Part shown: positions 1-64,000 of the stretch, piece after piece
Position numbering within the stretch: the first letter of the stretch is position 1
Layout of the letters: every line of letters starts with the position of its first letter
Assembly (NCBI RefSeq): GCF_003702705.1
Contig: NZ_QZMN01000007.1
Span: forward strand, 124,001 to 188,000
Reading direction: 5' to 3'
DNA: 64,000 nucleotides
Source: Ornithinimicrobium cerasi
GTDB lineage: Bacteria > Actinomycetota > Actinomycetes > Actinomycetales > Dermatophilaceae
Translations under genes and position numbers: made by a program
The notes under the pieces: generated by a model
What the model was told of the DNA's origin: nothing
The model's input: only the letters and a program-made list of their open reading frames with translations
The model's database searches: none

Positions 1-495
1 CGCTCCCTCCACGGGGAAGGCGCCCTCGGCGATCATCGAGAACAGCTGCTGGCTGATCTGCAGGTAGTTCACCTCCAGACCGCCCTGCTGACGCATGTTC
101 TGCAGGTCCGTGTGCCGGATGAGGACGGCGATGGCACGGCCCTTGCGCACCACCGGGACGTACTGCTCCCGCACGTAGCCCAGGCCGTCGGGGGTCACGG
201 CGCGACCCGTCTCGAAGACCTGGGTCAGCCACCCCTGGCGGGCCGGTTCCGGCGGGCGCCCGACGACGTCGTCGTGGTAGAAGTTGGGCCCGGTCGTCGG
301 GCGTGCGTGGGCGGCGAGGAACCACGGCGAGAGGTCCGGGTCGTCGGTGTCGTCCAGCTGCACGGGCAGCCACAGGGTGAGGTCGGCGAAGGACAGGTCG
401 GCGACCATCTGCCAGTCACCGACCAGCCGGTGCAGCCAGTCGACGTCCGCGGGCGACAACGTGCTCCGCGACAGGGTCTCGCGCAAGGTCGGCAC
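1..495 (-). CDS. pdtaS: PdtaS-type sensor histidine kinase, N-terminal part
   Basis: This is the N-terminal 165 residues of a soluble sensor histidine kinase; the rest lies beyond the window edge. Reading inward from a GTG, the protein contains VDWLHRLVGDWQMVADLSFA and later ends in a segment with MIAEGAFPVEGA, which matches the GAF-like input domain of mycobacterial PdtaS (Rv3220c family). PdtaS phosphorylates the ANTAR antiterminator regulator PdtaR. The PAS, HWE/HisKA_2 and ATPase domains are not in view, so kinase function is inferred from the N-terminus only. The GTG start is favoured because a TAGAGT box lies exactly 6 nt upstream and no Shine-Dalgarno is present, which fits a leaderless transcript. 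Confidence 0.75.
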   Translation of the reverse strand, partial: MPTLRETLSRSTLSPADVDWLHRLVGDWQMVADLSFADLTLWLPVQLDDTDDPDLSPWFLAAHARPTTGPNFYHDDVVGRPPEPARQGWLTQVFETGRAVTPDGLGYVREQYVPVVRKGRAIAVLIRHTDLQNMRQQGGLEVNYLQISQQLFSMIAEGAFPVEGA

Positions 496-501
496 GAGCG
501 C

Positions 502-507
502 ACTCTA
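502..507 (-). promoter_or_regulatory. Leaderless -10 box of pdtaS
   Basis: TAGAGT read on the minus strand, 6 nt before the GTG start of pdtaS. There is no Shine-Dalgarno between the box and the start codon. Confidence 0.5.
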
Positions 508-529
508 ACCCTGCCGAGGGGCCCCGCCG

Positions 530-3500
530 TCAGTCGCCGGCGGCCCCCTGGCGCACCAGGCCGCGCAGCGTGCGCAGCGCGACGGAGATAGGCGCAAGAC
601 CCGGGTCCTCGAGCTCACCCACCGACCCCAGCAGCTGGCTGGTGCGGTTGATGGCGGCCCGGTTCTCCACCATCCACTCCCGCACCCGCTCCACCGAGTC
701 CGAGCCGGGGGTGGTGCGTTCGGCCACCGTCCTCGCGAGGCCCCGCATCACGCCGTAGATGTCGTCACGGAGCGCGCCGCGGGCGAGCGAGGACCACCGG
801 TCCGTGCGCGGCAGGGCGGAGACGTGGGTGAGGAGCTGGTCGAGGCGGAATGCCTCGGACACCCCGAAGTAGACCTCGGCGATCTCCTCGGTGTCCCGGT
901 CCATCGCCATCGCCAGCTCGACGACGTCGAGCAGCGAGAAGCTGTCCAGCAGCGCGGCGTAGCGCCGGGCGAGCGGGGCAGGCACGCCCTGCTCCTCCGC
1001 CCAGTCGACCCGTTCCTGCCACCGTTCGCGCTCGGAGCCCTGCAGCATCTCCCCGAAGTGCGGCACGAGAGCCTGCACGCTGGGCGCGAACTGCGCGATC
1101 TCCTCGTCCATCCCGCTGCTGAGCGAGCGGTTGTTGAGGAACCAGCGCACAGCACGGTCGATGAGCCGCCGGAACTCGAGGTAGAGCTCGGTCTGGGTGT
1201 CGGTGTCCACGACGTTGTCCAGCGCCTCGACCTGGGCCATGTACCCGGGCAGGTCGAAGACGGCGCGCACGACGTGGAACGCCCTCGCGATCTGGGTCAG
1301 GGTGGCACCGGTCTCGTCCGCCGCCCGGTAGGCGAAGCTCACCCCACCCCGGTTGACCATCGCGTTCGCGATCTCGTTGACGATGATCTGCGTCCGGAGG
1401 GGGTGCCCGAGGATCTGGTCGTGGGCGCGTTCGCGCAGCGGCTCCGGGAAGTAGGTGAGCAGCGTCTCGGTCATCGCGGGGTCGTCGGCCAGCCCGCTGC
1501 CGTTCAGCGCCTCCTTGAGACCGAGCTTGGCGTAGGCGACGAGCACCGAGAACTCCGGGCTGGTCAGACCGGTGCCCTCCTTGGCACGCCGGTCCCACTC
1601 CCTGCGGTCCGGCAGGAACTCCAGGGCCGGGTCGAGGCCCGCGCTCTCGGCCAGGTAGGGGATGAGGCGCCGGTGCACCGGGGCCATCACCTCGCGCTGG
1701 ATGCGGCTGTTGCCGATGAGGACGTTCTGGTCGTAGTTGTGCCGCAGCACCTTGGCCGCGACCTCCTCCGTCATCGAGGACAGCAGCGCGTCCCGGTCCT
1801 CCATCGTCATGCGGCCCTCGGTGACCAGGGGGGTGAGGGCGATCTTGATGTTGACCTCGTGGTCGGAGCTGTCCACGCCCGCGGAGTTGTCGATCGCGTC
1901 GGTGTTGACGTGCACGCCGCGCAGGGCGGCCTCCACCCGGCCGAGCTGGCTCAGCCCGAGGTTGCCCCCCTCGCCGACGACCCGCACGCGCAGGTCCTGC
2001 CCGTCGACGCGGATGGCGTCGTTGGCGCGGTCCCCGATCTCGGCGTGGGACTGCGTGGACGCCTTGACGTAGGTGCCGATGCCGCCGTTCCACAGCAGGT
2101 CCACGTCGGCCAGCAGGATGGCGCGAAGGAGGTCGGCCGGGGGCATGGCCGTGACGTCCTCGGCGATGCCCAGGCTGCTGCGGACCTGGGGGCTGACGGG
2201 GACCGACTTCGCGGTGCGCGGGTAGACCCCGCCTCCCTCGCTGATCAGGCTCGTGTCGTAGTCCTCCCAGCTCGAGCCGGGCAGCTCGAACATCCGCTGC
2301 CGCTCGCGGAACGTGGACGCGGCGTCGGGGTCGGGGTCGAGGAAGATGTGCCGGTGGTCGAAGGCGGCCACCAGCCGGATGTGCTCCGAGAGGAGCATGC
2401 CGTTTCCGAACACGTCGCCGCTCATGTCGCCGACCCCGACGACGGTGAAGTCCTCCGTCTGCGTGTCCAGGCCGAGCTCGCGGAAGTGGCGCTTGACCGA
2501 CTCCCAGGCGCCCCGGGCGGTGATGCCCATCTCCTTGTGGTCGTAGCCCGCGGAGCCCCCGGAGGCGAACGCGTCGTCGAGCCAGAACCCATAGCTGCGC
2601 GCGATGCCGTTGGCCAGGTCCGAGAACGTGGCCGTCCCCTTGTCGGCCGCGACGACGAGGTAGGTGTCGTCCCCGTCGTGCCGCACGACGCGGTCCGGGG
2701 GCGCCACGCCCTCGGGGGTCCGGTTGTCGGTGATGTCGAGCAGCCCGGAGATGAACGTCGTGTAGGCGGCCCGCCCCTCCGCCAGCCACGCCTCGCGGTC
2801 GGAGGCGGGGGGCATCTGCTTGGGGAAGAAGGCCCCCTTCGACCCGGTCGGGACGATCACCGCGTTCTTGACCATCTGCGCCTTGACCAGCCCCAGGACC
2901 TCGGTGCGGAAGTCCTCCCGGCGGTCGCTCCACCGGAGCCCGCCGCGGGCGACCGGCCCGAAGCGCAGGTGCGCACCCTCCACCCGGGGGGCGTAGACCC
3001 AGATCTCGTAGGCGGGACGGGGCTCGGGCAGCATCACGAGCTCGCGCGGGAGGAGCTTCAGCGCCACGTGGGCCTTGGCCGCACCCTCCGCGTCGCGCTG
3101 ATAGAAGTTGGTGCGTACCGAGGCCCCGACCAGGGCGACGAGGGAGCGCAGGATGCGGTCCTGGTCGAGGCTGGCCACCTCGTCCAGCGCGGTCCCTGTC
3201 TGCTCCTCGAGCTCCTGCGTGCGCGCGCGCCGTGCCTCCTCGTCCAGACCGAGGTCGGGGTCGAAGCGGGCGGCGAAGAGGGCGACCAGCTGACGGGCGA
3301 TCGCGGGGTTGGCGACGAGCGCCTCCTCGATGTACTCCAGGCTGTGCGTCCCGATCTGCCGCACGTACCGCACCAGGGTGCGCAGGATGACCACGCTGCG
3401 CCAGTCGAGTCCTGCGGTGAGGACCAGGGAGTTGAGCTTGTCGGACTCGGCCGCGCCGCTCCATACCGCGGAGAAGGCGTCCTCGAACGCGGAGGCCACC

Positions 3501-5335
3501 TCCTCCTCCGTGCGCCGCGCGTCACCGGCCCACACCGCCTCGGACGGGGCACGCAGCCCGAAGTCATAGATGTAGCTCGTGTCCTCGCCCGTGCGCAGCT
3601 CGTACGGACGCTGGACCGTCACCTCCAGGCCGAGGTCGGCGAAGACGGGCAGCACGTCGGTGAGCGAGACCTCCTGGACGCGGTAGAACTTCAGCCGCCG
3701 CTCGGCCTCGTCGTCCTCCGGCTCGCGGTAGAGGTGGGGGCGGGCGTCGGCGCCGTCGGCCTCCAGGTCGACCAGCCGGGTGATGTCGAAGTAGGCCGTC
3801 TCCTCGTCGAAGTCCTCCTTGTAGGCCTCCGGGAACGCGGTCGCGTAGCGGGCGACGAGGTCTCCCACCTGCGTCTCGTCGGCGAGGTGCGTGGCCAGCG
3901 CCTCGGTCAGGCCCTCCACCCAGGTGGTGGTGACCTCGGCCAGCCGCTGCTGGAGCGCGTCCAGGTCGACCGGCGGCGCCGTGCGGTCCTTGGGCAGGCG
4001 GATGACGTAGTGCAGCTGCGCCAGCGGGGAGTCACCCACCCGCGTGGCGTAGTCGGACAGCTCCCCGACGAAGGTCTCCTCGAGCAGCGCCTGGACGCGC
4101 AGCCGGGAGGAGGTGTTGTAGCGGTCGCGGGGCAGGAACACCACGCAGCTGACGAACCTGCCGAACTCGTCCGGCCGGACGTAGACGCGGGCCGCCGGAC
4201 GCTCCATCAGTCGCAGGACGTCCAGAGCGGTCGCCTCGAGCTGCTGGACCGGGGCCTGGAACAGCTCGTCGCGCGGGAAGCCCTCGAGGACGCTGATCAG
4301 GTCCTTGCCGGAGTGGCTGTCGGGCGCGAACCCGCTGTTCGCCAGGATCTGCTTGACCTTGCCGCCCGCCACTGGCAGGCGGGTGGTCGACTCCGCGTAG
4401 GCCGTCTGGGTGAACAGGCCCAGGAACCGGCGCTCGCCGACCACCCTGCCCTGCTGGTCGAAGCGCCGGATGCCGATGTAGTCCATCGGCACCGACCGGT
4501 GCACGGTCGAGCGGGCGTTGGACTTGGTCACGGTGAGCAGGCGCGGCTCCCGCGCGGTAGCCGCCGCCTCGGGGCGCAACTGGCTCAGGGTGGCGGGGGC
4601 GCCCCGCTCGTCGCGCAGGATCCCGAGCCCGCTGCCCGGGACGGAGCGCAGGTATGCCGCGTCCTCCTCCTCGACGAGGTCGTAGGAGCGGTAGCCCAGG
4701 TAGGTGAAGTGGTGGTCGTCGAGCCAGCGCATGAAGTCGACCACCGGCTGCACCGTGGTCGGGTCGACCGTCGACGGTGGCGCGAGCTCGAGCTCGGCGA
4801 TGATCCCCCGGGCCTGCTGACGCATCGAGGGCCAGTCCTCGATGGCTCTGCGCACGTCGACGAGGACGCTCTCCACCCCGCGGGCCAGGGCCTCGAGGTC
4901 CTCCGGCCGACGCACCCGCTCGGTCTCCACGAGGATCCAGGACTCCGTCCGCTGGCCGGGTCCGGCGTCGCGCGGCTCGACGGGCAGGACGGCCCCGTCC
5001 TCGTCCACGACGAGCTGGGGGTGGAGCAGCTGGTGGACCTGCAGACCGTGCCGGGCGACCTCACCCAGCACCGAGTCCACGAGGAAGGGCATGTCGTCGG
5101 TGACCACCTGGACGGCGGTGTGCCGGCTGGACCACCCCTGCTCCTCCGTCGAGGGGTTGATCACCCGAACGGCGGCGCGGCCGGGGACGCGGCCCGCGGC
5201 CAGCTCGGCCATCGACGTGGCGATCGCCTCGAGCTGCGCCGGCGCGCGGCGGGTGGCCTCGTCGGTCGCGTGATGGAAAAAGCGGTCGATCAGCGTGTCG
5301 GGCAACCCCATTGCGAACAAGCACTCCTCGGTCAT
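530..5335 (-). CDS. gdh: NAD-specific glutamate dehydrogenase, giant (about 180 kDa) type
   Basis: This 1601-residue protein oxidatively deaminates glutamate to 2-oxoglutarate with NAD+. Its length matches the large GDH class of Streptomyces and Mycobacterium (about 1600 residues). The N-terminal half carries the ACT-like regulatory region. The catalytic part has GGLRWSDRREDFRTEV near residue 800 followed by a Lys-rich stretch, GVGDMSGDVFGNGM near 970 in the nucleotide-binding part, and NSAGVDSSDHEVN near 1150. The ATG encoding MTEECLFAM is chosen because the in-frame region upstream is low-complexity Arg/Gly with no conserved sequence. A TACTGT -10-like box lies about 35 nt upstream of it. 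The nearby pruA makes glutamate, so the two genes could form a proline-to-2-oxoglutarate route. Confidence 0.95.
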   Translation of the reverse strand: MTEECLFAMGLPDTLIDRFFHHATDEATRRAPAQLEAIATSMAELAAGRVPGRAAVRVINPSTEEQGWSSRHTAVQVVTDDMPFLVDSVLGEVARHGLQVHQLLHPQLVVDEDGAVLPVEPRDAGPGQRTESWILVETERVRRPEDLEALARGVESVLVDVRRAIEDWPSMRQQARGIIAELELAPPSTVDPTTVQPVVDFMRWLDDHHFTYLGYRSYDLVEEEDAAYLRSVPGSGLGILRDERGAPATLSQLRPEAAATAREPRLLTVTKSNARSTVHRSVPMDYIGIRRFDQQGRVVGERRFLGLFTQTAYAESTTRLPVAGGKVKQILANSGFAPDSHSGKDLISVLEGFPRDELFQAPVQQLEATALDVLRLMERPAARVYVRPDEFGRFVSCVVFLPRDRYNTSSRLRVQALLEETFVGELSDYATRVGDSPLAQLHYVIRLPKDRTAPPVDLDALQQRLAEVTTTWVEGLTEALATHLADETQVGDLVARYATAFPEAYKEDFDEETAYFDITRLVDLEADGADARPHLYREPEDDEAERRLKFYRVQEVSLTDVLPVFADLGLEVTVQRPYELRTGEDTSYIYDFGLRAPSEAVWAGDARRTEEEVASAFEDAFSAVWSGAAESDKLNSLVLTAGLDWRSVVILRTLVRYVRQIGTHSLEYIEEALVANPAIARQLVALFAARFDPDLGLDEEARRARTQELEEQTGTALDEVASLDQDRILRSLVALVGASVRTNFYQRDAEGAAKAHVALKLLPRELVMLPEPRPAYEIWVYAPRVEGAHLRFGPVARGGLRWSDRREDFRTEVLGLVKAQMVKNAVIVPTGSKGAFFPKQMPPASDREAWLAEGRAAYTTFISGLLDITDNRTPEGVAPPDRVVRHDGDDTYLVVAADKGTATFSDLANGIARSYGFWLDDAFASGGSAGYDHKEMGITARGAWESVKRHFRELGLDTQTEDFTVVGVGDMSGDVFGNGMLLSEHIRLVAAFDHRHIFLDPDPDAASTFRERQRMFELPGSSWEDYDTSLISEGGGVYPRTAKSVPVSPQVRSSLGIAEDVTAMPPADLLRAILLADVDLLWNGGIGTYVKASTQSHAEIGDRANDAIRVDGQDLRVRVVGEGGNLGLSQLGRVEAALRGVHVNTDAIDNSAGVDSSDHEVNIKIALTPLVTEGRMTMEDRDALLSSMTEEVAAKVLRHNYDQNVLIGNSRIQREVMAPVHRRLIPYLAESAGLDPALEFLPDRREWDRRAKEGTGLTSPEFSVLVAYAKLGLKEALNGSGLADDPAMTETLLTYFPEPLRERAHDQILGHPLRTQIIVNEIANAMVNRGGVSFAYRAADETGATLTQIARAFHVVRAVFDLPGYMAQVEALDNVVDTDTQTELYLEFRRLIDRAVRWFLNNRSLSSGMDEEIAQFAPSVQALVPHFGEMLQGSERERWQERVDWAEEQGVPAPLARRYAALLDSFSLLDVVELAMAMDRDTEEIAEVYFGVSEAFRLDQLLTHVSALPRTDRWSSLARGALRDDIYGVMRGLARTVAERTTPGSDSVERVREWMVENRAAINRTSQLLGSVGELEDPGLAPISVALRTLRGLVRQGAAGD

Positions 5336-5436
5336 GGCCGGCCGCGCACCTCGTCGTGCGCCGCCACCACAGTACCCGGCGGAGCGACGGGGTCGGGGCC
5401 TGGGGACAAGTCGGTCCACGGTGGGCCGGGGCGACC

Positions 5437-5442
5437 TAGACT
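5437..5442 (+). promoter_or_regulatory. Leaderless -10 box of the 5449 gene
   Basis: TAGACT, 6 nt before the ATG at 5449, with no Shine-Dalgarno. It supports both the start choice and the reality of this otherwise unrecognised gene. Confidence 0.45.
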
Positions 5443-5448
5443 CGGGCC

Positions 5449-5967
5449 ATGTCCCGCGCCCCGCGTGGTCCCGTCGAGGCCCGCCAGGAGAGCGGTGGAC
5501 GGGGTGCCGGGGAGCGGGAGGAGGTCGACCGCCAGGTCGGTCTCGCCGTGTCGCTGGCCCTCGTCGAGGACCTGCAGGGGACCGGGGCGGACCTGGGCTG
5601 GCCGGAGGCGACGGTGCTCGTCGACGCCCTGGTGGACGTGATCTGCCACCTGCTCGTCGACCTCGGCTCGGGGAGGCCGGTCCCGACGCCGCGCCCGGCG
5701 GTCGTCGGGGCGATCGGGGGGACGGTCGGCCGGCTCGACCACGCCTCCTGCCGGGCGGCCACCCCAGCGTTGCGCCGCGCCGGCTCGGCGCTGCTCGGGG
5801 ACGCCCGGGGCTGGGCGGTGGCGGCCGGGGAGGTGGCGCTGGACCTGGCGGACCTGCTCGCGCGCTGCGCGGAGCGGGACAGGGCGGGCCGCCTGCGGCC
5901 GGGCGACAAGAGCGTCGTCCTGCGCGAGCTGCACGGACTGCAGCGGCGGCTCCACGCGCTCGGGTGA
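5449..5967 (+). CDS. Hypothetical helical protein
   Basis: This is a 172-residue protein that I do not recognise. After about 25 charged or low-complexity residues it is rich in Ala, Leu, Val and Arg, with heptad-like helices and no signal peptide or clear membrane segment. A single Cys-His pair (VDVICHLL) and an HASC motif are visible but no known catalytic pattern. It is divergent from gdh and 39 nt upstream of the DUF2505 gene. A leaderless-type promoter box precedes the ATG. Overlapping minus-strand frames look like shadows because they are Arg/Pro/Ser-rich with no conserved features. Confidence 0.6.
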   Translation: MSRAPRGPVEARQESGGRGAGEREEVDRQVGLAVSLALVEDLQGTGADLGWPEATVLVDALVDVICHLLVDLGSGRPVPTPRPAVVGAIGGTVGRLDHASCRAATPALRRAGSALLGDARGWAVAAGEVALDLADLLARCAERDRAGRLRPGDKSVVLRELHGLQRRLHALG

Positions 5968-5993
5968 GGGGGCACGCCGCCCGGCGCGGGGCG

Positions 5994-5999
5994 TAGGTT
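5994..5999 (+). promoter_or_regulatory. Leaderless -10 box of the DUF2505 gene
   Basis: TAGGTT, 7 nt before the ATG at 6007. The position argues for the ATG rather than the upstream TTG at 5998 as the start codon. Confidence 0.5.
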
Positions 6000-6006
6000 G
6001 TGCGCC

Positions 6007-6507
6007 ATGAGGATCACCGAGACCGTCGTGCACCCTGTCGACGTCCACCGCACCTATGCCATGCTCGTCGACCCGGCATACCAGACGCTGCGCTGCGAGC
6101 GGGCGGGCGCGACCGACGAGACCGTCACCGTCGAGGAGCAGGACGGGGCCACCGTGGTCACCACCCGGCGCCACCTGCCCACCACCGGCGTGCCGGACTT
6201 CGCGCGGGCGTTCGTCGGTCCGCAGCTCCTGATCGTGGAGACGCTGCGCTGGGGGCCGGCGGACGAAGACGGCGAGCGCGAGGGCGCCATGTCCCTGGAC
6301 GTCCCGGGCACACCGGTGCGTTTTCTCGGGGGCGTGCACCTGCGGCGCGGCCCGCAGGAGGGGACCACCGAGCAGGTCGTCGACGGTGACCTCGAGGCCA
6401 ACGTCCCGTTCCTGGGTCGCCGGATCGAGGCGGCGGTGGCCCCGCAGATCCACGAGGTCGTCCAGCTCGAGAAGCAGGTCGCCCAGGAGTGGCTCGCGGC
6501 TCACTGA
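6007..6507 (+). CDS. DUF2505 family protein
   Basis: This 166-residue protein resembles the actinobacterial DUF2505 family, thought to adopt a START/SRPBCC-like lipid-binding fold. The features seen are an N-terminal strand (MRITETVVHPVDVHRTYAML), a Tyr residue in the DPAYQ segment, central beta-rich sequence, and a C-terminal amphipathic helix (VQLEKQVAQEWLAAH). No biochemical role is established for the family. It has its own leaderless promoter and a convergent pruA downstream, separated by a GC-rich hairpin. One GGTATGCCG-type word (reverse orientation) falls in its PAYQ codons at 6075. Confidence 0.75.
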   Translation: MRITETVVHPVDVHRTYAMLVDPAYQTLRCERAGATDETVTVEEQDGATVVTTRRHLPTTGVPDFARAFVGPQLLIVETLRWGPADEDGEREGAMSLDVPGTPVRFLGGVHLRRGPQEGTTEQVVDGDLEANVPFLGRRIEAAVAPQIHEVVQLEKQVAQEWLAAH

Positions 6508-6534
6508 GGAGCAGCCCGGCCGCCGGGCCGTCCC

Positions 6535-6538
<4 letters not shown>
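6504..6538. terminator. Bidirectional hairpin between convergent genes
   Basis: A 6-bp GC stem (GCCCGG at 6514-6519 with CCGGGC at 6523-6528, 3-nt loop) is flanked by an outer CTGAGGA/TCCCTCAG pairing that contains both stop regions. It lies between the convergent DUF2505 and pruA genes. No U-tract is present, as is common in actinobacterial terminators. Confidence 0.45.
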
Positions 6539-8163
<1,625 letters not shown>

Positions 8164-8210
8164 GGATCTCCGTCCGGGGTGGGGGCTGGCTCTGCCCCAG
8201 GGTATGCGGA

Positions 8211-8672
8211 TCAGGCGCCGGGGTCCGACCTGGGCCCCAGCGCCCGGGAGAGCTCGACGACGTGACCGATCTCGGTCGTGTCGTACCAGGACAGCTCGAG
8301 CTCCTCGTGGGCCGACGGGAGCGCCGCCGCCCCGCCGGTGACGACGTCGTCACCGACGTGGAGGGCTGCGACCCGGGGCAGGTCGATGTCCCCGACCGTG
8401 ACCGAGGCGTCCTCGCCCCCGTCCTGGAGGTCGACCCGGTCCTCGGTGAGGTCGACGGCCGCGAGGATGACCGGAGCTCCTCCGGCGGCCTGGCCGGCGG
8501 CCGCCTCCTGGAGGGCGGCGTACTCCCACTCCTCGGCGTCGCCGGTCGGGAGGGCCCCGCGCACGGCCGCCGTGACGGTCGTCGCCGCGAGCGGTCCCGC
8601 GAGCCGCCGCTCGGTCCGCAGCGTCTCGAGCTGGTCGGGGCTCAGGGGCACGTAGCAGCGCACCGTCGTCAT
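8211..8672 (-). CDS. Conserved hypothetical protein (DUF6912-like)
   Basis: This is a 153-residue soluble protein starting MTTVRCYVPLSPDQLETL. The N-terminal strand with a YVPL motif and the central EEWEYAALQEAAA segment resemble an actinobacterial family of unknown function (DUF6912, from memory). The C-terminus is acidic with SAHEELELSWYDTTE. The start is fixed by a strong AGGAGG six nt upstream. It lies 72 nt downstream of the CpaE-like gene on the same strand and may be co-transcribed with it. No catalytic motif was seen. Confidence 0.7.
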   Translation of the reverse strand: MTTVRCYVPLSPDQLETLRTERRLAGPLAATTVTAAVRGALPTGDAEEWEYAALQEAAAGQAAGGAPVILAAVDLTEDRVDLQDGGEDASVTVGDIDLPRVAALHVGDDVVTGGAAALPSAHEELELSWYDTTEIGHVVELSRALGPRSDPGA

Positions 8673-8744
8673 TCCGCACCTCCTGGGCAGGGACGGGGCG
8701 TCCCTCGCACCGGCCACATCGTCGCAGACCGGGTCATGTCACGA

Positions 8745-10172
8745 TCACGCGGTCGAGGTGCGCCCGTGCCGGCGTCGCCCGCGTCGGCGGGTGGCGGCGG
8801 AACCCGCCTCCTCGCCCCGCTCCCCCACCCGGTCGGCCAGGCGCACCATCGCGGCACGCGCGGGGCTCGACGGACGGACCTCGCGCAGGACCCGGCCCTG
8901 CAGGAGGGCCGCGTCGACCGCGTCCCGGTCGTCGGGGACGAGCTCGGCGGGTGACACCCCGGCGAAGCGCTCCAGCGCCTCGGTGATCCGTCGGCCGGGG
9001 TCCGGGCCCACGGGGCCAGGACGGACGCGGTTGACGACGACGACCCGCGGGGCGTCGCACACCGCTTGGAGCAGGTCGAGCCCGCGGACCAGGCGCTGCA
9101 GACCCACGGGGTCGCCGGCGCCGACGACGACCACCGTGTCCGCCGCCTCGAGCGCGGTGAGGGTGGCGCCGTTGCGCCGCGGGGCGAGGGTGTCGAAGGA
9201 GAGCTCCTCGTCCTGCTCCAGGTAGGGGGCCACGTCCACGACCGTCCACCGGGCGATCTCGCGCCCGCGCTGGAGGACGTCGGCGAGCGCGACGTCCCGC
9301 AGCTCGGGCCACCTGTCCGACCGCGGCAGGCCGGTGAGGACGCGCAGCCCCGGCCCCGCACCCGGTGCGATACGGGCGAGGGCGGCGCGGTCGAGCGTGC
9401 CCTGGTCGGCTGCCCGTGTCGCCGCCGCGACACCCGGCACCTCGTCCAGGACGGCGAGGTGCTGCCCCACGCTGGCACCGTAGGTGTCCGCGTCGACGAG
9501 GAGGACCGGGTGCAGCGGGTCCGCCAGCTCGGCCGCCAGGTTGACCGCGACGGTCGTCCGGCCGGGGCTGCCGGTCGGGCCCCACACGACGACCACCCCG
9601 CCCGCCCGGTCGCCGCCCTCCGGCTCCTGCAGGCCGTTGCCCTCCTGCGCCGAGAGGAGGTCCTCGATCTCCTCGTCCAGCTCTTGGTATGCCGTTCCCC
9701 GGCCGGGGTCGGCGACGCCCTCGGTGACCGGTCCCGCAGGGTCGCCCTGACCGGTCTCGCGGCCCACGCCCTCCTGGCGGCCCGCGTCGAGCAGGGCACC
9801 CGAGGGTCGGTCGGCCGGCCCGCGCAGCAGCTCCTCGAGGGCGGCGTCGAGGTCCGCCGGGGGGCTGTCGGCCGGCAGCACGGCCGGGCAGCCCCACCGC
9901 CGGAGGGTCCGTGCACCCGCCTCGTCACCCGGCGGATGGACCCCCAGCACGACCAGTCCGTGGGTGGCGAGCATGTCGAGCACGGGACGGTCGAGGCCAC
10001 GCAGGTCGCAGGACACCACCGCCACCCGGCCCAGGCCTGCGGCGGCCACGCCGAGCAGCTCGGCGACGTCGGCGCACCGGCGGGCCACGTGCACGTGCTC
10101 CGAGCGCGACAGGGCCGCGGCGAGGTCCACCTCCCAGCGCGGCGCGACCGCCGTCAGCAGGGGCAGGGTCAC
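8745..10172 (-). CDS. CpaE/TadZ-like MinD-family protein
   Basis: This 475-residue protein has an N-terminal receiver-like region (about 1-110), an acidic linker (about 140-205) and a C-terminal MinD/ParA-type domain. The ATPase part is recognised from VVWGPTGSPGRTTVAVNLA, the DADTYGASVGQHLAVL switch region and DTVVVVGAGDPVGLQRL. The P-loop is degenerate: canonical KGGxGKTT reads PTGSPGRTT, with Arg in place of the catalytic Lys. The tail is very Arg-rich. GTG at 10172 is chosen because it overlaps the SAF gene stop by 4 bp (GTGA), indicating translational coupling. CpaE/TadZ proteins localise pilus machinery, but no other tad/flp gene is in the window. Confidence 0.75.
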   Translation of the reverse strand: MTLPLLTAVAPRWEVDLAAALSRSEHVHVARRCADVAELLGVAAAGLGRVAVVSCDLRGLDRPVLDMLATHGLVVLGVHPPGDEAGARTLRRWGCPAVLPADSPPADLDAALEELLRGPADRPSGALLDAGRQEGVGRETGQGDPAGPVTEGVADPGRGTAYQELDEEIEDLLSAQEGNGLQEPEGGDRAGGVVVVWGPTGSPGRTTVAVNLAAELADPLHPVLLVDADTYGASVGQHLAVLDEVPGVAAATRAADQGTLDRAALARIAPGAGPGLRVLTGLPRSDRWPELRDVALADVLQRGREIARWTVVDVAPYLEQDEELSFDTLAPRRNGATLTALEAADTVVVVGAGDPVGLQRLVRGLDLLQAVCDAPRVVVVNRVRPGPVGPDPGRRITEALERFAGVSPAELVPDDRDAVDAALLQGRVLREVRPSSPARAAMVRLADRVGERGEEAGSAATRRRGRRRHGRTSTA

Positions 10173-10885
10173 CGGCCGCCCTCCTGCGGGACGGCACGGG
10201 GTGCCGGCACCAGGGTCACGCGAGCCCCCTGGTCCACCGCCGCGATGACGTCCCCGACCCGGTCCGCGGGGACCACCACCTGCACCGCGGTCCGCCCCAG
10301 CCCGGCTCCCAGCCCGGAGCTCTCGGCGGGCACCCGGTCCAGCACGGCCCCACCCAGCAGCAGCTCCGGGTCGACGTAGGCCTCGCCCACCGCGTCTGGG
10401 TCGCGACGGCTGACCCACACGTCGACCACCGCCCCCTGCACCAAGGACCGGGCGGCGACCGTGTCGACGGGCACGCTCACCGTCTTGTCCAGCGCCTGGC
10501 GCGCGGTGCCGAGCGCCGCGGACGGCACCAGCTCACCTGTCGCCACGGGCCGGAGGAGGTGCGTGCCGGTCGTGATCGGGGCCGTGCCGTCGACGTAGCG
10601 GGCCGCGGCGTCCCCGAGCCGCACCTGGACCGGCACGAGGTCCCCCTCCCGGACCGGCTGGCCCGGCAGCAGGTCGCGGGCGGCGACGTACACCGGTGTG
10701 GTGTCGTCGAGCGAGGCGACGAGTCGGATGCCGCCCGCGACGGACAGCAGGACCAGCAGCACCCCGACGACGAGGCGCAGGTCCTTCCAGCTGGGCGGCT
10801 CGAGCCGGCGCGCGGGTCGCGCGGCCTCCGGTGCGCCCGCCCCTCGTGCGGTCCCGGCCCGTGACGTCAACGTCGGCGTCGGCAT
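10169..10885 (-). CDS. SAF domain protein (CpaB/RcpC-like)
   Basis: This 238-residue protein has a basic cytoplasmic N-terminus, one transmembrane segment (LVVGVLLVLLSVAGGIRLVA, about 38-57) and an extracytoplasmic SAF domain (VYVAARDLLPGQPVREGD). SAF domains occur in CpaB/FlgA-type periplasmic or outer pilus components. The C-terminal part (about 110-230) is beta-rich. It is translationally coupled to the CpaE-like gene by a 4-bp overlap. The ATG is preceded by GGGGAG at good spacing and a TAGCGT box about 50 nt upstream. The exact function in this organism is unknown. Confidence 0.75.
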   Translation of the reverse strand: MPTPTLTSRAGTARGAGAPEAARPARRLEPPSWKDLRLVVGVLLVLLSVAGGIRLVASLDDTTPVYVAARDLLPGQPVREGDLVPVQVRLGDAAARYVDGTAPITTGTHLLRPVATGELVPSAALGTARQALDKTVSVPVDTVAARSLVQGAVVDVWVSRRDPDAVGEAYVDPELLLGGAVLDRVPAESSGLGAGLGRTAVQVVVPADRVGDVIAAVDQGARVTLVPAPRAVPQEGGR

Positions 10886-11000
10886 GTGGTGCTCCCCGTG
10901 CTTCTCGTCCTTGGCCCCTCGGCCCGGGTCACGCTACCCGGTGGGGGCGGGTGTGTCCCAGCCCGTCCACAGGCTGGCCGCCCGCAGGGGTCGAGGTCCG

Positions 11001-11006
11001 TAAGAT
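11001..11006 (+). promoter_or_regulatory. -10 box of the BldC-like gene
   Basis: TAAGAT, followed about 18 nt later by a Shine-Dalgarno AAAGGAG (11024-11030) and GTG at 11039. This gene is therefore leadered, in contrast to many others here. Confidence 0.4.
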
Positions 11007-11038
11007 CGGCGGGAGACGGACCGAAAGGAGCCCGACCG

Positions 11039-11257
11039 GTGGCGACCCCCCGCTTCCTCACCCTGACCGACGTGGCGGAGACCCTCAACGTCTCGCTGTC
11101 CCAGGTCAAGGCACTGGTCCGCTCGGGCGACCTGCAGGGGGTCAAGCTCGGCGGACGCGGGGTCTGGCGGGTCGAGACCTCCGAGCTCGAGGCGTACATC
11201 CAGCGGATGTACGCCCAGACCCGCGAGAGCATCCGGCACGGCACACAGCTCGACTGA
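11039..11257 (+). CDS. BldC-like MerR-family HTH DNA-binding protein
   Basis: This is a 72-residue single-domain winged HTH of the excisionase/AlpA/BldC type: LTLTDVAETLNVSLSQVKAL forms the HTH, then VKLGGRGVWRVETSELEAYI the wing. BldC proteins in streptomycetes bind direct repeats head-to-tail to control development. The GTG start is fixed by AAAGGAG 8 nt upstream; the 51-codon in-frame extension is Gly/Pro-rich and not conserved-looking. It is divergent from the SAF-CpaE operon and may regulate it. It may also act on the direct repeats ahead of the LysM gene 0.7 kb downstream (inference). Confidence 0.85.
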   Translation: MATPRFLTLTDVAETLNVSLSQVKALVRSGDLQGVKLGGRGVWRVETSELEAYIQRMYAQTRESIRHGTQLD

Positions 11258-11303
11258 GACCACCCGCCCGACAGGATCGAGGGGGTCCGTACCCACCGTC
11301 GGG

Positions 11304-11867
11304 TCAGAGCCGGCGCACCGCTGCCACCGCCGCGTAGGGGAGGCTCAGCGTCCCCCTGACCGCGCCTGGGCGCCTCGCCTCGTCGTCCGCGTGCCGGGTC
11401 AGGTCGAGGTGGTCGGCGAGCACCCGGTCGATGGTGCCTGTGACGTGGTCGCCGGACCGGTCGTGCACCCGGACCGTGGCCCGGTCCCGGCTCACCGCGC
11501 GGAGCGCGTGGGTGAGTCCGAAACGTCGGCTGGCGGCGGAGCGTCGGGCGTCCACCACCCGCTCCAGGCCCTCGACCCCCAGCAGCGCATCGGTCGGCAC
11601 CAGCAGCTCCCGGCCCCGACCGGCCACCGCGGCCTCGCCCTCCAGGAGCAGCCAGCCGGCCCCGACGTCGAGGATCCGCGCCGCCAGCCATCCCAGGCCC
11701 ACCACCTTGACGCGCACGCCGTCCCCCACGGCCGCGGCGAGGCGTGATCCCAGCTGGACCTGACCACGCTCGGCGCGGGTGTGCTCGACGACCTCGGCGG
11801 CCAGCTCCTGACGTGCGAGCAGCTCCACCTGCGCGTCGAGGTCCTCGAAGAGCCGCTCCCATCTCAT
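11304..11867 (-). CDS. Hypothetical protein
   Basis: This is a 187-residue soluble protein that I do not recognise by name. It opens MRWERLFEDLDAQVELLARQ (helical) and then becomes beta-rich with repeated hydrophobic strands (VRVKVVGLGWLAARILDVG, then a WLLLEGEAAVAG strand), ending SLPYAAVAAVRRL. The strand-rich core has the look of a small Sm-like or OB-type barrel, but that is only an impression. The upstream 15 codons in frame are discarded as non-conserved. It is convergent with the BldC-like gene and divergent from the LysM gene. A DnaA-box-like CTGTCCACA lies about 40 bp upstream of its start. Confidence 0.65.
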   Translation of the reverse strand: MRWERLFEDLDAQVELLARQELAAEVVEHTRAERGQVQLGSRLAAAVGDGVRVKVVGLGWLAARILDVGAGWLLLEGEAAVAGRGRELLVPTDALLGVEGLERVVDARRSAASRRFGLTHALRAVSRDRATVRVHDRSGDHVTGTIDRVLADHLDLTRHADDEARRPGAVRGTLSLPYAAVAAVRRL

Positions 11868-11917
11868 GCGCCCATCGTGCCAGCACCGGTCTGGCGTGCC
11901 GAGACTGTCCACAGGCC

Positions 11918-11947
11918 TTGCCGCCGCTGTTCATCCGACCGTAGAGT
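11918..11947 (+). promoter_or_regulatory. Sigma-70-like promoter of the LysM gene
   Basis: TTGCCG (11918-11923) and TAGAGT (11942-11947) are separated by 18 bp. The predicted transcription start (about 11954) falls inside the GCAAACG direct repeats. Confidence 0.45.
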
Positions 11948-11950
11948 GAC

Positions 11951-11967
11951 GCAAACGAGTGCAAACG
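11951..11967 (+). repeat. GCAAACG direct repeats, 10-bp phase
   Basis: GCAAACG occurs at 11951-11957 and again at 11961-11967, exactly one helical turn apart. The pair sits just downstream of the -10 box and over the likely start of transcription. This is a plausible operator for a direct-repeat-binding regulator such as the nearby BldC-like protein (inference). Confidence 0.4.
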
Positions 11968-11992
11968 TACGCGGATGAAGCATGGAGGGGCG

Positions 11993-12775
11993 ATGGACAG
12001 GCGTGTGAGACGGGGCGCGGCACTCGGCGGCGGGGGTGCTGTGCTCGCGGGGGCGCTCGCCCTGGGGCTCGTCGAGGTCACGCTCTCGACCTGGGAGGGG
12101 TGGGGCAGCCAGCCGGTCGCGGGCGGGCTGGGGGTGCTGACCACCGCGGCCGCGGCGGCGGCGAGCGCCTGGATGTCGCTGGTGCTGGCGGTGGCCACCG
12201 TGACCCTCCTCCGCGGGGCACCGGAGGTCGCGGACCTGCGACGGGGACGGGTCTGCGCCGGGCCGGCACCCCTCACCCGCCGGGTGGCCACCTGGCTGCT
12301 GGTCCTCGGCGCGGTCGGCGCCACCCCCGCCGTGGCCGGCGCGACGCCACCCCACCCCGTCGCCGTGGTCCTGCCCGTCGCAGCAGTGGCCGGTCCCGGC
12401 GGACCCACCACCGTCGCGGACGCCGGGCACCCTGGCGACGTGTCCGAGGGGAGCGAGCGGGCTCCCGTCACCCGCGCCGCCCTCCCGGAGCCCGGGTGGA
12501 CCCCGACCCGGGCCGAGCCGGCTCCGCGGACCTCCGGCGAGGTGGGCCTGCTCGGCACGTCCTTCACCGAGCCGCTCGACCACGTCGTCGTCCACCGGGG
12601 CGACACGCTCTGGGCCATCGCGGCCCGTCACCTCGGCGAGCAGGCCACCGACCAGGACGTCGCCGAGGCCTGGCCCCGCTGGTACGCCGCCAACCGCGTC
12701 GTCATCGGCGACGACCCCGACCTGATCCGTCCCGGACAGCGCCTGGTCGTGCCCTCCGCCGGGGTGACGCGGTGA
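11993..12775 (+). CDS. Membrane protein with C-terminal LysM domain
   Basis: This 260-residue protein has hydrophobic segments near residues 10-30, 45-70 and 95-130, a Pro/Ala-rich linker, and a LysM domain at about 205-258 (VVHRGDTLWAIAARHLG and LIRPGQRLVVP). LysM binds peptidoglycan GlcNAc, so the protein is likely anchored in the membrane and reaches the wall. The ATG at 11993 is preferred because GGAGGGG lies just before it; ATG at 11975 has no such site. The stop overlaps the next gene by 4 bp. A LysM-DUF6459-secA neighbourhood recurs in actinobacteria (from memory), but its role is not known. Confidence 0.8.
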   Translation: MDRRVRRGAALGGGGAVLAGALALGLVEVTLSTWEGWGSQPVAGGLGVLTTAAAAAASAWMSLVLAVATVTLLRGAPEVADLRRGRVCAGPAPLTRRVATWLLVLGAVGATPAVAGATPPHPVAVVLPVAAVAGPGGPTTVADAGHPGDVSEGSERAPVTRAALPEPGWTPTRAEPAPRTSGEVGLLGTSFTEPLDHVVVHRGDTLWAIAARHLGEQATDQDVAEAWPRWYAANRVVIGDDPDLIRPGQRLVVPSAGVTR

Positions 12776-13311
12776 GCACCGCGCACGCGACCGCCAGCTC
12801 CGGCCGGCCAGCAGTGATGCGACTGGTGCCGGCGCCACGGACGGACCCGAGGAGCCCGGGACCGGACTGGGGCGACGACGCGGTCGCGGCGACGACCGGC
12901 CCCTACGTCCAGGGCAGCCTGGCCGTCGACTTCCGCGACCGCTCGGTCGACAGCTTCTTCGGCCCGCAGGCGACACCCACCCCCGAGCTGCCCGAACCTG
13001 GCGCCTGGGCACGGCGGATGATTCAGGCGGTGCTCGAGACCTACGACGGCACCCGCTCCGCGGACCAGCTGTCCCGCTGGGTGGTGCCCGAGATCCGCGA
13101 GCGCGCCCAGCGGCGCGGTCAGCTGGCCCGACGGCGGGGCCGTCGGGCACACCGCCCGCCGGTGGTGCGCACGCTGCTCACCTGCCTCCCCGCGGACGGG
13201 GTGTGCGAGGTGTCGGCCGTCGTCTGGTCGGACGGGCGGGTCCGGGCCCTGGCGGTGCGGATGTGCGGGGTGGACGGCCGCTGGCTCATCACCGCCTGGG
13301 AGCTCGGCTGA
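12772..13311 (+). CDS. DUF6459/Rv-family conserved protein
   Basis: This is a 179-residue protein. The first 80 residues look disordered. The conserved part (about 75-179) contains WARRMIQAVLETYDGTRSAD, then LSRWVVPEI, and VVRTLLTCLPADGVCEVSAV, ending VDGRWLITAWELG. This pattern matches the small actinobacterial family (DUF6459) commonly encoded next to secA; no function is known. Translation is coupled to the LysM gene by a GTGA overlap. It converges on secA, with only 4 nt between stop codons. Confidence 0.75.
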   Translation: MSTAHATASSGRPAVMRLVPAPRTDPRSPGPDWGDDAVAATTGPYVQGSLAVDFRDRSVDSFFGPQATPTPELPEPGAWARRMIQAVLETYDGTRSADQLSRWVVPEIRERAQRRGQLARRRGRRAHRPPVVRTLLTCLPADGVCEVSAVVWSDGRVRALAVRMCGVDGRWLITAWELG

Positions 13312-13315
13312 GCCC

Positions 13316-16006
13316 TCAGCTGCGGCGACGCGCCTTGCGACGCTCGGCGCGGTTGCCCGAGGACGTGGATGTCGCCTCGGTCGCGTCGTCCTCCGGCAGG
13401 CTGCCGTCCGGACGCACCGGCCGGACCTCGGCCTCACCGTCCTCGCTGGGGGCCACGAAGGTCAGCTGGCCCTGCGCGACGGGCTGCTCGGGCTGCTCGG
13501 CCGCCTTGACCTCGGCGTGGAAGAGGAAGCGCACCGCCTCCTCCTTGATGGCCTCCATCATCGCCTGGAACAGCTGGTAGCCCTCGCGCTGGTACTCCAC
13601 GAGGGGCTCGCGCTGGGCCATCGCCCTCAGCCCGATGCCCTCCTTGAGGTAGTCCATCTCGTAGAGGTGCTCGCGCCACTTGCGGTCCAGCACCTGCAGC
13701 ACCACCCGCCGCTCCACGTCCCGCATCAGCTCCGGGCCCACGCTCTCCTCCCGGGCGTCGTAGGCGTGCTGGGCGTCGGAGGTGAGGACCTCGACGAGCA
13801 GCTGGGTCGTCACGCCGCTGCGTCCTCCCGCCTCGGCGACGACGTCCTCGACCGACTGGCCGACCGGGTAGACCTGACGCAGGTCCTCCCAGAGCTGGTC
13901 CAGGTCGAGCCCGTCGGTGAGGCCCTGTCCGGCGGACACCGTGACGAAGTCCGCCACCACGTCGTTGATGAAGTCGCGGACCTGCTCGTGCAGGTCGGCC
14001 CCCGCCAGCACCCTCCGACGCTCGGCATAGATGACCTCACGCTGCCGGTTGAGCACGTCGTCGTACTTCAGGACGTTCTTGCGGGTCTCGAAGTGCTGGG
14101 CCTCGACCTGGGCCTGGGCGCCGGCGATCGAGCGGGTCACCATCTTGGCCTCGATCGGCACGTCGTCCGACAGGCCGGTCATGGACATCACGCGGTCGAC
14201 CATCCCCGCGTTGAACATCCGCATCAGGTCGTCCTGGAGGGAGAGGTAGAACCGCGACTCACCGGGGTCGCCCTGACGCCCGGACCGGCCGCGCAGCTGG
14301 TTGTCGATCCGTCGGGACTCGTGGCGCTCGGTGCCCAGCACGTAGAGGCCGCCGAGCTCGGTGACCTCGTCGTGCTCGGCGGCCACCGACTCCTCCGCCT
14401 GGCGCAGCGTGGCGTCCCAGGCAGCCTCGTACTCCTCCGGGGTCTCGTGCGGGTCCAGCCCCTGGGCCCGCAGGGCGTTGACCGCGCGGAACTCGGGGTT
14501 GCCGCCGAGCATGATGTCGGTGCCGCGGCCGGCCATGTTGGTGGCGACCGTCACCGCACCCTTGCGGCCGGCCTCGGCGACGATCGCGGCCTCCCGCTCG
14601 TGGTGCTTGGCGTTGAGCACCTCGTGCTTGACCCCCCGCCGACGCAGCTGGTCGGAGAGGTACTCGGACTTGGCGACCGAGGTGGTGCCGACCAGCACCG
14701 GCTGGCCCGCGCGGAACCGATCGGCGATGTCCTCGACGACGGCCCCGAACTTCGACTCCTCGGTGCGGTACACCTTGTCGGCCAGGTCCTTGCGGATCAT
14801 GGGCCGGTTGGTCGGGATCGAGATCACGCCCACCTTGTAGATCTGGTGCAGCTCGGCGGCCTCGGTCTGCGCGGTACCCGTCATACCGGCGAGCTTGTCG
14901 TACATGCGGAAGTAGTTCTGCAGCGTGACCGTGGCCAGGGTCTGGTTCTCGTTCTTGATCTCCACCCCCTCCTTGGCCTCGATCGCCTGGTGCATGCCCT
15001 CGTTGTAGCGACGCCCGGGCAGGATGCGACCGGTGTGCTCGTCGACGATCATGACCTGGCCGTCCATGACGACGTAGTCCTTGTCGCGGGAGAACAGCTC
15101 CTTGGCCTTGATCGCGTTGTTGAGGTAGCCGATGAGCGGGGTGTTGGCCGACTCGTACAGGTTGTCGATGCCGAGGTAGTCCTCGACCTTCTCGATGCCG
15201 GCCTCCAGGACCCCCACCGTCTTCTTCTTCTCGTCCACCTCGTAGTCGCCCTGGCCGTCCTCGCCCCGGTTGAGCCTGCGCACCAGCTTGCTGAACTCGG
15301 TGTACCACTTGGTGGCCTGGTCGGCGGGGCCGGAGATGATCAGCGGCGTCCTGGCCTCGTCGATGAGGATCGAGTCCACCTCGTCGACGATCGCGAAGTT
15401 GTGACCGCGCTGCACGAGGTCGGCCATCGACCAGGCCATGTTGTCGCGCAGGTAGTCGAAACCGAACTCGTTGTTCGTGCCGTAGGTGATGTCCAGCGCA
15501 TACTGCTCGCGCCGCTGCGCCGGCGTCATGGAGGACAGGATGCACCCCGTCTCCAGACCCAGGGCCCGGTGCACGCGCCCCATGAGCTCGGACTGGTACT
15601 GCGCGAGGTAGTCGTTGGTCGTGATGACGTGCACGCCCTTGCCCTCGAGCGCGTTGAGGTAGGAGGGCAGGGTGGCGACGAGGGTCTTGCCCTCGCCCGT
15701 GCGCATCTCCGCCACGTTGCCCTGGTGCAGGGCCGCGCCCCCCATGAGCTGCACGTCGAAGTGGCGCTTGCCGATGGTCCGCTTGCTCGCCTCGCGGACC
15801 GCGGCGAAGGCCTCCGGAAGCAGCTGGTCGACCGTCTCGCCGCCGGCGAGCCTCGCCCGGAACTTCGCGGTCTCCTCCCGCAGCTCGGTGTCGGTGAGCC
15901 CCTCGAAGTCCTCCTCGAGGGCGTTCACCTGCTTGGCGATGGTCTCCAGACGGCGCAGCGCGGTCTTCTCGCCGGCGCGCAGGATCTTCTCGAAGAGGTT
16001 CGGCAC
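13316..16006 (-). CDS. secA: Preprotein translocase ATPase SecA
   Basis: This 896-residue protein is the motor ATPase that drives proteins through SecYEG. Visible features are Walker A MRTGEGKT (about residue 100), the DEVD helicase box near 205, [35 protein letters not shown], and [19 protein letters not shown]. The C-terminus ends in a basic [12 protein letters not shown] and lacks the Cys-rich zinc motif of E. coli SecA, as in actinobacterial SecA1. The GTG start has a TAGCCT box 6 nt upstream, so the mRNA is probably leaderless. It shares that promoter box with the divergent GNAT gene. Confidence 0.97.
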
Positions 16007-16011
16007 GCGTC

Positions 16012-16018
16012 TAGGCTA
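16012..16018. promoter_or_regulatory. Shared bidirectional -10 box, secA / GNAT gene
   Basis: TAGGCTA reads TAGGCT on the plus strand (7 nt before ATG 16025) and TAGCCT on the minus strand (6 nt before the secA GTG at 16006). Both start codons sit at the expected transcription starts, so both mRNAs should be leaderless. Confidence 0.55.
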
Positions 16019-16024
16019 ACCGGC

Positions 16025-17179
16025 ATGGGCCCGCAGGCCGTACCACAGGGCGCCCCGGCCCTCCTCGACGCCGAGGTCCGGCTGGTCCCGCCGCGCCGCG
16101 ACCACGTCCCGATGCTCGTGGAGCTGGGTCAGGACGCCGAGTGCCTGCGCTGGGGAGACGCCTCCCCCACCGGCAGCCCTGGTGCTGCGGAGAGCTGGGT
16201 GGCGGTGGCGATGGAGCGGTGGGCCGACCCCCGCCCGTGGACACCGCGCCAGTGGGTGGTCGAGGTGCACGACGGCGGGGTATGGCGTGCGGCCGGCACC
16301 GTGGAGTACCGCCCCGACGGGCACGGGGCGGTCGAGGTCGGGTATGCCGTCCACCCCGCCTCCCGCGGCCGCGGTCTGGCGGTCCGTGCCGTCCGGCTGG
16401 CCCTCGACCACGGCTTCCGCGACGACGGGGTGCACACCGCCCGCTGGCGCGCCGAGGTCGGCAACTGGGCCTCCCGCCGGGTCGCCTGGCGGCTCGGCTT
16501 CAGCCCGCCCCAGCGGGTCCGGGGTCTGATGCCTGGCCACGGCACCGAGCAGGTGCCGCGGGACGGGTGGATCTCCACCCTGCGCCACGACGAGGCGAGG
16601 GAGGCGGCATACCCGTGGCTGGTGGTGCCCACCCTGCACGGTGCTGACGTGGTGCTGCGGCCCTGGCGGCACGAGGACGCGCCACGGGTCGTCGAGGCGT
16701 GCACCGACCCGCTGACCCGGCGCTACCTGCCTGCGCTCCCGAGCCCCTACGGCATGGGTGAGGCGCTGGTGTTCGTCGACACCGTGCGCGACGCCGCCGC
16801 GCGGGGGACGGAGGTGTCCTGGTGCGCGGCGGACCCCTCGACCGACCGGTGCCTCGGTGCGGTGAGCCTCATGGGGCTCGCTCCTGCGAGCGGCCAGGGC
16901 GAGGTGGGGTATTGGCTCCACCCCGAGGCCCGCGGTCGGGGCGCCATGAGGGCAGCGGTGCGCGCGGCGGTCGGTCACGGGTTCTCGCCCGCGACGGACG
17001 GCGGCCTGGGTCTGCGCCGCGTCCTGCTGCGGACCGCGGGGAGCAACGTGGCCAGCCAGCGGGTGGCCCTCGCCCTGGGGATGACCGAGGTGGGCCGGGA
17101 CCGGCTCGCGGAGACGCTCGGTGACGGCACGGTGGAGGACATGGTCCGGTTCGACCTCCTGGCGGACGAGCAGTCCTGA
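16025..17179 (+). CDS. Tandem GNAT N-acetyltransferase
   Basis: This 384-residue protein has two GNAT (RimJ/RimL-like) domains, about 15-185 and 200-380. Acetyl-CoA-binding motif A is seen in each: VGYAVHPASRGRGLAVRAVR in the first and VGYWLHPEARGRGAMRAAVR in the second. Each domain also has the C-terminal N/S-x-A-S-x-R-V-A helix (WASRRVAWRLGF; VASQRVALALGM). The family acetylates protein N-termini or small amines; the substrate is not predictable. The gene is divergent from secA and shares its promoter box. It carries two GGTATGCCG words. Confidence 0.88.
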   Translation: MGPQAVPQGAPALLDAEVRLVPPRRDHVPMLVELGQDAECLRWGDASPTGSPGAAESWVAVAMERWADPRPWTPRQWVVEVHDGGVWRAAGTVEYRPDGHGAVEVGYAVHPASRGRGLAVRAVRLALDHGFRDDGVHTARWRAEVGNWASRRVAWRLGFSPPQRVRGLMPGHGTEQVPRDGWISTLRHDEAREAAYPWLVVPTLHGADVVLRPWRHEDAPRVVEACTDPLTRRYLPALPSPYGMGEALVFVDTVRDAAARGTEVSWCAADPSTDRCLGAVSLMGLAPASGQGEVGYWLHPEARGRGAMRAAVRAAVGHGFSPATDGGLGLRRVLLRTAGSNVASQRVALALGMTEVGRDRLAETLGDGTVEDMVRFDLLADEQS

Positions 17180-17219
17180 CCGACGGGTCTGCAGGGTGAC
17201 TCGGACGGGTCCGTCGGGC

Positions 17220-17266
17220 ACGCCGCTGGCCGGGCCCCGCTCTCGCGGGACCCGGCCACCGGCGTC
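17220..17266. terminator. Strong bidirectional terminator hairpin
   Basis: This is a long stem: ACGCCG-c-TGGCCGGG (17220-17234) pairs with CCCGGCCA-c-CGGCGT (17251-17266) with one mismatch. An inner CCGC/GCGG stem closes a TCTC tetraloop. It lies between the convergent GNAT and nuclease genes. There is no T-tract. Confidence 0.65.
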
Positions 17267-17284
17267 AGGTCAAGGACTCAGAGG

Positions 17285-20200
17285 TCAGCGAGGACCCGCC
17301 CCGGGCTGACCCTTGCCCGGCTTGGCGACCGTGACCGTCACGACCTCCGTCGTGGTGTTGCCGGTCGCGTCCGTGGCCTCGTAGGTGAAGGTGTAGGTCA
17401 CCCCGAGCACCGCCAGCACGCGGAACTCAGTGTCCGAGAGGACCTCGACCTCCCCGCCTCCCGAGGCCTCGGCACCGACCAGGACGACGGTCGGGTCGGC
17501 GTCGATGTCGTCGCTCACCGTGACCACGGTGGTGACGTTGCGCCACTTGCCGTTGGCCGGCCAGATGTGCGGCGGCTCGGCCACGACGGTCAGCTCGGGA
17601 GCTATCGCGTCCAGGTTCAGCCCGACCAGGATCGGGTCGTGGTCGCTGGAGCGGAACGCGTCAGGTGCGTAGATCGCGTCGACCGCGTCCGGCTTGAACG
17701 ACATGTCGTAGTCGAGGACGCTCGGCTCGTCCGCGTTGATGGCCCACGCCTCCGCGCCGGTGACGAGAGGGGTGAGGGCGGCGCTCGACATCGCGTAGTC
17801 CAGGTAGCCCAGCGCCCCGTCGAAGACGTACGAATAGGCGTACTCGCCCTGCCACTGCAGCAGCAGGTCGGTGTAGCCGTCCGCCTTGAGCTCGTCGATC
17901 GGGTCCTCCTTGTCGTAGGAGTTCAGGTCACCGATGATCAGCACGTTGTCGGTGCCCGTCCCGGTCGGGTCGGCGTTGGCCCAGTCGCCGAGCGCGTCGG
18001 CAGCGGCGGCGCGGACCAGGTTGCAGTTGCCCTGGCCGGTGTCCGGGTCGCCGGCGCAGGCCGAGCCCTTGGACTTGAGGTGGTTGACCACCACGGTGAC
18101 CTGCCCGCCCGCCTGGTTGTCCTCGAACGTCTGCGCGAGGGCAGGCCGGTTCTCGTCGTCGTCGAACCGTGGGTCCACACTCGCGTCGAGCACGGCGTAC
18201 TCGCCGACCGGCGTGACCTCGGCCGGTTGGTAGATCAGCGCCGTGGTGATGACGTCGGTGCCGATCGGCCCGGTGGAGATGAACGCCCAGCGGTCGTCGC
18301 CGACAGCGTCGTTGAGCGCGTCGACGAGGTTGCCGACGGCGACGTCACCGTTGTTCTCGATCTCGATGAGACCGACCACGTCCGCGTCCATGGCGGTGAT
18401 GGCGGCCACGATCTTGGCCTGCTGCCTCTCGAACTCCAGAGCGTCGTTGGCTCCGCGACTGTTGAGCGTCGTGAAGTAGTTGAGCACGTTGAAGGACGCG
18501 ACAGTCGTGGTGCCGCCGACCTCGGGGACCTCCGGGCGGGCGTTGGTCGCCTGGTACGTCGCCGGCTCGGTGGGCTGCACCCGCCACAGGTCGAAGCGGT
18601 AGTCCAGCACGCCCGTCACGTCAGAGACGGTGTCACCGCCGCGGAACGTGTTGTCGAGCGCGAACGGGTCACCGTTCGGGTGACGCAGCTCCGCCGGGTT
18701 CTGAATACCGAGCCCGTCGTCCAGGGTGATGCGGTGCGCGCCGTTGAACTCCAGCAGTGCCTCGGCCGCGGCCGAACCGGGCTCGTAGACCGCGGTGGGC
18801 TGGTGCTGACGGAAGGTCTCGTCGCCGAATCCGAGGACCATCTCGCCGAAGCGGCCGTAGTCGAAGTACTCCAGGATGGCCAGGTCCTGCGTGAAGGTGA
18901 CGAGCATGCCCTCGTAGGGCTCCTCATCCAGCGGAAGGGTGACCGGGAGCGGCTCGGGCACGATGCCCTCTCCGCAGTCCACGAGCGCTACCAGGCTGAT
19001 CTGCGTGAGCCCGAAGAACTCAGCGGCCGTGCCAGCGACACGGACGCGGTCGCCGACTGCGACGTCCGCACCGCCGGGTGCGTAGACGAAGATGCCGTCG
19101 GAGGTGGCGTCGTCGCCGTCTCCGGCGTCCTGGACGTAGTAGCCGTCATAGGAGCCGAGCCCCTGGAAAGCGCCGACGACGACGCCCTCGACGGTCACGG
19201 TCTGGCCGACCAGGGGGCTTGTCGCGCCCGAACCCTGGACCACGCCGATAGCGGTGGCATCCTCGCCGCAGACGCCCGGGTCGACGGGGGGCTCCTCGAG
19301 CTCGGTGGTGTTCACCGTGCCCGGGGTGTTGACCGCCTCACCCTCGACGAGCGTTCCGGTCTGGCCGGGGATGCCCGCGAGGTCGAAGTCGTTGCGGACC
19401 CAGTCGGACGTCGAGTTTGTGTCGGTGCCGTCGGGGATGCGCGAGGCGCCGCCGGGCGCGAAGGACAGTCCGTCATAGGCAACGCCGAGCACTGTGTCGC
19501 CGTACGGCAGGTCACCCACGCCGCCGTCGTGGACAGCGACGCTGTCCAGCACGGTGACCCCGGCGTCGATAGCGCCGTCGTTGTCGGTGTCGACATCCAC
19601 CCTGCCGTCGTACCCCTCGACCAGGAGGAGCGACATGGTGCCGTTCTCCAGGTCGTTGGCTGCGAGGTTGACGAGAAGTCGGCCATCGACGTCGGTGGTG
19701 CCCAGCGGAATGACGCGGTCCACGGCGCCGAACGGCGATCCGCTGTCACCCTCGATCGAGAGGACGGAAAGGCCGGAATAGTCCGTGTTCGGGAAGCCGA
19801 GGATCTCGAGGTACTCGACGTCGGTGCCAGTCGTGCTGGCGGAGAACTCGTTGATGACCACGGCGGTCGGCTCGGGCTCGGTGTCACCGCAGTCCGCGGT
19901 GTGGGCGCCCAGCCCGTCGAACGTGTCGGTGGCGAAGCCGTCCCACTCCAGGGCTGGGTCGAAGACGTCGTTCGCCACGGTGTCGCCGGCGCAGACGTCC
20001 GCCTGGCGCCGCAGCGTGGAATCCAGCGTGGAGGTGGGGGGAACGCCCCAACGGGTGCCGGGGTCGACCCCTACCTGACCGAAGGAGTCCACTACGAGGT
20101 CGCCCTTGCTCAGGGTGAGGGCGTCATCGCCATTCCAGAGCCCCGTCGGTAGCGTCAAGTCCGCCATACCAAGGAGCGCCGGCGACGCACCAGCGTCAAC

Positions 20201-20500
20201 GATGACATAGGCATCGCCCGCTGCGAGAGTCCCACTCAGCGGGACGGTCTGGCCGGCGGCCGATGCTCCGTTGAAGAAGACCCTGAACGTGTATGCAGAC
20301 AGGTCGACAGGTGCGCCGGTACCGTTATACAGCTCAACGGCCTTGTTGAATGAGGAGCCCTCGACGTACTCGGAAATGATGAGGTCGGAGGCCGCTGCGG
20401 TCGCGACGGACGCCAGGGCGACGGGGGCCAGCAGGCCGGCGAGGAGCGACGCTGCTCCGGCGGCTGCGACCCCGGCCCGACGGCGGGGGGAACGGGTCAT
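17285..20500 (-). CDS. Secreted ExeM/NucH-family endonuclease
   Basis: This protein of about 1071 residues is probably an extracellular DNase. A Sec signal peptide (RSPRRR then Ala/Leu-rich to about 40) is followed by a lamin-tail domain (LIISEYVEGSSFNKAVELYN), a second region with NEFSAST, a beta-rich central part, and an exonuclease-endonuclease-phosphatase domain (about 660-960) with ASFNVLNYF, VGLIEIENNGD, IIGDLNSYDKEDPI and SSDHDPILVGLNL, the catalytic Asn, Glu, Asp and His. A beta-sandwich (HYR-like) domain ends the protein; no sortase signal is seen. Starts at 20500 and 20506 are both possible: GAAGGA lies 10 or 4 nt upstream. Its third positions seem less GC-rich than those of its neighbours. 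Confidence 0.88.
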   Translation of the reverse strand: MTRSPRRRAGVAAAGAASLLAGLLAPVALASVATAAASDLIISEYVEGSSFNKAVELYNGTGAPVDLSAYTFRVFFNGASAAGQTVPLSGTLAAGDAYVIVDAGASPALLGMADLTLPTGLWNGDDALTLSKGDLVVDSFGQVGVDPGTRWGVPPTSTLDSTLRRQADVCAGDTVANDVFDPALEWDGFATDTFDGLGAHTADCGDTEPEPTAVVINEFSASTTGTDVEYLEILGFPNTDYSGLSVLSIEGDSGSPFGAVDRVIPLGTTDVDGRLLVNLAANDLENGTMSLLLVEGYDGRVDVDTDNDGAIDAGVTVLDSVAVHDGGVGDLPYGDTVLGVAYDGLSFAPGGASRIPDGTDTNSTSDWVRNDFDLAGIPGQTGTLVEGEAVNTPGTVNTTELEEPPVDPGVCGEDATAIGVVQGSGATSPLVGQTVTVEGVVVGAFQGLGSYDGYYVQDAGDGDDATSDGIFVYAPGGADVAVGDRVRVAGTAAEFFGLTQISLVALVDCGEGIVPEPLPVTLPLDEEPYEGMLVTFTQDLAILEYFDYGRFGEMVLGFGDETFRQHQPTAVYEPGSAAAEALLEFNGAHRITLDDGLGIQNPAELRHPNGDPFALDNTFRGGDTVSDVTGVLDYRFDLWRVQPTEPATYQATNARPEVPEVGGTTTVASFNVLNYFTTLNSRGANDALEFERQQAKIVAAITAMDADVVGLIEIENNGDVAVGNLVDALNDAVGDDRWAFISTGPIGTDVITTALIYQPAEVTPVGEYAVLDASVDPRFDDDENRPALAQTFEDNQAGGQVTVVVNHLKSKGSACAGDPDTGQGNCNLVRAAAADALGDWANADPTGTGTDNVLIIGDLNSYDKEDPIDELKADGYTDLLLQWQGEYAYSYVFDGALGYLDYAMSSAALTPLVTGAEAWAINADEPSVLDYDMSFKPDAVDAIYAPDAFRSSDHDPILVGLNLDAIAPELTVVAEPPHIWPANGKWRNVTTVVTVSDDIDADPTVVLVGAEASGGGEVEVLSDTEFRVLAVLGVTYTFTYEATDATGNTTTEVVTVTVAKPGKGQPGAGPR

Positions 20501-20539
20501 GAGCATGAGTCCTTCGGGTGGGACGGGGGGACGCATCCG

Positions 20540-20545
20540 ACACTA
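20540..20545 (-). promoter_or_regulatory. -10 box of the nuclease gene
   Basis: TAGTGT read on the minus strand, about 40 nt ahead of the start codon, followed by a leader with GAAGGA as ribosome binding site. Confidence 0.35.
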
Positions 20546-20600
20546 GGCGCCCGGAGGACGGATGGGTAGATGGACGGCCGACCGGTCCATGAACGGTAGG

Positions 20601-21818
20601 TCACGGTTTGGCAAAGTCGACCCTGTCCAGCCCCAGCCACGAGGCCATCGCCTCCAGCTCCCCGGTCAGCGCGGCATGCCCCGCCACCCGGTCGACGCCC
20701 TCCTCCCAGTGGAGCGAGCGCACGAGGAGCGAACCACTGGCCCGGTCGGCCTTGAGGTCCACGCGACCCACCAGCTGCTCGTCCAGCAGGAAGGGCAGCA
20801 CGTAGTAGCCGAACACCCGCTGCGGGGCGGGGACGTAGATCTCCAGCCGGTAGCGCATCCCCCAGAGCGCCTCGGTCCGCTCCCGCTGCCAGATCAGCGA
20901 GTCGAAGGGGCTGAGCAGGGCCGCACCGGGCACCCGCCGCGGCGCACGAGCCGCCGGGTCCCGCCAGAGCGGCGGCCGGTCCCAGCCCCGGACCCGGACG
21001 CGCTCGGCCAGCCCCCGTCGCTCCAGCTCCTGCAGGCCGACCTCCACCCTGGGCCCCCGCACCCGGAAGTAGTCGGCCAGGCACCGCTGGCTGCCCAGCC
21101 CGTGGGCGACCAGCGACAGCCTGATCAGCTCGGTCACCGCCTCCTGCGGGTCGGCGTCCCGTGCCGCATCCCGGGCGGCGACGACCTCGGCGGGCAAGAC
21201 CGCCGCGGGTGCGGCATACCTGCGCTCGAAGGAGGAGCTCCGCCCGGCCGAGGTGATGTCCCCCACCCAGAAGAGGTACTCGAGGCAGTTCTTCACCGCG
21301 GACCAGTTCCACCCCCAGTCCGCGCTCCCCCGGTCCGCCCCGTGCGGCAGGTGCGCCTCGACCTCGCGCGAGGTCAGCGGTCCGTGCTCGACGATCACGT
21401 CGCTGACCGCCTCCAGCAGCCCGGGATGACTGGTGCTGACCGACCCGCTCCACCCCCGCTCCCGGGCGGCCTCCATCCGGAAGGTCAGCAGCGGCCAGGT
21501 GGCGGGCGGGACGAGGGAGGCCTCGTGCGCCCAGTACTCCACGAGGCGGCGGGCCGTGCGGCCCCTGGACGAGGTGCCGTCGCGGGCACCGTCGAGGAGC
21601 GCGGGGTCATAGGGACCGAGGCGGGAGAAGAAGGGCAGGTACTGGCTGCGGGTGAGGACGTTGACGCTGTCGATCTGGACGACCTGGACCCGGTCCACGA
21701 CACGGGAGAGATGCCTCATCGTGGCGGCCCCGGGCGGTGGCCGACGGTCCGCGAAGCCCTGGGCCGCGAGCGCCGTGCGTCGGGCCTGGGCGAGGCTGAT
21801 CGTGGGCCGCGTCGTCAT
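20601..21818 (-). CDS. AlkX/YcaQ-type winged-helix DNA glycosylase
   Basis: This 405-residue protein belongs to the HTH_42 (AlkZ/AlkX) family of winged-helix glycosylases that remove alkylated bases and unhook interstrand crosslinks. The catalytic loop reads VVQIDSVNVLTRSQYLPFFS; a Gln-x-Asp motif (QID) marks the AlkX/YcaQ subgroup, whereas AlkZ proteins have Gln-x-Gln. Other marks are WAHEASLVP, LSPFDSLIWQRERTEALWG and YVLPFLL. The ATG encoding MTTRPTISLAQ is preferred over an upstream in-frame GTG because the extension is not family-like. With dinB and an AlkA-like gene it gives the window three alkylation or lesion-tolerance genes. Confidence 0.88.
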   Translation of the reverse strand: MTTRPTISLAQARRTALAAQGFADRRPPPGAATMRHLSRVVDRVQVVQIDSVNVLTRSQYLPFFSRLGPYDPALLDGARDGTSSRGRTARRLVEYWAHEASLVPPATWPLLTFRMEAARERGWSGSVSTSHPGLLEAVSDVIVEHGPLTSREVEAHLPHGADRGSADWGWNWSAVKNCLEYLFWVGDITSAGRSSSFERRYAAPAAVLPAEVVAARDAARDADPQEAVTELIRLSLVAHGLGSQRCLADYFRVRGPRVEVGLQELERRGLAERVRVRGWDRPPLWRDPAARAPRRVPGAALLSPFDSLIWQRERTEALWGMRYRLEIYVPAPQRVFGYYVLPFLLDEQLVGRVDLKADRASGSLLVRSLHWEEGVDRVAGHAALTGELEAMASWLGLDRVDFAKP

Positions 21819-21896
21819 GCGGCCCACTGTGGCAGAGACCACCGACAGCGGCAGGCCCGCCACCCGATGAGGTGACGGGCCCGCAGCGACGACGAC

Positions 21897-22574
21897 TCAG
21901 GAGGCGACGGCCTCCGCGTCCTCGTCGAGGTCGCCGGACGCATCACCGTCGACGTCCAGCCGGAGCACGCCGTAGGACCAGCCGCGGCGCCGGTAGACGA
22001 CGCTCGGGCGGTCGGTGTCGACGTCGTGGAAGAGGAAGAAGTCGTGACCGACGAGCTCCATCCGGGACAGCGCCTGGCCCACGGTCATGGGGCTCGAGGC
22101 GTGCAGCTTCTCGCGGATCTCGATGGGGCTGTTGCCACGGGTCTCCAGCGCGGCGTCGAGCGCCTCCTCGCTGGTGGGTGCGGCGGTCTGGTCGCCACCG
22201 TCCGACAGGGACTCCGTGGGCAGGCCGTAGGTGGCCTCGGCGACGGAGGGGGGTCGGTTCTTGCCGGTGTGGCTGACGCGGCGCTTGTCGTGCAGCCGGC
22301 GCAGCCGTTCGGTCAGCTTGCTCATGGCCAGGTCGAGGGCGGAGTACTCGTCGTCGGTGGCGGCCTCCGCCCGGACCACGGTGCGTGAGACGTAGCACGT
22401 GATCTCGCAGCGCTCGGCCTCCTTGACCTGGCGCGGGTTGGCCTCGTGGGTGAGCACGACCTCCGTGCGGCGCACGCGCGGGGCCAGCTGCGGGATCTTG
22501 TCGAGCTTCTCCTCGAGGTGGCGGCGGAAGCGGTCGGTGACATCCTTCTTGCGACCGGTCACGATGAGTTCCAT
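21897..22574 (-). CDS. hpf: Ribosome hibernation promoting factor, long form
   Basis: This 225-residue protein binds the 30S subunit and dimerises 70S ribosomes into 100S particles in stationary phase. The N-terminal S30AE domain (about 1-105) starts MELIVTGRKKDVTDRF. After an acidic or disordered linker, the C-terminal dimerisation domain (about 150-210) has REKLHASSPMTVGQALSRME and GHDFFLFHDVDTDRPSVVYR. The length and the two domains define the long HPF type of Gram-positive bacteria. GGAGGA lies 4 nt before the ATG. A TTACGC/TACGCAT -10-like sequence sits about 45 nt upstream. Confidence 0.95.
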   Translation of the reverse strand: MELIVTGRKKDVTDRFRRHLEEKLDKIPQLAPRVRRTEVVLTHEANPRQVKEAERCEITCYVSRTVVRAEAATDDEYSALDLAMSKLTERLRRLHDKRRVSHTGKNRPPSVAEATYGLPTESLSDGGDQTAAPTSEEALDAALETRGNSPIEIREKLHASSPMTVGQALSRMELVGHDFFLFHDVDTDRPSVVYRRRGWSYGVLRLDVDGDASGDLDEDAEAVAS

Positions 22575-22684
22575 TGAGTCCTCCAGCTAGATGGGGTGAG
22601 GATGCGTAACGGCGTCTGGCGTGGCGCCTAGATCGTCCGGCCTCACCCCCGTCCGGCGTCGGCAAGGGGCTCCATGCACCCACA

Positions 22685-23440
22685 CTAGTCGGCTCCCCCC
22701 GGTCGTGGGAGGTCACCCCGCCCCCGCCGCCGCGTCGCCGCCACGGTCGCGGCGACGACCGGGCCGGCCCCCGCCTCGCGCAGCGCCCGGGCACACTCGA
22801 CGAGGGTCGCACCGGTGGTCACGACGTCGTCGACGACCACACAGGGCGTGCCCTCCAGTACGCGCACCAGGGCCGGTCGCGCCCGCACGGCTCCGGCGAG
22901 ATTGGCGCTGCGGGCCCGGGACCCGAGCCCCGCCTGGTCGGCCACCCGGCGCACGAGCCGCAGACCGTCCACCCGGACGAGACCGGACCGCGGCAGCCCC
23001 CTGAGGGCGGCACCCGTCAGGGTGAGGACGCGGTGCTCGCCCCGGGCCCGGGTGCTCGCCCGGGCGGAGGGAGCGGGAAGCAGCAGCACGCGACCACCCG
23101 TGCGGAGCGCGTCGCGGTGCGCGGGCGACCCGTCCAGGGCCGCGGCCAGCACCGCACGCAGCACCGGCGCCAGGACGGGGGTGAGGTCGGCCCGTCCGCC
23201 GTCCTTCCAGGCGACGACCGCGGCCCGGACCTCGTCCGCGTAGGCGGCAGCCGACCAGGTGGGCGGCATCCCCGGCGGGCGCGGGGTCGGCGACCACGGT
23301 CCTGCCCGGCTGGCCGCCACTGCCAGCAGCACGTCGCACCCGACGCACCAGCGCACGCCGGCAGCGCCGCACCCGGCGCAGGCGGTCGGGGCCGCGAGCT
23401 CCACCAGGGCGAGCACGTCCTCCCACGGGCGCCACGGCAT
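22685..23440 (-). CDS. comF: ComF family phosphoribosyltransferase-like protein
   Basis: This 251-residue protein has an N-terminal Cys cluster (CAGCGAAGVRWCVGCD, two CxxC knuckles) and a C-terminal PRTase domain with the PRPP loop VVVDDVVTTGATLVECARAL. ComF proteins act in uptake of transforming DNA at the inner face of the membrane in competent bacteria, although in actinobacteria the role is often unknown. The start codon itself lies in a GGTATGCCG word (23436), giving Met-Pro-Trp. It lies downstream of lpqB on the same strand with an 84-nt gap. No comEC or comEA is visible in the window. Confidence 0.88.
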   Translation of the reverse strand: MPWRPWEDVLALVELAAPTACAGCGAAGVRWCVGCDVLLAVAASRAGPWSPTPRPPGMPPTWSAAAYADEVRAAVVAWKDGGRADLTPVLAPVLRAVLAAALDGSPAHRDALRTGGRVLLLPAPSARASTRARGEHRVLTLTGAALRGLPRSGLVRVDGLRLVRRVADQAGLGSRARSANLAGAVRARPALVRVLEGTPCVVVDDVVTTGATLVECARALREAGAGPVVAATVAATRRRGRGDLPRPGGAD

Positions 23441-23524
23441 ACCCCCAGCGTGCGGGACGACGGGCCGGGACGGCCGGCCCCGTCCACAGGCGGGTGCTCC
23501 CGCAGGCGCGGGTGCACCGCGGGG

Positions 23525-25297
23525 TCAGGACCCGGGTATGACGAGCTCGTCACCGTTGCGCGCGTCGTACCAGCCGCTCGACCCCTCGGTCGTGTGGAAG
23601 CGGCCGTCCTCGGTGCGCGCCACCGGCGAGTACCCCTCGCCGGTCGGCACGGCCAGCACCTCGTCGAGCCCCTGCCGCTCCCCGAGGGGACGCAGCCAGC
23701 CGCCGAGAGGGACGCGGAAGCCGAGCGGGGACTCGTCGACGGCTCGTCGCCCGGTGACGACCAGCTCGGTGGCCGAGCCCCAGTGCGCTGCCGTCACCGA
23801 GGTCAGCGTGGGTGCCGCAGGCACCGGTGGTGCCAGAGCGGTCGGCTGTCCGGCGGCGTCGCGGACGATGCCTGCCACCAGGAGGCGGCCGCGGTCCTCC
23901 TCCCCGTCCGGGCCCACGACGAGCAGCGCCCGGGTGCCGTCCGGCGAGACCCGGAACGCGCGGACCCGTTCGGAGGGGTCGAGATCGGGGACGTCGACGG
24001 GCCGGGCGACGGCGTCGACGTCCGTCGAGTCGACGAACCACAGGCGTGCGGCCTCACCCCCGCGCGCCTCCCCGGCGACCCAGATCAGGCCGTGCGGGTC
24101 GAAGGTCGGGTGGGTGAGGTCGTCCCCGACGCCGGGGTTGACGCTCTCCTCACCGTCGTGCCAGCGCCACAGCTCGGTCCCGTCGACGGAGACCGCGGCG
24201 AGCGAGTCGAGGGACGGGGAGGCCGCGAGGCCGGTCCAGGAGATCGGGACGGTCGGCAGGTCGACGGGCACGTCCGCCGAGGCGTTACGCAGGTCGTACA
24301 GGGTGGGGTCGATGACGACCAGGCGGTCCTGCACCCGCAGCAGCGCCCGGTCGACGCTGCGGCGGACGTCGCTGTAGCCGAGGTCGGTGCTCGCGGTGAC
24401 GGTCCCGCCGGGGTCGAGGCTGCGTCCCGCCAGGCGGAGGTCGACCCCGCGGATGCCCCCCAGCGCCAGGAGGGAGTGGGCCAGCTGCGCCCGCAGGGCG
24501 GCGACCCGCTCGGCGTCCTCGCTGATCCCCGCACCCTGCAGGTTGACGGTGGCCACCTGCGTCTCGGGGTCCACGGGCACGGCGGCGACCGTGAGGCGTC
24601 CGTCGCCGGCCCCGCCGGTCACCACCGCACCCTCGAGGTGCGTCGGGACGGGGGCGAGCTGGGCCCGCGCGAGCGAGGTCGGCAGACCCTCGCCCTCGGC
24701 CAGCCACCGCACGTCGGGGACGAAGAGACCCAGCGTGGGGTTGAGGTAGAGGACGGTGCTGGACCGGAAGGCCTGGTCGAGGTCCGAGCGGGACAGCCAC
24801 AGGCCGAAGGCCTCCGGGAACGCGGAGATCCGCCACTGTCCGTCGATCGGCGTGAGCCGGAACGTCTCCGTGGTCGTCGAGCCGGCGGGCAGCTCGGTGA
24901 GCCGACCCGTCGCGTCGATGCTGCCGCTCACCCGGGCCGTCACGGAGACCACGCCCGGCTCGACCGTGGTGATCTCGGGGTTGCCGTCCAGGACGAGGAC
25001 GTTGCTCGTCGGGACCCACTCGCTGGCCAGGGCGGCGGTGAGAAAGTCACGCGCCACGTCGTCGTCCTCGGCGAACCCGACGTTGCTGCGCAGGAAGCCG
25101 CGCACGATCTCGGTGACCGAGGCGTCCGCCTCCGGCCGGGGCAGGACGCGCTGCACGTCCTGGCGGGGCTGGACGTCGACGGGCAGCCCTGCCCGCGGCA
25201 GCGGGTCGGTCGGCAGGGTGCCCGAGCAGCCCGCCAGGACGGCGGTGGCCAGCAGGGCGCAGAGGCCACGCCCCGTGCGGTGGCGGTGGGTGGTCAT
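23525..25297 (-). CDS. lpqB: Lipoprotein LpqB, accessory of MtrAB
   Basis: This 590-residue lipoprotein interacts with the extracellular domain of MtrB and modulates MtrA phosphorylation and cell-wall homeostasis in mycobacteria. A signal peptide with lipobox LAGC is seen at about residue 20 (LLATAVLAGCSG). A GerMN-type domain follows (about 60-330) and a beta-propeller-like LpqB domain at about 340-585. The ATG overlaps the mtrB stop by 4 bp (ATGA), so the genes are coupled. The longer in-frame ORF extends back into mtrB and is not used. Confidence 0.95.
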   Translation of the reverse strand: MTTHRHRTGRGLCALLATAVLAGCSGTLPTDPLPRAGLPVDVQPRQDVQRVLPRPEADASVTEIVRGFLRSNVGFAEDDDVARDFLTAALASEWVPTSNVLVLDGNPEITTVEPGVVSVTARVSGSIDATGRLTELPAGSTTTETFRLTPIDGQWRISAFPEAFGLWLSRSDLDQAFRSSTVLYLNPTLGLFVPDVRWLAEGEGLPTSLARAQLAPVPTHLEGAVVTGGAGDGRLTVAAVPVDPETQVATVNLQGAGISEDAERVAALRAQLAHSLLALGGIRGVDLRLAGRSLDPGGTVTASTDLGYSDVRRSVDRALLRVQDRLVVIDPTLYDLRNASADVPVDLPTVPISWTGLAASPSLDSLAAVSVDGTELWRWHDGEESVNPGVGDDLTHPTFDPHGLIWVAGEARGGEAARLWFVDSTDVDAVARPVDVPDLDPSERVRAFRVSPDGTRALLVVGPDGEEDRGRLLVAGIVRDAAGQPTALAPPVPAAPTLTSVTAAHWGSATELVVTGRRAVDESPLGFRVPLGGWLRPLGERQGLDEVLAVPTGEGYSPVARTEDGRFHTTEGSSGWYDARNGDELVIPGS

Positions 25298-27048
25298 GGG
25301 AGCTCCTCCCGGGTGGCGAGGGCCAGGACCACCGGTGGGACCTGGTCGTCGGGGATCGGCTCCCCGCTGACCGGGTCGGCGAGCGGGGGCGCCTCGGCGA
25401 TGACGTAGGCCAGCGAGCGGGGCAGCACGAGCCGGAACCGGGCGCCCTCGCCGGGGCGGCCGCTGACCTGGAGCCACCCCCCGTGCACCCGGGCGTCCTC
25501 GAGGGCGATGGCCAGACCCAGGCCCGTGCCCCCGGTGCGGCGCTGGCGCGAGGGGTCGGCGCGCCAGAACCGGTCGAACACCCGCGCCTGCTGCTCCTCG
25601 TCCAGCCCCATCCCCCGGTCGCGGACCGACACGGCCACCACCTGGTCGGTAGCGGCCACGGTGACGGTGATCGGCCGGCCCTCCCCGTGCTCGACGGCGT
25701 TGGCCAGCAGGTTGCGCAGCACGCGCGAGACCCGCCTCCCGTCCACCAGCGTGGGTAGCGGCCGTCCGTCCGCGGGGAGCCGCACCTCGAGCGGTGAGCC
25801 CGCCTCCGAGGCCAGCGTGCGCACCCCGTCCACCGCGTCCTGGACGAGGGTGACGAGGTCCTCGGGGTGCCGCTCCACGGTCACCGCCCCGGAGTCGAAG
25901 CGGCTGATCTCCAGCAGCTCGGTGAGCAGACCCTCGAACCGGTCCAGCTCCTGCTGCAGCAGCTCCGCCGAGCGGGCCACGGGCTCCGCGAAGTCCTCCC
26001 GTGAGGCGTGCAGGACCTCACCGGCCATCCGGATGGTGGTCAGGGGCGTGCGCAGCTCGTGGGACACGTCCGAGACGAAGCGCTGCTGGAGCTGGGACAG
26101 GGAGCGCAGCTCGCGGATCTGCAGCTGGATGGAGTCCGCCATGGTGTTGAAGGAGGTGGCCAGCTGCGCGAGCTCGTCGGTGCCCTCCACGGCCAGACGC
26201 TCGTCCAGGTGGCCGGCGGCCAGCTGCTGGGACACGGCCGCGGCGCGCTCCACCGGCCGGGTGACCATCCGCGTCGCGAGCCAGCCGAGCCCGCCGACCA
26301 GCAGGACGAGGCCGGTCCCGGCGGCCACGAACAGCTGCCGCACGAGGTCGAGGGTCTCCTCCTCCCGGACCATCGGGTAGACGAGGACCAGGTCGTAGGC
26401 CCCCGCCCGGAGCAGGCTCATCCGCGAACCGACGACGACCGAGGTGATGGCGTCCTCGCGGTCGACGAGGGTCACCGGCACGACCACGACCTGCTGGTTC
26501 TCGGGGTCGGTCTCGATCGCCTCCTGCAGGCCGACGGGGAGGTCGTCCGCGCTGACCCCGACCGCGATGGTCTGGACGATGGCTCCGCGCTCGTTGTCGA
26601 GGGCGGGCAGGAGCAGCACCTGACGCCCCAGCTCGGCGCTGGTGCCGGCCATCGACAGCACCTGGTCGTTGGCGGCGGCGTTGAGGGCGGAGTCGTCGCG
26701 GCGGTCCGTGGAGTCGATGGCCTCCTGCGCGAGCGCGACCTGCTGGGCGGCGTCGCGCTGGGCGCTGTCGACGGCCTGCGCCACGAGGCCGTTGGCGATC
26801 TGCTGGTAGAGGAGGGAGCCCAGCAGCGCGCCCATGGCCATCCCGAGGAGCACGGTGGTGGTCACCACCCGGGTGCGCAGCGAGCTGTGCCACCAGCGTC
26901 CGACGGCGCTGCGGCCCGACCGGACCGGGTGCGCACGGGTGGCGGCCGGACGGACCCTGGCGATGTCGGGAGGCCCGACGCTCGCCGTTCCCTGGGGAGG
27001 CGCGACGGGCCTCCCGTCAGGGATGACCGGCCCGGTAACCGACGCCAC
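25294..27048 (-). CDS. mtrB: Sensor histidine kinase MtrB
   Basis: This 584-residue membrane kinase phosphorylates MtrA. It has TM1 (VVTTTVLLGMAMGALLGSLL, about 62-81), a large extracellular sensor, TM2 (TGLVLLVGGLGWLA, near 250), HAMP, and HisKA with SHELRTPL (His near 330). The ATPase domain shows NLLANAVEHGEG, RDRGMGLD and GTGLGLA. The GTG at 27048 overlaps the end of mtrA by 32 bp in another frame. No later ATG or GTG gives a full first helix, so this start is retained. The arrangement mtrA-mtrB-lpqB matches mycobacteria and streptomycetes. Confidence 0.95.
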   Translation of the reverse strand: MASVTGPVIPDGRPVAPPQGTASVGPPDIARVRPAATRAHPVRSGRSAVGRWWHSSLRTRVVTTTVLLGMAMGALLGSLLYQQIANGLVAQAVDSAQRDAAQQVALAQEAIDSTDRRDDSALNAAANDQVLSMAGTSAELGRQVLLLPALDNERGAIVQTIAVGVSADDLPVGLQEAIETDPENQQVVVVPVTLVDREDAITSVVVGSRMSLLRAGAYDLVLVYPMVREEETLDLVRQLFVAAGTGLVLLVGGLGWLATRMVTRPVERAAAVSQQLAAGHLDERLAVEGTDELAQLATSFNTMADSIQLQIRELRSLSQLQQRFVSDVSHELRTPLTTIRMAGEVLHASREDFAEPVARSAELLQQELDRFEGLLTELLEISRFDSGAVTVERHPEDLVTLVQDAVDGVRTLASEAGSPLEVRLPADGRPLPTLVDGRRVSRVLRNLLANAVEHGEGRPITVTVAATDQVVAVSVRDRGMGLDEEQQARVFDRFWRADPSRQRRTGGTGLGLAIALEDARVHGGWLQVSGRPGEGARFRLVLPRSLAYVIAEAPPLADPVSGEPIPDDQVPPVVLALATREELP

Positions 27049-27694
27049 GCACCGTCACCACGATCTGGGGATTCTCGGGGTCCTTCTCGATCTTGGACCG
27101 CAGCCGCTGCACGTGGACGTTCACCAGCCGGGTGTCGCCGGCGTGGCGGTAGCCCCAGACCTGCTCGAGCAGCGACTCGCGGTCGAAGACCTGGCTGGGC
27201 TTGCTCGCCAGCGCGACGAGGAGGTCGAACTCCAGGGGGGTGAGCGAGATGGGCTCGCCGCCCCGTGTCACCTCGTGGCCGGCGACGTCGATGAGCACGT
27301 CCCCGACCTGGAGGCGGCCGTCGTCGGTGGCGTCCACGCGGCGCAGGCGCGCCCGGACCCGCGCGAGCAGCTCCTGCGGCTTGAACGGCTTGACCACGTA
27401 GTCGTCGGCCCCCGCCTCGAGCCCGGCCACCACGTCCTTGGTGTCGGTGCGGGCCGTGAGCATGACGATCGGCACCCCCGACTCCTGGCGCAGCTGGCGG
27501 CACACCTCGACGCCGTCGAGGGTGGGCAGCATGACGTCCAGCAGCACGAGGTCGGGGCGCAGCTCGCGGAACAGCGGGATGGCCCGGCCACCGTCGGCGC
27601 AGGTGGCCACGGAGTAGCCCTCCTTGCGCAGCACGATGCCGAGCATCTCGGCGAGCGCCTGGTCGTCGTCGACGACGAAGATGCTGGCGGTCAC
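27017..27694 (-). CDS. mtrA: Response regulator MtrA
   Basis: This 225-residue OmpR/PhoB regulator controls cell-wall hydrolases, dnaA and, in streptomycetes, development. The receiver domain has acidic pocket VVDDDQ and phospho-acceptor LVLLDVMLP (Asp near 53), and Lys in VKPFKPQEL. The winged HTH (about 130-225) has TPLEFDLLVALASKP and VRGVGYRAG. The GTG is preceded by AAGGGAG. It follows ahcY after 22 nt, so co-transcription with mtr-ahcY is likely. Confidence 0.96.
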   Translation of the reverse strand: MTASIFVVDDDQALAEMLGIVLRKEGYSVATCADGGRAIPLFRELRPDLVLLDVMLPTLDGVEVCRQLRQESGVPIVMLTARTDTKDVVAGLEAGADDYVVKPFKPQELLARVRARLRRVDATDDGRLQVGDVLIDVAGHEVTRGGEPISLTPLEFDLLVALASKPSQVFDRESLLEQVWGYRHAGDTRLVNVHVQRLRSKIEKDPENPQIVVTVRGVGYRAGHP

Positions 27695-27716
27695 GGCGAC
27701 AGCTCCCTTCTGGTGC

Positions 27717-29204
<1,488 letters not shown>

Positions 29205-29205
29205 G

Positions 29206-30717
29206 CTACGTCGCCGACCCGACAGTCTCCGGCTGCTGCTCGTCCTCGCCCGAGGGGTCGTAGCCGGCGGTGACGTCCTCGTAGGGGGCGACGTCCAGGC
29301 CCAGCAACGCGTTCTCGAGCACCTCGGAGAGCGCCGGGTGGATCCAGTACTGGCCCCGCGCCAGCTCGTGCGCCGTGGGTGGGCCGGCAGGACCAGCCAG
29401 GCTGAGGGCCTGGATCACCGGCTGGATGAGGCTGGAGGAGTGGGGACCGATGGCGTGCGCCCCCAGGACCTGCCCGGTGCGCCGGTCGCCGACCACCTTG
29501 AAGAGGCTGGTCGTGTCCTCCATCGCCCAGCCGTAGGCCACGTCGCCGTAGCGCTGGGTCTTGACGGTCACGTCATACCCCTCGTCCCTCGCCTGCTGCT
29601 CGGTGAGCCCGACCGTGGCGACCTGCGGGTCGCTGAAGACGGCCGCCGGCACGTGGCGGTGGTCGAAGGACATCAGCGAGCCGGGGTGGAGGAGGTTGTG
29701 CGCGACGACCCGCGCCTCGTGGTTGGCGACGTGCTTGAGCTGGTGGGGGGAGCTGACGTCCCCGAGCGCCCAGACGCCCGCGGCGCTGGTGCGCCCGTGC
29801 TCGTCGACCTCGACGCGACCGTCCTCGCGCACCCGCACGCCGCCCACGTCCAGGCCCAGGTCGTCGCTGTTGGGCCTGCGGCCCGTCGCGACGAGCAGGA
29901 GCTCGCCGGTCACCGAGGTGCCGTCGGCGAGGTCCAGCCGCACCCCGTCCCCGCCACCGCGCACCGCCACCGGCTCGGCGTCGGTGTGGACGTCCCACTT
30001 CTCGCGTGCGAGGTCGGTGAAGGCCTGCGACAGCTCGGCGTCCAGGACGCGCAGCAGCCGCTCGGTGCGGGTGACGACGGTGACGCGCACCCCGAGGGCG
30101 GAGAAGACGTGGGCGAACTCCGCAGCGACGACCCCGCCGCCGACGACGACGATGCTGGCGGGGAGCTCGTCGATGCGCATCACGGTGTCGGACGTGTGGA
30201 AGGGCACGCCGGAGCGCGCGACCACGTCCGGGACGCGCGGCCGGGCGCCGGTCGCGATGACGACCTGGTCCCCGGAGACACGCTGCCGGCTGCCGACCTC
30301 GTGGCGGCCGCCGGGGAGGGTGATCTCCACCTCCAGCTCGCGCTCGCCGACGAAACGGCCGTGGCCCAGGTAGGCCTCGGTGTGGTCGGCGTCGCGGCGG
30401 TAGTCGCGGCCTCCCTCGCTGATGGGGTCGATGCGCCCGAAGATGCGGTCGCGGATGTCGCGCCAGCGCACCCCCTCCAGGGTCGCGTCGATCCCGAACC
30501 TCCCGGCGTCGCGCACGGTGTGGGCGACCTCGGCGGCGTAGACGAACATCTTCGTCGGGATGCAACCCACGTTGAGGCAGGTGCCGCCGAAGGCGTGCTC
30601 GCTGCCGCTGCCCCGGTCGATCACGGCGGTGCGGCGCGACTCCAGGTCAGGCGTCACGAGTGCGTTGCCCGAGCCGCTGCCGATGATGACCAGGTCGTAG
30701 TGGGTGGTGTCGCTCAC
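29206..30717 (-). CDS. mtr: Mycothione reductase
   Basis: This 503-residue flavoprotein disulfide reductase regenerates mycothiol from mycothione with NADPH. The FAD-binding VIIGSGSGN, the redox-active [15 protein letters not shown] (two Cys), the NAD(P) motif [19 protein letters not shown], and the C-terminal dimer interface with [13 protein letters not shown] are present. The first dinucleotide motif (GSGSGN in place of GGGPGG) is characteristic of mycothione reductases. The GTG start has TAGCCT 6 nt upstream and no Shine-Dalgarno. It heads the mtr-ahcY-mtrA-mtrB-lpqB run. Confidence 0.93.
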
Positions 30718-30723
30718 CCGTCG

Positions 30724-30729
30724 AGGCTA
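30724..30729 (-). promoter_or_regulatory. Leaderless -10 box of mtr
   Basis: TAGCCT on the minus strand, 6 nt before the mtr GTG. It is the likely main promoter for mtr-ahcY-mtrA-mtrB-lpqB. Confidence 0.5.
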
Positions 30730-30764
30730 ACCCGCGCCCCGGCCGCGACCCGCCTCACCGTCCC

Positions 30765-31832
30765 TCACCACGCGCTGCGGGTCGGTGTCGTCCGCTCCCG
30801 CGCCCCGGCGGGCATGGTCATCTCCAGGTGCACGCCCAGGAGCCGCACCGGCCGGCCGGCCTCCACCCGGTCCAGGAGGTCATGGGCGACCTGGTGCACC
30901 GTCGCGGGGTCGTGGGTCACGGGGATCTTCCGGCCGTAGGTCTTCGTCAGGAAGGGTCGGTAGCGGACCTTGAGGATGACCCGCACGACCGGTCGCCCCT
31001 CCCTCGTGACGTCCTCGAGCACCGCCGCCGTGAGTCTGCGGACCGCGTCCTCGACCCGCGCCCGGTCGGTCAGGTCCTCCTGGAAGGTCTCCTCGCGGCT
31101 GTGCCCGCGCGCCACCCAGGGGGTGTCCGTCACCTCGGCGGTGCCCTCGCCGCGCCCGAGCTGGCCGTACCAGGGGCCCATCCGGGGGCCGAACTCGGCC
31201 ACGAGCACCTCCGGGTCGGCCCGGGCCAGCTCGGCGACCGTGCGTATGCCGTGCCCGTCCAGCCGCGCTGACACCCGCGGCCCCACCCCCCACAGGTCGC
31301 GGGTGGGGCGCTCCCCCATCACCTCCAGCCAGGTGTCCCGGGTGAGCCGGAACACGCCCCGCGGCTTGCCGAACCCGGTCGCCACCTTGGCGCGGACCGT
31401 GGTGTCGCCGATGCCCACGGTGCAGTGCAGCCGGGTCGCTGCCAGCACCGTCTCCTGGATGTGCCGGGCCAGCGCCTCGGGGTCCGCCGTCCGGGCCCCG
31501 ACGAAGGCCTCGTCCCAGCCCAGCTCCTGCACCGTCACGTCGGGGACCGAGCGCAGCGCGTTCATCACGACCTCCGACGCCGCCTCGTAGGCGGCGCGGT
31601 CGTGCGGGAGGAACACCGCCTCCGGCGCCTTGCGGAAGGCGGTGCGCAACGGCATACCGGAGCCGACGCCCAGGGCTCTCGCCTCGTAGGAGGCGGTGGC
31701 CACCACGCCCCGCTCTGTCGGGTCGCCCCGGCCGCCGACGACGACCTGGCGGCCGGCGAGCTCGGGGCGCCGCAGCACCTCGACCGCCGCGATGAACTGG
31801 TCGAGGTCCACGTGGAGCACCCATGCCCGCAC
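30765..31832 (-). CDS. dinB: Y-family DNA polymerase IV
   Basis: This 355-residue polymerase performs translesion synthesis. The catalytic motifs are HVDLDQFIAAVE (first Asp), SYEARALGVGSGMPLRTAF and ELGWDEAFVG (Asp-Glu pair). The helix-hairpin-helix WGVGPRVSARLDGHGIRTV and a little-finger domain follow. The C-terminus ends without an obvious beta-clamp-binding QxxLF motif. GTG at 31832 is chosen for a GGAGG 8 nt upstream and because further in-frame upstream sequence overlaps kynU. It is 34 nt downstream of kynU on the same strand. A GGTATGCCG word encodes its Gly-Met-Pro. Confidence 0.9.
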   Translation of the reverse strand: MRAWVLHVDLDQFIAAVEVLRRPELAGRQVVVGGRGDPTERGVVATASYEARALGVGSGMPLRTAFRKAPEAVFLPHDRAAYEAASEVVMNALRSVPDVTVQELGWDEAFVGARTADPEALARHIQETVLAATRLHCTVGIGDTTVRAKVATGFGKPRGVFRLTRDTWLEVMGERPTRDLWGVGPRVSARLDGHGIRTVAELARADPEVLVAEFGPRMGPWYGQLGRGEGTAEVTDTPWVARGHSREETFQEDLTDRARVEDAVRRLTAAVLEDVTREGRPVVRVILKVRYRPFLTKTYGRKIPVTHDPATVHQVAHDLLDRVEAGRPVRLLGVHLEMTMPAGARERTTPTRSAW

Positions 31833-31866
31833 CTCCGCCACCTCCACAGTGTGGCCGACCCTGCCC

Positions 31867-33126
31867 TCAGCCGGCGCGCTCGAGCTCCTCCCGGACGGCG
31901 GCGAGCCCGTCCCACACCTCGGTGAACGTCGTCGAGAGCGGGGCGGGCCCGAGGCGGAGCCCGTCGGGGGACCGGAAGTCCGGGATCGTGCCGCGCTGCC
32001 ACAGCCTCGGGTTGACCTGCTCGAAGCGCTCGTGCCGCAGGGTGAGGTGGCCCCCGCGCCGGTCGTGGTCACGCGGGCTCGCCACGCTCACCCCGAGCTC
32101 GGCGGGCCAGGACTCCACGACCTGCCAGGCCCAGTCGGTGAGCCGCAACGACTTGGCCCGCACCGCCTCGATGCCGGCCTCCTCCAGCATCTCCAGCGCC
32201 AGCCGCAGCGGGACCATCCCCAGCACCGGCGGGGTGCCGCTGACCAGCGACCGCACCCCGGCCTCGGGCACGTACCCCGGCTCCATGAGGAAGGGGTCGC
32301 GGCGTCCCATCCACCCCTGCACCGGCTGGCGCAGGGTGGGCAGGTCGTGCAGGCGGGCCGTGAGGTAGGCGTGGGCCGGGGCGCCCGGGCCGCCGTTGAG
32401 GTACTTGTAGTCGCACCCGACGGCGGCGTCCCAGCCCCAGTCGTCGGCCCGCACCGGCACCGACCCGGCGGAGTGGCAGGTGTCCCAGAGGACGAGGGCG
32501 CCCGCCTCGTGGACCTGGCGGGTGATCTCCTCGGTGTCGGCGACCCAGCCGGAGCGGTAGGCGACGTGCGAGAGGAGCACGACCGCCGTGCGCTCCCCCA
32601 GCGCCGGAGCCACCAGCTCGGGCGTCACCCCGGCGGCGGGGTCGACGTCGAGCCAGCGCAACGTCATACCCCGCTCGGCGGCGACACCCTCGGCGACGTA
32701 ACGGTCCGTCGGGAAGTTGTCGGTGTCCAGCACGATCTCGGTGCGGGCGGGGTCCAGCGCGAGCTGGTGGTCCGCCAGCGCGCGCAGCACCTTGTAGAGG
32801 AGCACGGTCGTGGAGTCGGCGATCACGGTCTGCCCGGGGGCGGCGCCGAGGGCGACCCGCCCGAGCAGGTCGCCGACCTCCTCCGGCCACCGCATCCACG
32901 ACTCGTCCCACGAGCGGATCAGCCCCGTGCCCCAGGGCCCCCGCACGAACTGCGCCATCGCCTCCGCCGTGCCGGCGACCGGCCGGCCCAGCGAGTTGCC
33001 GTCCAGGTAGGCGACGACCCCCTCGGCGGGCTCGAACCGCGACGCGAGGTGGCCCAGCGGGTCGGCCGCGTCGAGCGCGAGCGCGTCGGCCCGGGTGGGC
33101 GGGTCGAGCGGTCGGACGTCAGTCAT
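31867..33126 (-). CDS. kynU: Kynureninase
   Basis: This 419-residue PLP enzyme cleaves kynurenine to anthranilate and alanine. The PLP Lys is in CDYKYLNGGPGAPA (about residue 240). AYLDGNSLGRP near the N-terminus, LLSHVAYRSG and WDTCHSAGSVPV (PLP-binding Asp) also fit. The ATG overlaps the kynA stop by 4 bp (ATGA). No kynurenine formamidase (kynB) gene is seen next to the pair. The anthranilate made could feed tryptophan synthesis or be degraded elsewhere. Confidence 0.95.
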   Translation of the reverse strand: MTDVRPLDPPTRADALALDAADPLGHLASRFEPAEGVVAYLDGNSLGRPVAGTAEAMAQFVRGPWGTGLIRSWDESWMRWPEEVGDLLGRVALGAAPGQTVIADSTTVLLYKVLRALADHQLALDPARTEIVLDTDNFPTDRYVAEGVAAERGMTLRWLDVDPAAGVTPELVAPALGERTAVVLLSHVAYRSGWVADTEEITRQVHEAGALVLWDTCHSAGSVPVRADDWGWDAAVGCDYKYLNGGPGAPAHAYLTARLHDLPTLRQPVQGWMGRRDPFLMEPGYVPEAGVRSLVSGTPPVLGMVPLRLALEMLEEAGIEAVRAKSLRLTDWAWQVVESWPAELGVSVASPRDHDRRGGHLTLRHERFEQVNPRLWQRGTIPDFRSPDGLRLGPAPLSTTFTEVWDGLAAVREELERAG

Positions 33127-34028
33127 GCGCCGTGTCCTCCGTGGTAGCCGTCGGGGGTGACGTCCTGGATGCGCGAGCGGACGTCGAAGAGCTCGGGGAA
33201 GAAGGTCAGGTCCAGCGCCCGCCGCAGGAACGGGACCCCCGAGCTGCCCCCCGTGCCCTTCTTGGACCCGATGATGCGCTCCACGGTCCGCAGGTGCCGG
33301 AAGCGCCAGACCTGGAAGTTGTCCTCGAGGTCCACGAGGTCCTCGGCGACGTGGTACTCGACCCAGTGGTGGGCCGGGTCGGCGTAGACGGCGGCGAGGA
33401 CGTCGACGACACCCTCGCTGGCCTCGTAGGGCTGCGTGACGTCGCGCTCCAGCACCTCCACCGGGACCGGGTGGCCGCGGCGGGCGAGGAACCGCAGCAC
33501 CTCGTCGTAGAGGCTCGGCTCGTGCAGCAGCCGGTCCAGCTGGGCGTGGACCGGCGGGTCGTGCTCGAAGAGTCGGAGCATGTCGGCGTGCTTGTTGCCG
33601 AGGGAGAACTCGACCGCCCGGTACTGCCAGGACTGGAAGCCGGACCCGGTGGCCAGGAAGGAGCGGAACTGCGCGTACTCGCTCGGGGTCAGGGTCGCCA
33701 GCACCGACCACTGCTGCGTCAGCGTGTGCTGGATGTGCTTGACCCTGGCCAGGCGCTTCAGCGCCGGCTGCACGTCGTCGCCCGCCAGCAGGGAGCGCGC
33801 CGAGGTCAGCTCGTGGAGCATCAGCTTGAGCCAGAGCTCGGAGGTCTGGTGCTGGATGATGAAGAGCAGCTCGTCGTGCCGGGGCGGGACCGCCTGCGGG
33901 TGCTGCGCCCCGAGCACCGTGTGCAGGTCGAGGTAGTCGCCGTAGGACAGGTTGCGGCCGAGGTCGCGCTCGATCCCGTCCTCCAGCGCGCGCACCGAAC
34001 GGGAGGGGCGGTCGACGTCGTCGCGCAC
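33123..34028 (-). CDS. kynA: Tryptophan 2,3-dioxygenase
   Basis: This 301-residue heme enzyme opens the indole ring of tryptophan to N-formylkynurenine. The family marks are LSYGDYLDLHTVLGAQHP (distal His), DELLFIIQHQTSELWLKLML, and the C-terminal GTGGSSGVPFLRRAL. The GTG start lies 7 nt after the stop of the SIS-domain gene, and its own stop is embedded in the kynU start. It thus appears to be the fourth member of a manB-Trm112-SIS-kynA-kynU transcription unit. Confidence 0.95.
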   Translation of the reverse strand: MRDDVDRPSRSVRALEDGIERDLGRNLSYGDYLDLHTVLGAQHPQAVPPRHDELLFIIQHQTSELWLKLMLHELTSARSLLAGDDVQPALKRLARVKHIQHTLTQQWSVLATLTPSEYAQFRSFLATGSGFQSWQYRAVEFSLGNKHADMLRLFEHDPPVHAQLDRLLHEPSLYDEVLRFLARRGHPVPVEVLERDVTQPYEASEGVVDVLAAVYADPAHHWVEYHVAEDLVDLEDNFQVWRFRHLRTVERIIGSKKGTGGSSGVPFLRRALDLTFFPELFDVRSRIQDVTPDGYHGGHGA

Positions 34029-34035
34029 GGCGTGC

Positions 34036-35328
34036 CTACCGGGTCCGGTCGCGCAGGTCGGCGACGTGCGGGCTGACGGAGGGGTCCAGGCCCAGCCCGA
34101 TCGCGAGGTAGGTGGCGGTGAAGTCCACCACCGCCACGTGGTCGGCCAGCCGGACCACGGGGTCGCCCTCCCCGGCGCGGACCTCCATCACCCGCACCCC
34201 GGCCTCCCGCGCCGTCGTCAGCACCGCCTCCGTGAGGGACTCCGCCTGGACCGACTCGGGGGTGGCCGGCGCCGCCGGGGCGTCGCGCAGCATGAGCAGC
34301 CCGAGCGCCGGCGGGGCCGGACCGTCGAGGTAGGGGTCGGCGAAGACGTCCCGGCCGCGGCCGCCCTCCGGCCCGTTGGCCCGCTCCATCAGCTCGCCGT
34401 CGGGCTCGTCGAAGTGGTGCGGCTCCCAGCTGCTGGTGTCGATGTCTCCCAGCCGGATGCGGGACTCGTCGTAGGTGCCGTGCCGCCGGCCGCCGATGGT
34501 CGTGTAGGGCCCGTCGAAGCAGGCCACGATGCCGCTGGCGGCGTCCGGCAGCTCGCCGAACGGGGCCGGGATGCGCGCCGTCCGCGCCAGCATGGCGCTG
34601 GCCCGGGCGGCCGCCACCCCGCCGAGGGGGCCGTCGCCGAGGACCACCGGGACGGTCTCGGCGAGCTGCACGGCCAGGATCTTCGCCGGGTTGACGAACG
34701 CCTCGGAGGAGGGGCGCAGGTCCTCGGCCCGCTCGTCGAGCCGGTCGGCCACCTGCTCGAGCACCGACTGCGGGGCGTCGAGCAGACCCAGCCGGTCCGC
34801 CCCGACGAGCACCGGGGTGAGCAGGGTCCACAGCGCGGTGCGCGAGCTCGCCCGCGCCGTCTGCCCGGTGCCGACGTGGATGCCCCGAGCGCGACGGCAT
34901 ACCTCGGCCAGCGGGGAGTCGTCCGCCCCGACCGTGAGCAGCCGGGCGCCGCGACGGGCGGCCTCGGCGGCGACGGCGAGGGGCCCCGGCGCCCGGCCGG
35001 ACAGCGAGACCGCGACCACGAGGTCCAGCGGACCGACCCAGCCGGGCAGCGGCAGGTTGCGCCGGGCCTGGACCGGGACGGGCGACCCCGGCTCGGCGAG
35101 CAGCTCCAGCACGTCGGCGACGATCGAGGAGCCACCGGTGGCGGCGACGAGGACGGACCGGGGTCGTTCCTGGTCGGTCAGCCGGTCGATCCCTGCCTCG
35201 TACCCGAGGGTCAGACCCTCCCGGACCTGCGCGCCCGCGGAGGCGAGCGCGCGCAGCGTGCCGCGCGAGTCCTTGCGGGTCAGCTCCTCCGGGTCGTCCA
35301 GGAGCGCCTCGTCGATGTAGGGGGCCAC
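34036..35328 (-). CDS. SIS-domain sugar-phosphate isomerase-like protein
   Basis: This 430-residue protein resembles M. tuberculosis Rv3256c and bacterial phosphoglucose/phosphomannose isomerase-like proteins. The first SIS half has VLVAATGGSSIVADVLELLA and DLVVAVSLSGRAPGPLAVAA (sugar-phosphate-binding Ser). The second half contains GDGPLGGVAAARASAMLART and ends DPSVSPHVADLRDRTR. It sits 6 nt downstream of the Trm112-like gene and is downstream of manB as in mycobacteria, which suggests a role in mannose-6-phosphate or GDP-mannose supply. Catalytic activity is unproven for this group. Confidence 0.85.
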   Translation of the reverse strand: MAPYIDEALLDDPEELTRKDSRGTLRALASAGAQVREGLTLGYEAGIDRLTDQERPRSVLVAATGGSSIVADVLELLAEPGSPVPVQARRNLPLPGWVGPLDLVVAVSLSGRAPGPLAVAAEAARRGARLLTVGADDSPLAEVCRRARGIHVGTGQTARASSRTALWTLLTPVLVGADRLGLLDAPQSVLEQVADRLDERAEDLRPSSEAFVNPAKILAVQLAETVPVVLGDGPLGGVAAARASAMLARTARIPAPFGELPDAASGIVACFDGPYTTIGGRRHGTYDESRIRLGDIDTSSWEPHHFDEPDGELMERANGPEGGRGRDVFADPYLDGPAPPALGLLMLRDAPAAPATPESVQAESLTEAVLTTAREAGVRVMEVRAGEGDPVVRLADHVAVVDFTATYLAIGLGLDPSVSPHVADLRDRTR

Positions 35329-35334
35329 GACGTC

Positions 35335-35544
35335 TCAGACCTGGACGGCGACGGCGTCGTCGACGAGGAGCACCGGTATGCCGTCGGCCACCGGGTAGCG
35401 CAGGCGCCGGCCGGGGGCGCCGCAGTCGGACGCGCACTGGAGCGCCGGGCGCCCCTCGTCGTCGACGACGTCGACCAGCTCGTGCAGCCCGACCGGGCAG
35501 CGCAGGATCTCGCGGACCCAGGGCTCGAACTCGGGACGTGTCAT
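35335..35544 (-). CDS. Trm112-like small protein
   Basis: This is a 69-residue protein of the Trm112/YcaR family: LRCPVGLHELVDVVDDEG, then LQCASDCG, and RYPVADGIPVLLVDDA. Only CPVG is present where many homologues have CPxC, so the zinc site looks incomplete. The ATG overlaps the manB stop by 4 bp. Eukaryotic Trm112 activates methyltransferases; the bacterial role is unclear. A GGTATGCCG word forces a rare ATA Ile codon in its conserved GIP. Confidence 0.85.
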   Translation of the reverse strand: MTRPEFEPWVREILRCPVGLHELVDVVDDEGRPALQCASDCGAPGRRLRYPVADGIPVLLVDDAVAVQV

Positions 35545-36971
35545 GCGGGCGCCTCCTGCCGTACGAGGCCCAGGACGGCGTCCCGGACCTGCTCCATCGT
35601 GGACCGGTCCTCCGCCTCGACGTTGAGTCGGAGCAGGGGCTCGGTGTTGCTCGACCGCAGCGAGAACCACCACGTCGGCTCATCCTCGCGAGTCATCGTC
35701 AGCCCGTCCAGGGTGTCGGCCGACGCGCCCCGGGCGAGCGCCCAGTCGCGGACCCGCCCCACCGCGCCGGGCACGTCCTCCACCCGGGAGTTGAGCTCGC
35801 CGGAGGCGACGTAGCGCTCGAACCGTCCGACCAGGCCCGACATCGGCCCGGCCTGCTCGCCCAGCGCCGCCAGCACGTGCAGCGCCGCGAGCATCCCGGT
35901 GTCCGCGTACCAGAAGTCGCGGAAGTAGTAGTGGGCGGAGTGCTCCCCGCCGAAGACGGCCTCGTGCTCGGCCATCTGCGCCTTGACGTAGCTGTGGCCC
36001 ACCCTGGTCCGGACCGCGCGGGCGCCCAGGGACGCGATCGTCTCCGGCACGGTGCGCGAGGTGATGAGGTTGTGGACGACCGACACCTCCCCGGCCGGGC
36101 GGCCCGCGGCGACCTCCTTGGCCACCTCGCGCTCGGCCACGAGGGCGGTGATCGCGCTGGGGCTCACCGGCTCCCCGCGCTCGTCCACGACGAAGCACCG
36201 GTCCGCGTCGCCGTCGAAGGCGATCCCCAGGTCGGCACCCTGCGCGAGGACGGCTGCCTGGAGGTCGCGCAGGTTCTCCGGCTCCAGGGGGTTGGCCTCG
36301 TGGTTCGGGAACGTCCCGTCGAGCTCGAAGTAGAGGGGCACCACGGTCAGCGGCAGGTCCCCTCCCTGCAGCACGGCGGGCACGGTGAGCCCGGCCATCC
36401 CGTTGCCGGCGTCGACGACGACCGTGAGGTGCCGCCCGCCGCGGAGGTCCACGAGCGAGCGCAGGTATGCCGCGTAGTCAGCGAGCACGTCCCTCGCGGT
36501 GACGGTCCCGGGGCGCCCCGCGTGCAGCGCGGCGTGCTGCGGGCCCCGGTCGAGCAGCCACTGCGCCAGGTCACGGACCTCGGCCAGGCCCGAGTCCTGC
36601 CCCACCGGCCGGGCGGCCGAGCGGCACAGCTTGATCCCGTTGTAGGCGGCCGGGTTGTGGCTCGCGGTGAACATCGCGCCCGCCAGCCCCAGCGACCCGC
36701 TGGCGTAGTAGAGGCCGTCGGTGGAGCACAGCCCGATCGTCGTGACGTCCACCCCGTGCGCGGCCACGCCCGCGGCGAAGGCCTGGGACAGCCCCGGGGA
36801 GGAGGCGCGCATGTCGTGGCCGACCACGACGCCGCTCTCCCCCTCGGGCAGGACGACCACCTGGGCGAAGGCGGACCCGAGCGCGGCGGCCACCTCGGGG
36901 CTCAGCTGCTCCGGCACGAGGCCACGCACGTCGTAGGCCTTGACGAAGTCGGCGAGTCTCACGGCTGTCAC
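35541..36971 (-). CDS. manB: Phosphomannomutase/phosphoglucomutase
   Basis: This 476-residue enzyme interconverts mannose-6-phosphate and mannose-1-phosphate, feeding GDP-mannose and glycolipid or lipomannan synthesis. The phosphoserine loop TASHNPAAYNGIKL (about 105), the Mg site AFDGDADRCFVVDERG (about 250) and GEHSAHYYFRD (sugar-binding) are all present. GTG at 36971 is chosen because a TACTCT box lies 8 nt upstream and nothing precedes it that is family-like; GTG at 36962 is the alternative. It heads the run to Trm112, SIS, kynA and kynU. Confidence 0.93.
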   Translation of the reverse strand: MTAVRLADFVKAYDVRGLVPEQLSPEVAAALGSAFAQVVVLPEGESGVVVGHDMRASSPGLSQAFAAGVAAHGVDVTTIGLCSTDGLYYASGSLGLAGAMFTASHNPAAYNGIKLCRSAARPVGQDSGLAEVRDLAQWLLDRGPQHAALHAGRPGTVTARDVLADYAAYLRSLVDLRGGRHLTVVVDAGNGMAGLTVPAVLQGGDLPLTVVPLYFELDGTFPNHEANPLEPENLRDLQAAVLAQGADLGIAFDGDADRCFVVDERGEPVSPSAITALVAEREVAKEVAAGRPAGEVSVVHNLITSRTVPETIASLGARAVRTRVGHSYVKAQMAEHEAVFGGEHSAHYYFRDFWYADTGMLAALHVLAALGEQAGPMSGLVGRFERYVASGELNSRVEDVPGAVGRVRDWALARGASADTLDGLTMTREDEPTWWFSLRSSNTEPLLRLNVEAEDRSTMEQVRDAVLGLVRQEAPA

Positions 36972-36979
36972 GACAGACA

Positions 36980-36985
36980 AGAGTA
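36980..36985 (-). promoter_or_regulatory. Leaderless -10 box of manB
   Basis: TACTCT on the minus strand, 8 nt before GTG 36971, with no Shine-Dalgarno. Confidence 0.4.
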
Positions 36986-37029
36986 ACGACGCGGCCGGCA
37001 GGTGGTCGGCGCCGTCGTCGCGGAGGGGG

Positions 37030-37404
37030 TCAGCGGTCCCGCAGCACGCGCAGGTGGCCCCGGCGGGCGATCTCGGTGACCGTGGCCCCGGCGTGCTCCT
37101 CGTCCCGGGCCTCGACGTGCACCACACGGCCGCGTCCGCGGTGCTCGCGCACCGCGTCGGCCAGGGCGGCGAGGTCGTCGGCCTGCGGGCGGGGCTGGCC
37201 CTCCGGCAGCTCCAGCCGCACGACGTCCCAGCCGCGCGGCGCCGTCAGCTTGGTGGCGTGGTCCTCGCACAGGTCGTAGGAGTGCGGCTCCGCGTAGGTC
37301 GCCAGCGGACCCAGGACGGCCGTCTGCTCGGCGTACACGTAGGTCAGCGTGTTGGTCGCGTGGCGCGAGCACGCTGTCTTGGAGCACTGACGGGAGACGG
37401 TCAC
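37030..37404 (-). CDS. DUF3499 family protein
   Basis: This 124-residue protein matches the actinobacterial DUF3499 family (Rv3258c in M. tuberculosis). The N-terminus has two Cys (SRQCSKTACSRHATNTLTYVY) and a second pair CEDH near residue 45, an arrangement that could bind zinc. The middle part has APRGWDVVRLELP. The GTG is preceded by TACAGT at 8 nt, so it is probably leaderless. It lies between manB and the divergent metallopeptidase-like gene as in mycobacteria. Function unknown. Confidence 0.85.
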   Translation of the reverse strand: MTVSRQCSKTACSRHATNTLTYVYAEQTAVLGPLATYAEPHSYDLCEDHATKLTAPRGWDVVRLELPEGQPRPQADDLAALADAVREHRGRGRVVHVEARDEEHAGATVTEIARRGHLRVLRDR

Positions 37405-37412
37405 GAGACCAC

Positions 37413-37418
37413 ACTGTA
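37413..37418 (-). promoter_or_regulatory. Leaderless -10 box of the DUF3499 gene
   Basis: TACAGT on the minus strand, 8 nt before GTG 37404, with no Shine-Dalgarno. Confidence 0.4.
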
Positions 37419-37498
37419 GGTGGCCGGGCCGACAATCCTGCGGCACCACCCCGGCCGGGCCCAGGACCGGCGGCGCACCGGTCCCGTCGGGCGCGGTC

Positions 37499-37504
37499 TA
37501 TCGT
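37499..37504 (+). promoter_or_regulatory. Leaderless -10 box of the 37511 gene
   Basis: TATCGT, 6 nt before ATG 37511, with no Shine-Dalgarno. Confidence 0.45.
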
Positions 37505-37510
37505 GCCGGG

Positions 37511-37897
37511 ATGGGCAGGCGACGGGACCGGCGGGGCCACGGGATGCGGGGGCCGCTGGCCTGGCCCCCCGTGCCGGTCATGACCACCCGCCGCGCCGGC
37601 TTCGACGAGCTGGTCCTCGACGCCGCCGAGGAGCTGGAGCGCAGGCTCGGCCACGAGCTCGGTCTGGAGCTGGCCGTGGAGGAGGTCCCGCCCTCCGACC
37701 CCGCCCCGTGGGAGCACGGGGTGGCGCTGGGTCGTCTCTTCCCGGCCGAGCGCGCGCTGCCCGCGCGGCTGGTCGTCTACCGCCGACCGATCACCCAGCG
37801 GGCCGCCGACCACACGGAGCTCGCCGGGATCGTCTACGAGGTGATGGCCGAGCAGGTCGCCCGGATGCTGGGCCGCGACCCCGACGACCTCGCGTGA
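37511..37897 (+). CDS. Metallopeptidase-family protein without HExxH
   Basis: This 128-residue protein corresponds in position (Rv3259) and general sequence to the zincin-like 'metallopeptidase family' of actinobacteria. It has a basic N-terminus, FDELVLDAAEELERRLG, then ARLVVYRRPIT and ELAGIVYEVMAEQVARMLG. Where active relatives have HExxH, the sequence reads YEVMAEQ, so no zinc site is visible. It is likely a non-peptidase member; loss of the motif may be general in this branch. The leaderless box supports ATG 37511, although MTTRRAGFDE at residue 24 is another possible start. Its stop is 1 nt from that of the convergent DUF5719 gene. Confidence 0.75.
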   Translation: MGRRRDRRGHGMRGPLAWPPVPVMTTRRAGFDELVLDAAEELERRLGHELGLELAVEEVPPSDPAPWEHGVALGRLFPAERALPARLVVYRRPITQRAADHTELAGIVYEVMAEQVARMLGRDPDDLA

Positions 37898-37898
37898 G

Positions 37899-39713
37899 TC
37901 AGGGGGCGAGGACCGTGACCTCGGTCGAGGACCGACCCCACGGCACGGCGGGCAGCGTCGCCGCGGCGACGTAGGGACCGCCGCGGTCCTCGCCCTCCAG
38001 CACCACCGACGCCACGACCCCGGCCGGTCCCCCGGACGTGACCCACACCGCCCTGACCCCCGACGGGACCGGGAGCGCGACCGTCGTGTCGTTCGGCAGG
38101 CGGCCGAGCTCCTCCCGCTGCACCCGGCCCCGCTCGTCGAGCAGGTGCACGGTGGCGGCGGTCGCGTCCACGACGCTGACCGCGAGCGTGGCTCGGGACC
38201 CGGGTATGCCGTCGCGCGCCGGCAGGGCCATGCCCACCGGGGCAGGGCTGGGGGCGGTCGCTCCGACCCAGGCGGTCTCGCCCGCGGGGCGGGTCAGCGG
38301 CGGCTCGTCCCCTCCCTGGCCGTCCGGGCCTGTGGTGGCCGCGGCGTCGTCCGGGCCCGTGGTGGCCGCGGTGTCGTCCGGGCCCGTGGTCACCGCGGCC
38401 CCGTCCGGGCCGCTGGTGACCGTGGCCCCGTCGGGAGCCAGCGGTTCCTCACCGCTCGGCGCCACGGTGAGGCGGGCCCCCGCCGTGACGGGGGTGTCGG
38501 AGCGCAGCCGTAACGCCAGGACGCCCTCGGGGAGGTCGTCCAGCTCGACGTCGATGCTGTGCCCGGCGGCCACCCGGGTCACCCTGGACGCGAGCCTGGC
38601 CTCCCCGTCCTGCGTGAGCGCGGTGACGTCGACGACGGCGGCGTCCTCCCCCGGTGCCGCGATCCGCAGGATCATCGTGGTGGCCCCGCCGCTCGCCGGC
38701 GCGCCGACGGCGACCGCGGGCACGACGAGGTCCGTGCCGGGGGCGACGGAGGGACCGACCACCTCGGCACCCAGCTCGGTGGTGCCGTCCCGGTGGTGCT
38801 CCCCGAGGTGCGCCACCACCGGACCGCCGGACGAGCTCACCCGCACGACGGGGGACCCGACCTGGTCGGTGAGCGCGTCGAGGAGGTGCACCGACCTGCC
38901 GCGGCCGGGGACCACGACGCTGGCCCCCGTGGTCACCGCCGGTCCGTCGGCGCCCCAGACGTCCAGCTCCACCGTGACGGCGTCGTCGCCGGGGTTGGTG
39001 AGCACGAGCTGCTCCGTGCGTCCCGGTGTGTCTCCGCCTCCCACCAGCCACACGGTCTCGGCCGGCGCCGTGCAGGCGGTCAGGCTGAGGCCGCGGCTTC
39101 CGGCATCCACCGAGAGCCCCAGCTGGCCCCCCACGAGAGCCGGAGCCGCGCCCGCCGTCGCATCCACCAGCGCGCCCACGGCCTCCTCGAGGGTGATCTC
39201 CGCCGGCCCGTCGGCCAGGAGGTCGGCCTCCTCGCCGGACCCGGCCGTCGTGCTCAGCCTGGCTGTGGCCCCGCCCGCCCCGTCGGCGTCTTCGTCGCCC
39301 GTGCCGGGCTCCCCGGGCTCCCCCAACCCGTCCGGTGCCGCGGCCGCGGCCACCCGCACCACCTGGGCCGACGCTCCCCGGTCCCCCTCGATGCCGAGCA
39401 GCTCCGGACCGGGACACCCCAGCGTCGCGGCCTCGACCAGCCCGGACGGCACCAGGGTGGGCGCGCCGGACGTCACCGCGCTCTCGCCGGCGGTATCCCC
39501 GCCACCCAGCCGCAGCCCGCCGTCCCAGGCCCCCGCGCCCCAGAGCAGGGCGACCACCACGGCGGAGACCGCCCCGAGCCGCCACCACCGCGTCTCGCCG
39601 AGCCGGCGCGCGGAGGGTGCCGTCCCGTCGTCGCCGTCCCCACCCGCGACGACCGTCGGGGACGTCCGCCCCTCGCTCCCGTCCGTCGGCGCGGGGCTGC
39701 CGTCCGTGCTCAC
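37899..39713 (-). CDS. DUF5719-like exported protein
   Basis: This 604-residue protein has a cytoplasmic N-terminus, one transmembrane helix (LGAVSAVVVALLWGAGAW, about 45-62) and a large extracytoplasmic beta-rich region with repeated strands such as VWLVGGGDTPGRTEQLVLTN and ALRLRSDTPVTAGARLTV. This fits actinobacterial DUF5719 proteins found beside the large glycosyltransferase and whiB. GTG at 39713 overlaps the upstream gene's stop by 4 bp. A 9-residue tandem repeat (TTGPDDAAA-like, 38332-38439) lies in its middle. Function unknown; a partner of the adjacent envelope glycosyltransferase is plausible. Confidence 0.8.
   Translation of the reverse strand: MSTDGSPAPTDGSEGRTSPTVVAGGDGDDGTAPSARRLGETRWWRLGAVSAVVVALLWGAGAWDGGLRLGGGDTAGESAVTSGAPTLVPSGLVEAATLGCPGPELLGIEGDRGASAQVVRVAAAAAPDGLGEPGEPGTGDEDADGAGGATARLSTTAGSGEEADLLADGPAEITLEEAVGALVDATAGAAPALVGGQLGLSVDAGSRGLSLTACTAPAETVWLVGGGDTPGRTEQLVLTNPGDDAVTVELDVWGADGPAVTTGASVVVPGRGRSVHLLDALTDQVGSPVVRVSSSGGPVVAHLGEHHRDGTTELGAEVVGPSVAPGTDLVVPAVAVGAPASGGATTMILRIAAPGEDAAVVDVTALTQDGEARLASRVTRVAAGHSIDVELDDLPEGVLALRLRSDTPVTAGARLTVAPSGEEPLAPDGATVTSGPDGAAVTTGPDDTAATTGPDDAAATTGPDGQGGDEPPLTRPAGETAWVGATAPSPAPVGMALPARDGIPGSRATLAVSVVDATAATVHLLDERGRVQREELGRLPNDTTVALPVPSGVRAVWVTSGGPAGVVASVVLEGEDRGGPYVAAATLPAVPWGRSSTEVTVLAP
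38332..38439 (-). repeat. 27-bp tandem repeat inside the DUF5719 gene
   Basis: Four 27-bp units (38332, 38359, 38386, 38413) begin GTGGT or CTGGT and most end CCGGGCC; units 1 and 2 differ at a single base. The protein shows TTGPDDAAA-type 9-residue units. The unit length is a multiple of three, so copy changes would keep the frame. Confidence 0.8.
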
Positions 39714-42700
39714 GGCGCCTCCTCCCGTCCGGGCGCGGGGTCGGCACCGGGCCCGGCCCCGGGCCGGACGTCCTGCTCGCGCCTCGCCTCGGTCCGACCG
39801 AACGGGAGGGCCAGGAACGCGGTGACCAGGACGAGCACGAGCGCGACGAGGTGCAAGGGCAGGCCCGGCGTGCGCAGCCCGACCTCGACGTCGCGCGTCC
39901 CCGCGGGCAGGACGAGGGTCCCGCTCGCGTCGGTCCGGGTCGGCACCCCGTCCGCCAGGACCGTCGCGTGGCGGGACCACCCCTCCCCCTCGGCCACCTC
40001 CAGCCGCGCACCCTCGGGGACGGGGTCGACCGACCCCGAGGACGCGCCGTGCGGACCCGTCACCGGGATCCGCTCGAGCAGCTCCCCGTCGGAGGCCCGG
40101 ACCGCGACCCGGGCGACGGGCGGCTCGGCCACCCGCCAGAGCACCTGTCCCGCCGGGCTGCTGACCCGGGTCAGACCCGGGACCCGGTCCACGAGCGAGG
40201 CGACCGGGTCGGCGTCGGGCGCGCCCAGCTGCACGTACCCCACGCCGAGCCGGCCCAGCCTCTCGGACGCCCCCTGCGGGGTCCCCTGTCCGGTGAGGGC
40301 GGTGACCGCGGCGGGAACCTCACCGGCGGCGGGGGCGCCGACGGCCAGGTCCCGGGCCCGGTCGCGCAGGATGCGCGCGGGCTCGGGCTCGACCCCGACG
40401 AGGTCGGCGGTCAGCCGGTATGCCGCACCAGCGGCCGGGGGCCACGCTGCGGCGTCCGGCCCGGACGGCGCCAGCACCAGCGTGCGCTGGGCCGACGGCC
40501 CGCGGGCCTGCTCGGCCGCCACGGGGGGCAGGACCTCCGGCGCCGGCCCGAGGCTCCCGAGACCACCGACGAGCGTGACCCACAGCAGCGCGACCACCCC
40601 GGCACCGGTGACCGCAGCGGACACGGTGCCGCGCAAGGACCGGGAGGCCCCCGGGTGGGCGAGGACGGCGTCGACGAGCAGCGCGGCCGCGAGGAGGAGG
40701 GCGGCACCGGCGAATGACAGCATCGTCCCCGGCCAGGCGGTGACGGTGCGCCCCGCGTCGGCGTAGCCGACCGCCAGCTCGCCCAGCGCCAGCCGCGGCG
40801 CCAGGAGGCCGAGCGCCATCGCAAGGACTGCGCCGGCCATCAGCACCCCGGCGCGGTGGCCGGCGCGGCCCGGCAGTGCGAGCGCCGCCAGGGCCGCGAG
40901 CCACACGGGCACGGCGCACCACAGCGGCAGCGCGGCCCAGGAGCCCGGGTCCACCGGCTGCCCCGGGCCCAGGAGGAACAGCTGCCACGGCGGTGTCAGC
41001 CCGGGGTGGGTGGCCGAGGAGGTCGTGGCCCCGGCGCCGCCGAGGAGCCGCACCGGTTCGGACCACCACGCGGGCAGCCAGGGGAGGAGCAGGACCCAGG
41101 GCAGCAGCGCCAGCACGGCACCTCGTGCCCGGACGGACCGAGTGCCGAGGACCAGCACTAGCAGCCCGGCCAGGGTGGTGAGCACGAGCGTCAACGGCAC
41201 CCAGTGGGCGAGCAGGACCGTCAGCAGCACGGTGGCGAAGGTGGCCGCGGTGCGCCGCACCGAGCGCGTGGGCGTGGCGGCCACGGCATACCCGGCGACG
41301 AGGAGCGGGGCGAGCACGTGCACGACGACCGGACCGACGCGCCCCTCGGCCGTCGCCGCACCGAGCGGGGCCAGGCCGGCCCAGCCGAGCGCCAGCGCGG
41401 CCCGGACCCAGCGTCGGTGGGTGGCCCGCCGCAGCGCCAGGTGGGCGGTGAGCACGCTCGCGGAGACGGCGAGCAGGAGGACCCAGCCGAACGCGACGCC
41501 CGCGGTCGAGGTGCCGACGGCACCTCCGGGCAGGGCCTCGACGACCCGGGCCAGCGCCGAGGCGGGGACCAGCCAGGGCTCGGCCGGCTGGCTGTGGCCC
41601 AGCCCACCCCCGCGCCAGCCGTCCAGGGCCGAGCGCCACAGCCCGACGGAGCCGGTCGCGGCCGGGCCGAGCTCACCCCCGGAGACCCCCTCGGCCGCCG
41701 GGAGGAGGGGCCCGAGAAGGCCTTCCCGGGCCCACCGCCAGGCGGTCAGCGCGGACGCGAGGACGAGGGCCGTGGCCAGGGGCCAGCTCCACCGGGAGGG
41801 GGCCGCCCCGTCCGCCCCCAGGTCGAGGAGGTCCTCGGGCACGGGTCCGGTCTCCCGGACGCGTCCGCGTCGGGGAGCCTCGTCCACCGCGCCGCGGGCG
41901 CGCGGGTCCAGCGCCTCGCCGAGCGTGTCGAGGGTCGTGCGCCACCCGACCGCGCGCGGCAGGAACAGGCTGGACAGGTCTCGGGGCCGGACCGTGCGAC
42001 GGCGCCGGAACCGCCACCGTGCCCCCCATCCCCTCCCGGGCGACAGCGCCCCCCGGACGTCGGCGAGCTCGTCGGCGGCCTCCGAGGGGCGCTTGACGAG
42101 CAGCAGCACCACGGCGGCCAGCAGGCTGGTGACCGCCACGCCGAGGGCCCGCCACAGGCTGGCGAGCGCAGGGCCGCGTGCCAGCGCGACCTGCCGCTGA
42201 CGGACCCGGGTGCGTCGGGGGTGGACGACCCCCAGCCCGCCGTCCCCCTGACGCACGACCGCGTCGGGGGCGACGACGACCCGGTGGCCGGTGAGGTGGG
42301 TCCGCCACCCGAGGTCGAGCCCCTCCACGCCGTCGGCGCCGAAGGCCGGGTCGAGGCCGCCGATAACGTCGAGGACGTCGCTGCGCACGAGCGAGCCGGC
42401 CAGGGGCACCCCGAGGACGTCCTGGCGCAGGTCGAGCTGGCCCTGGTCGACCAGCGCGGCCTGCCGGGGGTCCGCGACCCGGCCGGCCGCCGTGAGGTGG
42501 TGGCCCACCCCGAGGAGCAGGCGGGGGTCGTCGAGACGGACGAGCTTGGGTCCGACGACCGCCACCCGGCTGGTGCGCCGCACGGCCGAGGCCAGCGCGG
42601 CCAGGGCACCCGGCTCCGGCAGGCTGTCGTCGCGCAGGACCCACAGCCAGTGGCCGGGATGCACCGGCAGGGCGGTGCGGGCGTCCTCCAGCACCCGCCA

Positions 42701-43078
42701 CGTGGCAGGCCCCGCGTGGTCGTCCTCCCCGGCACGCCGCTCCAGCGGCGGTCGCAGGATGAGCGGGACCCGGTCGTCGGTGCGCAGGGGGTGGCTGAGC
42801 ACCGTCGCGACCTCGTCCCCGTGCGGGTCGAGACCGGTGACGAGCACCCGTCCGGGCCGGGGGTGCTGGAGGGCCAGGGCGGAGAGCAGGTCCTGGACCG
42901 GAAGGCCGCCCGGACCCGTCAGGAGGACGACGGTGACGTCCTCGACGCGGGCCCGGTCGGGACGTGCCGACCCGACCGCGGGCTGCCGCGGCACGGGGGT
43001 GCTCGGTGCGGCGGCGCGGGGGTCGCCGGGGACGCCCGTGGGGCCGGGCGGTGCCCCTTCGGCCACCACGCGGCTCAC
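39710..43078 (-). CDS. Large membrane glycosyltransferase (GT2 plus multi-TM)
   Basis: This protein of 1122 residues has an N-terminal GT2 domain (about 45-290) with VTVVLLTGPGGLPVQDLLSA, then WLWVLRDDSLPEP (the DxD equivalent) and GLDLGWRTHLTGHRVVVAPD. After two helices, a linker and about 12 further hydrophobic helices (450-880), an extracytoplasmic C-terminal part and a final helix (LHLVALVLVLVTAFLALPF) follow. It likely transfers sugars to lipid or wall polymers. The GTG overlaps the whiB stop by 4 bp. It is the middle gene of whiB-GT-DUF5719. Two GGTATGCCG words lie inside. Confidence 0.85.
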   Translation of the reverse strand: MSRVVAEGAPPGPTGVPGDPRAAAPSTPVPRQPAVGSARPDRARVEDVTVVLLTGPGGLPVQDLLSALALQHPRPGRVLVTGLDPHGDEVATVLSHPLRTDDRVPLILRPPLERRAGEDDHAGPATWRVLEDARTALPVHPGHWLWVLRDDSLPEPGALAALASAVRRTSRVAVVGPKLVRLDDPRLLLGVGHHLTAAGRVADPRQAALVDQGQLDLRQDVLGVPLAGSLVRSDVLDVIGGLDPAFGADGVEGLDLGWRTHLTGHRVVVAPDAVVRQGDGGLGVVHPRRTRVRQRQVALARGPALASLWRALGVAVTSLLAAVVLLLVKRPSEAADELADVRGALSPGRGWGARWRFRRRRTVRPRDLSSLFLPRAVGWRTTLDTLGEALDPRARGAVDEAPRRGRVRETGPVPEDLLDLGADGAAPSRWSWPLATALVLASALTAWRWAREGLLGPLLPAAEGVSGGELGPAATGSVGLWRSALDGWRGGGLGHSQPAEPWLVPASALARVVEALPGGAVGTSTAGVAFGWVLLLAVSASVLTAHLALRRATHRRWVRAALALGWAGLAPLGAATAEGRVGPVVVHVLAPLLVAGYAVAATPTRSVRRTAATFATVLLTVLLAHWVPLTLVLTTLAGLLVLVLGTRSVRARGAVLALLPWVLLLPWLPAWWSEPVRLLGGAGATTSSATHPGLTPPWQLFLLGPGQPVDPGSWAALPLWCAVPVWLAALAALALPGRAGHRAGVLMAGAVLAMALGLLAPRLALGELAVGYADAGRTVTAWPGTMLSFAGAALLLAAALLVDAVLAHPGASRSLRGTVSAAVTGAGVVALLWVTLVGGLGSLGPAPEVLPPVAAEQARGPSAQRTLVLAPSGPDAAAWPPAAGAAYRLTADLVGVEPEPARILRDRARDLAVGAPAAGEVPAAVTALTGQGTPQGASERLGRLGVGYVQLGAPDADPVASLVDRVPGLTRVSSPAGQVLWRVAEPPVARVAVRASDGELLERIPVTGPHGASSGSVDPVPEGARLEVAEGEGWSRHATVLADGVPTRTDASGTLVLPAGTRDVEVGLRTPGLPLHLVALVLVLVTAFLALPFGRTEARREQDVRPGAGPGADPAPGREEAP

Positions 43079-43344
43079 ACGGCGCGCTTCTTCAGCTTGC
43101 GGCGCTCGCGTTCGGACAGACCGCCCCAGATGCCGAAACGCTCGTCGTTGCCGAGCGCGTAGTCGAGGCACTCGGCCCGGACCTCGCACCCGACGCAGAC
43201 CTTCTTCGCCTCGCGCGTCGATCCGCCCTTCTCGGGGAAGAACGCCTCAGGGTCCGTCTGTGCGCACAACGCGCGCTCCTGCCAGGACGCCTCCTCGACG
43301 TCCTCCGCCGCGTTGAGCAGTGACATCAGCTCCAGCTCGTGCAT
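43075..43344 (-). CDS. whiB2: WhiB-family iron-sulfur regulator (WhiB2/WhmD-like)
   Basis: This 89-residue protein has four cluster-binding Cys (one in ERALCAQTDPEAFFPEKGGS, then CVGCEVRAEC) and the GIWGGLSERERRKLKKRAV turn plus basic tail. The position beside fbiA and the GT/DUF5719 pair matches whiB2 (Rv3260c), an essential gene for septation in mycobacteria. The ATG encoding MHELELMSLL has GAGGAG 8 nt upstream; MSLLNAAEDVE is the alternative. The promoter is in the 146-bp gap toward fbiA, next to the ACACGCGTGT palindrome. Confidence 0.93.
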   Translation of the reverse strand: MHELELMSLLNAAEDVEEASWQERALCAQTDPEAFFPEKGGSTREAKKVCVGCEVRAECLDYALGNDERFGIWGGLSERERRKLKKRAV

Positions 43345-43429
43345 GGCTCTCTCCTCGACCTCGCCCACACCGTCGCCCCCTTGGTCGGTCCGTTCTGCCT
43401 CCGGACCGGGTGAGGACCACACCTGAATT

Positions 43430-43439
43430 ACACGCGTGT
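43430..43439. promoter_or_regulatory. ACACGCGTGT palindrome between whiB and fbiA
   Basis: A perfect 10-bp palindrome centred in the divergent gap. The surrounding sequence TTACACGCGTGTCA has half-sites like a BldD box but with one extra base. It could be an operator for whiB; the assignment is inference. Confidence 0.3.
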
Positions 43440-43489
43440 CATCCGCTTACGTCAACCCCGAGTCTGCTATTGGCCCCTGACCTCCCACA

Positions 43490-44470
43490 ATGACCCTCAT
43501 GCAGATCACCGCACTGTCCGGCGGCGTCGGTGGCGCCCGCTTCGTCCGAGGGCTCCTCGGGACCCTGGCCGACTCGCCCGCCACGGAGGGCGCGAGGGTC
43601 ACCGTCGTCGGGAACACGGGCGACGACATCACGCTGTTCGGGCTGCGGGTCTGCCCCGACCTCGACTCCCTGCTCTACACCCTGGGCGGCGGGGTGGACG
43701 AGGCCCAGGGCTGGGGCCGGCACGGTGACACCCGGGAGGTGATGACCGAGCTCGCCGCCCTGGGCGTGCAGCCGCAGTGGTTCGGCCTGGGCGACCGGGA
43801 CCTCGGCACACACGTCGCTCGCAGCCTGTGGCTGGGCCAGGGGGCGACCCTCAGCGAGGTGACCGACCGGCTCGCGCGGAGGTGGGGCCTGCCCGACCGC
43901 GGGGTGCGGCTGCTGCCCGTGACCGACGCGCCCATCGAGACGCACGTGGTCGTGGACGACGGGGGCGGCGGCGAGCGGGCGATCCACTTCCAGGAGTGGT
44001 GGGTGCGGCACGGCGCGGAGCTGACGGCCCACCGCTTCACCGTCGCAGGCCTGTCGGGTGCCACGCCGGCACCCGGTGTGCTGGAGGCGATCCGGGGTGC
44101 CGACGTCGTCGTGCTCCCGCCGAGCAACCCCGTCGTCTCGATCGGGATCGTCCTGGGGGTCCCCGGCGTGCGGGACGCCCTGCGCGGCACCCGCGCCCCG
44201 GTCGTGGGGGTCAGCCCGCTCATCGGCGGCCGACCGGTCCGGGGGCACGCCGACGCCTGCCTGGCACCGCTCGGGGTGGAGGTCTCCGCCGCCGGGGTCG
44301 CCGGTCTGTACGCCGACTTCCTGGACGGGTGGCTGGTGGACGACGCGGACGCGGCGGCAACGTACCCGCCGGGGGTGCGGGTCGGCGCGACGGACCTGCT
44401 CATGCGCGACGAGCAGGGTGCGCGGCGGATCGCCGCTGAGCTCCTCGCGCTGGCCGGACGGCTGCGATGA
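43490..44470 (+). CDS. fbiA: 2-phospho-L-lactate (phosphoenolpyruvyl) transferase CofD
   Basis: This 326-residue enzyme joins a phosphoenolpyruvate- or lactate-derived GDP intermediate to FO, making (dehydro)F420-0. GGVGGARFVRGLLG at the N-terminus, GNTGDDITLFGLRVCPDLDS, and PPSNPVVSIGIVLGVPGVRD are characteristic of CofD/FbiA. The start is ATG 43490 or ATG 43499; no Shine-Dalgarno is present at either, and TGCTAT (43460s) could be a -10 element. It is coupled to the CofE gene by ATGA. Confidence 0.95.
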   Translation: MTLMQITALSGGVGGARFVRGLLGTLADSPATEGARVTVVGNTGDDITLFGLRVCPDLDSLLYTLGGGVDEAQGWGRHGDTREVMTELAALGVQPQWFGLGDRDLGTHVARSLWLGQGATLSEVTDRLARRWGLPDRGVRLLPVTDAPIETHVVVDDGGGGERAIHFQEWWVRHGAELTAHRFTVAGLSGATPAPGVLEAIRGADVVVLPPSNPVVSIGIVLGVPGVRDALRGTRAPVVGVSPLIGGRPVRGHADACLAPLGVEVSAAGVAGLYADFLDGWLVDDADAAATYPPGVRVGATDLLMRDEQGARRIAAELLALAGRLR

Positions 44471-45579
44471 CAGACGGGGCCCGGGACCAGGCCCGGGACG
44501 AGGTTGTGGCCCTGGACAGGAGTCATCCCGGGGGCCGCTCCAGCCCGACGCCACCGGGGACCGTCGTCGTGCTCCCCCTCCACGGCCTCCCCGAGGTGCG
44601 CGAGGGCGCGGACCTCGCCGGTCTGCTCGTCGACGCGGCCGGGCAGGTCGGCGGGTTGCGGGACGGGGACGTGCTCGTGGTCTCCAGCAAGGTGGTCTCC
44701 AAGGCGTGGGGTCTGCGCGAGCCGGCCGGGGAGGGACGCGAGGCGCTCGTCCTGCGGCACGCCCGCAGGGTGGTCGCCGAGCGGCGCACGACCACCGGCA
44801 CCACCCGCATCGTCGAGGCCGAGGCAGGACCGGTGATGGCCGCCGCCGGTCTGGACGCCTCGAACACCGGCCCGGACGGTGGCGTGCTCGTGCTGCCCGC
44901 CGACCCCGACCGGGCCGCCGCGGACCTCCGCGCCGAGGTCGTCGCCCTCGCCGGAATCCGGCGACTCGGCCTCGTCCTCAGCGACACCGCGGGGCGCCCC
45001 TGGCGGGCCGGGCAGACCGACCTCGCTCTGGGCGCGGCCGGGGTCTGCGTCCTCGACGACCTGCGCTCGGCCGTCGACGCCGACGGTCGACCCCTGGCCG
45101 TCACCGCGCGCGCGGTCGCGGACGAGATCGCCGCCGCGGCCGACCTCGTCAAGGGCAAGGTGGCGCAGGTGCCGGCCGCCCTGCTCCGGGGCTTGGACGA
45201 CGTCGTCCCGTCCGCCGACGCCGGCGCGCCACCCGGGGCGCGCTCGCTCGTCCGCACCGGTCCGGGCGACTGGTTCGCGCTCGGCCACCGTGAGGCGGTC
45301 CGCGCCGCCCTCGGTGCTCCCCCCGCCACGGCGGCCGCGGCCGCGGTCGGCGTCCCGGCCGCCGGGCCGGAGGGGGAGCCGGAGCGCGGCGACCGCGCCG
45401 TCCGCCTCGCGCTGCTGGGCCACGAGGGGGCGAGGGTCCACGGGTCACCCGCCTCCGGGTATGCCGTGCACGCCCACGACCCCGTCCTGGCCGGTCGGGT
45501 GGCCGCGCGCCTCGAGGTCGCGCTGGTCGGCGAGGACGTCAGCGCCACGGTGGAGGTCATCCCCACGCCCGGGGGGTGA
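44467..45579 (+). CDS. fbiB: Coenzyme F420-0:L-glutamate ligase (CofE domain only)
   Basis: This 370-residue protein adds glutamates to F420-0. The CofE domain is about residues 30-275: VVVLPLHGLPEVREGADLA, DVLVVSSKVVSKAWG, DASNTGPDGGVLVLP, LVLSDTAGRPWRAGQTDLAL and GRPLAVTARAVADEIAAAAD. In FbiB of mycobacteria a roughly 200-residue FMN (nitroreductase-like) reductase domain follows. Here only about 95 residues remain after CofE, Ala/Gly-rich and then a small alpha/beta tail (RAVRLALLGHEGARVHGSPA). The reductase must be separate or replaced. It overlaps fbiA by 4 bp. Confidence 0.9.
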   Translation: MTDGARDQARDEVVALDRSHPGGRSSPTPPGTVVVLPLHGLPEVREGADLAGLLVDAAGQVGGLRDGDVLVVSSKVVSKAWGLREPAGEGREALVLRHARRVVAERRTTTGTTRIVEAEAGPVMAAAGLDASNTGPDGGVLVLPADPDRAAADLRAEVVALAGIRRLGLVLSDTAGRPWRAGQTDLALGAAGVCVLDDLRSAVDADGRPLAVTARAVADEIAAAADLVKGKVAQVPAALLRGLDDVVPSADAGAPPGARSLVRTGPGDWFALGHREAVRAALGAPPATAAAAAVGVPAAGPEGEPERGDRAVRLALLGHEGARVHGSPASGYAVHAHDPVLAGRVAARLEVALVGEDVSATVEVIPTPGG

Positions 45580-45601
45580 GCAGACCCGTGTCTGGGGGCG
45601 G

Positions 45602-46543
45602 TCAGCCCACGGGCAGGTGCCCGCGGGGCGCCATCCGCGGCCCACGGCGCGGACGCATCGCGCCCGCCAGCTCCAGGTAGCGCTGGACCCGGTAGCGCTG
45701 CCCCGCCCAGGGGCGGAGGAGCTCGACCAGGGCCTCGTCACCGACCGGGTGACCGGTCAGGGCCCAGCCGATGTTGGCGGCCACGTGGTAGTCCCCGAAG
45801 CTGACCGCGTCAGGATCACCCAGCGCCCGGTGCGCCGTCTCCGCCGCCGTCCACACCCCCACGCCGGGGATGCTGACGAGCCGTCGCCGGGCGGCCGCGT
45901 GGTCGAGCGCGGGGAGCTCCTCGAGGCGGTCGGCCAGCGCGGCGACGCGCACGACGGTGTCGGAGCGCTGGGGGCTGACCCCCGCCCGCAGCCACTCCCA
46001 CGACGGGATCTGCCGCAGCGTCTCCGCCGACGGCGGCACCCGCACACCCAGGGCACCACCGGGGCCGGGTGCCGGCTCGCCGAAGCGCCTGACGATGCGA
46101 CGCCACCCCGAGAAGGCCTCCTGCCCCGTCACCTTCTGCTCCACGACGGCCGGCACGAGCGACTCGAGCACCAGGCCCGTCCGCGGGACCCGCCAGCCGG
46201 GGTGGCGGCGACGGCTCTCGGCGACGAGCGGGTGCCCGGGCTCGAAGGTGGCCGCCCCCTCGTCCGCCTCCCCGAGCATCTCCGGCAGCCGGTCCAGCGT
46301 CCACCCGGCACCGGGCCCCCAGGCCTCCCCCAGCACGACGCCCTCCCCCGGCCGGGTGATCGTGCGCAGCGTCACCGGGCCCAGGGGGGTGGCCATCCCC
46401 CGCCACAACGCTCCCCCCGCCACCCGCCACGCGGGGTCGCCCGCACCCCTGCGCAGCACGCCCCAGGTCGCCGTCACGTCGACGGGGAACTCGGGTCGCC
46501 ACACACGGCGCACGTGCGCGCACCGGAGGGTCTCGGCTGTCAC
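45602..46543 (-). CDS. AlkA-like DNA-3-methyladenine glycosylase
   Basis: This 313-residue HhH-GPD glycosylase removes alkylated purines. The helix-hairpin-helix is LVSIPGVGVWTAAETAHRAL and the catalytic Asp is in DAVSFGDYHVAANIG. An N-terminal barrel of about 100 residues resembles the AlkA-type fold. There is no Fe-S Cys cluster. GTG at 46543 is favoured by a weak CACAGT 7 nt upstream; GTG 46552 is also possible. It is divergent from the TIGR03089 gene and convergent with fbiB. Confidence 0.88.
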   Translation of the reverse strand: MTAETLRCAHVRRVWRPEFPVDVTATWGVLRRGAGDPAWRVAGGALWRGMATPLGPVTLRTITRPGEGVVLGEAWGPGAGWTLDRLPEMLGEADEGAATFEPGHPLVAESRRRHPGWRVPRTGLVLESLVPAVVEQKVTGQEAFSGWRRIVRRFGEPAPGPGGALGVRVPPSAETLRQIPSWEWLRAGVSPQRSDTVVRVAALADRLEELPALDHAAARRRLVSIPGVGVWTAAETAHRALGDPDAVSFGDYHVAANIGWALTGHPVGDEALVELLRPWAGQRYRVQRYLELAGAMRPRRGPRMAPRGHLPVG

Positions 46544-46651
46544 GGCGGACACTGTGCCCCGGGAAGGGCGTCCCGCGCAAGGAGAGCGTCCCGGCACGTC
46601 CGAGGACGACCGACGCGATCCGGCGCGGCGCACGCGGCTCCCCGCACCGGT

Positions 46652-46657
46652 TAGCGT
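46652..46657 (+). promoter_or_regulatory. Leaderless -10 box of the TIGR03089 gene
   Basis: TAGCGT, 6 nt before GTG 46664, with no Shine-Dalgarno. Confidence 0.45.
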
Positions 46658-46663
46658 GGTCCC

Positions 46664-47401
46664 GTGCGCTTCCCCAGCCAGGTGCTCGCCGACGCCGTCA
46701 CGACCGACGCGACCCGGCCGGCGCTGACCTTCTACGACGACACCCCCGACGCCCGCGGCGAGCGCATCGAGATCTCCCGGCGCGTCCTGCGCACCTGGGT
46801 CTCCAAGGCCGCGAACGCCCTGCAGGAGGGTCTGGACGTGCAACCGGGCTCGGTGGTGCTCGTCGACCTGCCGAGCCCGCACTGGCGCCTGGCCTACTGG
46901 GCCCTCGCCGTGTGGTCCGTCGGCGCCACCCTCACCCTCGACGTGCACGAGGGGGCGGACGTCCTGGTGACCACCGAGCCGGACAGCGAGCTGGCCGAGG
47001 ACTGCGACGAGGTGGTCGCCGTCGCGCTGCCCGCCCTGTCCCGCGACTTCGGCACCGAGCTGCGCAGCGGGGTGATGGACGAGGCGGCCGAGCTGTCCAG
47101 CTACGCCGACGACTTCACGCCGTGGGACGAGGTCGACCCGGACGACGTCGCCCTCGTGCACGGGGGCGAGCGGCTCAGCTACGGCGAGCTGCTGGACGGC
47201 CTGCCCCCGGTGCCGGCCGCAGGCCGCGCGCTGCTGACCACCACCGACCGCGGCCTGCTCGTCCGCCAGGTCCTCCAGGTGCTCGCGGCCGACGGTTCAG
47301 CGGTGCTCGTCCGGGGGGCCGTGCCGCCCGCCGACGACTCGCGGATGGCCGCGGAGGGCGTCACCCACCGCTGCTCCCGGCTCCTGGGCGACACCGCCTG
47401 A
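46664..47401 (+). CDS. TIGR03089 family protein (adenylate-forming-like fold)
   Basis: This 245-residue protein matches TIGR03089, an actinobacterial family resembling the N-terminal part of AMP-dependent acyl-CoA synthetases but too short for catalysis. It has ADAVTTDATRPALTFYDD, VVLVDLPSPHWRLAYWALAVW, LVTTEPDSELAEDCDEVVAV and a C-terminal Ser/Thr-rich segment with no P-loop. In mycobacteria its homologue (Rv3268) lies next to the LCP gene (Rv3267); here a CoA-transferase pair and a glycosyltransferase separate them. Function unknown. Confidence 0.85.
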   Translation: MRFPSQVLADAVTTDATRPALTFYDDTPDARGERIEISRRVLRTWVSKAANALQEGLDVQPGSVVLVDLPSPHWRLAYWALAVWSVGATLTLDVHEGADVLVTTEPDSELAEDCDEVVAVALPALSRDFGTELRSGVMDEAAELSSYADDFTPWDEVDPDDVALVHGGERLSYGELLDGLPPVPAAGRALLTTTDRGLLVRQVLQVLAADGSAVLVRGAVPPADDSRMAAEGVTHRCSRLLGDTA

Positions 47402-47402
47402 C

Positions 47403-47440
47403 CGCCCGCGGAGGCTGGCGGAGCCGGAGGTCGGCGGGCG
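47403..47440 (+). terminator. Possible terminator hairpin
   Basis: CGCCCGC (47403-47409) pairs with GCGGGCG (47434-47440). Within the loop, GGCT/AGCC can form a small hairpin. It lies directly after the TIGR03089 stop and before the scoA promoter box. Confidence 0.3.
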
Positions 47441-47452
47441 AGGAGCCCCCGG

Positions 47453-47458
47453 TACCCT
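47453..47458 (+). promoter_or_regulatory. Leaderless -10 box of the CoA-transferase operon
   Basis: TACCCT, 6 nt before ATG 47465, with no Shine-Dalgarno. Confidence 0.5.
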
Positions 47459-47464
47459 CCGGGC

Positions 47465-48289
47465 ATGGACAAAGTTGTGACCTCGGCGGCGGAGGCCGTC
47501 GACGGCATCCTGGACGGCATGACCCTCACCGTCGGGGGCTTCGGCCTCTCCGGCATCCCGACCGTGCTGATCCAGGAGGTGCTCCGGCGAGGGACGACCG
47601 ACCTGCAGGTGGTGTCGAACAACTGCGGCGTGGACGGTGCCGGCCTGGGGCTGCTGCTCGCGGAGGGCCGCATCCGCCGTGTCATCGCCTCCTACGTCGG
47701 GGAGAACCGCGAGTTCGCGAGGCAGTACCTCTCCGGTGAGCTCGAGGTCGAGCTCACGCCGCAGGGCACGCTGGCGGAGAAGATGCGCGCGGGAGGCGCC
47801 GGCATCCCTGCCTTCTTCACGCCGACCGGGGTCGGGTCCCAGGTGTCCGAGGGGGGTATGCCGTGGCTCTACGACGCGCAGGGGAACGTCGTCAAGGAGT
47901 CGCCGGCCAAGGAGAAGCGCGAGTTCACCGTCCGCGGCGTGACAAGGGACTACGTGCTCGAGGACTCGATCTTCGCGGACTTCGGCCTGGTCCGGGCCGC
48001 CAAGGGTGACCGGCACGGCAACCTGGTCTTCAACAAGTCCTCCCGCAACTTCAACCCGCTGTGCGCGATGGCCGCCGAGATCGCGGTGGCCGAGGTGGAG
48101 GAGCTGGTCGAGCCCGGCGAGATCGACCCCGACGAGGTCCACCTCCCGGGCATCTACGTGCGCCGAGTGCTCGCCCTCACGCCCGAGCAGGCGAGGGCCA
48201 AGGACATCGAGAAGCGGACCACCCGGGGGGCCCGGCCCCCCGTGGCCCAGGACGACCTACCCCGCCCGACCACCACCGAGGAGGCCTGA
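47465..48289 (+). CDS. scoA: 3-oxoacid CoA-transferase, subunit A
   Basis: This 274-residue subunit has the CoA-transferase type I fold: LDGMTLTVGGFGLSGIPTVL (the GGFG motif), LQVVSNNCGVDGAGLGLLLA, and GTLAEKMRAGGAGIPAFFTP. The pair moves CoA from succinyl-CoA or another acyl-CoA to acetoacetate or other oxoacids. It is followed after 3 nt by subunit B. ATG 47465 is supported by a TACCCT box 6 nt upstream. The pair separates TIGR03089 from GT2/LCP, which are near neighbours in mycobacteria. A GGTATGCCG word falls in the GGMPW segment. Confidence 0.93.
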   Translation: MDKVVTSAAEAVDGILDGMTLTVGGFGLSGIPTVLIQEVLRRGTTDLQVVSNNCGVDGAGLGLLLAEGRIRRVIASYVGENREFARQYLSGELEVELTPQGTLAEKMRAGGAGIPAFFTPTGVGSQVSEGGMPWLYDAQGNVVKESPAKEKREFTVRGVTRDYVLEDSIFADFGLVRAAKGDRHGNLVFNKSSRNFNPLCAMAAEIAVAEVEELVEPGEIDPDEVHLPGIYVRRVLALTPEQARAKDIEKRTTRGARPPVAQDDLPRPTTTEEA

Positions 48290-48292
48290 GCC

Positions 48293-48967
48293 ATGGCTCT
48301 GACCCGTGAGGAGATGGCGGCCCGCGCCGCCGCCGAGCTCAAGGACGGCGACTACGTCAACCTCGGCATCGGCATGCCGACCCTCGTCCCCAACTACGTG
48401 CCCGACGACGTCGAGCTCGTCCTGCAGAGCGAGAACGGCATCCTGGGCGTCGGCCCCTACCCCTACGAGGGCGAGGAGGAGGCCGACCTCATCAACGCCG
48501 GCAAGGAGACCGTCACGGTCCGTCCGGGCGCCAGCTTCTTCGACTCGGCCCTGAGCTTCGGGATGATCCGTGGCGGCAAGGTCGACGCCGCCATCCTCGG
48601 GGCCATGCAGGTCTCCGCCCAGGGCGACATCGCCAACTGGATGATCCCCGGCAAGATGGTCAAGGGCATGGGCGGGGCGATGGACCTGGTCATGGGGGCC
48701 AAGAAGGTCGTCGTGCTCATGGACCACGTCGCCAAGGACGGCAGCTTCAAGATCGTCGAGACCTGCGACCTGCCCATCACCGGCCTCAAGGTCGTCCAGC
48801 GCATCATCACCGACCTGGCCGTCATCGACGTCACCCCGGACGGGCTCGTGCTGCGTGAGGTCGCCCCGGGCGTCGGGGTCGAGGAGGTCGTCGCCAAGAC
48901 CGGGGCGCCGCTGACCGTCGCGGTCGACGAGCCGACCCCCGAGCCCACCTCGCCCGCCGTCGGCTGA
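48293..48967 (+). CDS. scoB: 3-oxoacid CoA-transferase, subunit B
   Basis: This 224-residue subunit carries the catalytic Glu in the [10 protein letters not shown] motif (about residue 47). [40 protein letters not shown] and [20 protein letters not shown] are family-typical. It is co-translated with subunit A (3-nt gap). The preference between succinyl-CoA:acetoacetate transferase and acetate or butyrate transferase cannot be decided from sequence alone. Its stop is 6 nt from that of the convergent GT2 gene. Confidence 0.93.
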
Positions 48968-48973
48968 CCCGCC

Positions 48974-49996
48974 TCAGCCGGCTGGGGCCGTCTCCCCGAC
49001 CGGTCCGGGCGTCCCGCCGCCGCCGGGCCCGCGGAGGAACCCGGCGCCCCACGTCAGGTGCATCGTGGCCAGGACTCCCGGCATCCGGGCCGCGACTCCC
49101 GGACGCTCGTGCCGGGCGATGAACCACCCGCCCAGGGTGACGGCAGCGGCATACCCCGCCGGGAGCACCCACAGCGGCCTCCAGGCGAGCCCGCCCACCG
49201 CGCCCGCGGCGACGAGGGTCGCCGCCACCGGCGGGGCGAGGTAGCGCCGGTTCAGGGTGCCGGGGTGGTGCCGCACGACCTGCCGACGCCACTGCCCGGT
49301 CGTCCAGAACTGGCGCGCGAGCGCGCCCCACGTGGCGCGCGGCCGGTAGGTCACGGTGAGCGAGGGGTCGAACCAGACGACCCCGCCCGCCTCCCGGATG
49401 CGGTGGTTCAGCTCCCAGTCCTGGGCGCGGGTGAACCGCGTGTCGTAGCCACCGACGCGCTCCAGCCACTCGCGCCGGAAGACGCCCAGGTAGACGGTGT
49501 CCGCCGGACCGGCCTCGCCCCCCACGTGGAACCGCGCCCCGCCGATCCCCAGGGGGGAGCGCATGGCCACGGCCACGGCCTGCTGCAGGTCCCCGACCCC
49601 CTGCGCCAGCATCACCCCTCCCACGTTGGCCGCACCGGTCTCCGCGAGCACCTCGACGGCCCGACGGACGTAGCCCTCGGAGAGGGCCCCGTGGCCGTCC
49701 ATGCGCACCAGCACGTCGTGGTGCGCGGCGGCGATCGCGGCGTTGAGCCCGTCCGGGGTGCGCCCGCTGGGGTTGTCGACGACGAGCACGCGCGGGTCCC
49801 TCGCCGCCAGCTCGTCAGCCACCTCGCGGGTGCGGTCGCGGCTGGGGCCCACCGCGACGACGACCTCCATCGGCCCGGGGTAGTCCTGGGCCAGGACGGA
49901 CCCGACCGCCTCGGGCAGGTGGTGCTCCTCGTCGAGGATGGGCATGACGACCGAGACGGGCGGGTATGCCGTGGGCCGGCTGGGCGTGGTGCTCAC
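48974..49996 (-). CDS. GT2 family glycosyltransferase
   Basis: This 340-residue protein has a GT-A domain: VSVVMPILDEEHHLPEAVGS, VVVAVGPSRDRT, VRMDGHGALSEGYV (DxD equivalent) and TRAQDWELNHRIREAG (ED motif). The C-terminal third has two or three hydrophobic helices (LVAAGAVGGLAWRPL, VLPAGYAAAVTLGGWF). It resembles transferases beside LCP proteins (Rv3265-like) in actinobacteria, so a wall polymer role is likely. GTG 49996 has TAACCT 7 nt upstream. Divergent from the LCP gene. Two GGTATGCCG words lie inside. Confidence 0.88.
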   Translation of the reverse strand: MSTTPSRPTAYPPVSVVMPILDEEHHLPEAVGSVLAQDYPGPMEVVVAVGPSRDRTREVADELAARDPRVLVVDNPSGRTPDGLNAAIAAAHHDVLVRMDGHGALSEGYVRRAVEVLAETGAANVGGVMLAQGVGDLQQAVAVAMRSPLGIGGARFHVGGEAGPADTVYLGVFRREWLERVGGYDTRFTRAQDWELNHRIREAGGVVWFDPSLTVTYRPRATWGALARQFWTTGQWRRQVVRHHPGTLNRRYLAPPVAATLVAAGAVGGLAWRPLWVLPAGYAAAVTLGGWFIARHERPGVAARMPGVLATMHLTWGAGFLRGPGGGGTPGPVGETAPAG

Positions 49997-50003
49997 CCGG
50001 GTG

Positions 50004-50009
50004 AGGTTA
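50004..50009 (-). promoter_or_regulatory. Leaderless -10 box of the GT2 gene
   Basis: TAACCT on the minus strand, 7 nt before GTG 49996, with no Shine-Dalgarno. Confidence 0.45.
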
Positions 50010-50065
50010 CCGGCGCCGGGCGGCGCGTCGGGCGTGCCTCTCAGGGCGGGGACAGGTGGCTGCCC

Positions 50066-50071
50066 TAGGGT
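50066..50071 (+). promoter_or_regulatory. Leaderless -10 box of the LCP gene
   Basis: TAGGGT, 8 nt before GTG 50080, with no Shine-Dalgarno. It supports 50080 rather than the in-frame GTG at 50056. Confidence 0.45.
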
Positions 50072-50079
50072 TGTCGACC

Positions 50080-51318
50080 GTGCCGCACCACCCCGAGGAC
50101 GACTGGACCCGCCCGATGCCGCGCACGCAGCGCTCCGGACGGGACGCCGCGGGTGCGCGCCGACGGGACGACTGGCGCGAGCGTGACGAGCTGGAGGAGA
50201 CCCGGCCGATCCCCCGGCAGGAGCGCCCCGGTCGGGACGAGCGGTACGTCGGGCAGTACGACACCCCCGACGCCCCGGGCTACGACGAGCCGGGTCACCG
50301 TGAGCCGGGTCTGCGCGAGCCGCGGCCCCGCACCGCTCCCCCGCGCCGTCCCTCCCGCCGCCGGCGCTACGGGTTCCGCCGCCTCCTGGCGCTGGTGCTC
50401 CTGCTGCTCGTGGGCTACGTCGTCTCGCTCGCCGTGGTGGCCGCCCTCATCTGGGGCAGCGTCACGACCATCGACGCGACCCCCGACGTGGCCGACCGTC
50501 CGGGCGGCGGGGCCGGTGAGAACTACCTCCTCGTCGGGACCGACAGCCGGGAGCAGCTCAGCGACGAGGAGCGCTCGGAGTTCGGCACCGGCGCGACCGA
50601 GGGATCCCGCGCGGACACCGTCATGCTGCTCCACGTGCCCACCCTCGGCGAGCCGACCCTGGTCAGCCTGCCGAGGGACTCCTACGTCGAGATCCGGGAC
50701 CACGGCCTCGACAAGCTCAACGCGGCGTACTCGATCGGCGGTGCGGAGCTGCTCGTCGACACCGTGGAGCAGTCCACCGGGCTGCGGCTCAGCGGCTACC
50801 TCGAGATCGGTTTCGGCGGCTTCGTCGGCGTGGTCGACGAGGTGGGCGGCGTCACCATGTGCCTCGACGCCCCGGTGGTCGACGAGAAGGCGCACATCGA
50901 CCTGCCGGCCGGGTGCCAGGAGCTCGCCGGTCCCGAGGCGCTGGGCTACGTGCGGATGCGCTACAGCGACATGCGCGGTGACATCGGCCGGGTCGAGCGA
51001 CAGCGCGAGTTCCTGGCGGCCCTGGTGCAGGAGATGGCCAGCCCCGCCACCGTCCTCAACCCGTTCCGGCTGCACCAGGTGGGCACCGCCACCGGGCGGG
51101 CTCTCGCCGTCGGCGAGGACACGTCCCCCGTCGAGGCCGCCCGGATGGGCCTGGCCATGCGCTCGATCGCCAACGGCGCAGGGATCTCGATCACCGTCCC
51201 GGTCGCCGATCCCGACCACCCCACCGCCGTCGGCAGCACCGTCCTGTGGAACGAGCAGCGGGCGGCCGAGCTGTTCGAGGCACTGCGCACGGGCGGCACC
51301 GTGAGCGTCCAGCCCTGA
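50080..51318 (+). CDS. LytR-CpsA-Psr (LCP) family protein
   Basis: This 412-residue protein attaches polymers such as arabinogalactan or teichoic acids to peptidoglycan. It has an about 100-residue charged cytoplasmic N-terminus, one transmembrane helix (LLALVLLLLVGYVVSLAVVA, about 103-125) and an extracellular LCP domain with NYLLVGTDSRE, ADTVMLLHVP, LVSLPRDSYVEI, KLNAAYSIGG and LGYVRMRYSDMRGDIGRVER (Arg cluster). The position corresponds to Rv3267. It lies upstream of the Ser/Thr kinase gene, which may modify it (inference). Confidence 0.93.
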   Translation: MPHHPEDDWTRPMPRTQRSGRDAAGARRRDDWRERDELEETRPIPRQERPGRDERYVGQYDTPDAPGYDEPGHREPGLREPRPRTAPPRRPSRRRRYGFRRLLALVLLLLVGYVVSLAVVAALIWGSVTTIDATPDVADRPGGGAGENYLLVGTDSREQLSDEERSEFGTGATEGSRADTVMLLHVPTLGEPTLVSLPRDSYVEIRDHGLDKLNAAYSIGGAELLVDTVEQSTGLRLSGYLEIGFGGFVGVVDEVGGVTMCLDAPVVDEKAHIDLPAGCQELAGPEALGYVRMRYSDMRGDIGRVERQREFLAALVQEMASPATVLNPFRLHQVGTATGRALAVGEDTSPVEAARMGLAMRSIANGAGISITVPVADPDHPTAVGSTVLWNEQRAAELFEALRTGGTVSVQP

Positions 51319-51351
51319 GCCCGAGCCCGGCCGCGCCGGCGCGCGGAGGGT

Positions 51352-51357
51352 TAGGGT
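51352..51357 (+). promoter_or_regulatory. -10 box of the Ser/Thr kinase gene
   Basis: TAGGGT, followed by a leader of about 32 nt holding GGGAGGTG (51381-51388) 7 nt before GTG 51396. This is a leadered start. Confidence 0.4.
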
Positions 51358-51395
51358 CGACATACCCACCACAGACCGACGGGAGGTGAACGGAC

Positions 51396-53033
51396 GTGGC
51401 CACCGAGCCCGACCCCGACCTGGAGACCACCACGACCGCCCCGCTCGCCGACGACCCCACCCTGGTCGCCGGGCGCTACCGGATCGAGCGCACGCTCGGC
51501 CGCGGGGGTGGCGGGATCGTGTGGCTGGCGCGGGACGAGAACCTCGGCCGCGAGGTCGCCCTGAAGAAGGTGTCCGGGGAGACCGACACCGAGATCCTGC
51601 TGACGCGCGGCATGCGCGAGGCCAGGACCAGCGCGGCCCTCGCCCACGACCACGTGGTGCGGGTCTACGACGCCTTCGAGCACGAGGGGTCGCCGTGGAT
51701 CGTCATGGAGTACGTCCCCGGGCCCTCGCTCGCCGACCTCATCGACGGGGGGACCGTGCTCCCGCCGGAGCGCGTGGCGACGATCGGGGCCCAGGTGGCC
51801 ACCGCCCTCGCGGCGGCCCACGGGGCGGGGGTGCTGCACCGGGACGTCAAGCCCGGCAACGTGCTCCTCACCGACGAGACCGGCACCCACGCCAAGCTCA
51901 CCGACTTCGGCATCGCGCGCGCCGAGGGCGACCACCAGCTGACGCGGACCGGCCTGGTGAGCGGCACCGCGGCCTACTTCTCCCCCGAGATGGCTCAGGG
52001 CGAGGACCCCACCCAGGCCTCGGACGTCTGGGCGCTGGGCGCCACGCTCTACGCCGCCGTCGAGGGGCGACGCCCCTTCCCGGACGCGCCCAACGCGGTG
52101 GCCCAGCTGCACACGATCGTGCGCGAGGCCCCTGCCGAGCCGCGGCTCGCCGGGCCTCTGACGCCGGTCCTGGCGGGCATGCTGCACGGTGACCCGCAGC
52201 AGCGCTGGAGCGCGGAGCGTGCCGCCGCCGCCCTCCGGACGATCGCCGGGGGCGGGGAGACCGCGGAGGGTCGGCGCGGGGCGGGTCCGGCCGGCACCCC
52301 GCCCACCTGGGCGGACGCCGCCGGGACGGGGGCGGCCGGGGCAGCCGCCGCCGGGGTCGCGGCGGGTGCCGCGGGCTGGGCGGACGCCGGCACGGACACC
52401 CAGCAGCACCACCCTGTCGGCACCACCCGGCAGGTGCCGGTCGTCGAGGGGAGCCACGCCCGCGCGGCCCGTCCCGGTCGGGCGCGACCCACCGTCGCCC
52501 CACCCCGGGGGCCCGCCCGCTCGCGGCCGCGCTGGGGCACCATCGCCGTCTGGCTGCTCGCGCTGCCCCTGGCGGCGCTGCTCGGCTGGCTGGTGTGGAC
52601 CATCGCCACGACCGGTGACGGGCCGGGTGACGGGTCGGGGACCACGTCCACCGCCCCGGCCGGCGACGCGCGGGCCGTGACGCCCGAGGAGGCGGGCGAC
52701 CTCGCCCGCACCTTCTACCAGACCCTGCTGCCCCCCGGTGGCCTCGACGCCGCGCGCCAGTACCTCGGGCCGGACGCCGACGTCGACCCGGGGATCTCCG
52801 ACGGCCTCACCCGGGTGGAGTGGGACCAGGTGACGACGGAGCCGGCGGAGGACGGGTCCGTGGCCGTCGGCATCACGGTGCGCTACTTCTACGGCGAGTC
52901 CGTCCTGGAGCAGCGCGAGGACCTCGTGGTCGCGCGCACCGAGCCTGGCGGGTCCCCGCTCATCGTCGGCCGGGTCACCGGCGAGCCGGCCGTGACCGAG
53001 CCCGACAGCGACAGCGACGGCGACTCCGGCTGA
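51396..53033 (+). CDS. Transmembrane Ser/Thr protein kinase
   Basis: This 545-residue Hanks-type kinase has its catalytic domain at about 25-280: glycine loop YRIERTLGRGGGGIV, ATP-binding Lys in EVALKKV, LHRDVKPGNVLL, TDFGIARAEGD (DFG) and APE-like SPEMAQGE. An Ala/Gly- and Pro-rich linker precedes a transmembrane helix (TIAVWLLALPLAALLGWLVW, about 383-402). The external C-terminus is a small compact domain with DLARTFYQTLLPPGGLDAA; no PASTA repeats are seen. GGGAGGTG sets the start. Its stop is one nucleotide from that of the convergent serine hydrolase. Confidence 0.92.
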   Translation: MATEPDPDLETTTTAPLADDPTLVAGRYRIERTLGRGGGGIVWLARDENLGREVALKKVSGETDTEILLTRGMREARTSAALAHDHVVRVYDAFEHEGSPWIVMEYVPGPSLADLIDGGTVLPPERVATIGAQVATALAAAHGAGVLHRDVKPGNVLLTDETGTHAKLTDFGIARAEGDHQLTRTGLVSGTAAYFSPEMAQGEDPTQASDVWALGATLYAAVEGRRPFPDAPNAVAQLHTIVREAPAEPRLAGPLTPVLAGMLHGDPQQRWSAERAAAALRTIAGGGETAEGRRGAGPAGTPPTWADAAGTGAAGAAAAGVAAGAAGWADAGTDTQQHHPVGTTRQVPVVEGSHARAARPGRARPTVAPPRGPARSRPRWGTIAVWLLALPLAALLGWLVWTIATTGDGPGDGSGTTSTAPAGDARAVTPEEAGDLARTFYQTLLPPGGLDAARQYLGPDADVDPGISDGLTRVEWDQVTTEPAEDGSVAVGITVRYFYGESVLEQREDLVVARTEPGGSPLIVGRVTGEPAVTEPDSDSDGDSG

Positions 53034-54095
53034 TCAGTCCTCCAGGGCGGTGCCGATGAGGAGGTTCGCGAGGTCCGGCAGGCCCGGCACGGTGTCCCAG
53101 TCGACGTTGGCCAGCAGGACCGCCGTGGTATCGGTCCCCGGCCGGTAGCGGGAGACCGCGGCCACCCCCGGATCGCCCCCGTCCTTGCCGAGGACCCCGT
53201 CGTCGCGCACGTCCACCCCGTAGCCCGAGGACCACCGGCCCCCGGCCCGCACCCGCGGGGTGAGCACCAGCTCGGGGGTGACCTCACGCCATACCCCGCC
53301 GCGGTGCAGGGCGCGCAGGAACACCTCGACGTCCTGCGCGGTGACGACGGCGCCGCCGTCCCCGCCACCGACCGGGTGGACCGAGTAGATGTTGGTGCGC
53401 CAGGGTCCGCCGTCGGTCAGCGGCGGCAGGTAGCCCTGCGCGACGTCGGCGTGGACCTCGTCGAAGGCGGGGTAGCCGCTGGCGGTCATCCCGGCCGGCG
53501 CGAGCACGCGGGTCTCCACCGCCTCGGTGAACGGCAGACCCGACACCGTCGCCAGGAGGAGCCCGAGCAGCACGAAACCGGCGTTGCTGTAGTGGTAGGC
53601 GCTCCCCGGAGGGCACACGGGCGGCAGGTCGGCGAAGAGCGGCAGCAGGGCGACGTAGTCCCGCACGGTGTAGTTCGGCAGCGTCGCCCAGATGTCGTCC
53701 ATGTCCTCGCGGTGGCCCGGGAGGTTCTCGTCCTCCTCGAAGTAGTCGGCGATCCCCGAGGTGTGCGAGAGCAGGTGGTGCACGGTGACGTCCTCGCGCA
53801 GGGTCGTCGGCCGCCTGTCCGGCGGCAGGACGTCGACGACGGCGTCGTGCAGGCCGACCTCGCCCCGCCCGACGGCGTCGAGGACGCCGACGGCGGTGAA
53901 CATCTTGCTCAGCGACGCCGTGGCGAACCGGGTGGTCGGGCGCACGGGTATGCCGTCACCCCGGTTGGCGAACCCGTGGCAGGACTCGTGCAGCACCTCG
54001 TCCCCGCGCGTCACCCGGAGGATGCCGGAGAAGGCCTCCTCCGCCTCCAGCCGCTCCGCCGTCTCCGTGACCGTCCGCCAGCTCGCCTCGCCCAT
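53034..54095 (-). CDS. Serine hydrolase of the beta-lactamase/DD-peptidase type
   Basis: This 353-residue class C beta-lactamase-like serine hydrolase has SxxK in ATASLSKMFTAVG (about residue 63), YxN in YHYSNAGFVLLG and a HTSGIADYF motif. No signal peptide or TM helix is visible, so it may be cytoplasmic, perhaps an esterase or peptidase. It converges on the kinase gene, with adjacent stops. ATG 54095 lies near a weak CATGCT box 6 nt upstream. A GGTATGCCG word at 53947 puts a rare ATA codon in DGIPVRP. Confidence 0.88.
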   Translation of the reverse strand: MGEASWRTVTETAERLEAEEAFSGILRVTRGDEVLHESCHGFANRGDGIPVRPTTRFATASLSKMFTAVGVLDAVGRGEVGLHDAVVDVLPPDRRPTTLREDVTVHHLLSHTSGIADYFEEDENLPGHREDMDDIWATLPNYTVRDYVALLPLFADLPPVCPPGSAYHYSNAGFVLLGLLLATVSGLPFTEAVETRVLAPAGMTASGYPAFDEVHADVAQGYLPPLTDGGPWRTNIYSVHPVGGGDGGAVVTAQDVEVFLRALHRGGVWREVTPELVLTPRVRAGGRWSSGYGVDVRDDGVLGKDGGDPGVAAVSRYRPGTDTTAVLLANVDWDTVPGLPDLANLLIGTALED

Positions 54096-54135
54096 GGGAC
54101 GAGCATGACGGTGCGCGGGCGGGCGCGCGAGGGGT

Positions 54136-55296
54136 TTAGCCCTTGAGCAGCTGGCGGGCCATGACGATGCGCTGGACCTGGTTGGTGCCCTCGTAGATCT
54201 GGGTGATCTTGGCGTCGCGCATCATCCGCTCCACCGGGAAGTCCTTGGTGTAGCCGTAGCCGCCGAAGAGCTGGACCGCGTCGGTGGTGACCTCCATGGC
54301 CACGTCGGAGGCGAAGCACTTGGCGGCCGCGCCGAAGAACGGCAGGTCCGCGTCACCGCGCTCGGACCTGGCGGCCGCGACGTAGACCAGCTGACGGGCG
54401 GCCTCCAGCTTCATGCCCATGTCGGCGAGCATGAACTGGATCCCCTGGAACTCGGCGATCCGCTTCCCGAACTGCTGGCGCTCCTTGACGTAGGCGAGCG
54501 CCGCGTCCAGGGCTCCCTGGGCGATGCCGACGGCCTGCGCCCCGATGGTGACGCGGGTGTGGTCCAGCGTGCGCAGCGCGATCTTCAGGCCCTCCCCCGG
54601 CTCGCCGACCATCCGGTCCCCGGGGATCCGGCAGTCGGCGAAGTGCAGCTCGCGGGTGGGGCTGCCCTTGATGCCGAGCTTCTTCTCCGGCGCCCCGAAG
54701 GTGAAGCCCTCGTCGGACTTCTCCACGACGAACGCGGTGACGTTGCGGCCCCGCTGACCGTCGGGGTCGGTGACGGCCAGCACGGTGTAGTACTCCGACT
54801 CGCCGGCGTTGGTGATCCACGACTTCTGCCCGTTGAGCAGGAACGACCCGTCGGGCTGCTCGATCGCCCTGCAGGTCATCCCCGCGGTGTCGGAGCCGGC
54901 GCCGGCCTCGGAGAGCCCGTAGGAGAACATCGCCTCCCCGCGCGCGACCGGCGGCAGGTACTTCTGCTTGACCTCCTCGCTGGCGGCCAGGATGAGCGGC
55001 ATCGTGCCGAGCTTGTTCACCGCCGGGATGAGCGAGGAGCTCGCGCAGACGCGGGCGACCTCCTCGATGACGATGCAGGTGGCCAGCGCGTCCGCGCCGA
55101 CGCCGTCGTACTCCTCGGCGATGTGCGGGGCGTGGAAGTCGGTGGCGGTGAGCGCCTTCAGCGCCTCGTGCGGGAACCGGCTGTCCTCGTCCACCTGCGC
55201 CGCCCACGGGGCGATCTGCTCGTCCGCCACCTCGCGCACGGCCTCGCGCAGGGCCTCGTGGTCCTCGTTGATCCGGAACAGGTCGAAGTCGCTCAT
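54136..55296 (-). CDS. Acyl-CoA dehydrogenase
   Basis: This 386-residue FAD enzyme introduces a trans-2 double bond in acyl-CoA. It has MFSYGLSEAGAGSDTAGM (FAD/substrate region), WITNAGESEYYTVLAVTD, and the C-terminal FGGYGYTKDFPVERMMRDAK with IYEGTNQVQR; the Glu of YEG is the usual catalytic base in short-chain types. The substrate chain is probably short to medium. ATG 55296 has TAGTCT 7 nt upstream. An enoyl-CoA hydratase, its usual next step, lies at the window end, and the CoA-transferase pair is 6 kb away. Confidence 0.95.
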   Translation of the reverse strand: MSDFDLFRINEDHEALREAVREVADEQIAPWAAQVDEDSRFPHEALKALTATDFHAPHIAEEYDGVGADALATCIVIEEVARVCASSSLIPAVNKLGTMPLILAASEEVKQKYLPPVARGEAMFSYGLSEAGAGSDTAGMTCRAIEQPDGSFLLNGQKSWITNAGESEYYTVLAVTDPDGQRGRNVTAFVVEKSDEGFTFGAPEKKLGIKGSPTRELHFADCRIPGDRMVGEPGEGLKIALRTLDHTRVTIGAQAVGIAQGALDAALAYVKERQQFGKRIAEFQGIQFMLADMGMKLEAARQLVYVAAARSERGDADLPFFGAAAKCFASDVAMEVTTDAVQLFGGYGYTKDFPVERMMRDAKITQIYEGTNQVQRIVMARQLLKG

Positions 55297-55303
55297 GGAG
55301 CGC

Positions 55304-55309
55304 AGACTA
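55304..55309 (-). promoter_or_regulatory. Leaderless -10 box of the acyl-CoA dehydrogenase gene
   Basis: TAGTCT on the minus strand, 7 nt before ATG 55296, with no Shine-Dalgarno. Confidence 0.45.
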
Positions 55310-55350
55310 CTCGCCGGTCGCGGGGCCTCCCGGCCTGGGTGACGTGCACG

Positions 55351-56073
55351 TCAGCCAGGGTTCTCCGGGCGCCGCGACCGGTCGTGCAGCGGCACCCCGG
55401 TCTCGTGCACGAAGATCACCGCCTGCACCCGGTCGCGCAGCCCGAGCTTCATCAGCACCCGGCTGACGTGGGTCTTGACGGTCGTCTCGGACACGTAGAT
55501 CTCGCGCGCGATCTCGGCGTTGCTCAGTCCCCGCGCGACCAGGTCCAGCACCTCCCGCTCCCGTGCGGTGAGCGAGGCGAGCGCCCGGACTCGCTCCGGG
55601 TCCGGCGCCTCGCCGCCGGGGGTGCGCCCGAGGTAGGACTCGATGAGGCGGCTGGTCACGGTCGGCCCGAGCAGGGCCTCGCCGTGGTGGACGGAACGCA
55701 GGCCGGAGACCAGGAGCTCGGGCCGGACGTCCTTGAGGACGAAGCCGCTCGCGCCCGCCTCGAGGGCGCGGTAGACGTAGTCGTCCAGGTCGAAGGTGGT
55801 CAGCATGACGACCCGCGTCCCGGTCCCGCACCTCGCGGTCACCTGGCGGGTCGCCTCGATCCCGTCCAGGACGGGCATCCGGACGTCCATGAGGACGATG
55901 TCCGGGCGCAGCTCGACGGCCAGCCGCACCGCCCGCTCCCCGTCCTCGGCCTCCCCCACGACCCTCAGGTCCGGCTCGATCTCGAGGATCATCCGGAAAC
56001 CGCGTCGCACCAGCGCCTGGTCGTCGACGATGAGCACGTCGATCGGCTCCTCGCGCCCCACCACCGAGCTCAC
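55351..56073 (-). CDS. NarL/LuxR-family response regulator
   Basis: This 240-residue regulator has receiver motifs LIVDDQALVRRG, IVLMDVRMPVLDG (phospho-Asp near 61) and FVLKDVRPE (Lys), then a LuxR HTH (LTAREREVLDLVARGLSNAE, then TTVKTHVSRVLMKLG). Translation is coupled to the upstream kinase by GTGA. The targets are unknown; the divergent membrane protein at 57381 is the nearest candidate. The C-terminal tail is basic and Pro-rich. Confidence 0.93.
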   Translation of the reverse strand: MSSVVGREEPIDVLIVDDQALVRRGFRMILEIEPDLRVVGEAEDGERAVRLAVELRPDIVLMDVRMPVLDGIEATRQVTARCGTGTRVVMLTTFDLDDYVYRALEAGASGFVLKDVRPELLVSGLRSVHHGEALLGPTVTSRLIESYLGRTPGGEAPDPERVRALASLTAREREVLDLVARGLSNAEIAREIYVSETTVKTHVSRVLMKLGLRDRVQAVIFVHETGVPLHDRSRRPENPG

Positions 56074-57206
56074 GAGCGCTCCAGCGGCAGCGTCGCGACG
56101 AGCTCGAACCCACCGCCTGGGCAGGGACCGGCTCGCAGCGACCCGCCGTACGCGGTCAGTCGCTCGCGGAGCCCCCGCAGCCCGGTGCCGTGCGTCCTCT
56201 CGCCGTCCACCTGGCCCGGGCGACCGTCGTCGCGGACGGCGAGGTCGACCCGGTCCGGCCGGACGTCGACCGTCACCTCGGCGCGCCGGGGCTCCCGCGC
56301 GTGCCGCAGCGTGTTGGTCAGGCCCTCCTGCACCACCCGGTATGCCGTGAGGTCGGGGCCGGGGGGCAGCTCGCCCACGGGTCCGGTCACCACGAGCGAC
56401 ACCGGGAGCCCGGCCGCGCGGAACTGGTCGGCCAGCCGGTCCGCCTCGGCCAGCCTCGGCTGGGGCCGCAGGTCCGCCTCCTCGTCCCCGCGCAGGACGC
56501 TGACCAGGCGGCGCATCTCGGCCAGGGCCTCGCGGCCCGTCGACTCGACGCTCTCGAGCGCCTCACGCTCGGTGTCCTGGCCCGGCAGCAGGCGGCGACG
56601 GACCGCCGAGGCCTGCACCGTCATCACCGAGACGCTGTGCCCGAGCACGTCGTGGAGCTCCCGGGCGATCCGGTTGCGTTCCTCGGCCACCGCCTGGGTC
56701 TCCCGCTGCACCAGGTTCACCCGGCGCTGCTCGCGGTTGAGGCCGGTGGTCCGCACGAGCGCCCCCGCCAGCCAGACGACCAGCACCGGCGAGAACCAGA
56801 CCCACGACGCAGCCCACTCGACCAGCGTGGAGTTCACCGGGTCCAGGGACGCCCATGACGCGTGCAGCACGGTCGCGAGCGCCAGCGCGATCCAGGACCG
56901 TCGCCACGGGAGCAGGCGGGCGGCCGTCCAGATGGCGATCGCCGGAGCCAGGACGACGGCGTTGCCCTCCGGCGCCCCCACCAGGGCGAACTCCACCACG
57001 CTGACGACCACCATGGCCGACAGCATCCCCAGCGGACGCCATCGACGACCGAGGAGGAGCAGCGCGGTCACGGCATACAGCAGCGCCTGCGCCCACTCCG
57101 GACCCTGACGGTGCGAGGCACCCAGCCCCGTCCACGCCTCGAGCTGCCCGAGCACCAGGACGGCCGTCGCCAGCGCGACGTCGAGGGCCCAGCTCCGGCG
57201 GCTCAC
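56070..57206 (-). CDS. NarL-type (HisKA_3) sensor histidine kinase
   Basis: This 378-residue kinase has five or six transmembrane segments in its first 150 residues with very short loops, resembling DesK-type membrane sensors. It is followed by HisKA_3 (ARELHDVLGHSVSVMTVQAS, His about 200) and an ATPase with YRVVQEGLTNTLRHA, RDDGR and HGTGLRGLRERL. GTG 57206 has TAGCGT 7 nt upstream. It is divergent from the 57381 membrane-protein gene; the gap between them is about 175 bp. Confidence 0.92.
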   Translation of the reverse strand: MSRRSWALDVALATAVLVLGQLEAWTGLGASHRQGPEWAQALLYAVTALLLLGRRWRPLGMLSAMVVVSVVEFALVGAPEGNAVVLAPAIAIWTAARLLPWRRSWIALALATVLHASWASLDPVNSTLVEWAASWVWFSPVLVVWLAGALVRTTGLNREQRRVNLVQRETQAVAEERNRIARELHDVLGHSVSVMTVQASAVRRRLLPGQDTEREALESVESTGREALAEMRRLVSVLRGDEEADLRPQPRLAEADRLADQFRAAGLPVSLVVTGPVGELPPGPDLTAYRVVQEGLTNTLRHAREPRRAEVTVDVRPDRVDLAVRDDGRPGQVDGERTHGTGLRGLRERLTAYGGSLRAGPCPGGGFELVATLPLERS

Positions 57207-57213
57207 GGAAGTG

Positions 57214-57219
57214 ACGCTA
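57214..57219 (-). promoter_or_regulatory. Leaderless -10 box of the NarL-type kinase gene
   Basis: TAGCGT on the minus strand, 7 nt before GTG 57206, with no Shine-Dalgarno. Confidence 0.45.
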
Positions 57220-57328
57220 CGCCGCAGCGACCGTCGCGGTCGTCCTACGTCGGGAGGACTCGGCCGTCCGCCTCTGGTCCACCGTGTCCTCGTGCTCGGG
57301 CCGGACGACGTCGTGCGGCCGCTGTCCC

Positions 57329-57334
57329 TAGCGT
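57329..57334 (+). promoter_or_regulatory. -10 box of the 57381 membrane-protein gene
   Basis: TAGCGT, about 47 nt before the start codon, with AAGGAG (57371-57376) just before it. This is a leadered start. Confidence 0.35.
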
Positions 57335-57380
57335 CGAGAGGGTCGCCACCGCACCGGTGGCGGTTCGACGAAGGAGAACG

Positions 57381-58076
57381 ATGATGAACGTCACCACGCC
57401 CAGCACAGCCCGGTGGATCAGCCGCGCAGCCTGGACGACCGCCGCCGTCGGCACGGTCGGTGGGCAGCTCCACGCGGTCGCGCGCGGGCTCTCCCATCCC
57501 GAGGACTGGCAGGAGGCGCCACTGACCCGGCTCTGGGCCGAGCCCACCTCCCAGGCCCTCGGCCCGCTGTTCGACTGGAGCGACCCGTGGACCGTCTACA
57601 TCACGTACGGCAAGCTGTGGACGCCCGTCTGCGTGGCGCTCACCCTGGCCGCGTTCCTGGTGTACCAGCGGCGCGGCCCCACCGGCCTGGAGCGGCGGCT
57701 GTGGCACGTGGTCCTGGCCGGCCACGTGCTGATGACCGTGTCCGTGGTGGGGGACTACTTCACCCCACGCTGGATGGACGTGATGTTCCTCGTCGGAGTG
57801 GGCGCGATGCTCATCATCGGCCTGGGCGGAATTCTCCTAGGATCCCTGCTGCTCCGTCGCGGGTTCCGCCCCCGGGTCAGCGCCGTGCTCCTGGTGGCCT
57901 TCCTTCCCGGGGTCTTCCTCATCACCACCGTCACCTCGCTCGGCAGCGCGCTGCTCCCCCTCGCGTGGGGCTGGGCGATCGCCGCCCACCGCGCCGCTCA
58001 GCCGGCGAGCTCGGGGATGACCTCGTCCTCGAAGAGCTCGATGCCGGACGTGTCGTACGCCGCCTCGGCGAAGTAG
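57381..58076 (+). CDS. Multi-pass membrane protein, unknown function
   Basis: This 231-residue protein has hydrophobic segments near 12-30, 75-95, 110-130, 135-160 and 165-190 and a long loop with SHPEDWQEAPLTRLWAE. I do not recognise the family. AAGGAG lies 4 nt before ATG 57381 and 7 nt before ATG 57384. Its last 79 nt overlap the end of the convergent LLM gene, so the last 26 residues (PASSGMTSSSKSSMPDVSYA) are low-complexity and may be partly accidental. It may be controlled by the divergent NarL pair. Confidence 0.7.
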   Translation: MMNVTTPSTARWISRAAWTTAAVGTVGGQLHAVARGLSHPEDWQEAPLTRLWAEPTSQALGPLFDWSDPWTVYITYGKLWTPVCVALTLAAFLVYQRRGPTGLERRLWHVVLAGHVLMTVSVVGDYFTPRWMDVMFLVGVGAMLIIGLGGILLGSLLLRRGFRPRVSAVLLVAFLPGVFLITTVTSLGSALLPLAWGWAIAAHRAAQPASSGMTSSSKSSMPDVSYAASAK

Positions 58077-59017
58077 GTGATCGCGTACGTCATACCCAGA
58101 CCCTCGAGGCGGCGCAGGGTCTCCACGACCTGCTCGGGGGTGCCGACCGCGGGCTGGGTGCGCAGGCTGCGCACCTGGCCCTCGGCCCGGTCCTCGCCCA
58201 GACCCGCCTGGAGGAACCGGTCCTTGATCCCGGCCAGCCGCTCCTCCACCTCGGACTCGTCCCGGCCGATGACGACGTTGTAGTTGGCGGAGCGGACGAT
58301 CGAGCCGTAGTCGCGGCCGACGTCCTCGCAGTGGCCGCGCAGGACCTCCGACTTGTGCTCGAACCCCTCGGGGGCGCCGTCGAAGTTGGTGTAGTCGGCG
58401 TACTCCGCGGCGATCCGCAGCGTCTTCCGCTCACCACCCCCGGCGATCCACATCGGTATGCCGTTGCGCTCGCTGCCCGCGAACGCGGTCCCCTGCAGGG
58501 GCCGGGGCCAGCACATCGCCCCGTCCACCTGGTAGTGCTCCCCGTCGAGGGTGGCCGAACCGGTGGTCCACATCTGCCGGAAGACCTCGACGCCCTCCCG
58601 CAGCCGCGCCAGCCGCTCACCCGCGCGCGGGAAGCCGTAGCCGTAGGCGCGCCACTCGTGCTCGTACCAGCCCGCGCCGATCCCCATCTCGACCCGGCCG
58701 CCGGAGATGACGTCGGTGGTCGCGGCCACCTTGGCCAGGTAGGTCGGCTGGCGGTAGCTCATGCAGGTGCACATCTGGCCCAGGCGCACCCGGCCGGTCG
58801 TGGCGGCGAAGGCGGCCATCAGCGTCCAGGCCTCGTGGGTGGCCTCCCCGGTCGGTTCGGGGGTGGTGTGGACGTGGTCGTAGACCCACAGCGACTCCCA
58901 CGCCTCCTCGGCGTCCAGCCGCTGGGCGAGGTCGAGCATCACCCCCCACTGCTGCTCGGGGGCGATGCCGACGAGGTCCATCCGCCAGCCCTGGGGCACG
59001 AACATTCCGAAGCGCAT
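57998..59017 (-). CDS. LLM-class F420-dependent oxidoreductase
   Basis: This 339-residue luciferase-like TIM-barrel protein has MRFGMFVPQGWRMDLVG, WVYDHVHTTPEPTGEATHEA, VRLGQMCTCMSYRQPTYLAK, GRVEMGIGAGWYEHEWRAYG and PMWIAGGGERKTLRIAAEYA, an arrangement typical of actinobacterial F420-dependent oxidoreductases. F420 is expected because fbiA/fbiB occur in the same window. The substrate is not predictable. ATG 59017 has TACGTT 6 nt upstream. The 3' end overlaps the convergent membrane-protein gene by 79 bp. Confidence 0.92.
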   Translation of the reverse strand: MRFGMFVPQGWRMDLVGIAPEQQWGVMLDLAQRLDAEEAWESLWVYDHVHTTPEPTGEATHEAWTLMAAFAATTGRVRLGQMCTCMSYRQPTYLAKVAATTDVISGGRVEMGIGAGWYEHEWRAYGYGFPRAGERLARLREGVEVFRQMWTTGSATLDGEHYQVDGAMCWPRPLQGTAFAGSERNGIPMWIAGGGERKTLRIAAEYADYTNFDGAPEGFEHKSEVLRGHCEDVGRDYGSIVRSANYNVVIGRDESEVEERLAGIKDRFLQAGLGEDRAEGQVRSLRTQPAVGTPEQVVETLRRLEGLGMTYAITYFAEAAYDTSGIELFEDEVIPELAG

Positions 59018-59023
59018 GGCCCC

Positions 59024-59029
59024 AACGTA
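59024..59029 (-). promoter_or_regulatory. Leaderless -10 box of the LLM gene
   Basis: TACGTT on the minus strand, 6 nt before ATG 59017, with no Shine-Dalgarno. Confidence 0.45.
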
Positions 59030-59071
59030 GTGCGAACGACCCCGCGGGGCGCGGTCGCTCCGGCGTCCCGC

Positions 59072-59151
59072 GGCCACCCACCCGAGTGGCTCGTGCACGG
59101 CATACCGGCGTCCGGCGTGCCGGGGCCACCCACCCGAGTGGCTCGTGCACG
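59072..59151. repeat. Two 28-bp direct repeats in the purE-LLM gap
   Basis: Identical 28-bp units (59072-59099 and 59124-59151) begin GGCCACCCACCC and end CTCGTGCACG, separated by 24 bp. Each holds a GCCAC/GTGGC stem with an 8-nt loop and a CGTGCACG palindrome. A GGTATGCCG word (59099-59106, minus orientation) overlaps the end of unit 1. The gap is downstream of purE and upstream of the LLM gene. Confidence 0.85.
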
Positions 59152-59162
59152 CGGGCCCGGCC

Positions 59163-59720
59163 TCAGCCGTCCCGCCGCTCCCGCAGGCGCGCGCCCTTGG
59201 CGTGGGCCTGGTCGCGCAGGTTGTCGGCGAAGGTGCCCAGCCGCTCGCGCCACGCCGCCGACCGCTCCCCCTCGCCGGAGGCGAGGATCCGCACGGCCAG
59301 CAGGCCTGCGTTGCGCGCACCGGCGACCGACACCGTCGCGACCGGGATCCCGGCCGGCATCTGGACGATCGACAGCAGCGAGTCCATGCCGTCGAGGTGC
59401 TTCAGCGGCACCGGGACACCGATGACCGGCAGCACCGTGACCGAGGCCAGCATCCCCGGCAGGTGCGCCGCCCCGCCAGCCCCGGCGACGATCACCCGCA
59501 GCCCGCGGTCGGCCGCCGACCGCCCGTAGTCGATCATCTCGACGGGCATCCGGTGCGCGGACACGACGTCGGCCTCGTAGGGCACGCCGAACTCCTCCAG
59601 CACCTGCGCCGCCGCCTCCATGACCGGCCAGTCGCTGTCGCTGCCCATGACCAGGCCGACGAGCGGTCGCGCCGTGCCGTCCGTGGCGTGGTAGCCGTCC
59701 GTGCCGGTGCCCGTGCTCAT
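59163..59720 (-). CDS. purE: 5-(carboxyamino)imidazole ribonucleotide mutase
   Basis: This 185-residue class I PurE converts N5-CAIR to CAIR. The family core is seen: [35 protein letters not shown] (His), [38 protein letters not shown] and [13 protein letters not shown]. It overlaps purK by 4 bp (ATGA). An N-terminal extension of about 18 residues precedes the core. Its translation depends on purK. Confidence 0.96.
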
Positions 59721-60934
59721 TCCCTCACCACTCCCTGCAGGTAGTCGGCCGCGTGCCGGGCCCGCTCGCGCAGGTCCTCCAACGACGCCTCGTCCTCCCC
59801 GGCACCGAACACGGTGACGTGACCCAGCTTGCGCCCGGGCCGCACCCCCTTGCCGTAGAGGTGGATCTTCAGGCCGGGGTCGCGGGCCATGAGGTGCCGG
59901 TAGGTGGGGTACAGGTCCTCGTCGTCGCCACCGAGCACGTTGGCCATCACGGTCCACCGGTCCCGCGCCGAGGGGTCGCCCAGCGGCAGGTCGAGCACGG
60001 CCCGCAGATGCTGCTCGAACTGGCTGGTCACCGAGCCCTCGATGGTCCAGTGCCCGCTGTTGTGGGGGCGCATCGCCAGCTCGTTGACGAGGTATGCCGG
60101 GGCGCCGGTCTCCCCGTCGCGCACCTCGAACAGCTCCACCGCCAGGACGCCGGTGACCCCGAGCGCACCCGCGATCCGCAGGGCGCCCTCGGCGGCCGCG
60201 ACCGCGACCTGCTCGTCGAGCCCGGGCGCGGGCGCGAGCACCTCGGTGTTGATCCCGCCGGACTGCACCGTGTGGACGATCGGCCAGGCGGCGGCCTGGC
60301 CCGACGGGGAGCGCGCGACGAGGGCCGCGAGCTCGCGGGTGAAGTCGACGGCCTCCTCCAGCAGGACCCCGTCCTCGAGCGAGCCGGGCTCCCCGACGGC
60401 GGCGAGCCAGTCGTCGAGCTCGGCGACCGAGCGGCATACCCTCACCCCCTTGCCGTCGTACCCGCCGCGCGGGGTCTTGGCCACCACCGGCCAGCCGACC
60501 TCGGCGGCGAAGGCCTCGACGTCCCCGGCGTCCCGCGCCCGCGCCCAGCGGGGGCAGGGGATGCCCAGCTCGGTCAGGCGCCGGCGCATCGCCAGCTTGT
60601 CCTGGGCGAAGACGAGCGCCTCGGGGCCGGGATGGAGGTTGACGCCGTCGGCGGCCAGCGCGGTGAGCACCTCCTGGGGCACGTGCTCGTGGTCGAAGGT
60701 GACCACGTCGCAGTGCCTGGCCCACTCCCGCAGGGCCTCGAGGTCGGTGTGCTCGCCGACCGGGCTGTGCGGCACGACGAGGGCAGCGCTGGCCGTCTCG
60801 GACTCGGCGAGGACCGACAGGGTCACGGAGAGCGCGACGGCCGGCGGCTGGCACATCCGCGCCAGCTGGCCGCCGCCCACGATGCCGACGACCGGGAAGC
60901 CGCCCTCCGCGCGCAGGGGGGTGGGTGTGGTCAC
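59717..60934 (-). CDS. purK: N5-carboxyaminoimidazole ribonucleotide synthase
   Basis: This 405-residue ATP-grasp protein uses bicarbonate and ATP to carboxylate AIR. The N-terminus [20 protein letters not shown] and the ATP-grasp segments [35 protein letters not shown] and [20 protein letters not shown] (metal-binding Glu) with [20 protein letters not shown] are clear. GTG 60934 has TAGGGT 6 nt upstream. Two GGTATGCCG words lie in it, at 60091 and 60433. Confidence 0.96.
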
Positions 60935-60940
60935 GGGGGA

Positions 60941-60946
60941 ACCCTA
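60941..60946 (-). promoter_or_regulatory. Leaderless -10 box of purK
   Basis: TAGGGT on the minus strand, 6 nt before GTG 60934. It lies 15 bp from the divergent GtrA box. Confidence 0.5.
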
Positions 60947-60961
60947 CCCAGCGCAGGCACG

Positions 60962-60967
60962 TACACT
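60962..60967 (+). promoter_or_regulatory. Leaderless -10 box of the GtrA gene
   Basis: TACACT, 6 nt before GTG 60974, with no Shine-Dalgarno. Divergent purK and GtrA starts are only 39 bp apart. Confidence 0.5.
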
Positions 60968-60973
60968 CCCCCG

Positions 60974-61555
60974 GTGACCGCCCAGACCCCCTCGCTGCTC
61001 GCCCGTCTGCGGGCGACCTACGAGGTGCTGGTCCGCGAGCTGGCGAAGTTCGGCACCGTCGGGGCGGTGGCCTTCGTCGTCGACCTGGTCCTCTACAACG
61101 TCCTCGTCTTCGGGGTGCCCGGTCTGGGCGACGGTGTGCTGCACGACCACCCGCTCACCGGCAAGGTGGTCGCGACCAGCACCGCCACCGTGGTCTCCTG
61201 GCTCGGCAACCGGCTGTGGACCTTCCGGCACCGCCTCAGCGAGCCGATGGCGCACGAGTTCGGGCTGTTCGTCCTCTTCAACGCCGTGGGCCTGGCCATC
61301 GCGCTGGCCTGCCTCGCCTTCTCCCGCTACGTCCTGGGGCTGGACAGCCAGCTCGCGGACAACATCTCCGGCAACGGCATCGGCCTCGTGCTCGGGACCC
61401 TCTTCCGGTTCTGGGCCTACCGCACCTTCGTCTTCCGCGGGGAGCTGGACGCCGAGGAGCGGCTGCGGCGCGCCGCCGCCCGGGAGGAGCGCGACACTGC
61501 CCGCCTGGCCCGCCGCGCGGCCCGTCGTCAGGGCGTGTCGGCCAGCGGCAGGTAG
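60974..61555 (+). CDS. GtrA family membrane protein
   Basis: This 193-residue protein has four hydrophobic segments ([78 protein letters not shown]). GtrA-type proteins flip or transfer undecaprenyl-linked sugars. The [12 protein letters not shown] and [11 protein letters not shown] motifs are family marks. The C-terminal 40 residues are charged (Arg/Glu/Ala). Its last 28 nt overlap the end of the convergent kinase gene. Confidence 0.9.
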
Positions 61556-62592
61556 ACCGCGAACACCGGGGGGCTGGTGCGGGTCAGCTCCAGGCGTCCT
61601 CCGACCGACTCCGCGGTCTCGCGCGCGACGGCGAGGCCCAGCCCGGTCCCCCGGCCGGTCGTGACGGCCCGCTCGAAGATGACCCGCGCCAGCTGGGCGG
61701 GGATGCCGGGACCCTCGTCGCGGACGGTGAAGACCGCCGACGGCCCGGACCGCGCCACGTGCAGGGAGACCTCCCCGGCACCGTGGACGAGGGCGTTCTC
61801 GACGAGGGTGTTGAGGACCTGGGACAGGGCCGAGGCGCTGGCCTCGACGATCACGCCCCGCTCGCAGGTGAGCCGGATCCGTCGGCCGGCCTCGGCGAAG
61901 GCCGGTCCCCACTCCTCGTCGAGCCCGGCGAGCACGGCGTCGACCGCGCTGAGGGCGCCCCCGCTCGCGTGCCCCGGACGGGTGCGACGCAGCAGCTCGT
62001 CCACCACCCCGCTGAGCCGCTCCACCTGGCTGATCGCGATCTCCGCCTCGGCCCGCGCGAGCGACGCGTCGTCGGCCTGGGCGATCTCCTCCAGCCGCAG
62101 CAGCAGGGCCGACAGAGGGGTACGCAGCTGGTGCGAGGCGTCGGCGGCGAAGGAGCGCTCGGACACCAGCGCCCGCGCGAAGGTGCTGTGGTGGCGGTCC
62201 ACCTCGCGGGCCACGGCGTCGATCTCGCGGATCCCTCCGCGCCAGGGCTCCAGCTCCACGAGCCGTCCGGGTCGCGCCTGCGGGTCGAGCGCGAAGCCTC
62301 CCGAGGCCATCTCGTCGGTGCGGTGGGCGAGGCGGCGCAGCGGGTCGGCGACGGTCTCCGCCGACCGGTCGGCCAGCGACCGGGCGACCGCGAGGCCGGA
62401 GAGGGCGACGACGGAGGTGCCGAGCACGACCCCGACCCCGACGGCCCACGTCGGCAGCGTGCCCACCGTGCCCAGCCACTCGGCCCGGTGAGCCTCGACG
62501 AGGACCCAGGCGATGACCCCGCCGACGACCAGCGCCAGCACGAGCACCACGACGGTGACGGTGACGGCGAGCTCGCGGAAGACGGCCCGCAC
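61528..62592 (-). CDS. OmpR-type sensor histidine kinase
   Basis: This 354-residue membrane kinase has TM1 (VTVTVVVLVLALVVGGVIAW, about 10-30), a short extracytoplasmic loop, TM2 (AVGVGVVLGTSVVALSGLAV, about 50-70), HAMP, HisKA (ASHQLRTPLSALLLRLEEI, His about 152) and an ATPase with NTLVENALVHGAGE, RDEGPGIP and GRGTGLGLAVARE. It lies 5 nt downstream of its cognate regulator. It is convergent with GtrA, overlapping by 28 nt. Confidence 0.93.
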   Translation of the reverse strand: MRAVFRELAVTVTVVVLVLALVVGGVIAWVLVEAHRAEWLGTVGTLPTWAVGVGVVLGTSVVALSGLAVARSLADRSAETVADPLRRLAHRTDEMASGGFALDPQARPGRLVELEPWRGGIREIDAVAREVDRHHSTFARALVSERSFAADASHQLRTPLSALLLRLEEIAQADDASLARAEAEIAISQVERLSGVVDELLRRTRPGHASGGALSAVDAVLAGLDEEWGPAFAEAGRRIRLTCERGVIVEASASALSQVLNTLVENALVHGAGEVSLHVARSGPSAVFTVRDEGPGIPAQLARVIFERAVTTGRGTGLGLAVARETAESVGGRLELTRTSPPVFAVYLPLADTP

Positions 62593-62597
62593 CGGGC

Positions 62598-63284
<687 letters not shown>

Positions 63285-63342
63285 GTCCTCACTCCTCTCA
63301 TGGGTCGGTCCCGGTCGTCTGGTCCGTCAGTATGCGGGCTGC

Positions 63343-64000
63343 TCACCGTCCCGGCCAGTTCGGCGTGCGCTTCTCGGCGAAGGCCGCCACGCCCTCCCTG
63401 CGGTCACCGCTGAACGCGGTGGCCCGCCAGCAGGCGTCCTCGATCTCCAGCCCCGAGGCCAGGTCGGTGCCCATCCCGAGCCGCATCGCCTTCTTGGCGT
63501 TGCGGACCGCCACCGGTGAGTTCGCGGCGATCCGGGCCGCGATCTCGAGCGCGCGCTCCCGCGCGGTGCCGGCCGGGACCACCTCGTCGAGGACGCCCAG
63601 GGCCGCCCCCTCCGCGGCGGTGAGGCGGGCTCCGGTGAAGATCATCGACGCCGCCCGGGACCAGCCCACCCGACGGGTCAGCAGCTGGGTGCCGCCTCCG
63701 CCCGGGATGACACCGACCCCGACCTCCGGCAGACCGACGGTCGCGCCCTCCCCCGCGACGACCAGGTCGCAGCTGAGCGCGATCTCCATCCCGCCCCCCA
63801 GGGCGAAGCCCTCCACCGCCGCGACCGCCGGGACGGGCAGGTCGAGCACCCCGCGGTAGGCCAGCCGGGTGGTCAGCCGGTGGTCCATCATCTGCGCGTC
63901 GGTGAAGCCGTTGCGCTCCTTGAGGTCGGCCCCGACGCAGAACGCCCGGTCGCCCGTGCTCGTCACCACCACGGCGCGCACGGTCGGGTCGGCTGCGAGC
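63343..64000 (-). CDS. Enoyl-CoA hydratase, 5' end missing
   Basis: The visible 219 codons form an enoyl-CoA hydratase/isomerase (crotonase). VVVTSTGDRAFCVGADLKER (oxyanion-hole loop), AAVEGFALGGGMEIALSCDL (second oxyanion region) and VGLPEVGVGVIPGGGGTQLL with the catalytic Glu, then C-terminal EGVAAFAEKRTPNWPGR. The start lies beyond the window edge; an internal Met at 63981 is not the true N-terminus because family sequence continues upstream (LAADPTV). About 35-45 residues are missing. Confidence 0.93.
   Translation of the reverse strand, partial: LAADPTVRAVVVTSTGDRAFCVGADLKERNGFTDAQMMDHRLTTRLAYRGVLDLPVPAVAAVEGFALGGGMEIALSCDLVVAGEGATVGLPEVGVGVIPGGGGTQLLTRRVGWSRAASMIFTGARLTAAEGAALGVLDEVVPAGTARERALEIAARIAANSPVAVRNAKKAMRLGMGTDLASGLEIEDACWRATAFSGDRREGVAAFAEKRTPNWPGR

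What the first reader, a model, noticed from the sequence alone, without database searches (positions are those of the whole stretch)
4651..60440. Selected DNA word GGTATGCCG spread through the window
Counting by eye, GGTATGCC (both strands) occurs at least 24 times, 14 in one orientation and 10 in the other, always followed by G. With about 28% A+T and independent bases, roughly 2 copies of the octamer and under 1 of the 9-mer would be expected on both strands. The reading frame varies between copies (Tyr-Ala, Ala-Tyr, Gly-Met-Pro, Gly-Ile-Pro, Val-Cys-Arg) and the word imposes codons that are rare in such genomes: TAT, GCA, ATA (four copies) and GTA. That argues for selection on DNA, not protein. 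Lack of strand bias disfavours Chi/KOPS-type polarity signals. An uptake-like sequence, a methylation target or a nucleoid-protein site are candidates. A comF gene in the window carries the word over its start codon.
Basis: partly seen in the sequence, partly recalled or inferred. Interest (0 to 1): 0.85.

Follow-up and report, generated by a model that had tools for sequence, protein, structure and literature searches.

The report
DNA-uptake-like word with genus dialects
A nine-letter DNA word is scattered about a thousand times through this actinobacterium and many relatives, other relatives carry a different word instead, and the pattern looks like a "take up my kind of DNA" tag of a sort so far reported only from two families of Gram-negative bacteria.

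Summary
Codon shuffles give 3.9 against 121 seen in genes. There is no local strand polarity. A 40-kb prophage has 0 copies where 15 are expected. Orthologous sites are kept about three times as often as neighbouring 9-mers.

The word is a lineage trait. It is enriched in 112 of 187 genomes of the family. All 19 genomes of two other genera carry CGAAGGGGG instead. A third word, CGGATGCCK, marks 29 of 33 sampled genomes of another family and, as CGGATGCCG, seven of 187 in this one. One Ornithinimicrobium has GGTAGCGGC instead. This resembles the DNA-uptake-sequence dialects of Neisseriaceae.

Best explanation: uptake words spread by biased transformation through a Tad/Flp pilus and ComEA/ComEC. 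Receptor and uptake bias are untested. RecBCD-Chi and KOPS are disfavoured; a HIP1-like methylation word, AdnAB-Chi or a chromosome-organising site are not excluded.

The parts
4651..4659 (+). GGTATGCCG copy 1
6074..6082 (-). GGTATGCCG copy 2
9686..9694 (+). GGTATGCCG copy 3
16341..16349 (+). GGTATGCCG copy 4
16605..16613 (-). GGTATGCCG copy 5
21212..21220 (-). GGTATGCCG copy 6
23435..23443 (-). GGTATGCCG copy 7; its ATG is the called start codon of the comF-like gene 22685-23440 (-)
31650..31658 (-). GGTATGCCG copy 8 (in a Y-family polymerase gene)
34895..34903 (-). GGTATGCCG copy 9
35375..35383 (+). GGTATGCCG copy 10 (outside my gene calls)
36464..36472 (+). GGTATGCCG copy 11
38203..38211 (+). 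GGTATGCCG copy 12
40417..40425 (+). GGTATGCCG copy 13
41284..41292 (-). GGTATGCCG copy 14
45458..45466 (+). GGTATGCCG copy 15
47855..47863 (+). GGTATGCCG copy 16 (in a CoA-transferase gene)
49147..49155 (-). GGTATGCCG copy 17
49963..49971 (+). GGTATGCCG copy 18
53947..53955 (+). GGTATGCCG copy 19
56339..56347 (+). GGTATGCCG copy 20
58455..58463 (+). GGTATGCCG copy 21
59098..59106 (-). GGTATGCCG copy 22 (outside my gene calls)
60091..60099 (+). GGTATGCCG copy 23 (in a purK-like gene)
60432..60440 (-). GGTATGCCG copy 24 (in a purK-like gene)

Best explanation
GGTATGCCGY is the self-recognition word of a natural-transformation system: an actinobacterial analogue of the DNA uptake sequences (DUS) of Neisseriaceae and uptake signal sequences (USS) of Pasteurellaceae. 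A surface protein, probably a minor pilin or tip component of the Tad/Flp competence pilus or ComEA, prefers double-stranded DNA carrying the word. ComEC imports it and homologous recombination pastes it in. Because fragments with a perfect word are taken up more often, perfect words spread over the genome on both strands by molecular drive and near-matches are replaced. Foreign DNA lacks the word and is taken up less. When the receptor's preference shifts, the genome slowly re-words itself, which gives the dialects. Shown here: the words, their sharpness, symmetry, positional conservation, absence from one prophage, dialects, and presence of comEC and tad genes.
For: One copy per 3.6 kb with a reversed control of 7. 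Symmetry: 41,173 forward and 41,068 reverse over the 112 enriched genomes; strands mixed locally. Recognition-like tolerance: against a word-masked order-3 background 156 exact copies (expected 1.6); one-letter variants are in excess mainly at positions 1 and 7, while positions 6 and 9 (counted from 1) show 1 and 2 variants in all and C-to-T at position 8 shows 0. Exact word kept in 120 of 274 orthologous comparisons against 147 of 1,082 shifted controls. Prophage: 0 against 15.4 expected, P 2e-7; 80 related viral loci, 1.13 Mb: 4 copies, reversed control 10. Dialects: A in 112 of 187 family genomes; B CGAAGGGGG in 16 of 16 genomes of genus g52 and 3 of 3 of g61 (797-1,939 copies), each with only 3-20 copies of A (Fisher P 6e-9, relatedness not corrected for); C CGGATGCCK at 5x control or more in 29 of 33 genomes of family f19, and CGGATGCCG above 900 copies in 7 of 187 of the window's family; D GGTAGCGGC 625 copies in G023 against 22-99 in the 31 other Ornithinimicrobium genomes. 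A and C share ATGCC, and genus g40 carries both. Machinery: ComEC in 56 of 59 and 41 of 41 genomes, TadE in 49 of 50, two kinds of tad locus. In Micrococcus luteus (same order, recalled) genes of two tad loci are needed for transformation (PMC4322843, passages read). comEC is split by a prophage in G000 and by inserts of about 40 kb at the same residue in G002 and G018 (contents of the latter two not examined), which fits phages disarming transformation.
Against: ComEC and TadE are as common in word-poor genomes as in word-rich ones, so the machinery does not predict the word. No receptor was found: tad minor pilins and ComEA showed no clear dialect split in the few compared. PilM, a marker of the pilus type that reads DUS, gave only two weak partial hits among 37 family genomes. 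B and D do not share the ATGCC core. 44 of 187 genomes have under 40 copies of A and are not B, C or D genomes; a word for them is unproven. Absence from a prophage would also fit other slowly accumulating words. The genome's own comEC is split, so this strain may not transform now. Sites are spaced as by chance (CV 1.02). Orthologous comparisons and genomes are not independent.
Confidence: 0.6

Rival explanations
1. HIP1-like iterated word: a DNA methyltransferase acting with repair creates and maintains the word inside the cell, with no role in uptake.
For: HIP1 of cyanobacteria is likewise abundant, varies between lineages and is linked to orphan methyltransferases, with a methylation-dependent repair model (PMC4390886, abstract and passages). 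Word switching between close relatives could follow methyltransferase exchange.
Against: GGTATGCCG, CGAAGGGGG and GGTAGCGGC are not palindromes, unlike HIP1. Near-misses at several positions are nearly absent. Actinobacteria mostly lack MutS/MutL (recalled, not tested). Methyltransferases were not searched for, so this rival is weighed, not tested.
Confidence: 0.13
2. Recombination hotspot word (Chi-like) read by a helicase-nuclease such as AdnAB.
For: Density of about one per 3.6 kb is like that of E. coli Chi (recalled). Chi words also differ between lineages (recalled).
Against: No strand polarity. AdnAB was not tested. Chi has no obvious drive to give so sharp a word.
Confidence: 0.1
3. 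Chromosome-organising or nucleoid-protein site, for example for a segregation or condensation factor.
For: Genome-wide spread, both strands, positional conservation in orthologues, higher density outside called genes.
Against: Chance-like spacing (CV 1.02), no polarity as FtsK/KOPS needs, seven-fold range of copy number (193 to 1,323) among 31 of 32 Ornithinimicrobium genomes with only 20 copies in the last, and whole genera without it.
Confidence: 0.1
4. Ordinary codon-pair or composition effect.
For: Orders 4-6 of a Markov model predict much of the count.
Against: Those orders contain the word itself; codon shuffles give 3.9 against 121; the reversed word has 7 copies; both strands and all frames. 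The 19 genomes of genera g52 and g61 have 3-20 copies.
Confidence: 0.01

Closest known systems
DNA uptake sequence (DUS) and its dialects, Neisseriaceae
   Same: Short word in thousands of copies (for example 3,269 and 2,245 in two genomes), lineage dialects differing by a few letters around an inner core (PMC3630211, abstract and passages); A and C here share ATGCC.
   Different: Another phylum. PilM, a type IVa pilus marker, gave only two weak partial hits in 37 family genomes, while Tad/Flp genes are there; B and D do not share the core; uptake preference and receptor unknown.
Uptake signal sequence (USS), Pasteurellaceae
   Same: 9-letter non-palindromic core; receptor only predicted, as a minor pilin (PMC12616744, passages).
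   Different: The extended USS has AT-rich flanks (recalled); here the flank shows mainly a Y after the core and a weak A before it.
Tad/Flp-pilus-dependent transformation of Micrococcus luteus
   Same: Two tad loci plus comEA/comEC (PMC4322843, passages).
   Different: 'uptake sequence' does not occur in the main text of that paper; M. luteus itself was not examined here.
HIP1 of cyanobacteria
   Same: Highly iterated, lineage-specific word with variants (PMC4390886, abstract and passages).
   Different: HIP1 is a palindrome tied to methyltransferases; the words here are not palindromes.
E. coli Chi
   Same: Similar density (recalled).
   Different: Chi is polar and read by RecBCD (recalled); neither fits.

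Membership tests
DNA uptake sequence (DUS/USS) | Short word strongly over-represented genome-wide beyond composition and codon use | tested here: met
   1,077 against 7; 121 against 3.9 by codon shuffle; 112 of 187 family genomes
DNA uptake sequence (DUS/USS) | Both strands, no local polarity | tested here: met
   78/78 in 448 kb, 0 of 19 bins one-sided; 41,173/41,068
DNA uptake sequence (DUS/USS) | Exact copies outnumber each one-letter variant | tested here: met
   156 exact, largest single variant 31; the 27 variants together 198 (expected 71.5)
DNA uptake sequence (DUS/USS) | Lineage dialects sharing an inner core | tested here: inconclusive
   Dialects found; A and C share ATGCC, B and D do not
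DNA uptake sequence (DUS/USS) | Natural-competence machinery present (ComEC and a pilus) | tested here: met
   ComEC 56 of 59 and 41 of 41; TadE 49 of 50; not discriminating between word-rich and word-poor genomes
DNA uptake sequence (DUS/USS) | Scarce in mobile DNA | tested here: met
   One prophage, 0 against 15.4 expected; 4 in 1.13 Mb of related viral loci (reversed control 10)
DNA uptake sequence (DUS/USS) | Word-bearing DNA is taken up or transforms preferentially | not testable with these tools
   needs an uptake assay
DNA uptake sequence (DUS/USS) | Word-specific receptor, a minor pilin in the known cases | tested here: inconclusive
   No dialect-linked protein seen in the tad loci and ComEA compared; few genomes
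HIP1 | Palindromic word | tested here: not met
   GGTATGCCG, CGAAGGGGG and GGTAGCGGC differ from their reverse complements (sequence)
HIP1 | Cognate orphan methyltransferase tracks the word | not tested
   no search made
Chi (RecBCD) | RecBCD present wherever the word is enriched | tested here: not met
   RecC not found in 6 of 13 word-A-rich and 4 of 4 word-C-rich f19 genomes tested
KOPS (FtsK) and Chi | Polarity along the replichore | tested here: not met
   both strands present in each of 19 20-kb bins with 4 or more sites; replichores as such were not mapped

The most novel reading that the evidence does not exclude
High-GC Gram-positive bacteria of at least two families possess uptake-specificity words with dialects, evolved independently of DUS and USS and read by a Tad/Flp-pilus transformation system. 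The words act as a genus-level barrier and self-recognition code, and dialect switches (A and B between genera, A and C through the mixed genus g40, A and D inside Ornithinimicrobium) record receptor evolution.
Probability: 0.52. Interest if true: 0.93.

Novelty: new variant of a known kind. Interest (0 to 1): 0.88.

Why it matters
[quoted passage not shown] A third, independent case in Actinomycetota, with several dialects over a few hundred genomes and a different pilus, would allow comparative tests of how uptake specificity arises, switches and shapes gene flow. It could also make harmless actinobacteria easier to study genetically (put the word on the donor DNA) and help to spot foreign islands. 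If the uptake reading is wrong, the words remain a strong, unexplained genome-wide signal.

Tried and rejected
Strand polarity: the list seemed to show only + sites on C1 beyond 149 kb. Fetched stretches show both strands, so this was an effect of how the list was cut, and dropped.

Presence/absence of machinery: ComEC, TadE and PilM do not separate word-rich from word-poor genomes. RecC does not either.

Receptor hunt in tad loci and ComEA: no candidate. Only 20 fetched regions (not all of them hold a recognisable tad cluster) and about ten Ornithinimicrobium ComEA proteins were looked at, with a home-made gene finder that misses genes in lower-GC genomes.

Other candidate words seen in single genomes (G140 CCGATGCGG, G141 CGCCGTACG, G072 CGTACGCCG, G042 CCGAGGCGG, G045 GGCCGATGC, G038 CGGCGTCGT, G047 GGCCGACGG, G058 GGCGTCCGG) were not tested genome-wide and may be codon effects; not claimed. 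Words from sets of orthologous named loci (Streptomyces, Nocardioides, Actinomadura) are inflated by homology and were dropped. G032 showed a moderate excess of CGGATGCCK (471 against 126), not counted as a dialect.

The viral search with the integrase found no relative. tRNA and Rfam scans of the window were empty. Family f19 and most G genomes could not be named. The GTDB family name Dermatophilaceae is recalled, not looked up.
Full report
1. The observation. GGTATGCCG occurs 24 times in the window, 14 on + and 10 on -, all 24 octamers being followed by G; dinucleotide shuffles give 0.2. In the whole genome of 3.83 Mb there are 556 forward and 521 reverse copies, against 2 and 5 for the same word read backwards.

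2. It is not composition or codon use. In 448 kb of this genome (window plus sampled stretches) there are 156 copies; 121 are in called genes, where shuffling synonymous codons gives 3.9 on average and at most 9 in 100 trials; density outside called genes is 0.74 per kb against 0.30 inside (the gene finder is home-made). Markov models of order 2 and 3 expect 2.7 and 3.9; orders 4 to 6 expect 35, 97 and 145, but these contain the word itself.

3. Anatomy. The consensus is GGTATGCCG followed by T (82) or C (57) in 139 of 155 cases, with a weak excess of A just before it (42 of 155) and otherwise mostly codon periodicity in the flanks. Against a background with the word masked, one-letter variants are in excess mainly at position 1 (A 13, T 13 against 0.7 each) and position 7 (A 31, G 19, T 12 against about 2 each); position 3 to G is 22 against 8; positions 6 and 9 show 1 and 2 variants in all; position 8 shows 9 transversions (2.1 expected) and no C-to-T. 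Transitions are thus in excess at positions 1, 2 and 7 but not at 4, 6, 8 and 9. That is how a recogniser with a few tolerant positions would look; simple decay would leave transitions everywhere. Sites are spaced as by chance (CV 1.02). Strands are equal (78/78), both present in each of 19 20-kb bins with four or more sites, and alternate slightly more than by chance (93 of 153, P 0.009). An apparent one-sided stretch in the list was a listing effect.

4. Maintenance and foreign DNA. In 14 Ornithinimicrobium comEC regions (47 sites), the exact word was kept in 120 of 274 orthologous comparisons (45 of them gapped), against 147 of 1,082 (153 gapped) for 9-mers shifted by 33 or 63 bases (pairs are not independent). 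The genome's comEC gene is split by a 40-kb prophage (serine integrase, terminase, portal, major head protein, tape measure). It has like G+C (0.72) but 0 copies where 15.4 are expected (P 2e-7), and 80 related viral loci hold 4 copies in 1.13 Mb, the reversed word 10.

5. Who has it. Of 187 genomes of the family (this one included), 112 in 32 of 53 genera have at least 100 copies and at least five times the control (107 to 2,198); 10 are intermediate and 65 have under 40. Among 80 named loci around comEC, Knoellia remsis, Humibacillus xanthopallidus, Terrabacter sp. Root85 and Phycicoccus elongatus Lp2 carry it (5 to 15 per 14-22 kb), while Intrasporangium flavum shows none in 22 kb. In 22 genomes of 19 other families of the order counts are 1 to 49, mostly near the control; G046 (49 against 12) and G052 (21 against 2) are somewhat above it.

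6. Dialects. Word discovery in word-poor genomes turned up other words. CGAAGGGGG is enriched in 16 of 16 genomes of genus g52 and 3 of 3 of g61 (797 to 1,939 copies; controls 11 to 34) and in none of the other 168 of 187 (at most 80); those 19 hold 3 to 20 copies of GGTATGCCG. CGGATGCCK is enriched five-fold or more in 29 of 33 sampled genomes of another family of the order (f19, up to 3,616 copies); the four others reach 2.7 to 4.3 times the control, and by my reading of the table none of the other 363 of 396 reaches five-fold. Inside the window's family CGGATGCCG exceeds 900 copies in 7 of 187 genomes (G202, G074, G075, G091-G094; next highest 448). Genus g40 carries both A and C: G093 492 and 1,011, G094 479 and 968, G091 107 and 2,347, G092 79 and 1,871. 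In Ornithinimicrobium G023, which has only 20 copies of A, GGTAGCGGC stands at 625 against 22 to 99 in its 31 congeners; the reversed control word is itself common there (257), so D is the weakest of the four. A and C share ATGCC; B and D do not. 44 of 187 genomes have under 40 copies of A and are not among the B, C or D genomes; I do not know whether they have another word.

7. Machinery. The Competence domain of ComEC was found in 56 of 59 relatives and 41 of 41 further family genomes, TadE in 49 of 50, and fetched loci show two kinds of tad cluster. In Micrococcus luteus deletion of genes in either of two tad loci abolished transformation, tadB excepted (PMC4322843, passages read). PilM of type IVa pili gave two weak partial hits among 37 family genomes. 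None of these tracks the word, so the machinery is a condition, not a proof. No receptor could be picked out.

8. Reading. Biased uptake followed by recombination is the only mechanism I know that explains together a sharp word, strand symmetry, absence from a phage, positional persistence and dialects that replace one another between close relatives; such dialects, with effects on transformation, are documented for Neisseriaceae (PMC3630211, abstract and passages). The drive argument is also in the literature (Maughan et al. 2010, seen only as a reference title). The chief rivals are a HIP1-like methylation-repair word (PMC4390886, abstract and passages), an AdnAB-read Chi and a chromosome-organising site. 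RecBCD-Chi and KOPS are disfavoured. Prophages that disrupt competence genes are known in pneumococcus (comYC; PMC12637031, passages), which is a precedent for the comEC insertion.

9. Novelty. PMC12616744 (2025; passages) calls Neisseriaceae and Pasteurellaceae the only families known with such discrimination, and PMC10526031 (passage) says none is reported for mycobacteria. My searches of the held library listed no paper whose title or abstract start reports such a word in Actinomycetota; some lists were capped (20 of 74, 8 of 1,569), and subscription journals and preprints are not held. I rate it a new variant of a known kind, if uptake is confirmed.

Noticed in passing
outside the window: G000 contig C66 47838-88100 (L015-L017); the window begins at C66:124001: A siphophage-like prophage with a large serine integrase sits inside comEC. 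The Competence domain is split near the same residue in G002 and G018, about 40 kb apart on one contig (contents not examined). In G191 of another genus the two parts lie on different contigs, which may be only an assembly break.
   Followed up: partly
G015 (L051) comEC region: comEC appears to have an internal deletion in a one-contig genome (Competence domain residues 1-110 only; matches to query residues 7-343 and 483-712 abut).
   Followed up: no
G058/G040 (L198, L199, L224, L225) and G043 (L214, L215): GTGATCATG / TGATCATGC words are over-represented mostly outside called genes, perhaps a regulator site near starts.
   Followed up: no
G207 (L158-L160): About 15 copies of a repeat holding CCGCACCTACTCGACCA and 8 copies of one holding CTCCGCTAACGCTCC, none in called genes: CRISPR-like or tandem arrays.
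   Followed up: no
window and G109 (L149-L151): AGGCCTTC is over-represented (13 against 1.4 expected in the window, 18 against 3.3 in 60 kb of G109), not explained.
   Followed up: no
window 8745-10762 (-): A ParA/CpaE-like ATPase next to a SAF-domain protein (weak Pfam hits): a pilus-assembly-like pair on another contig than the tad locus fetched from this genome.
   Followed up: no
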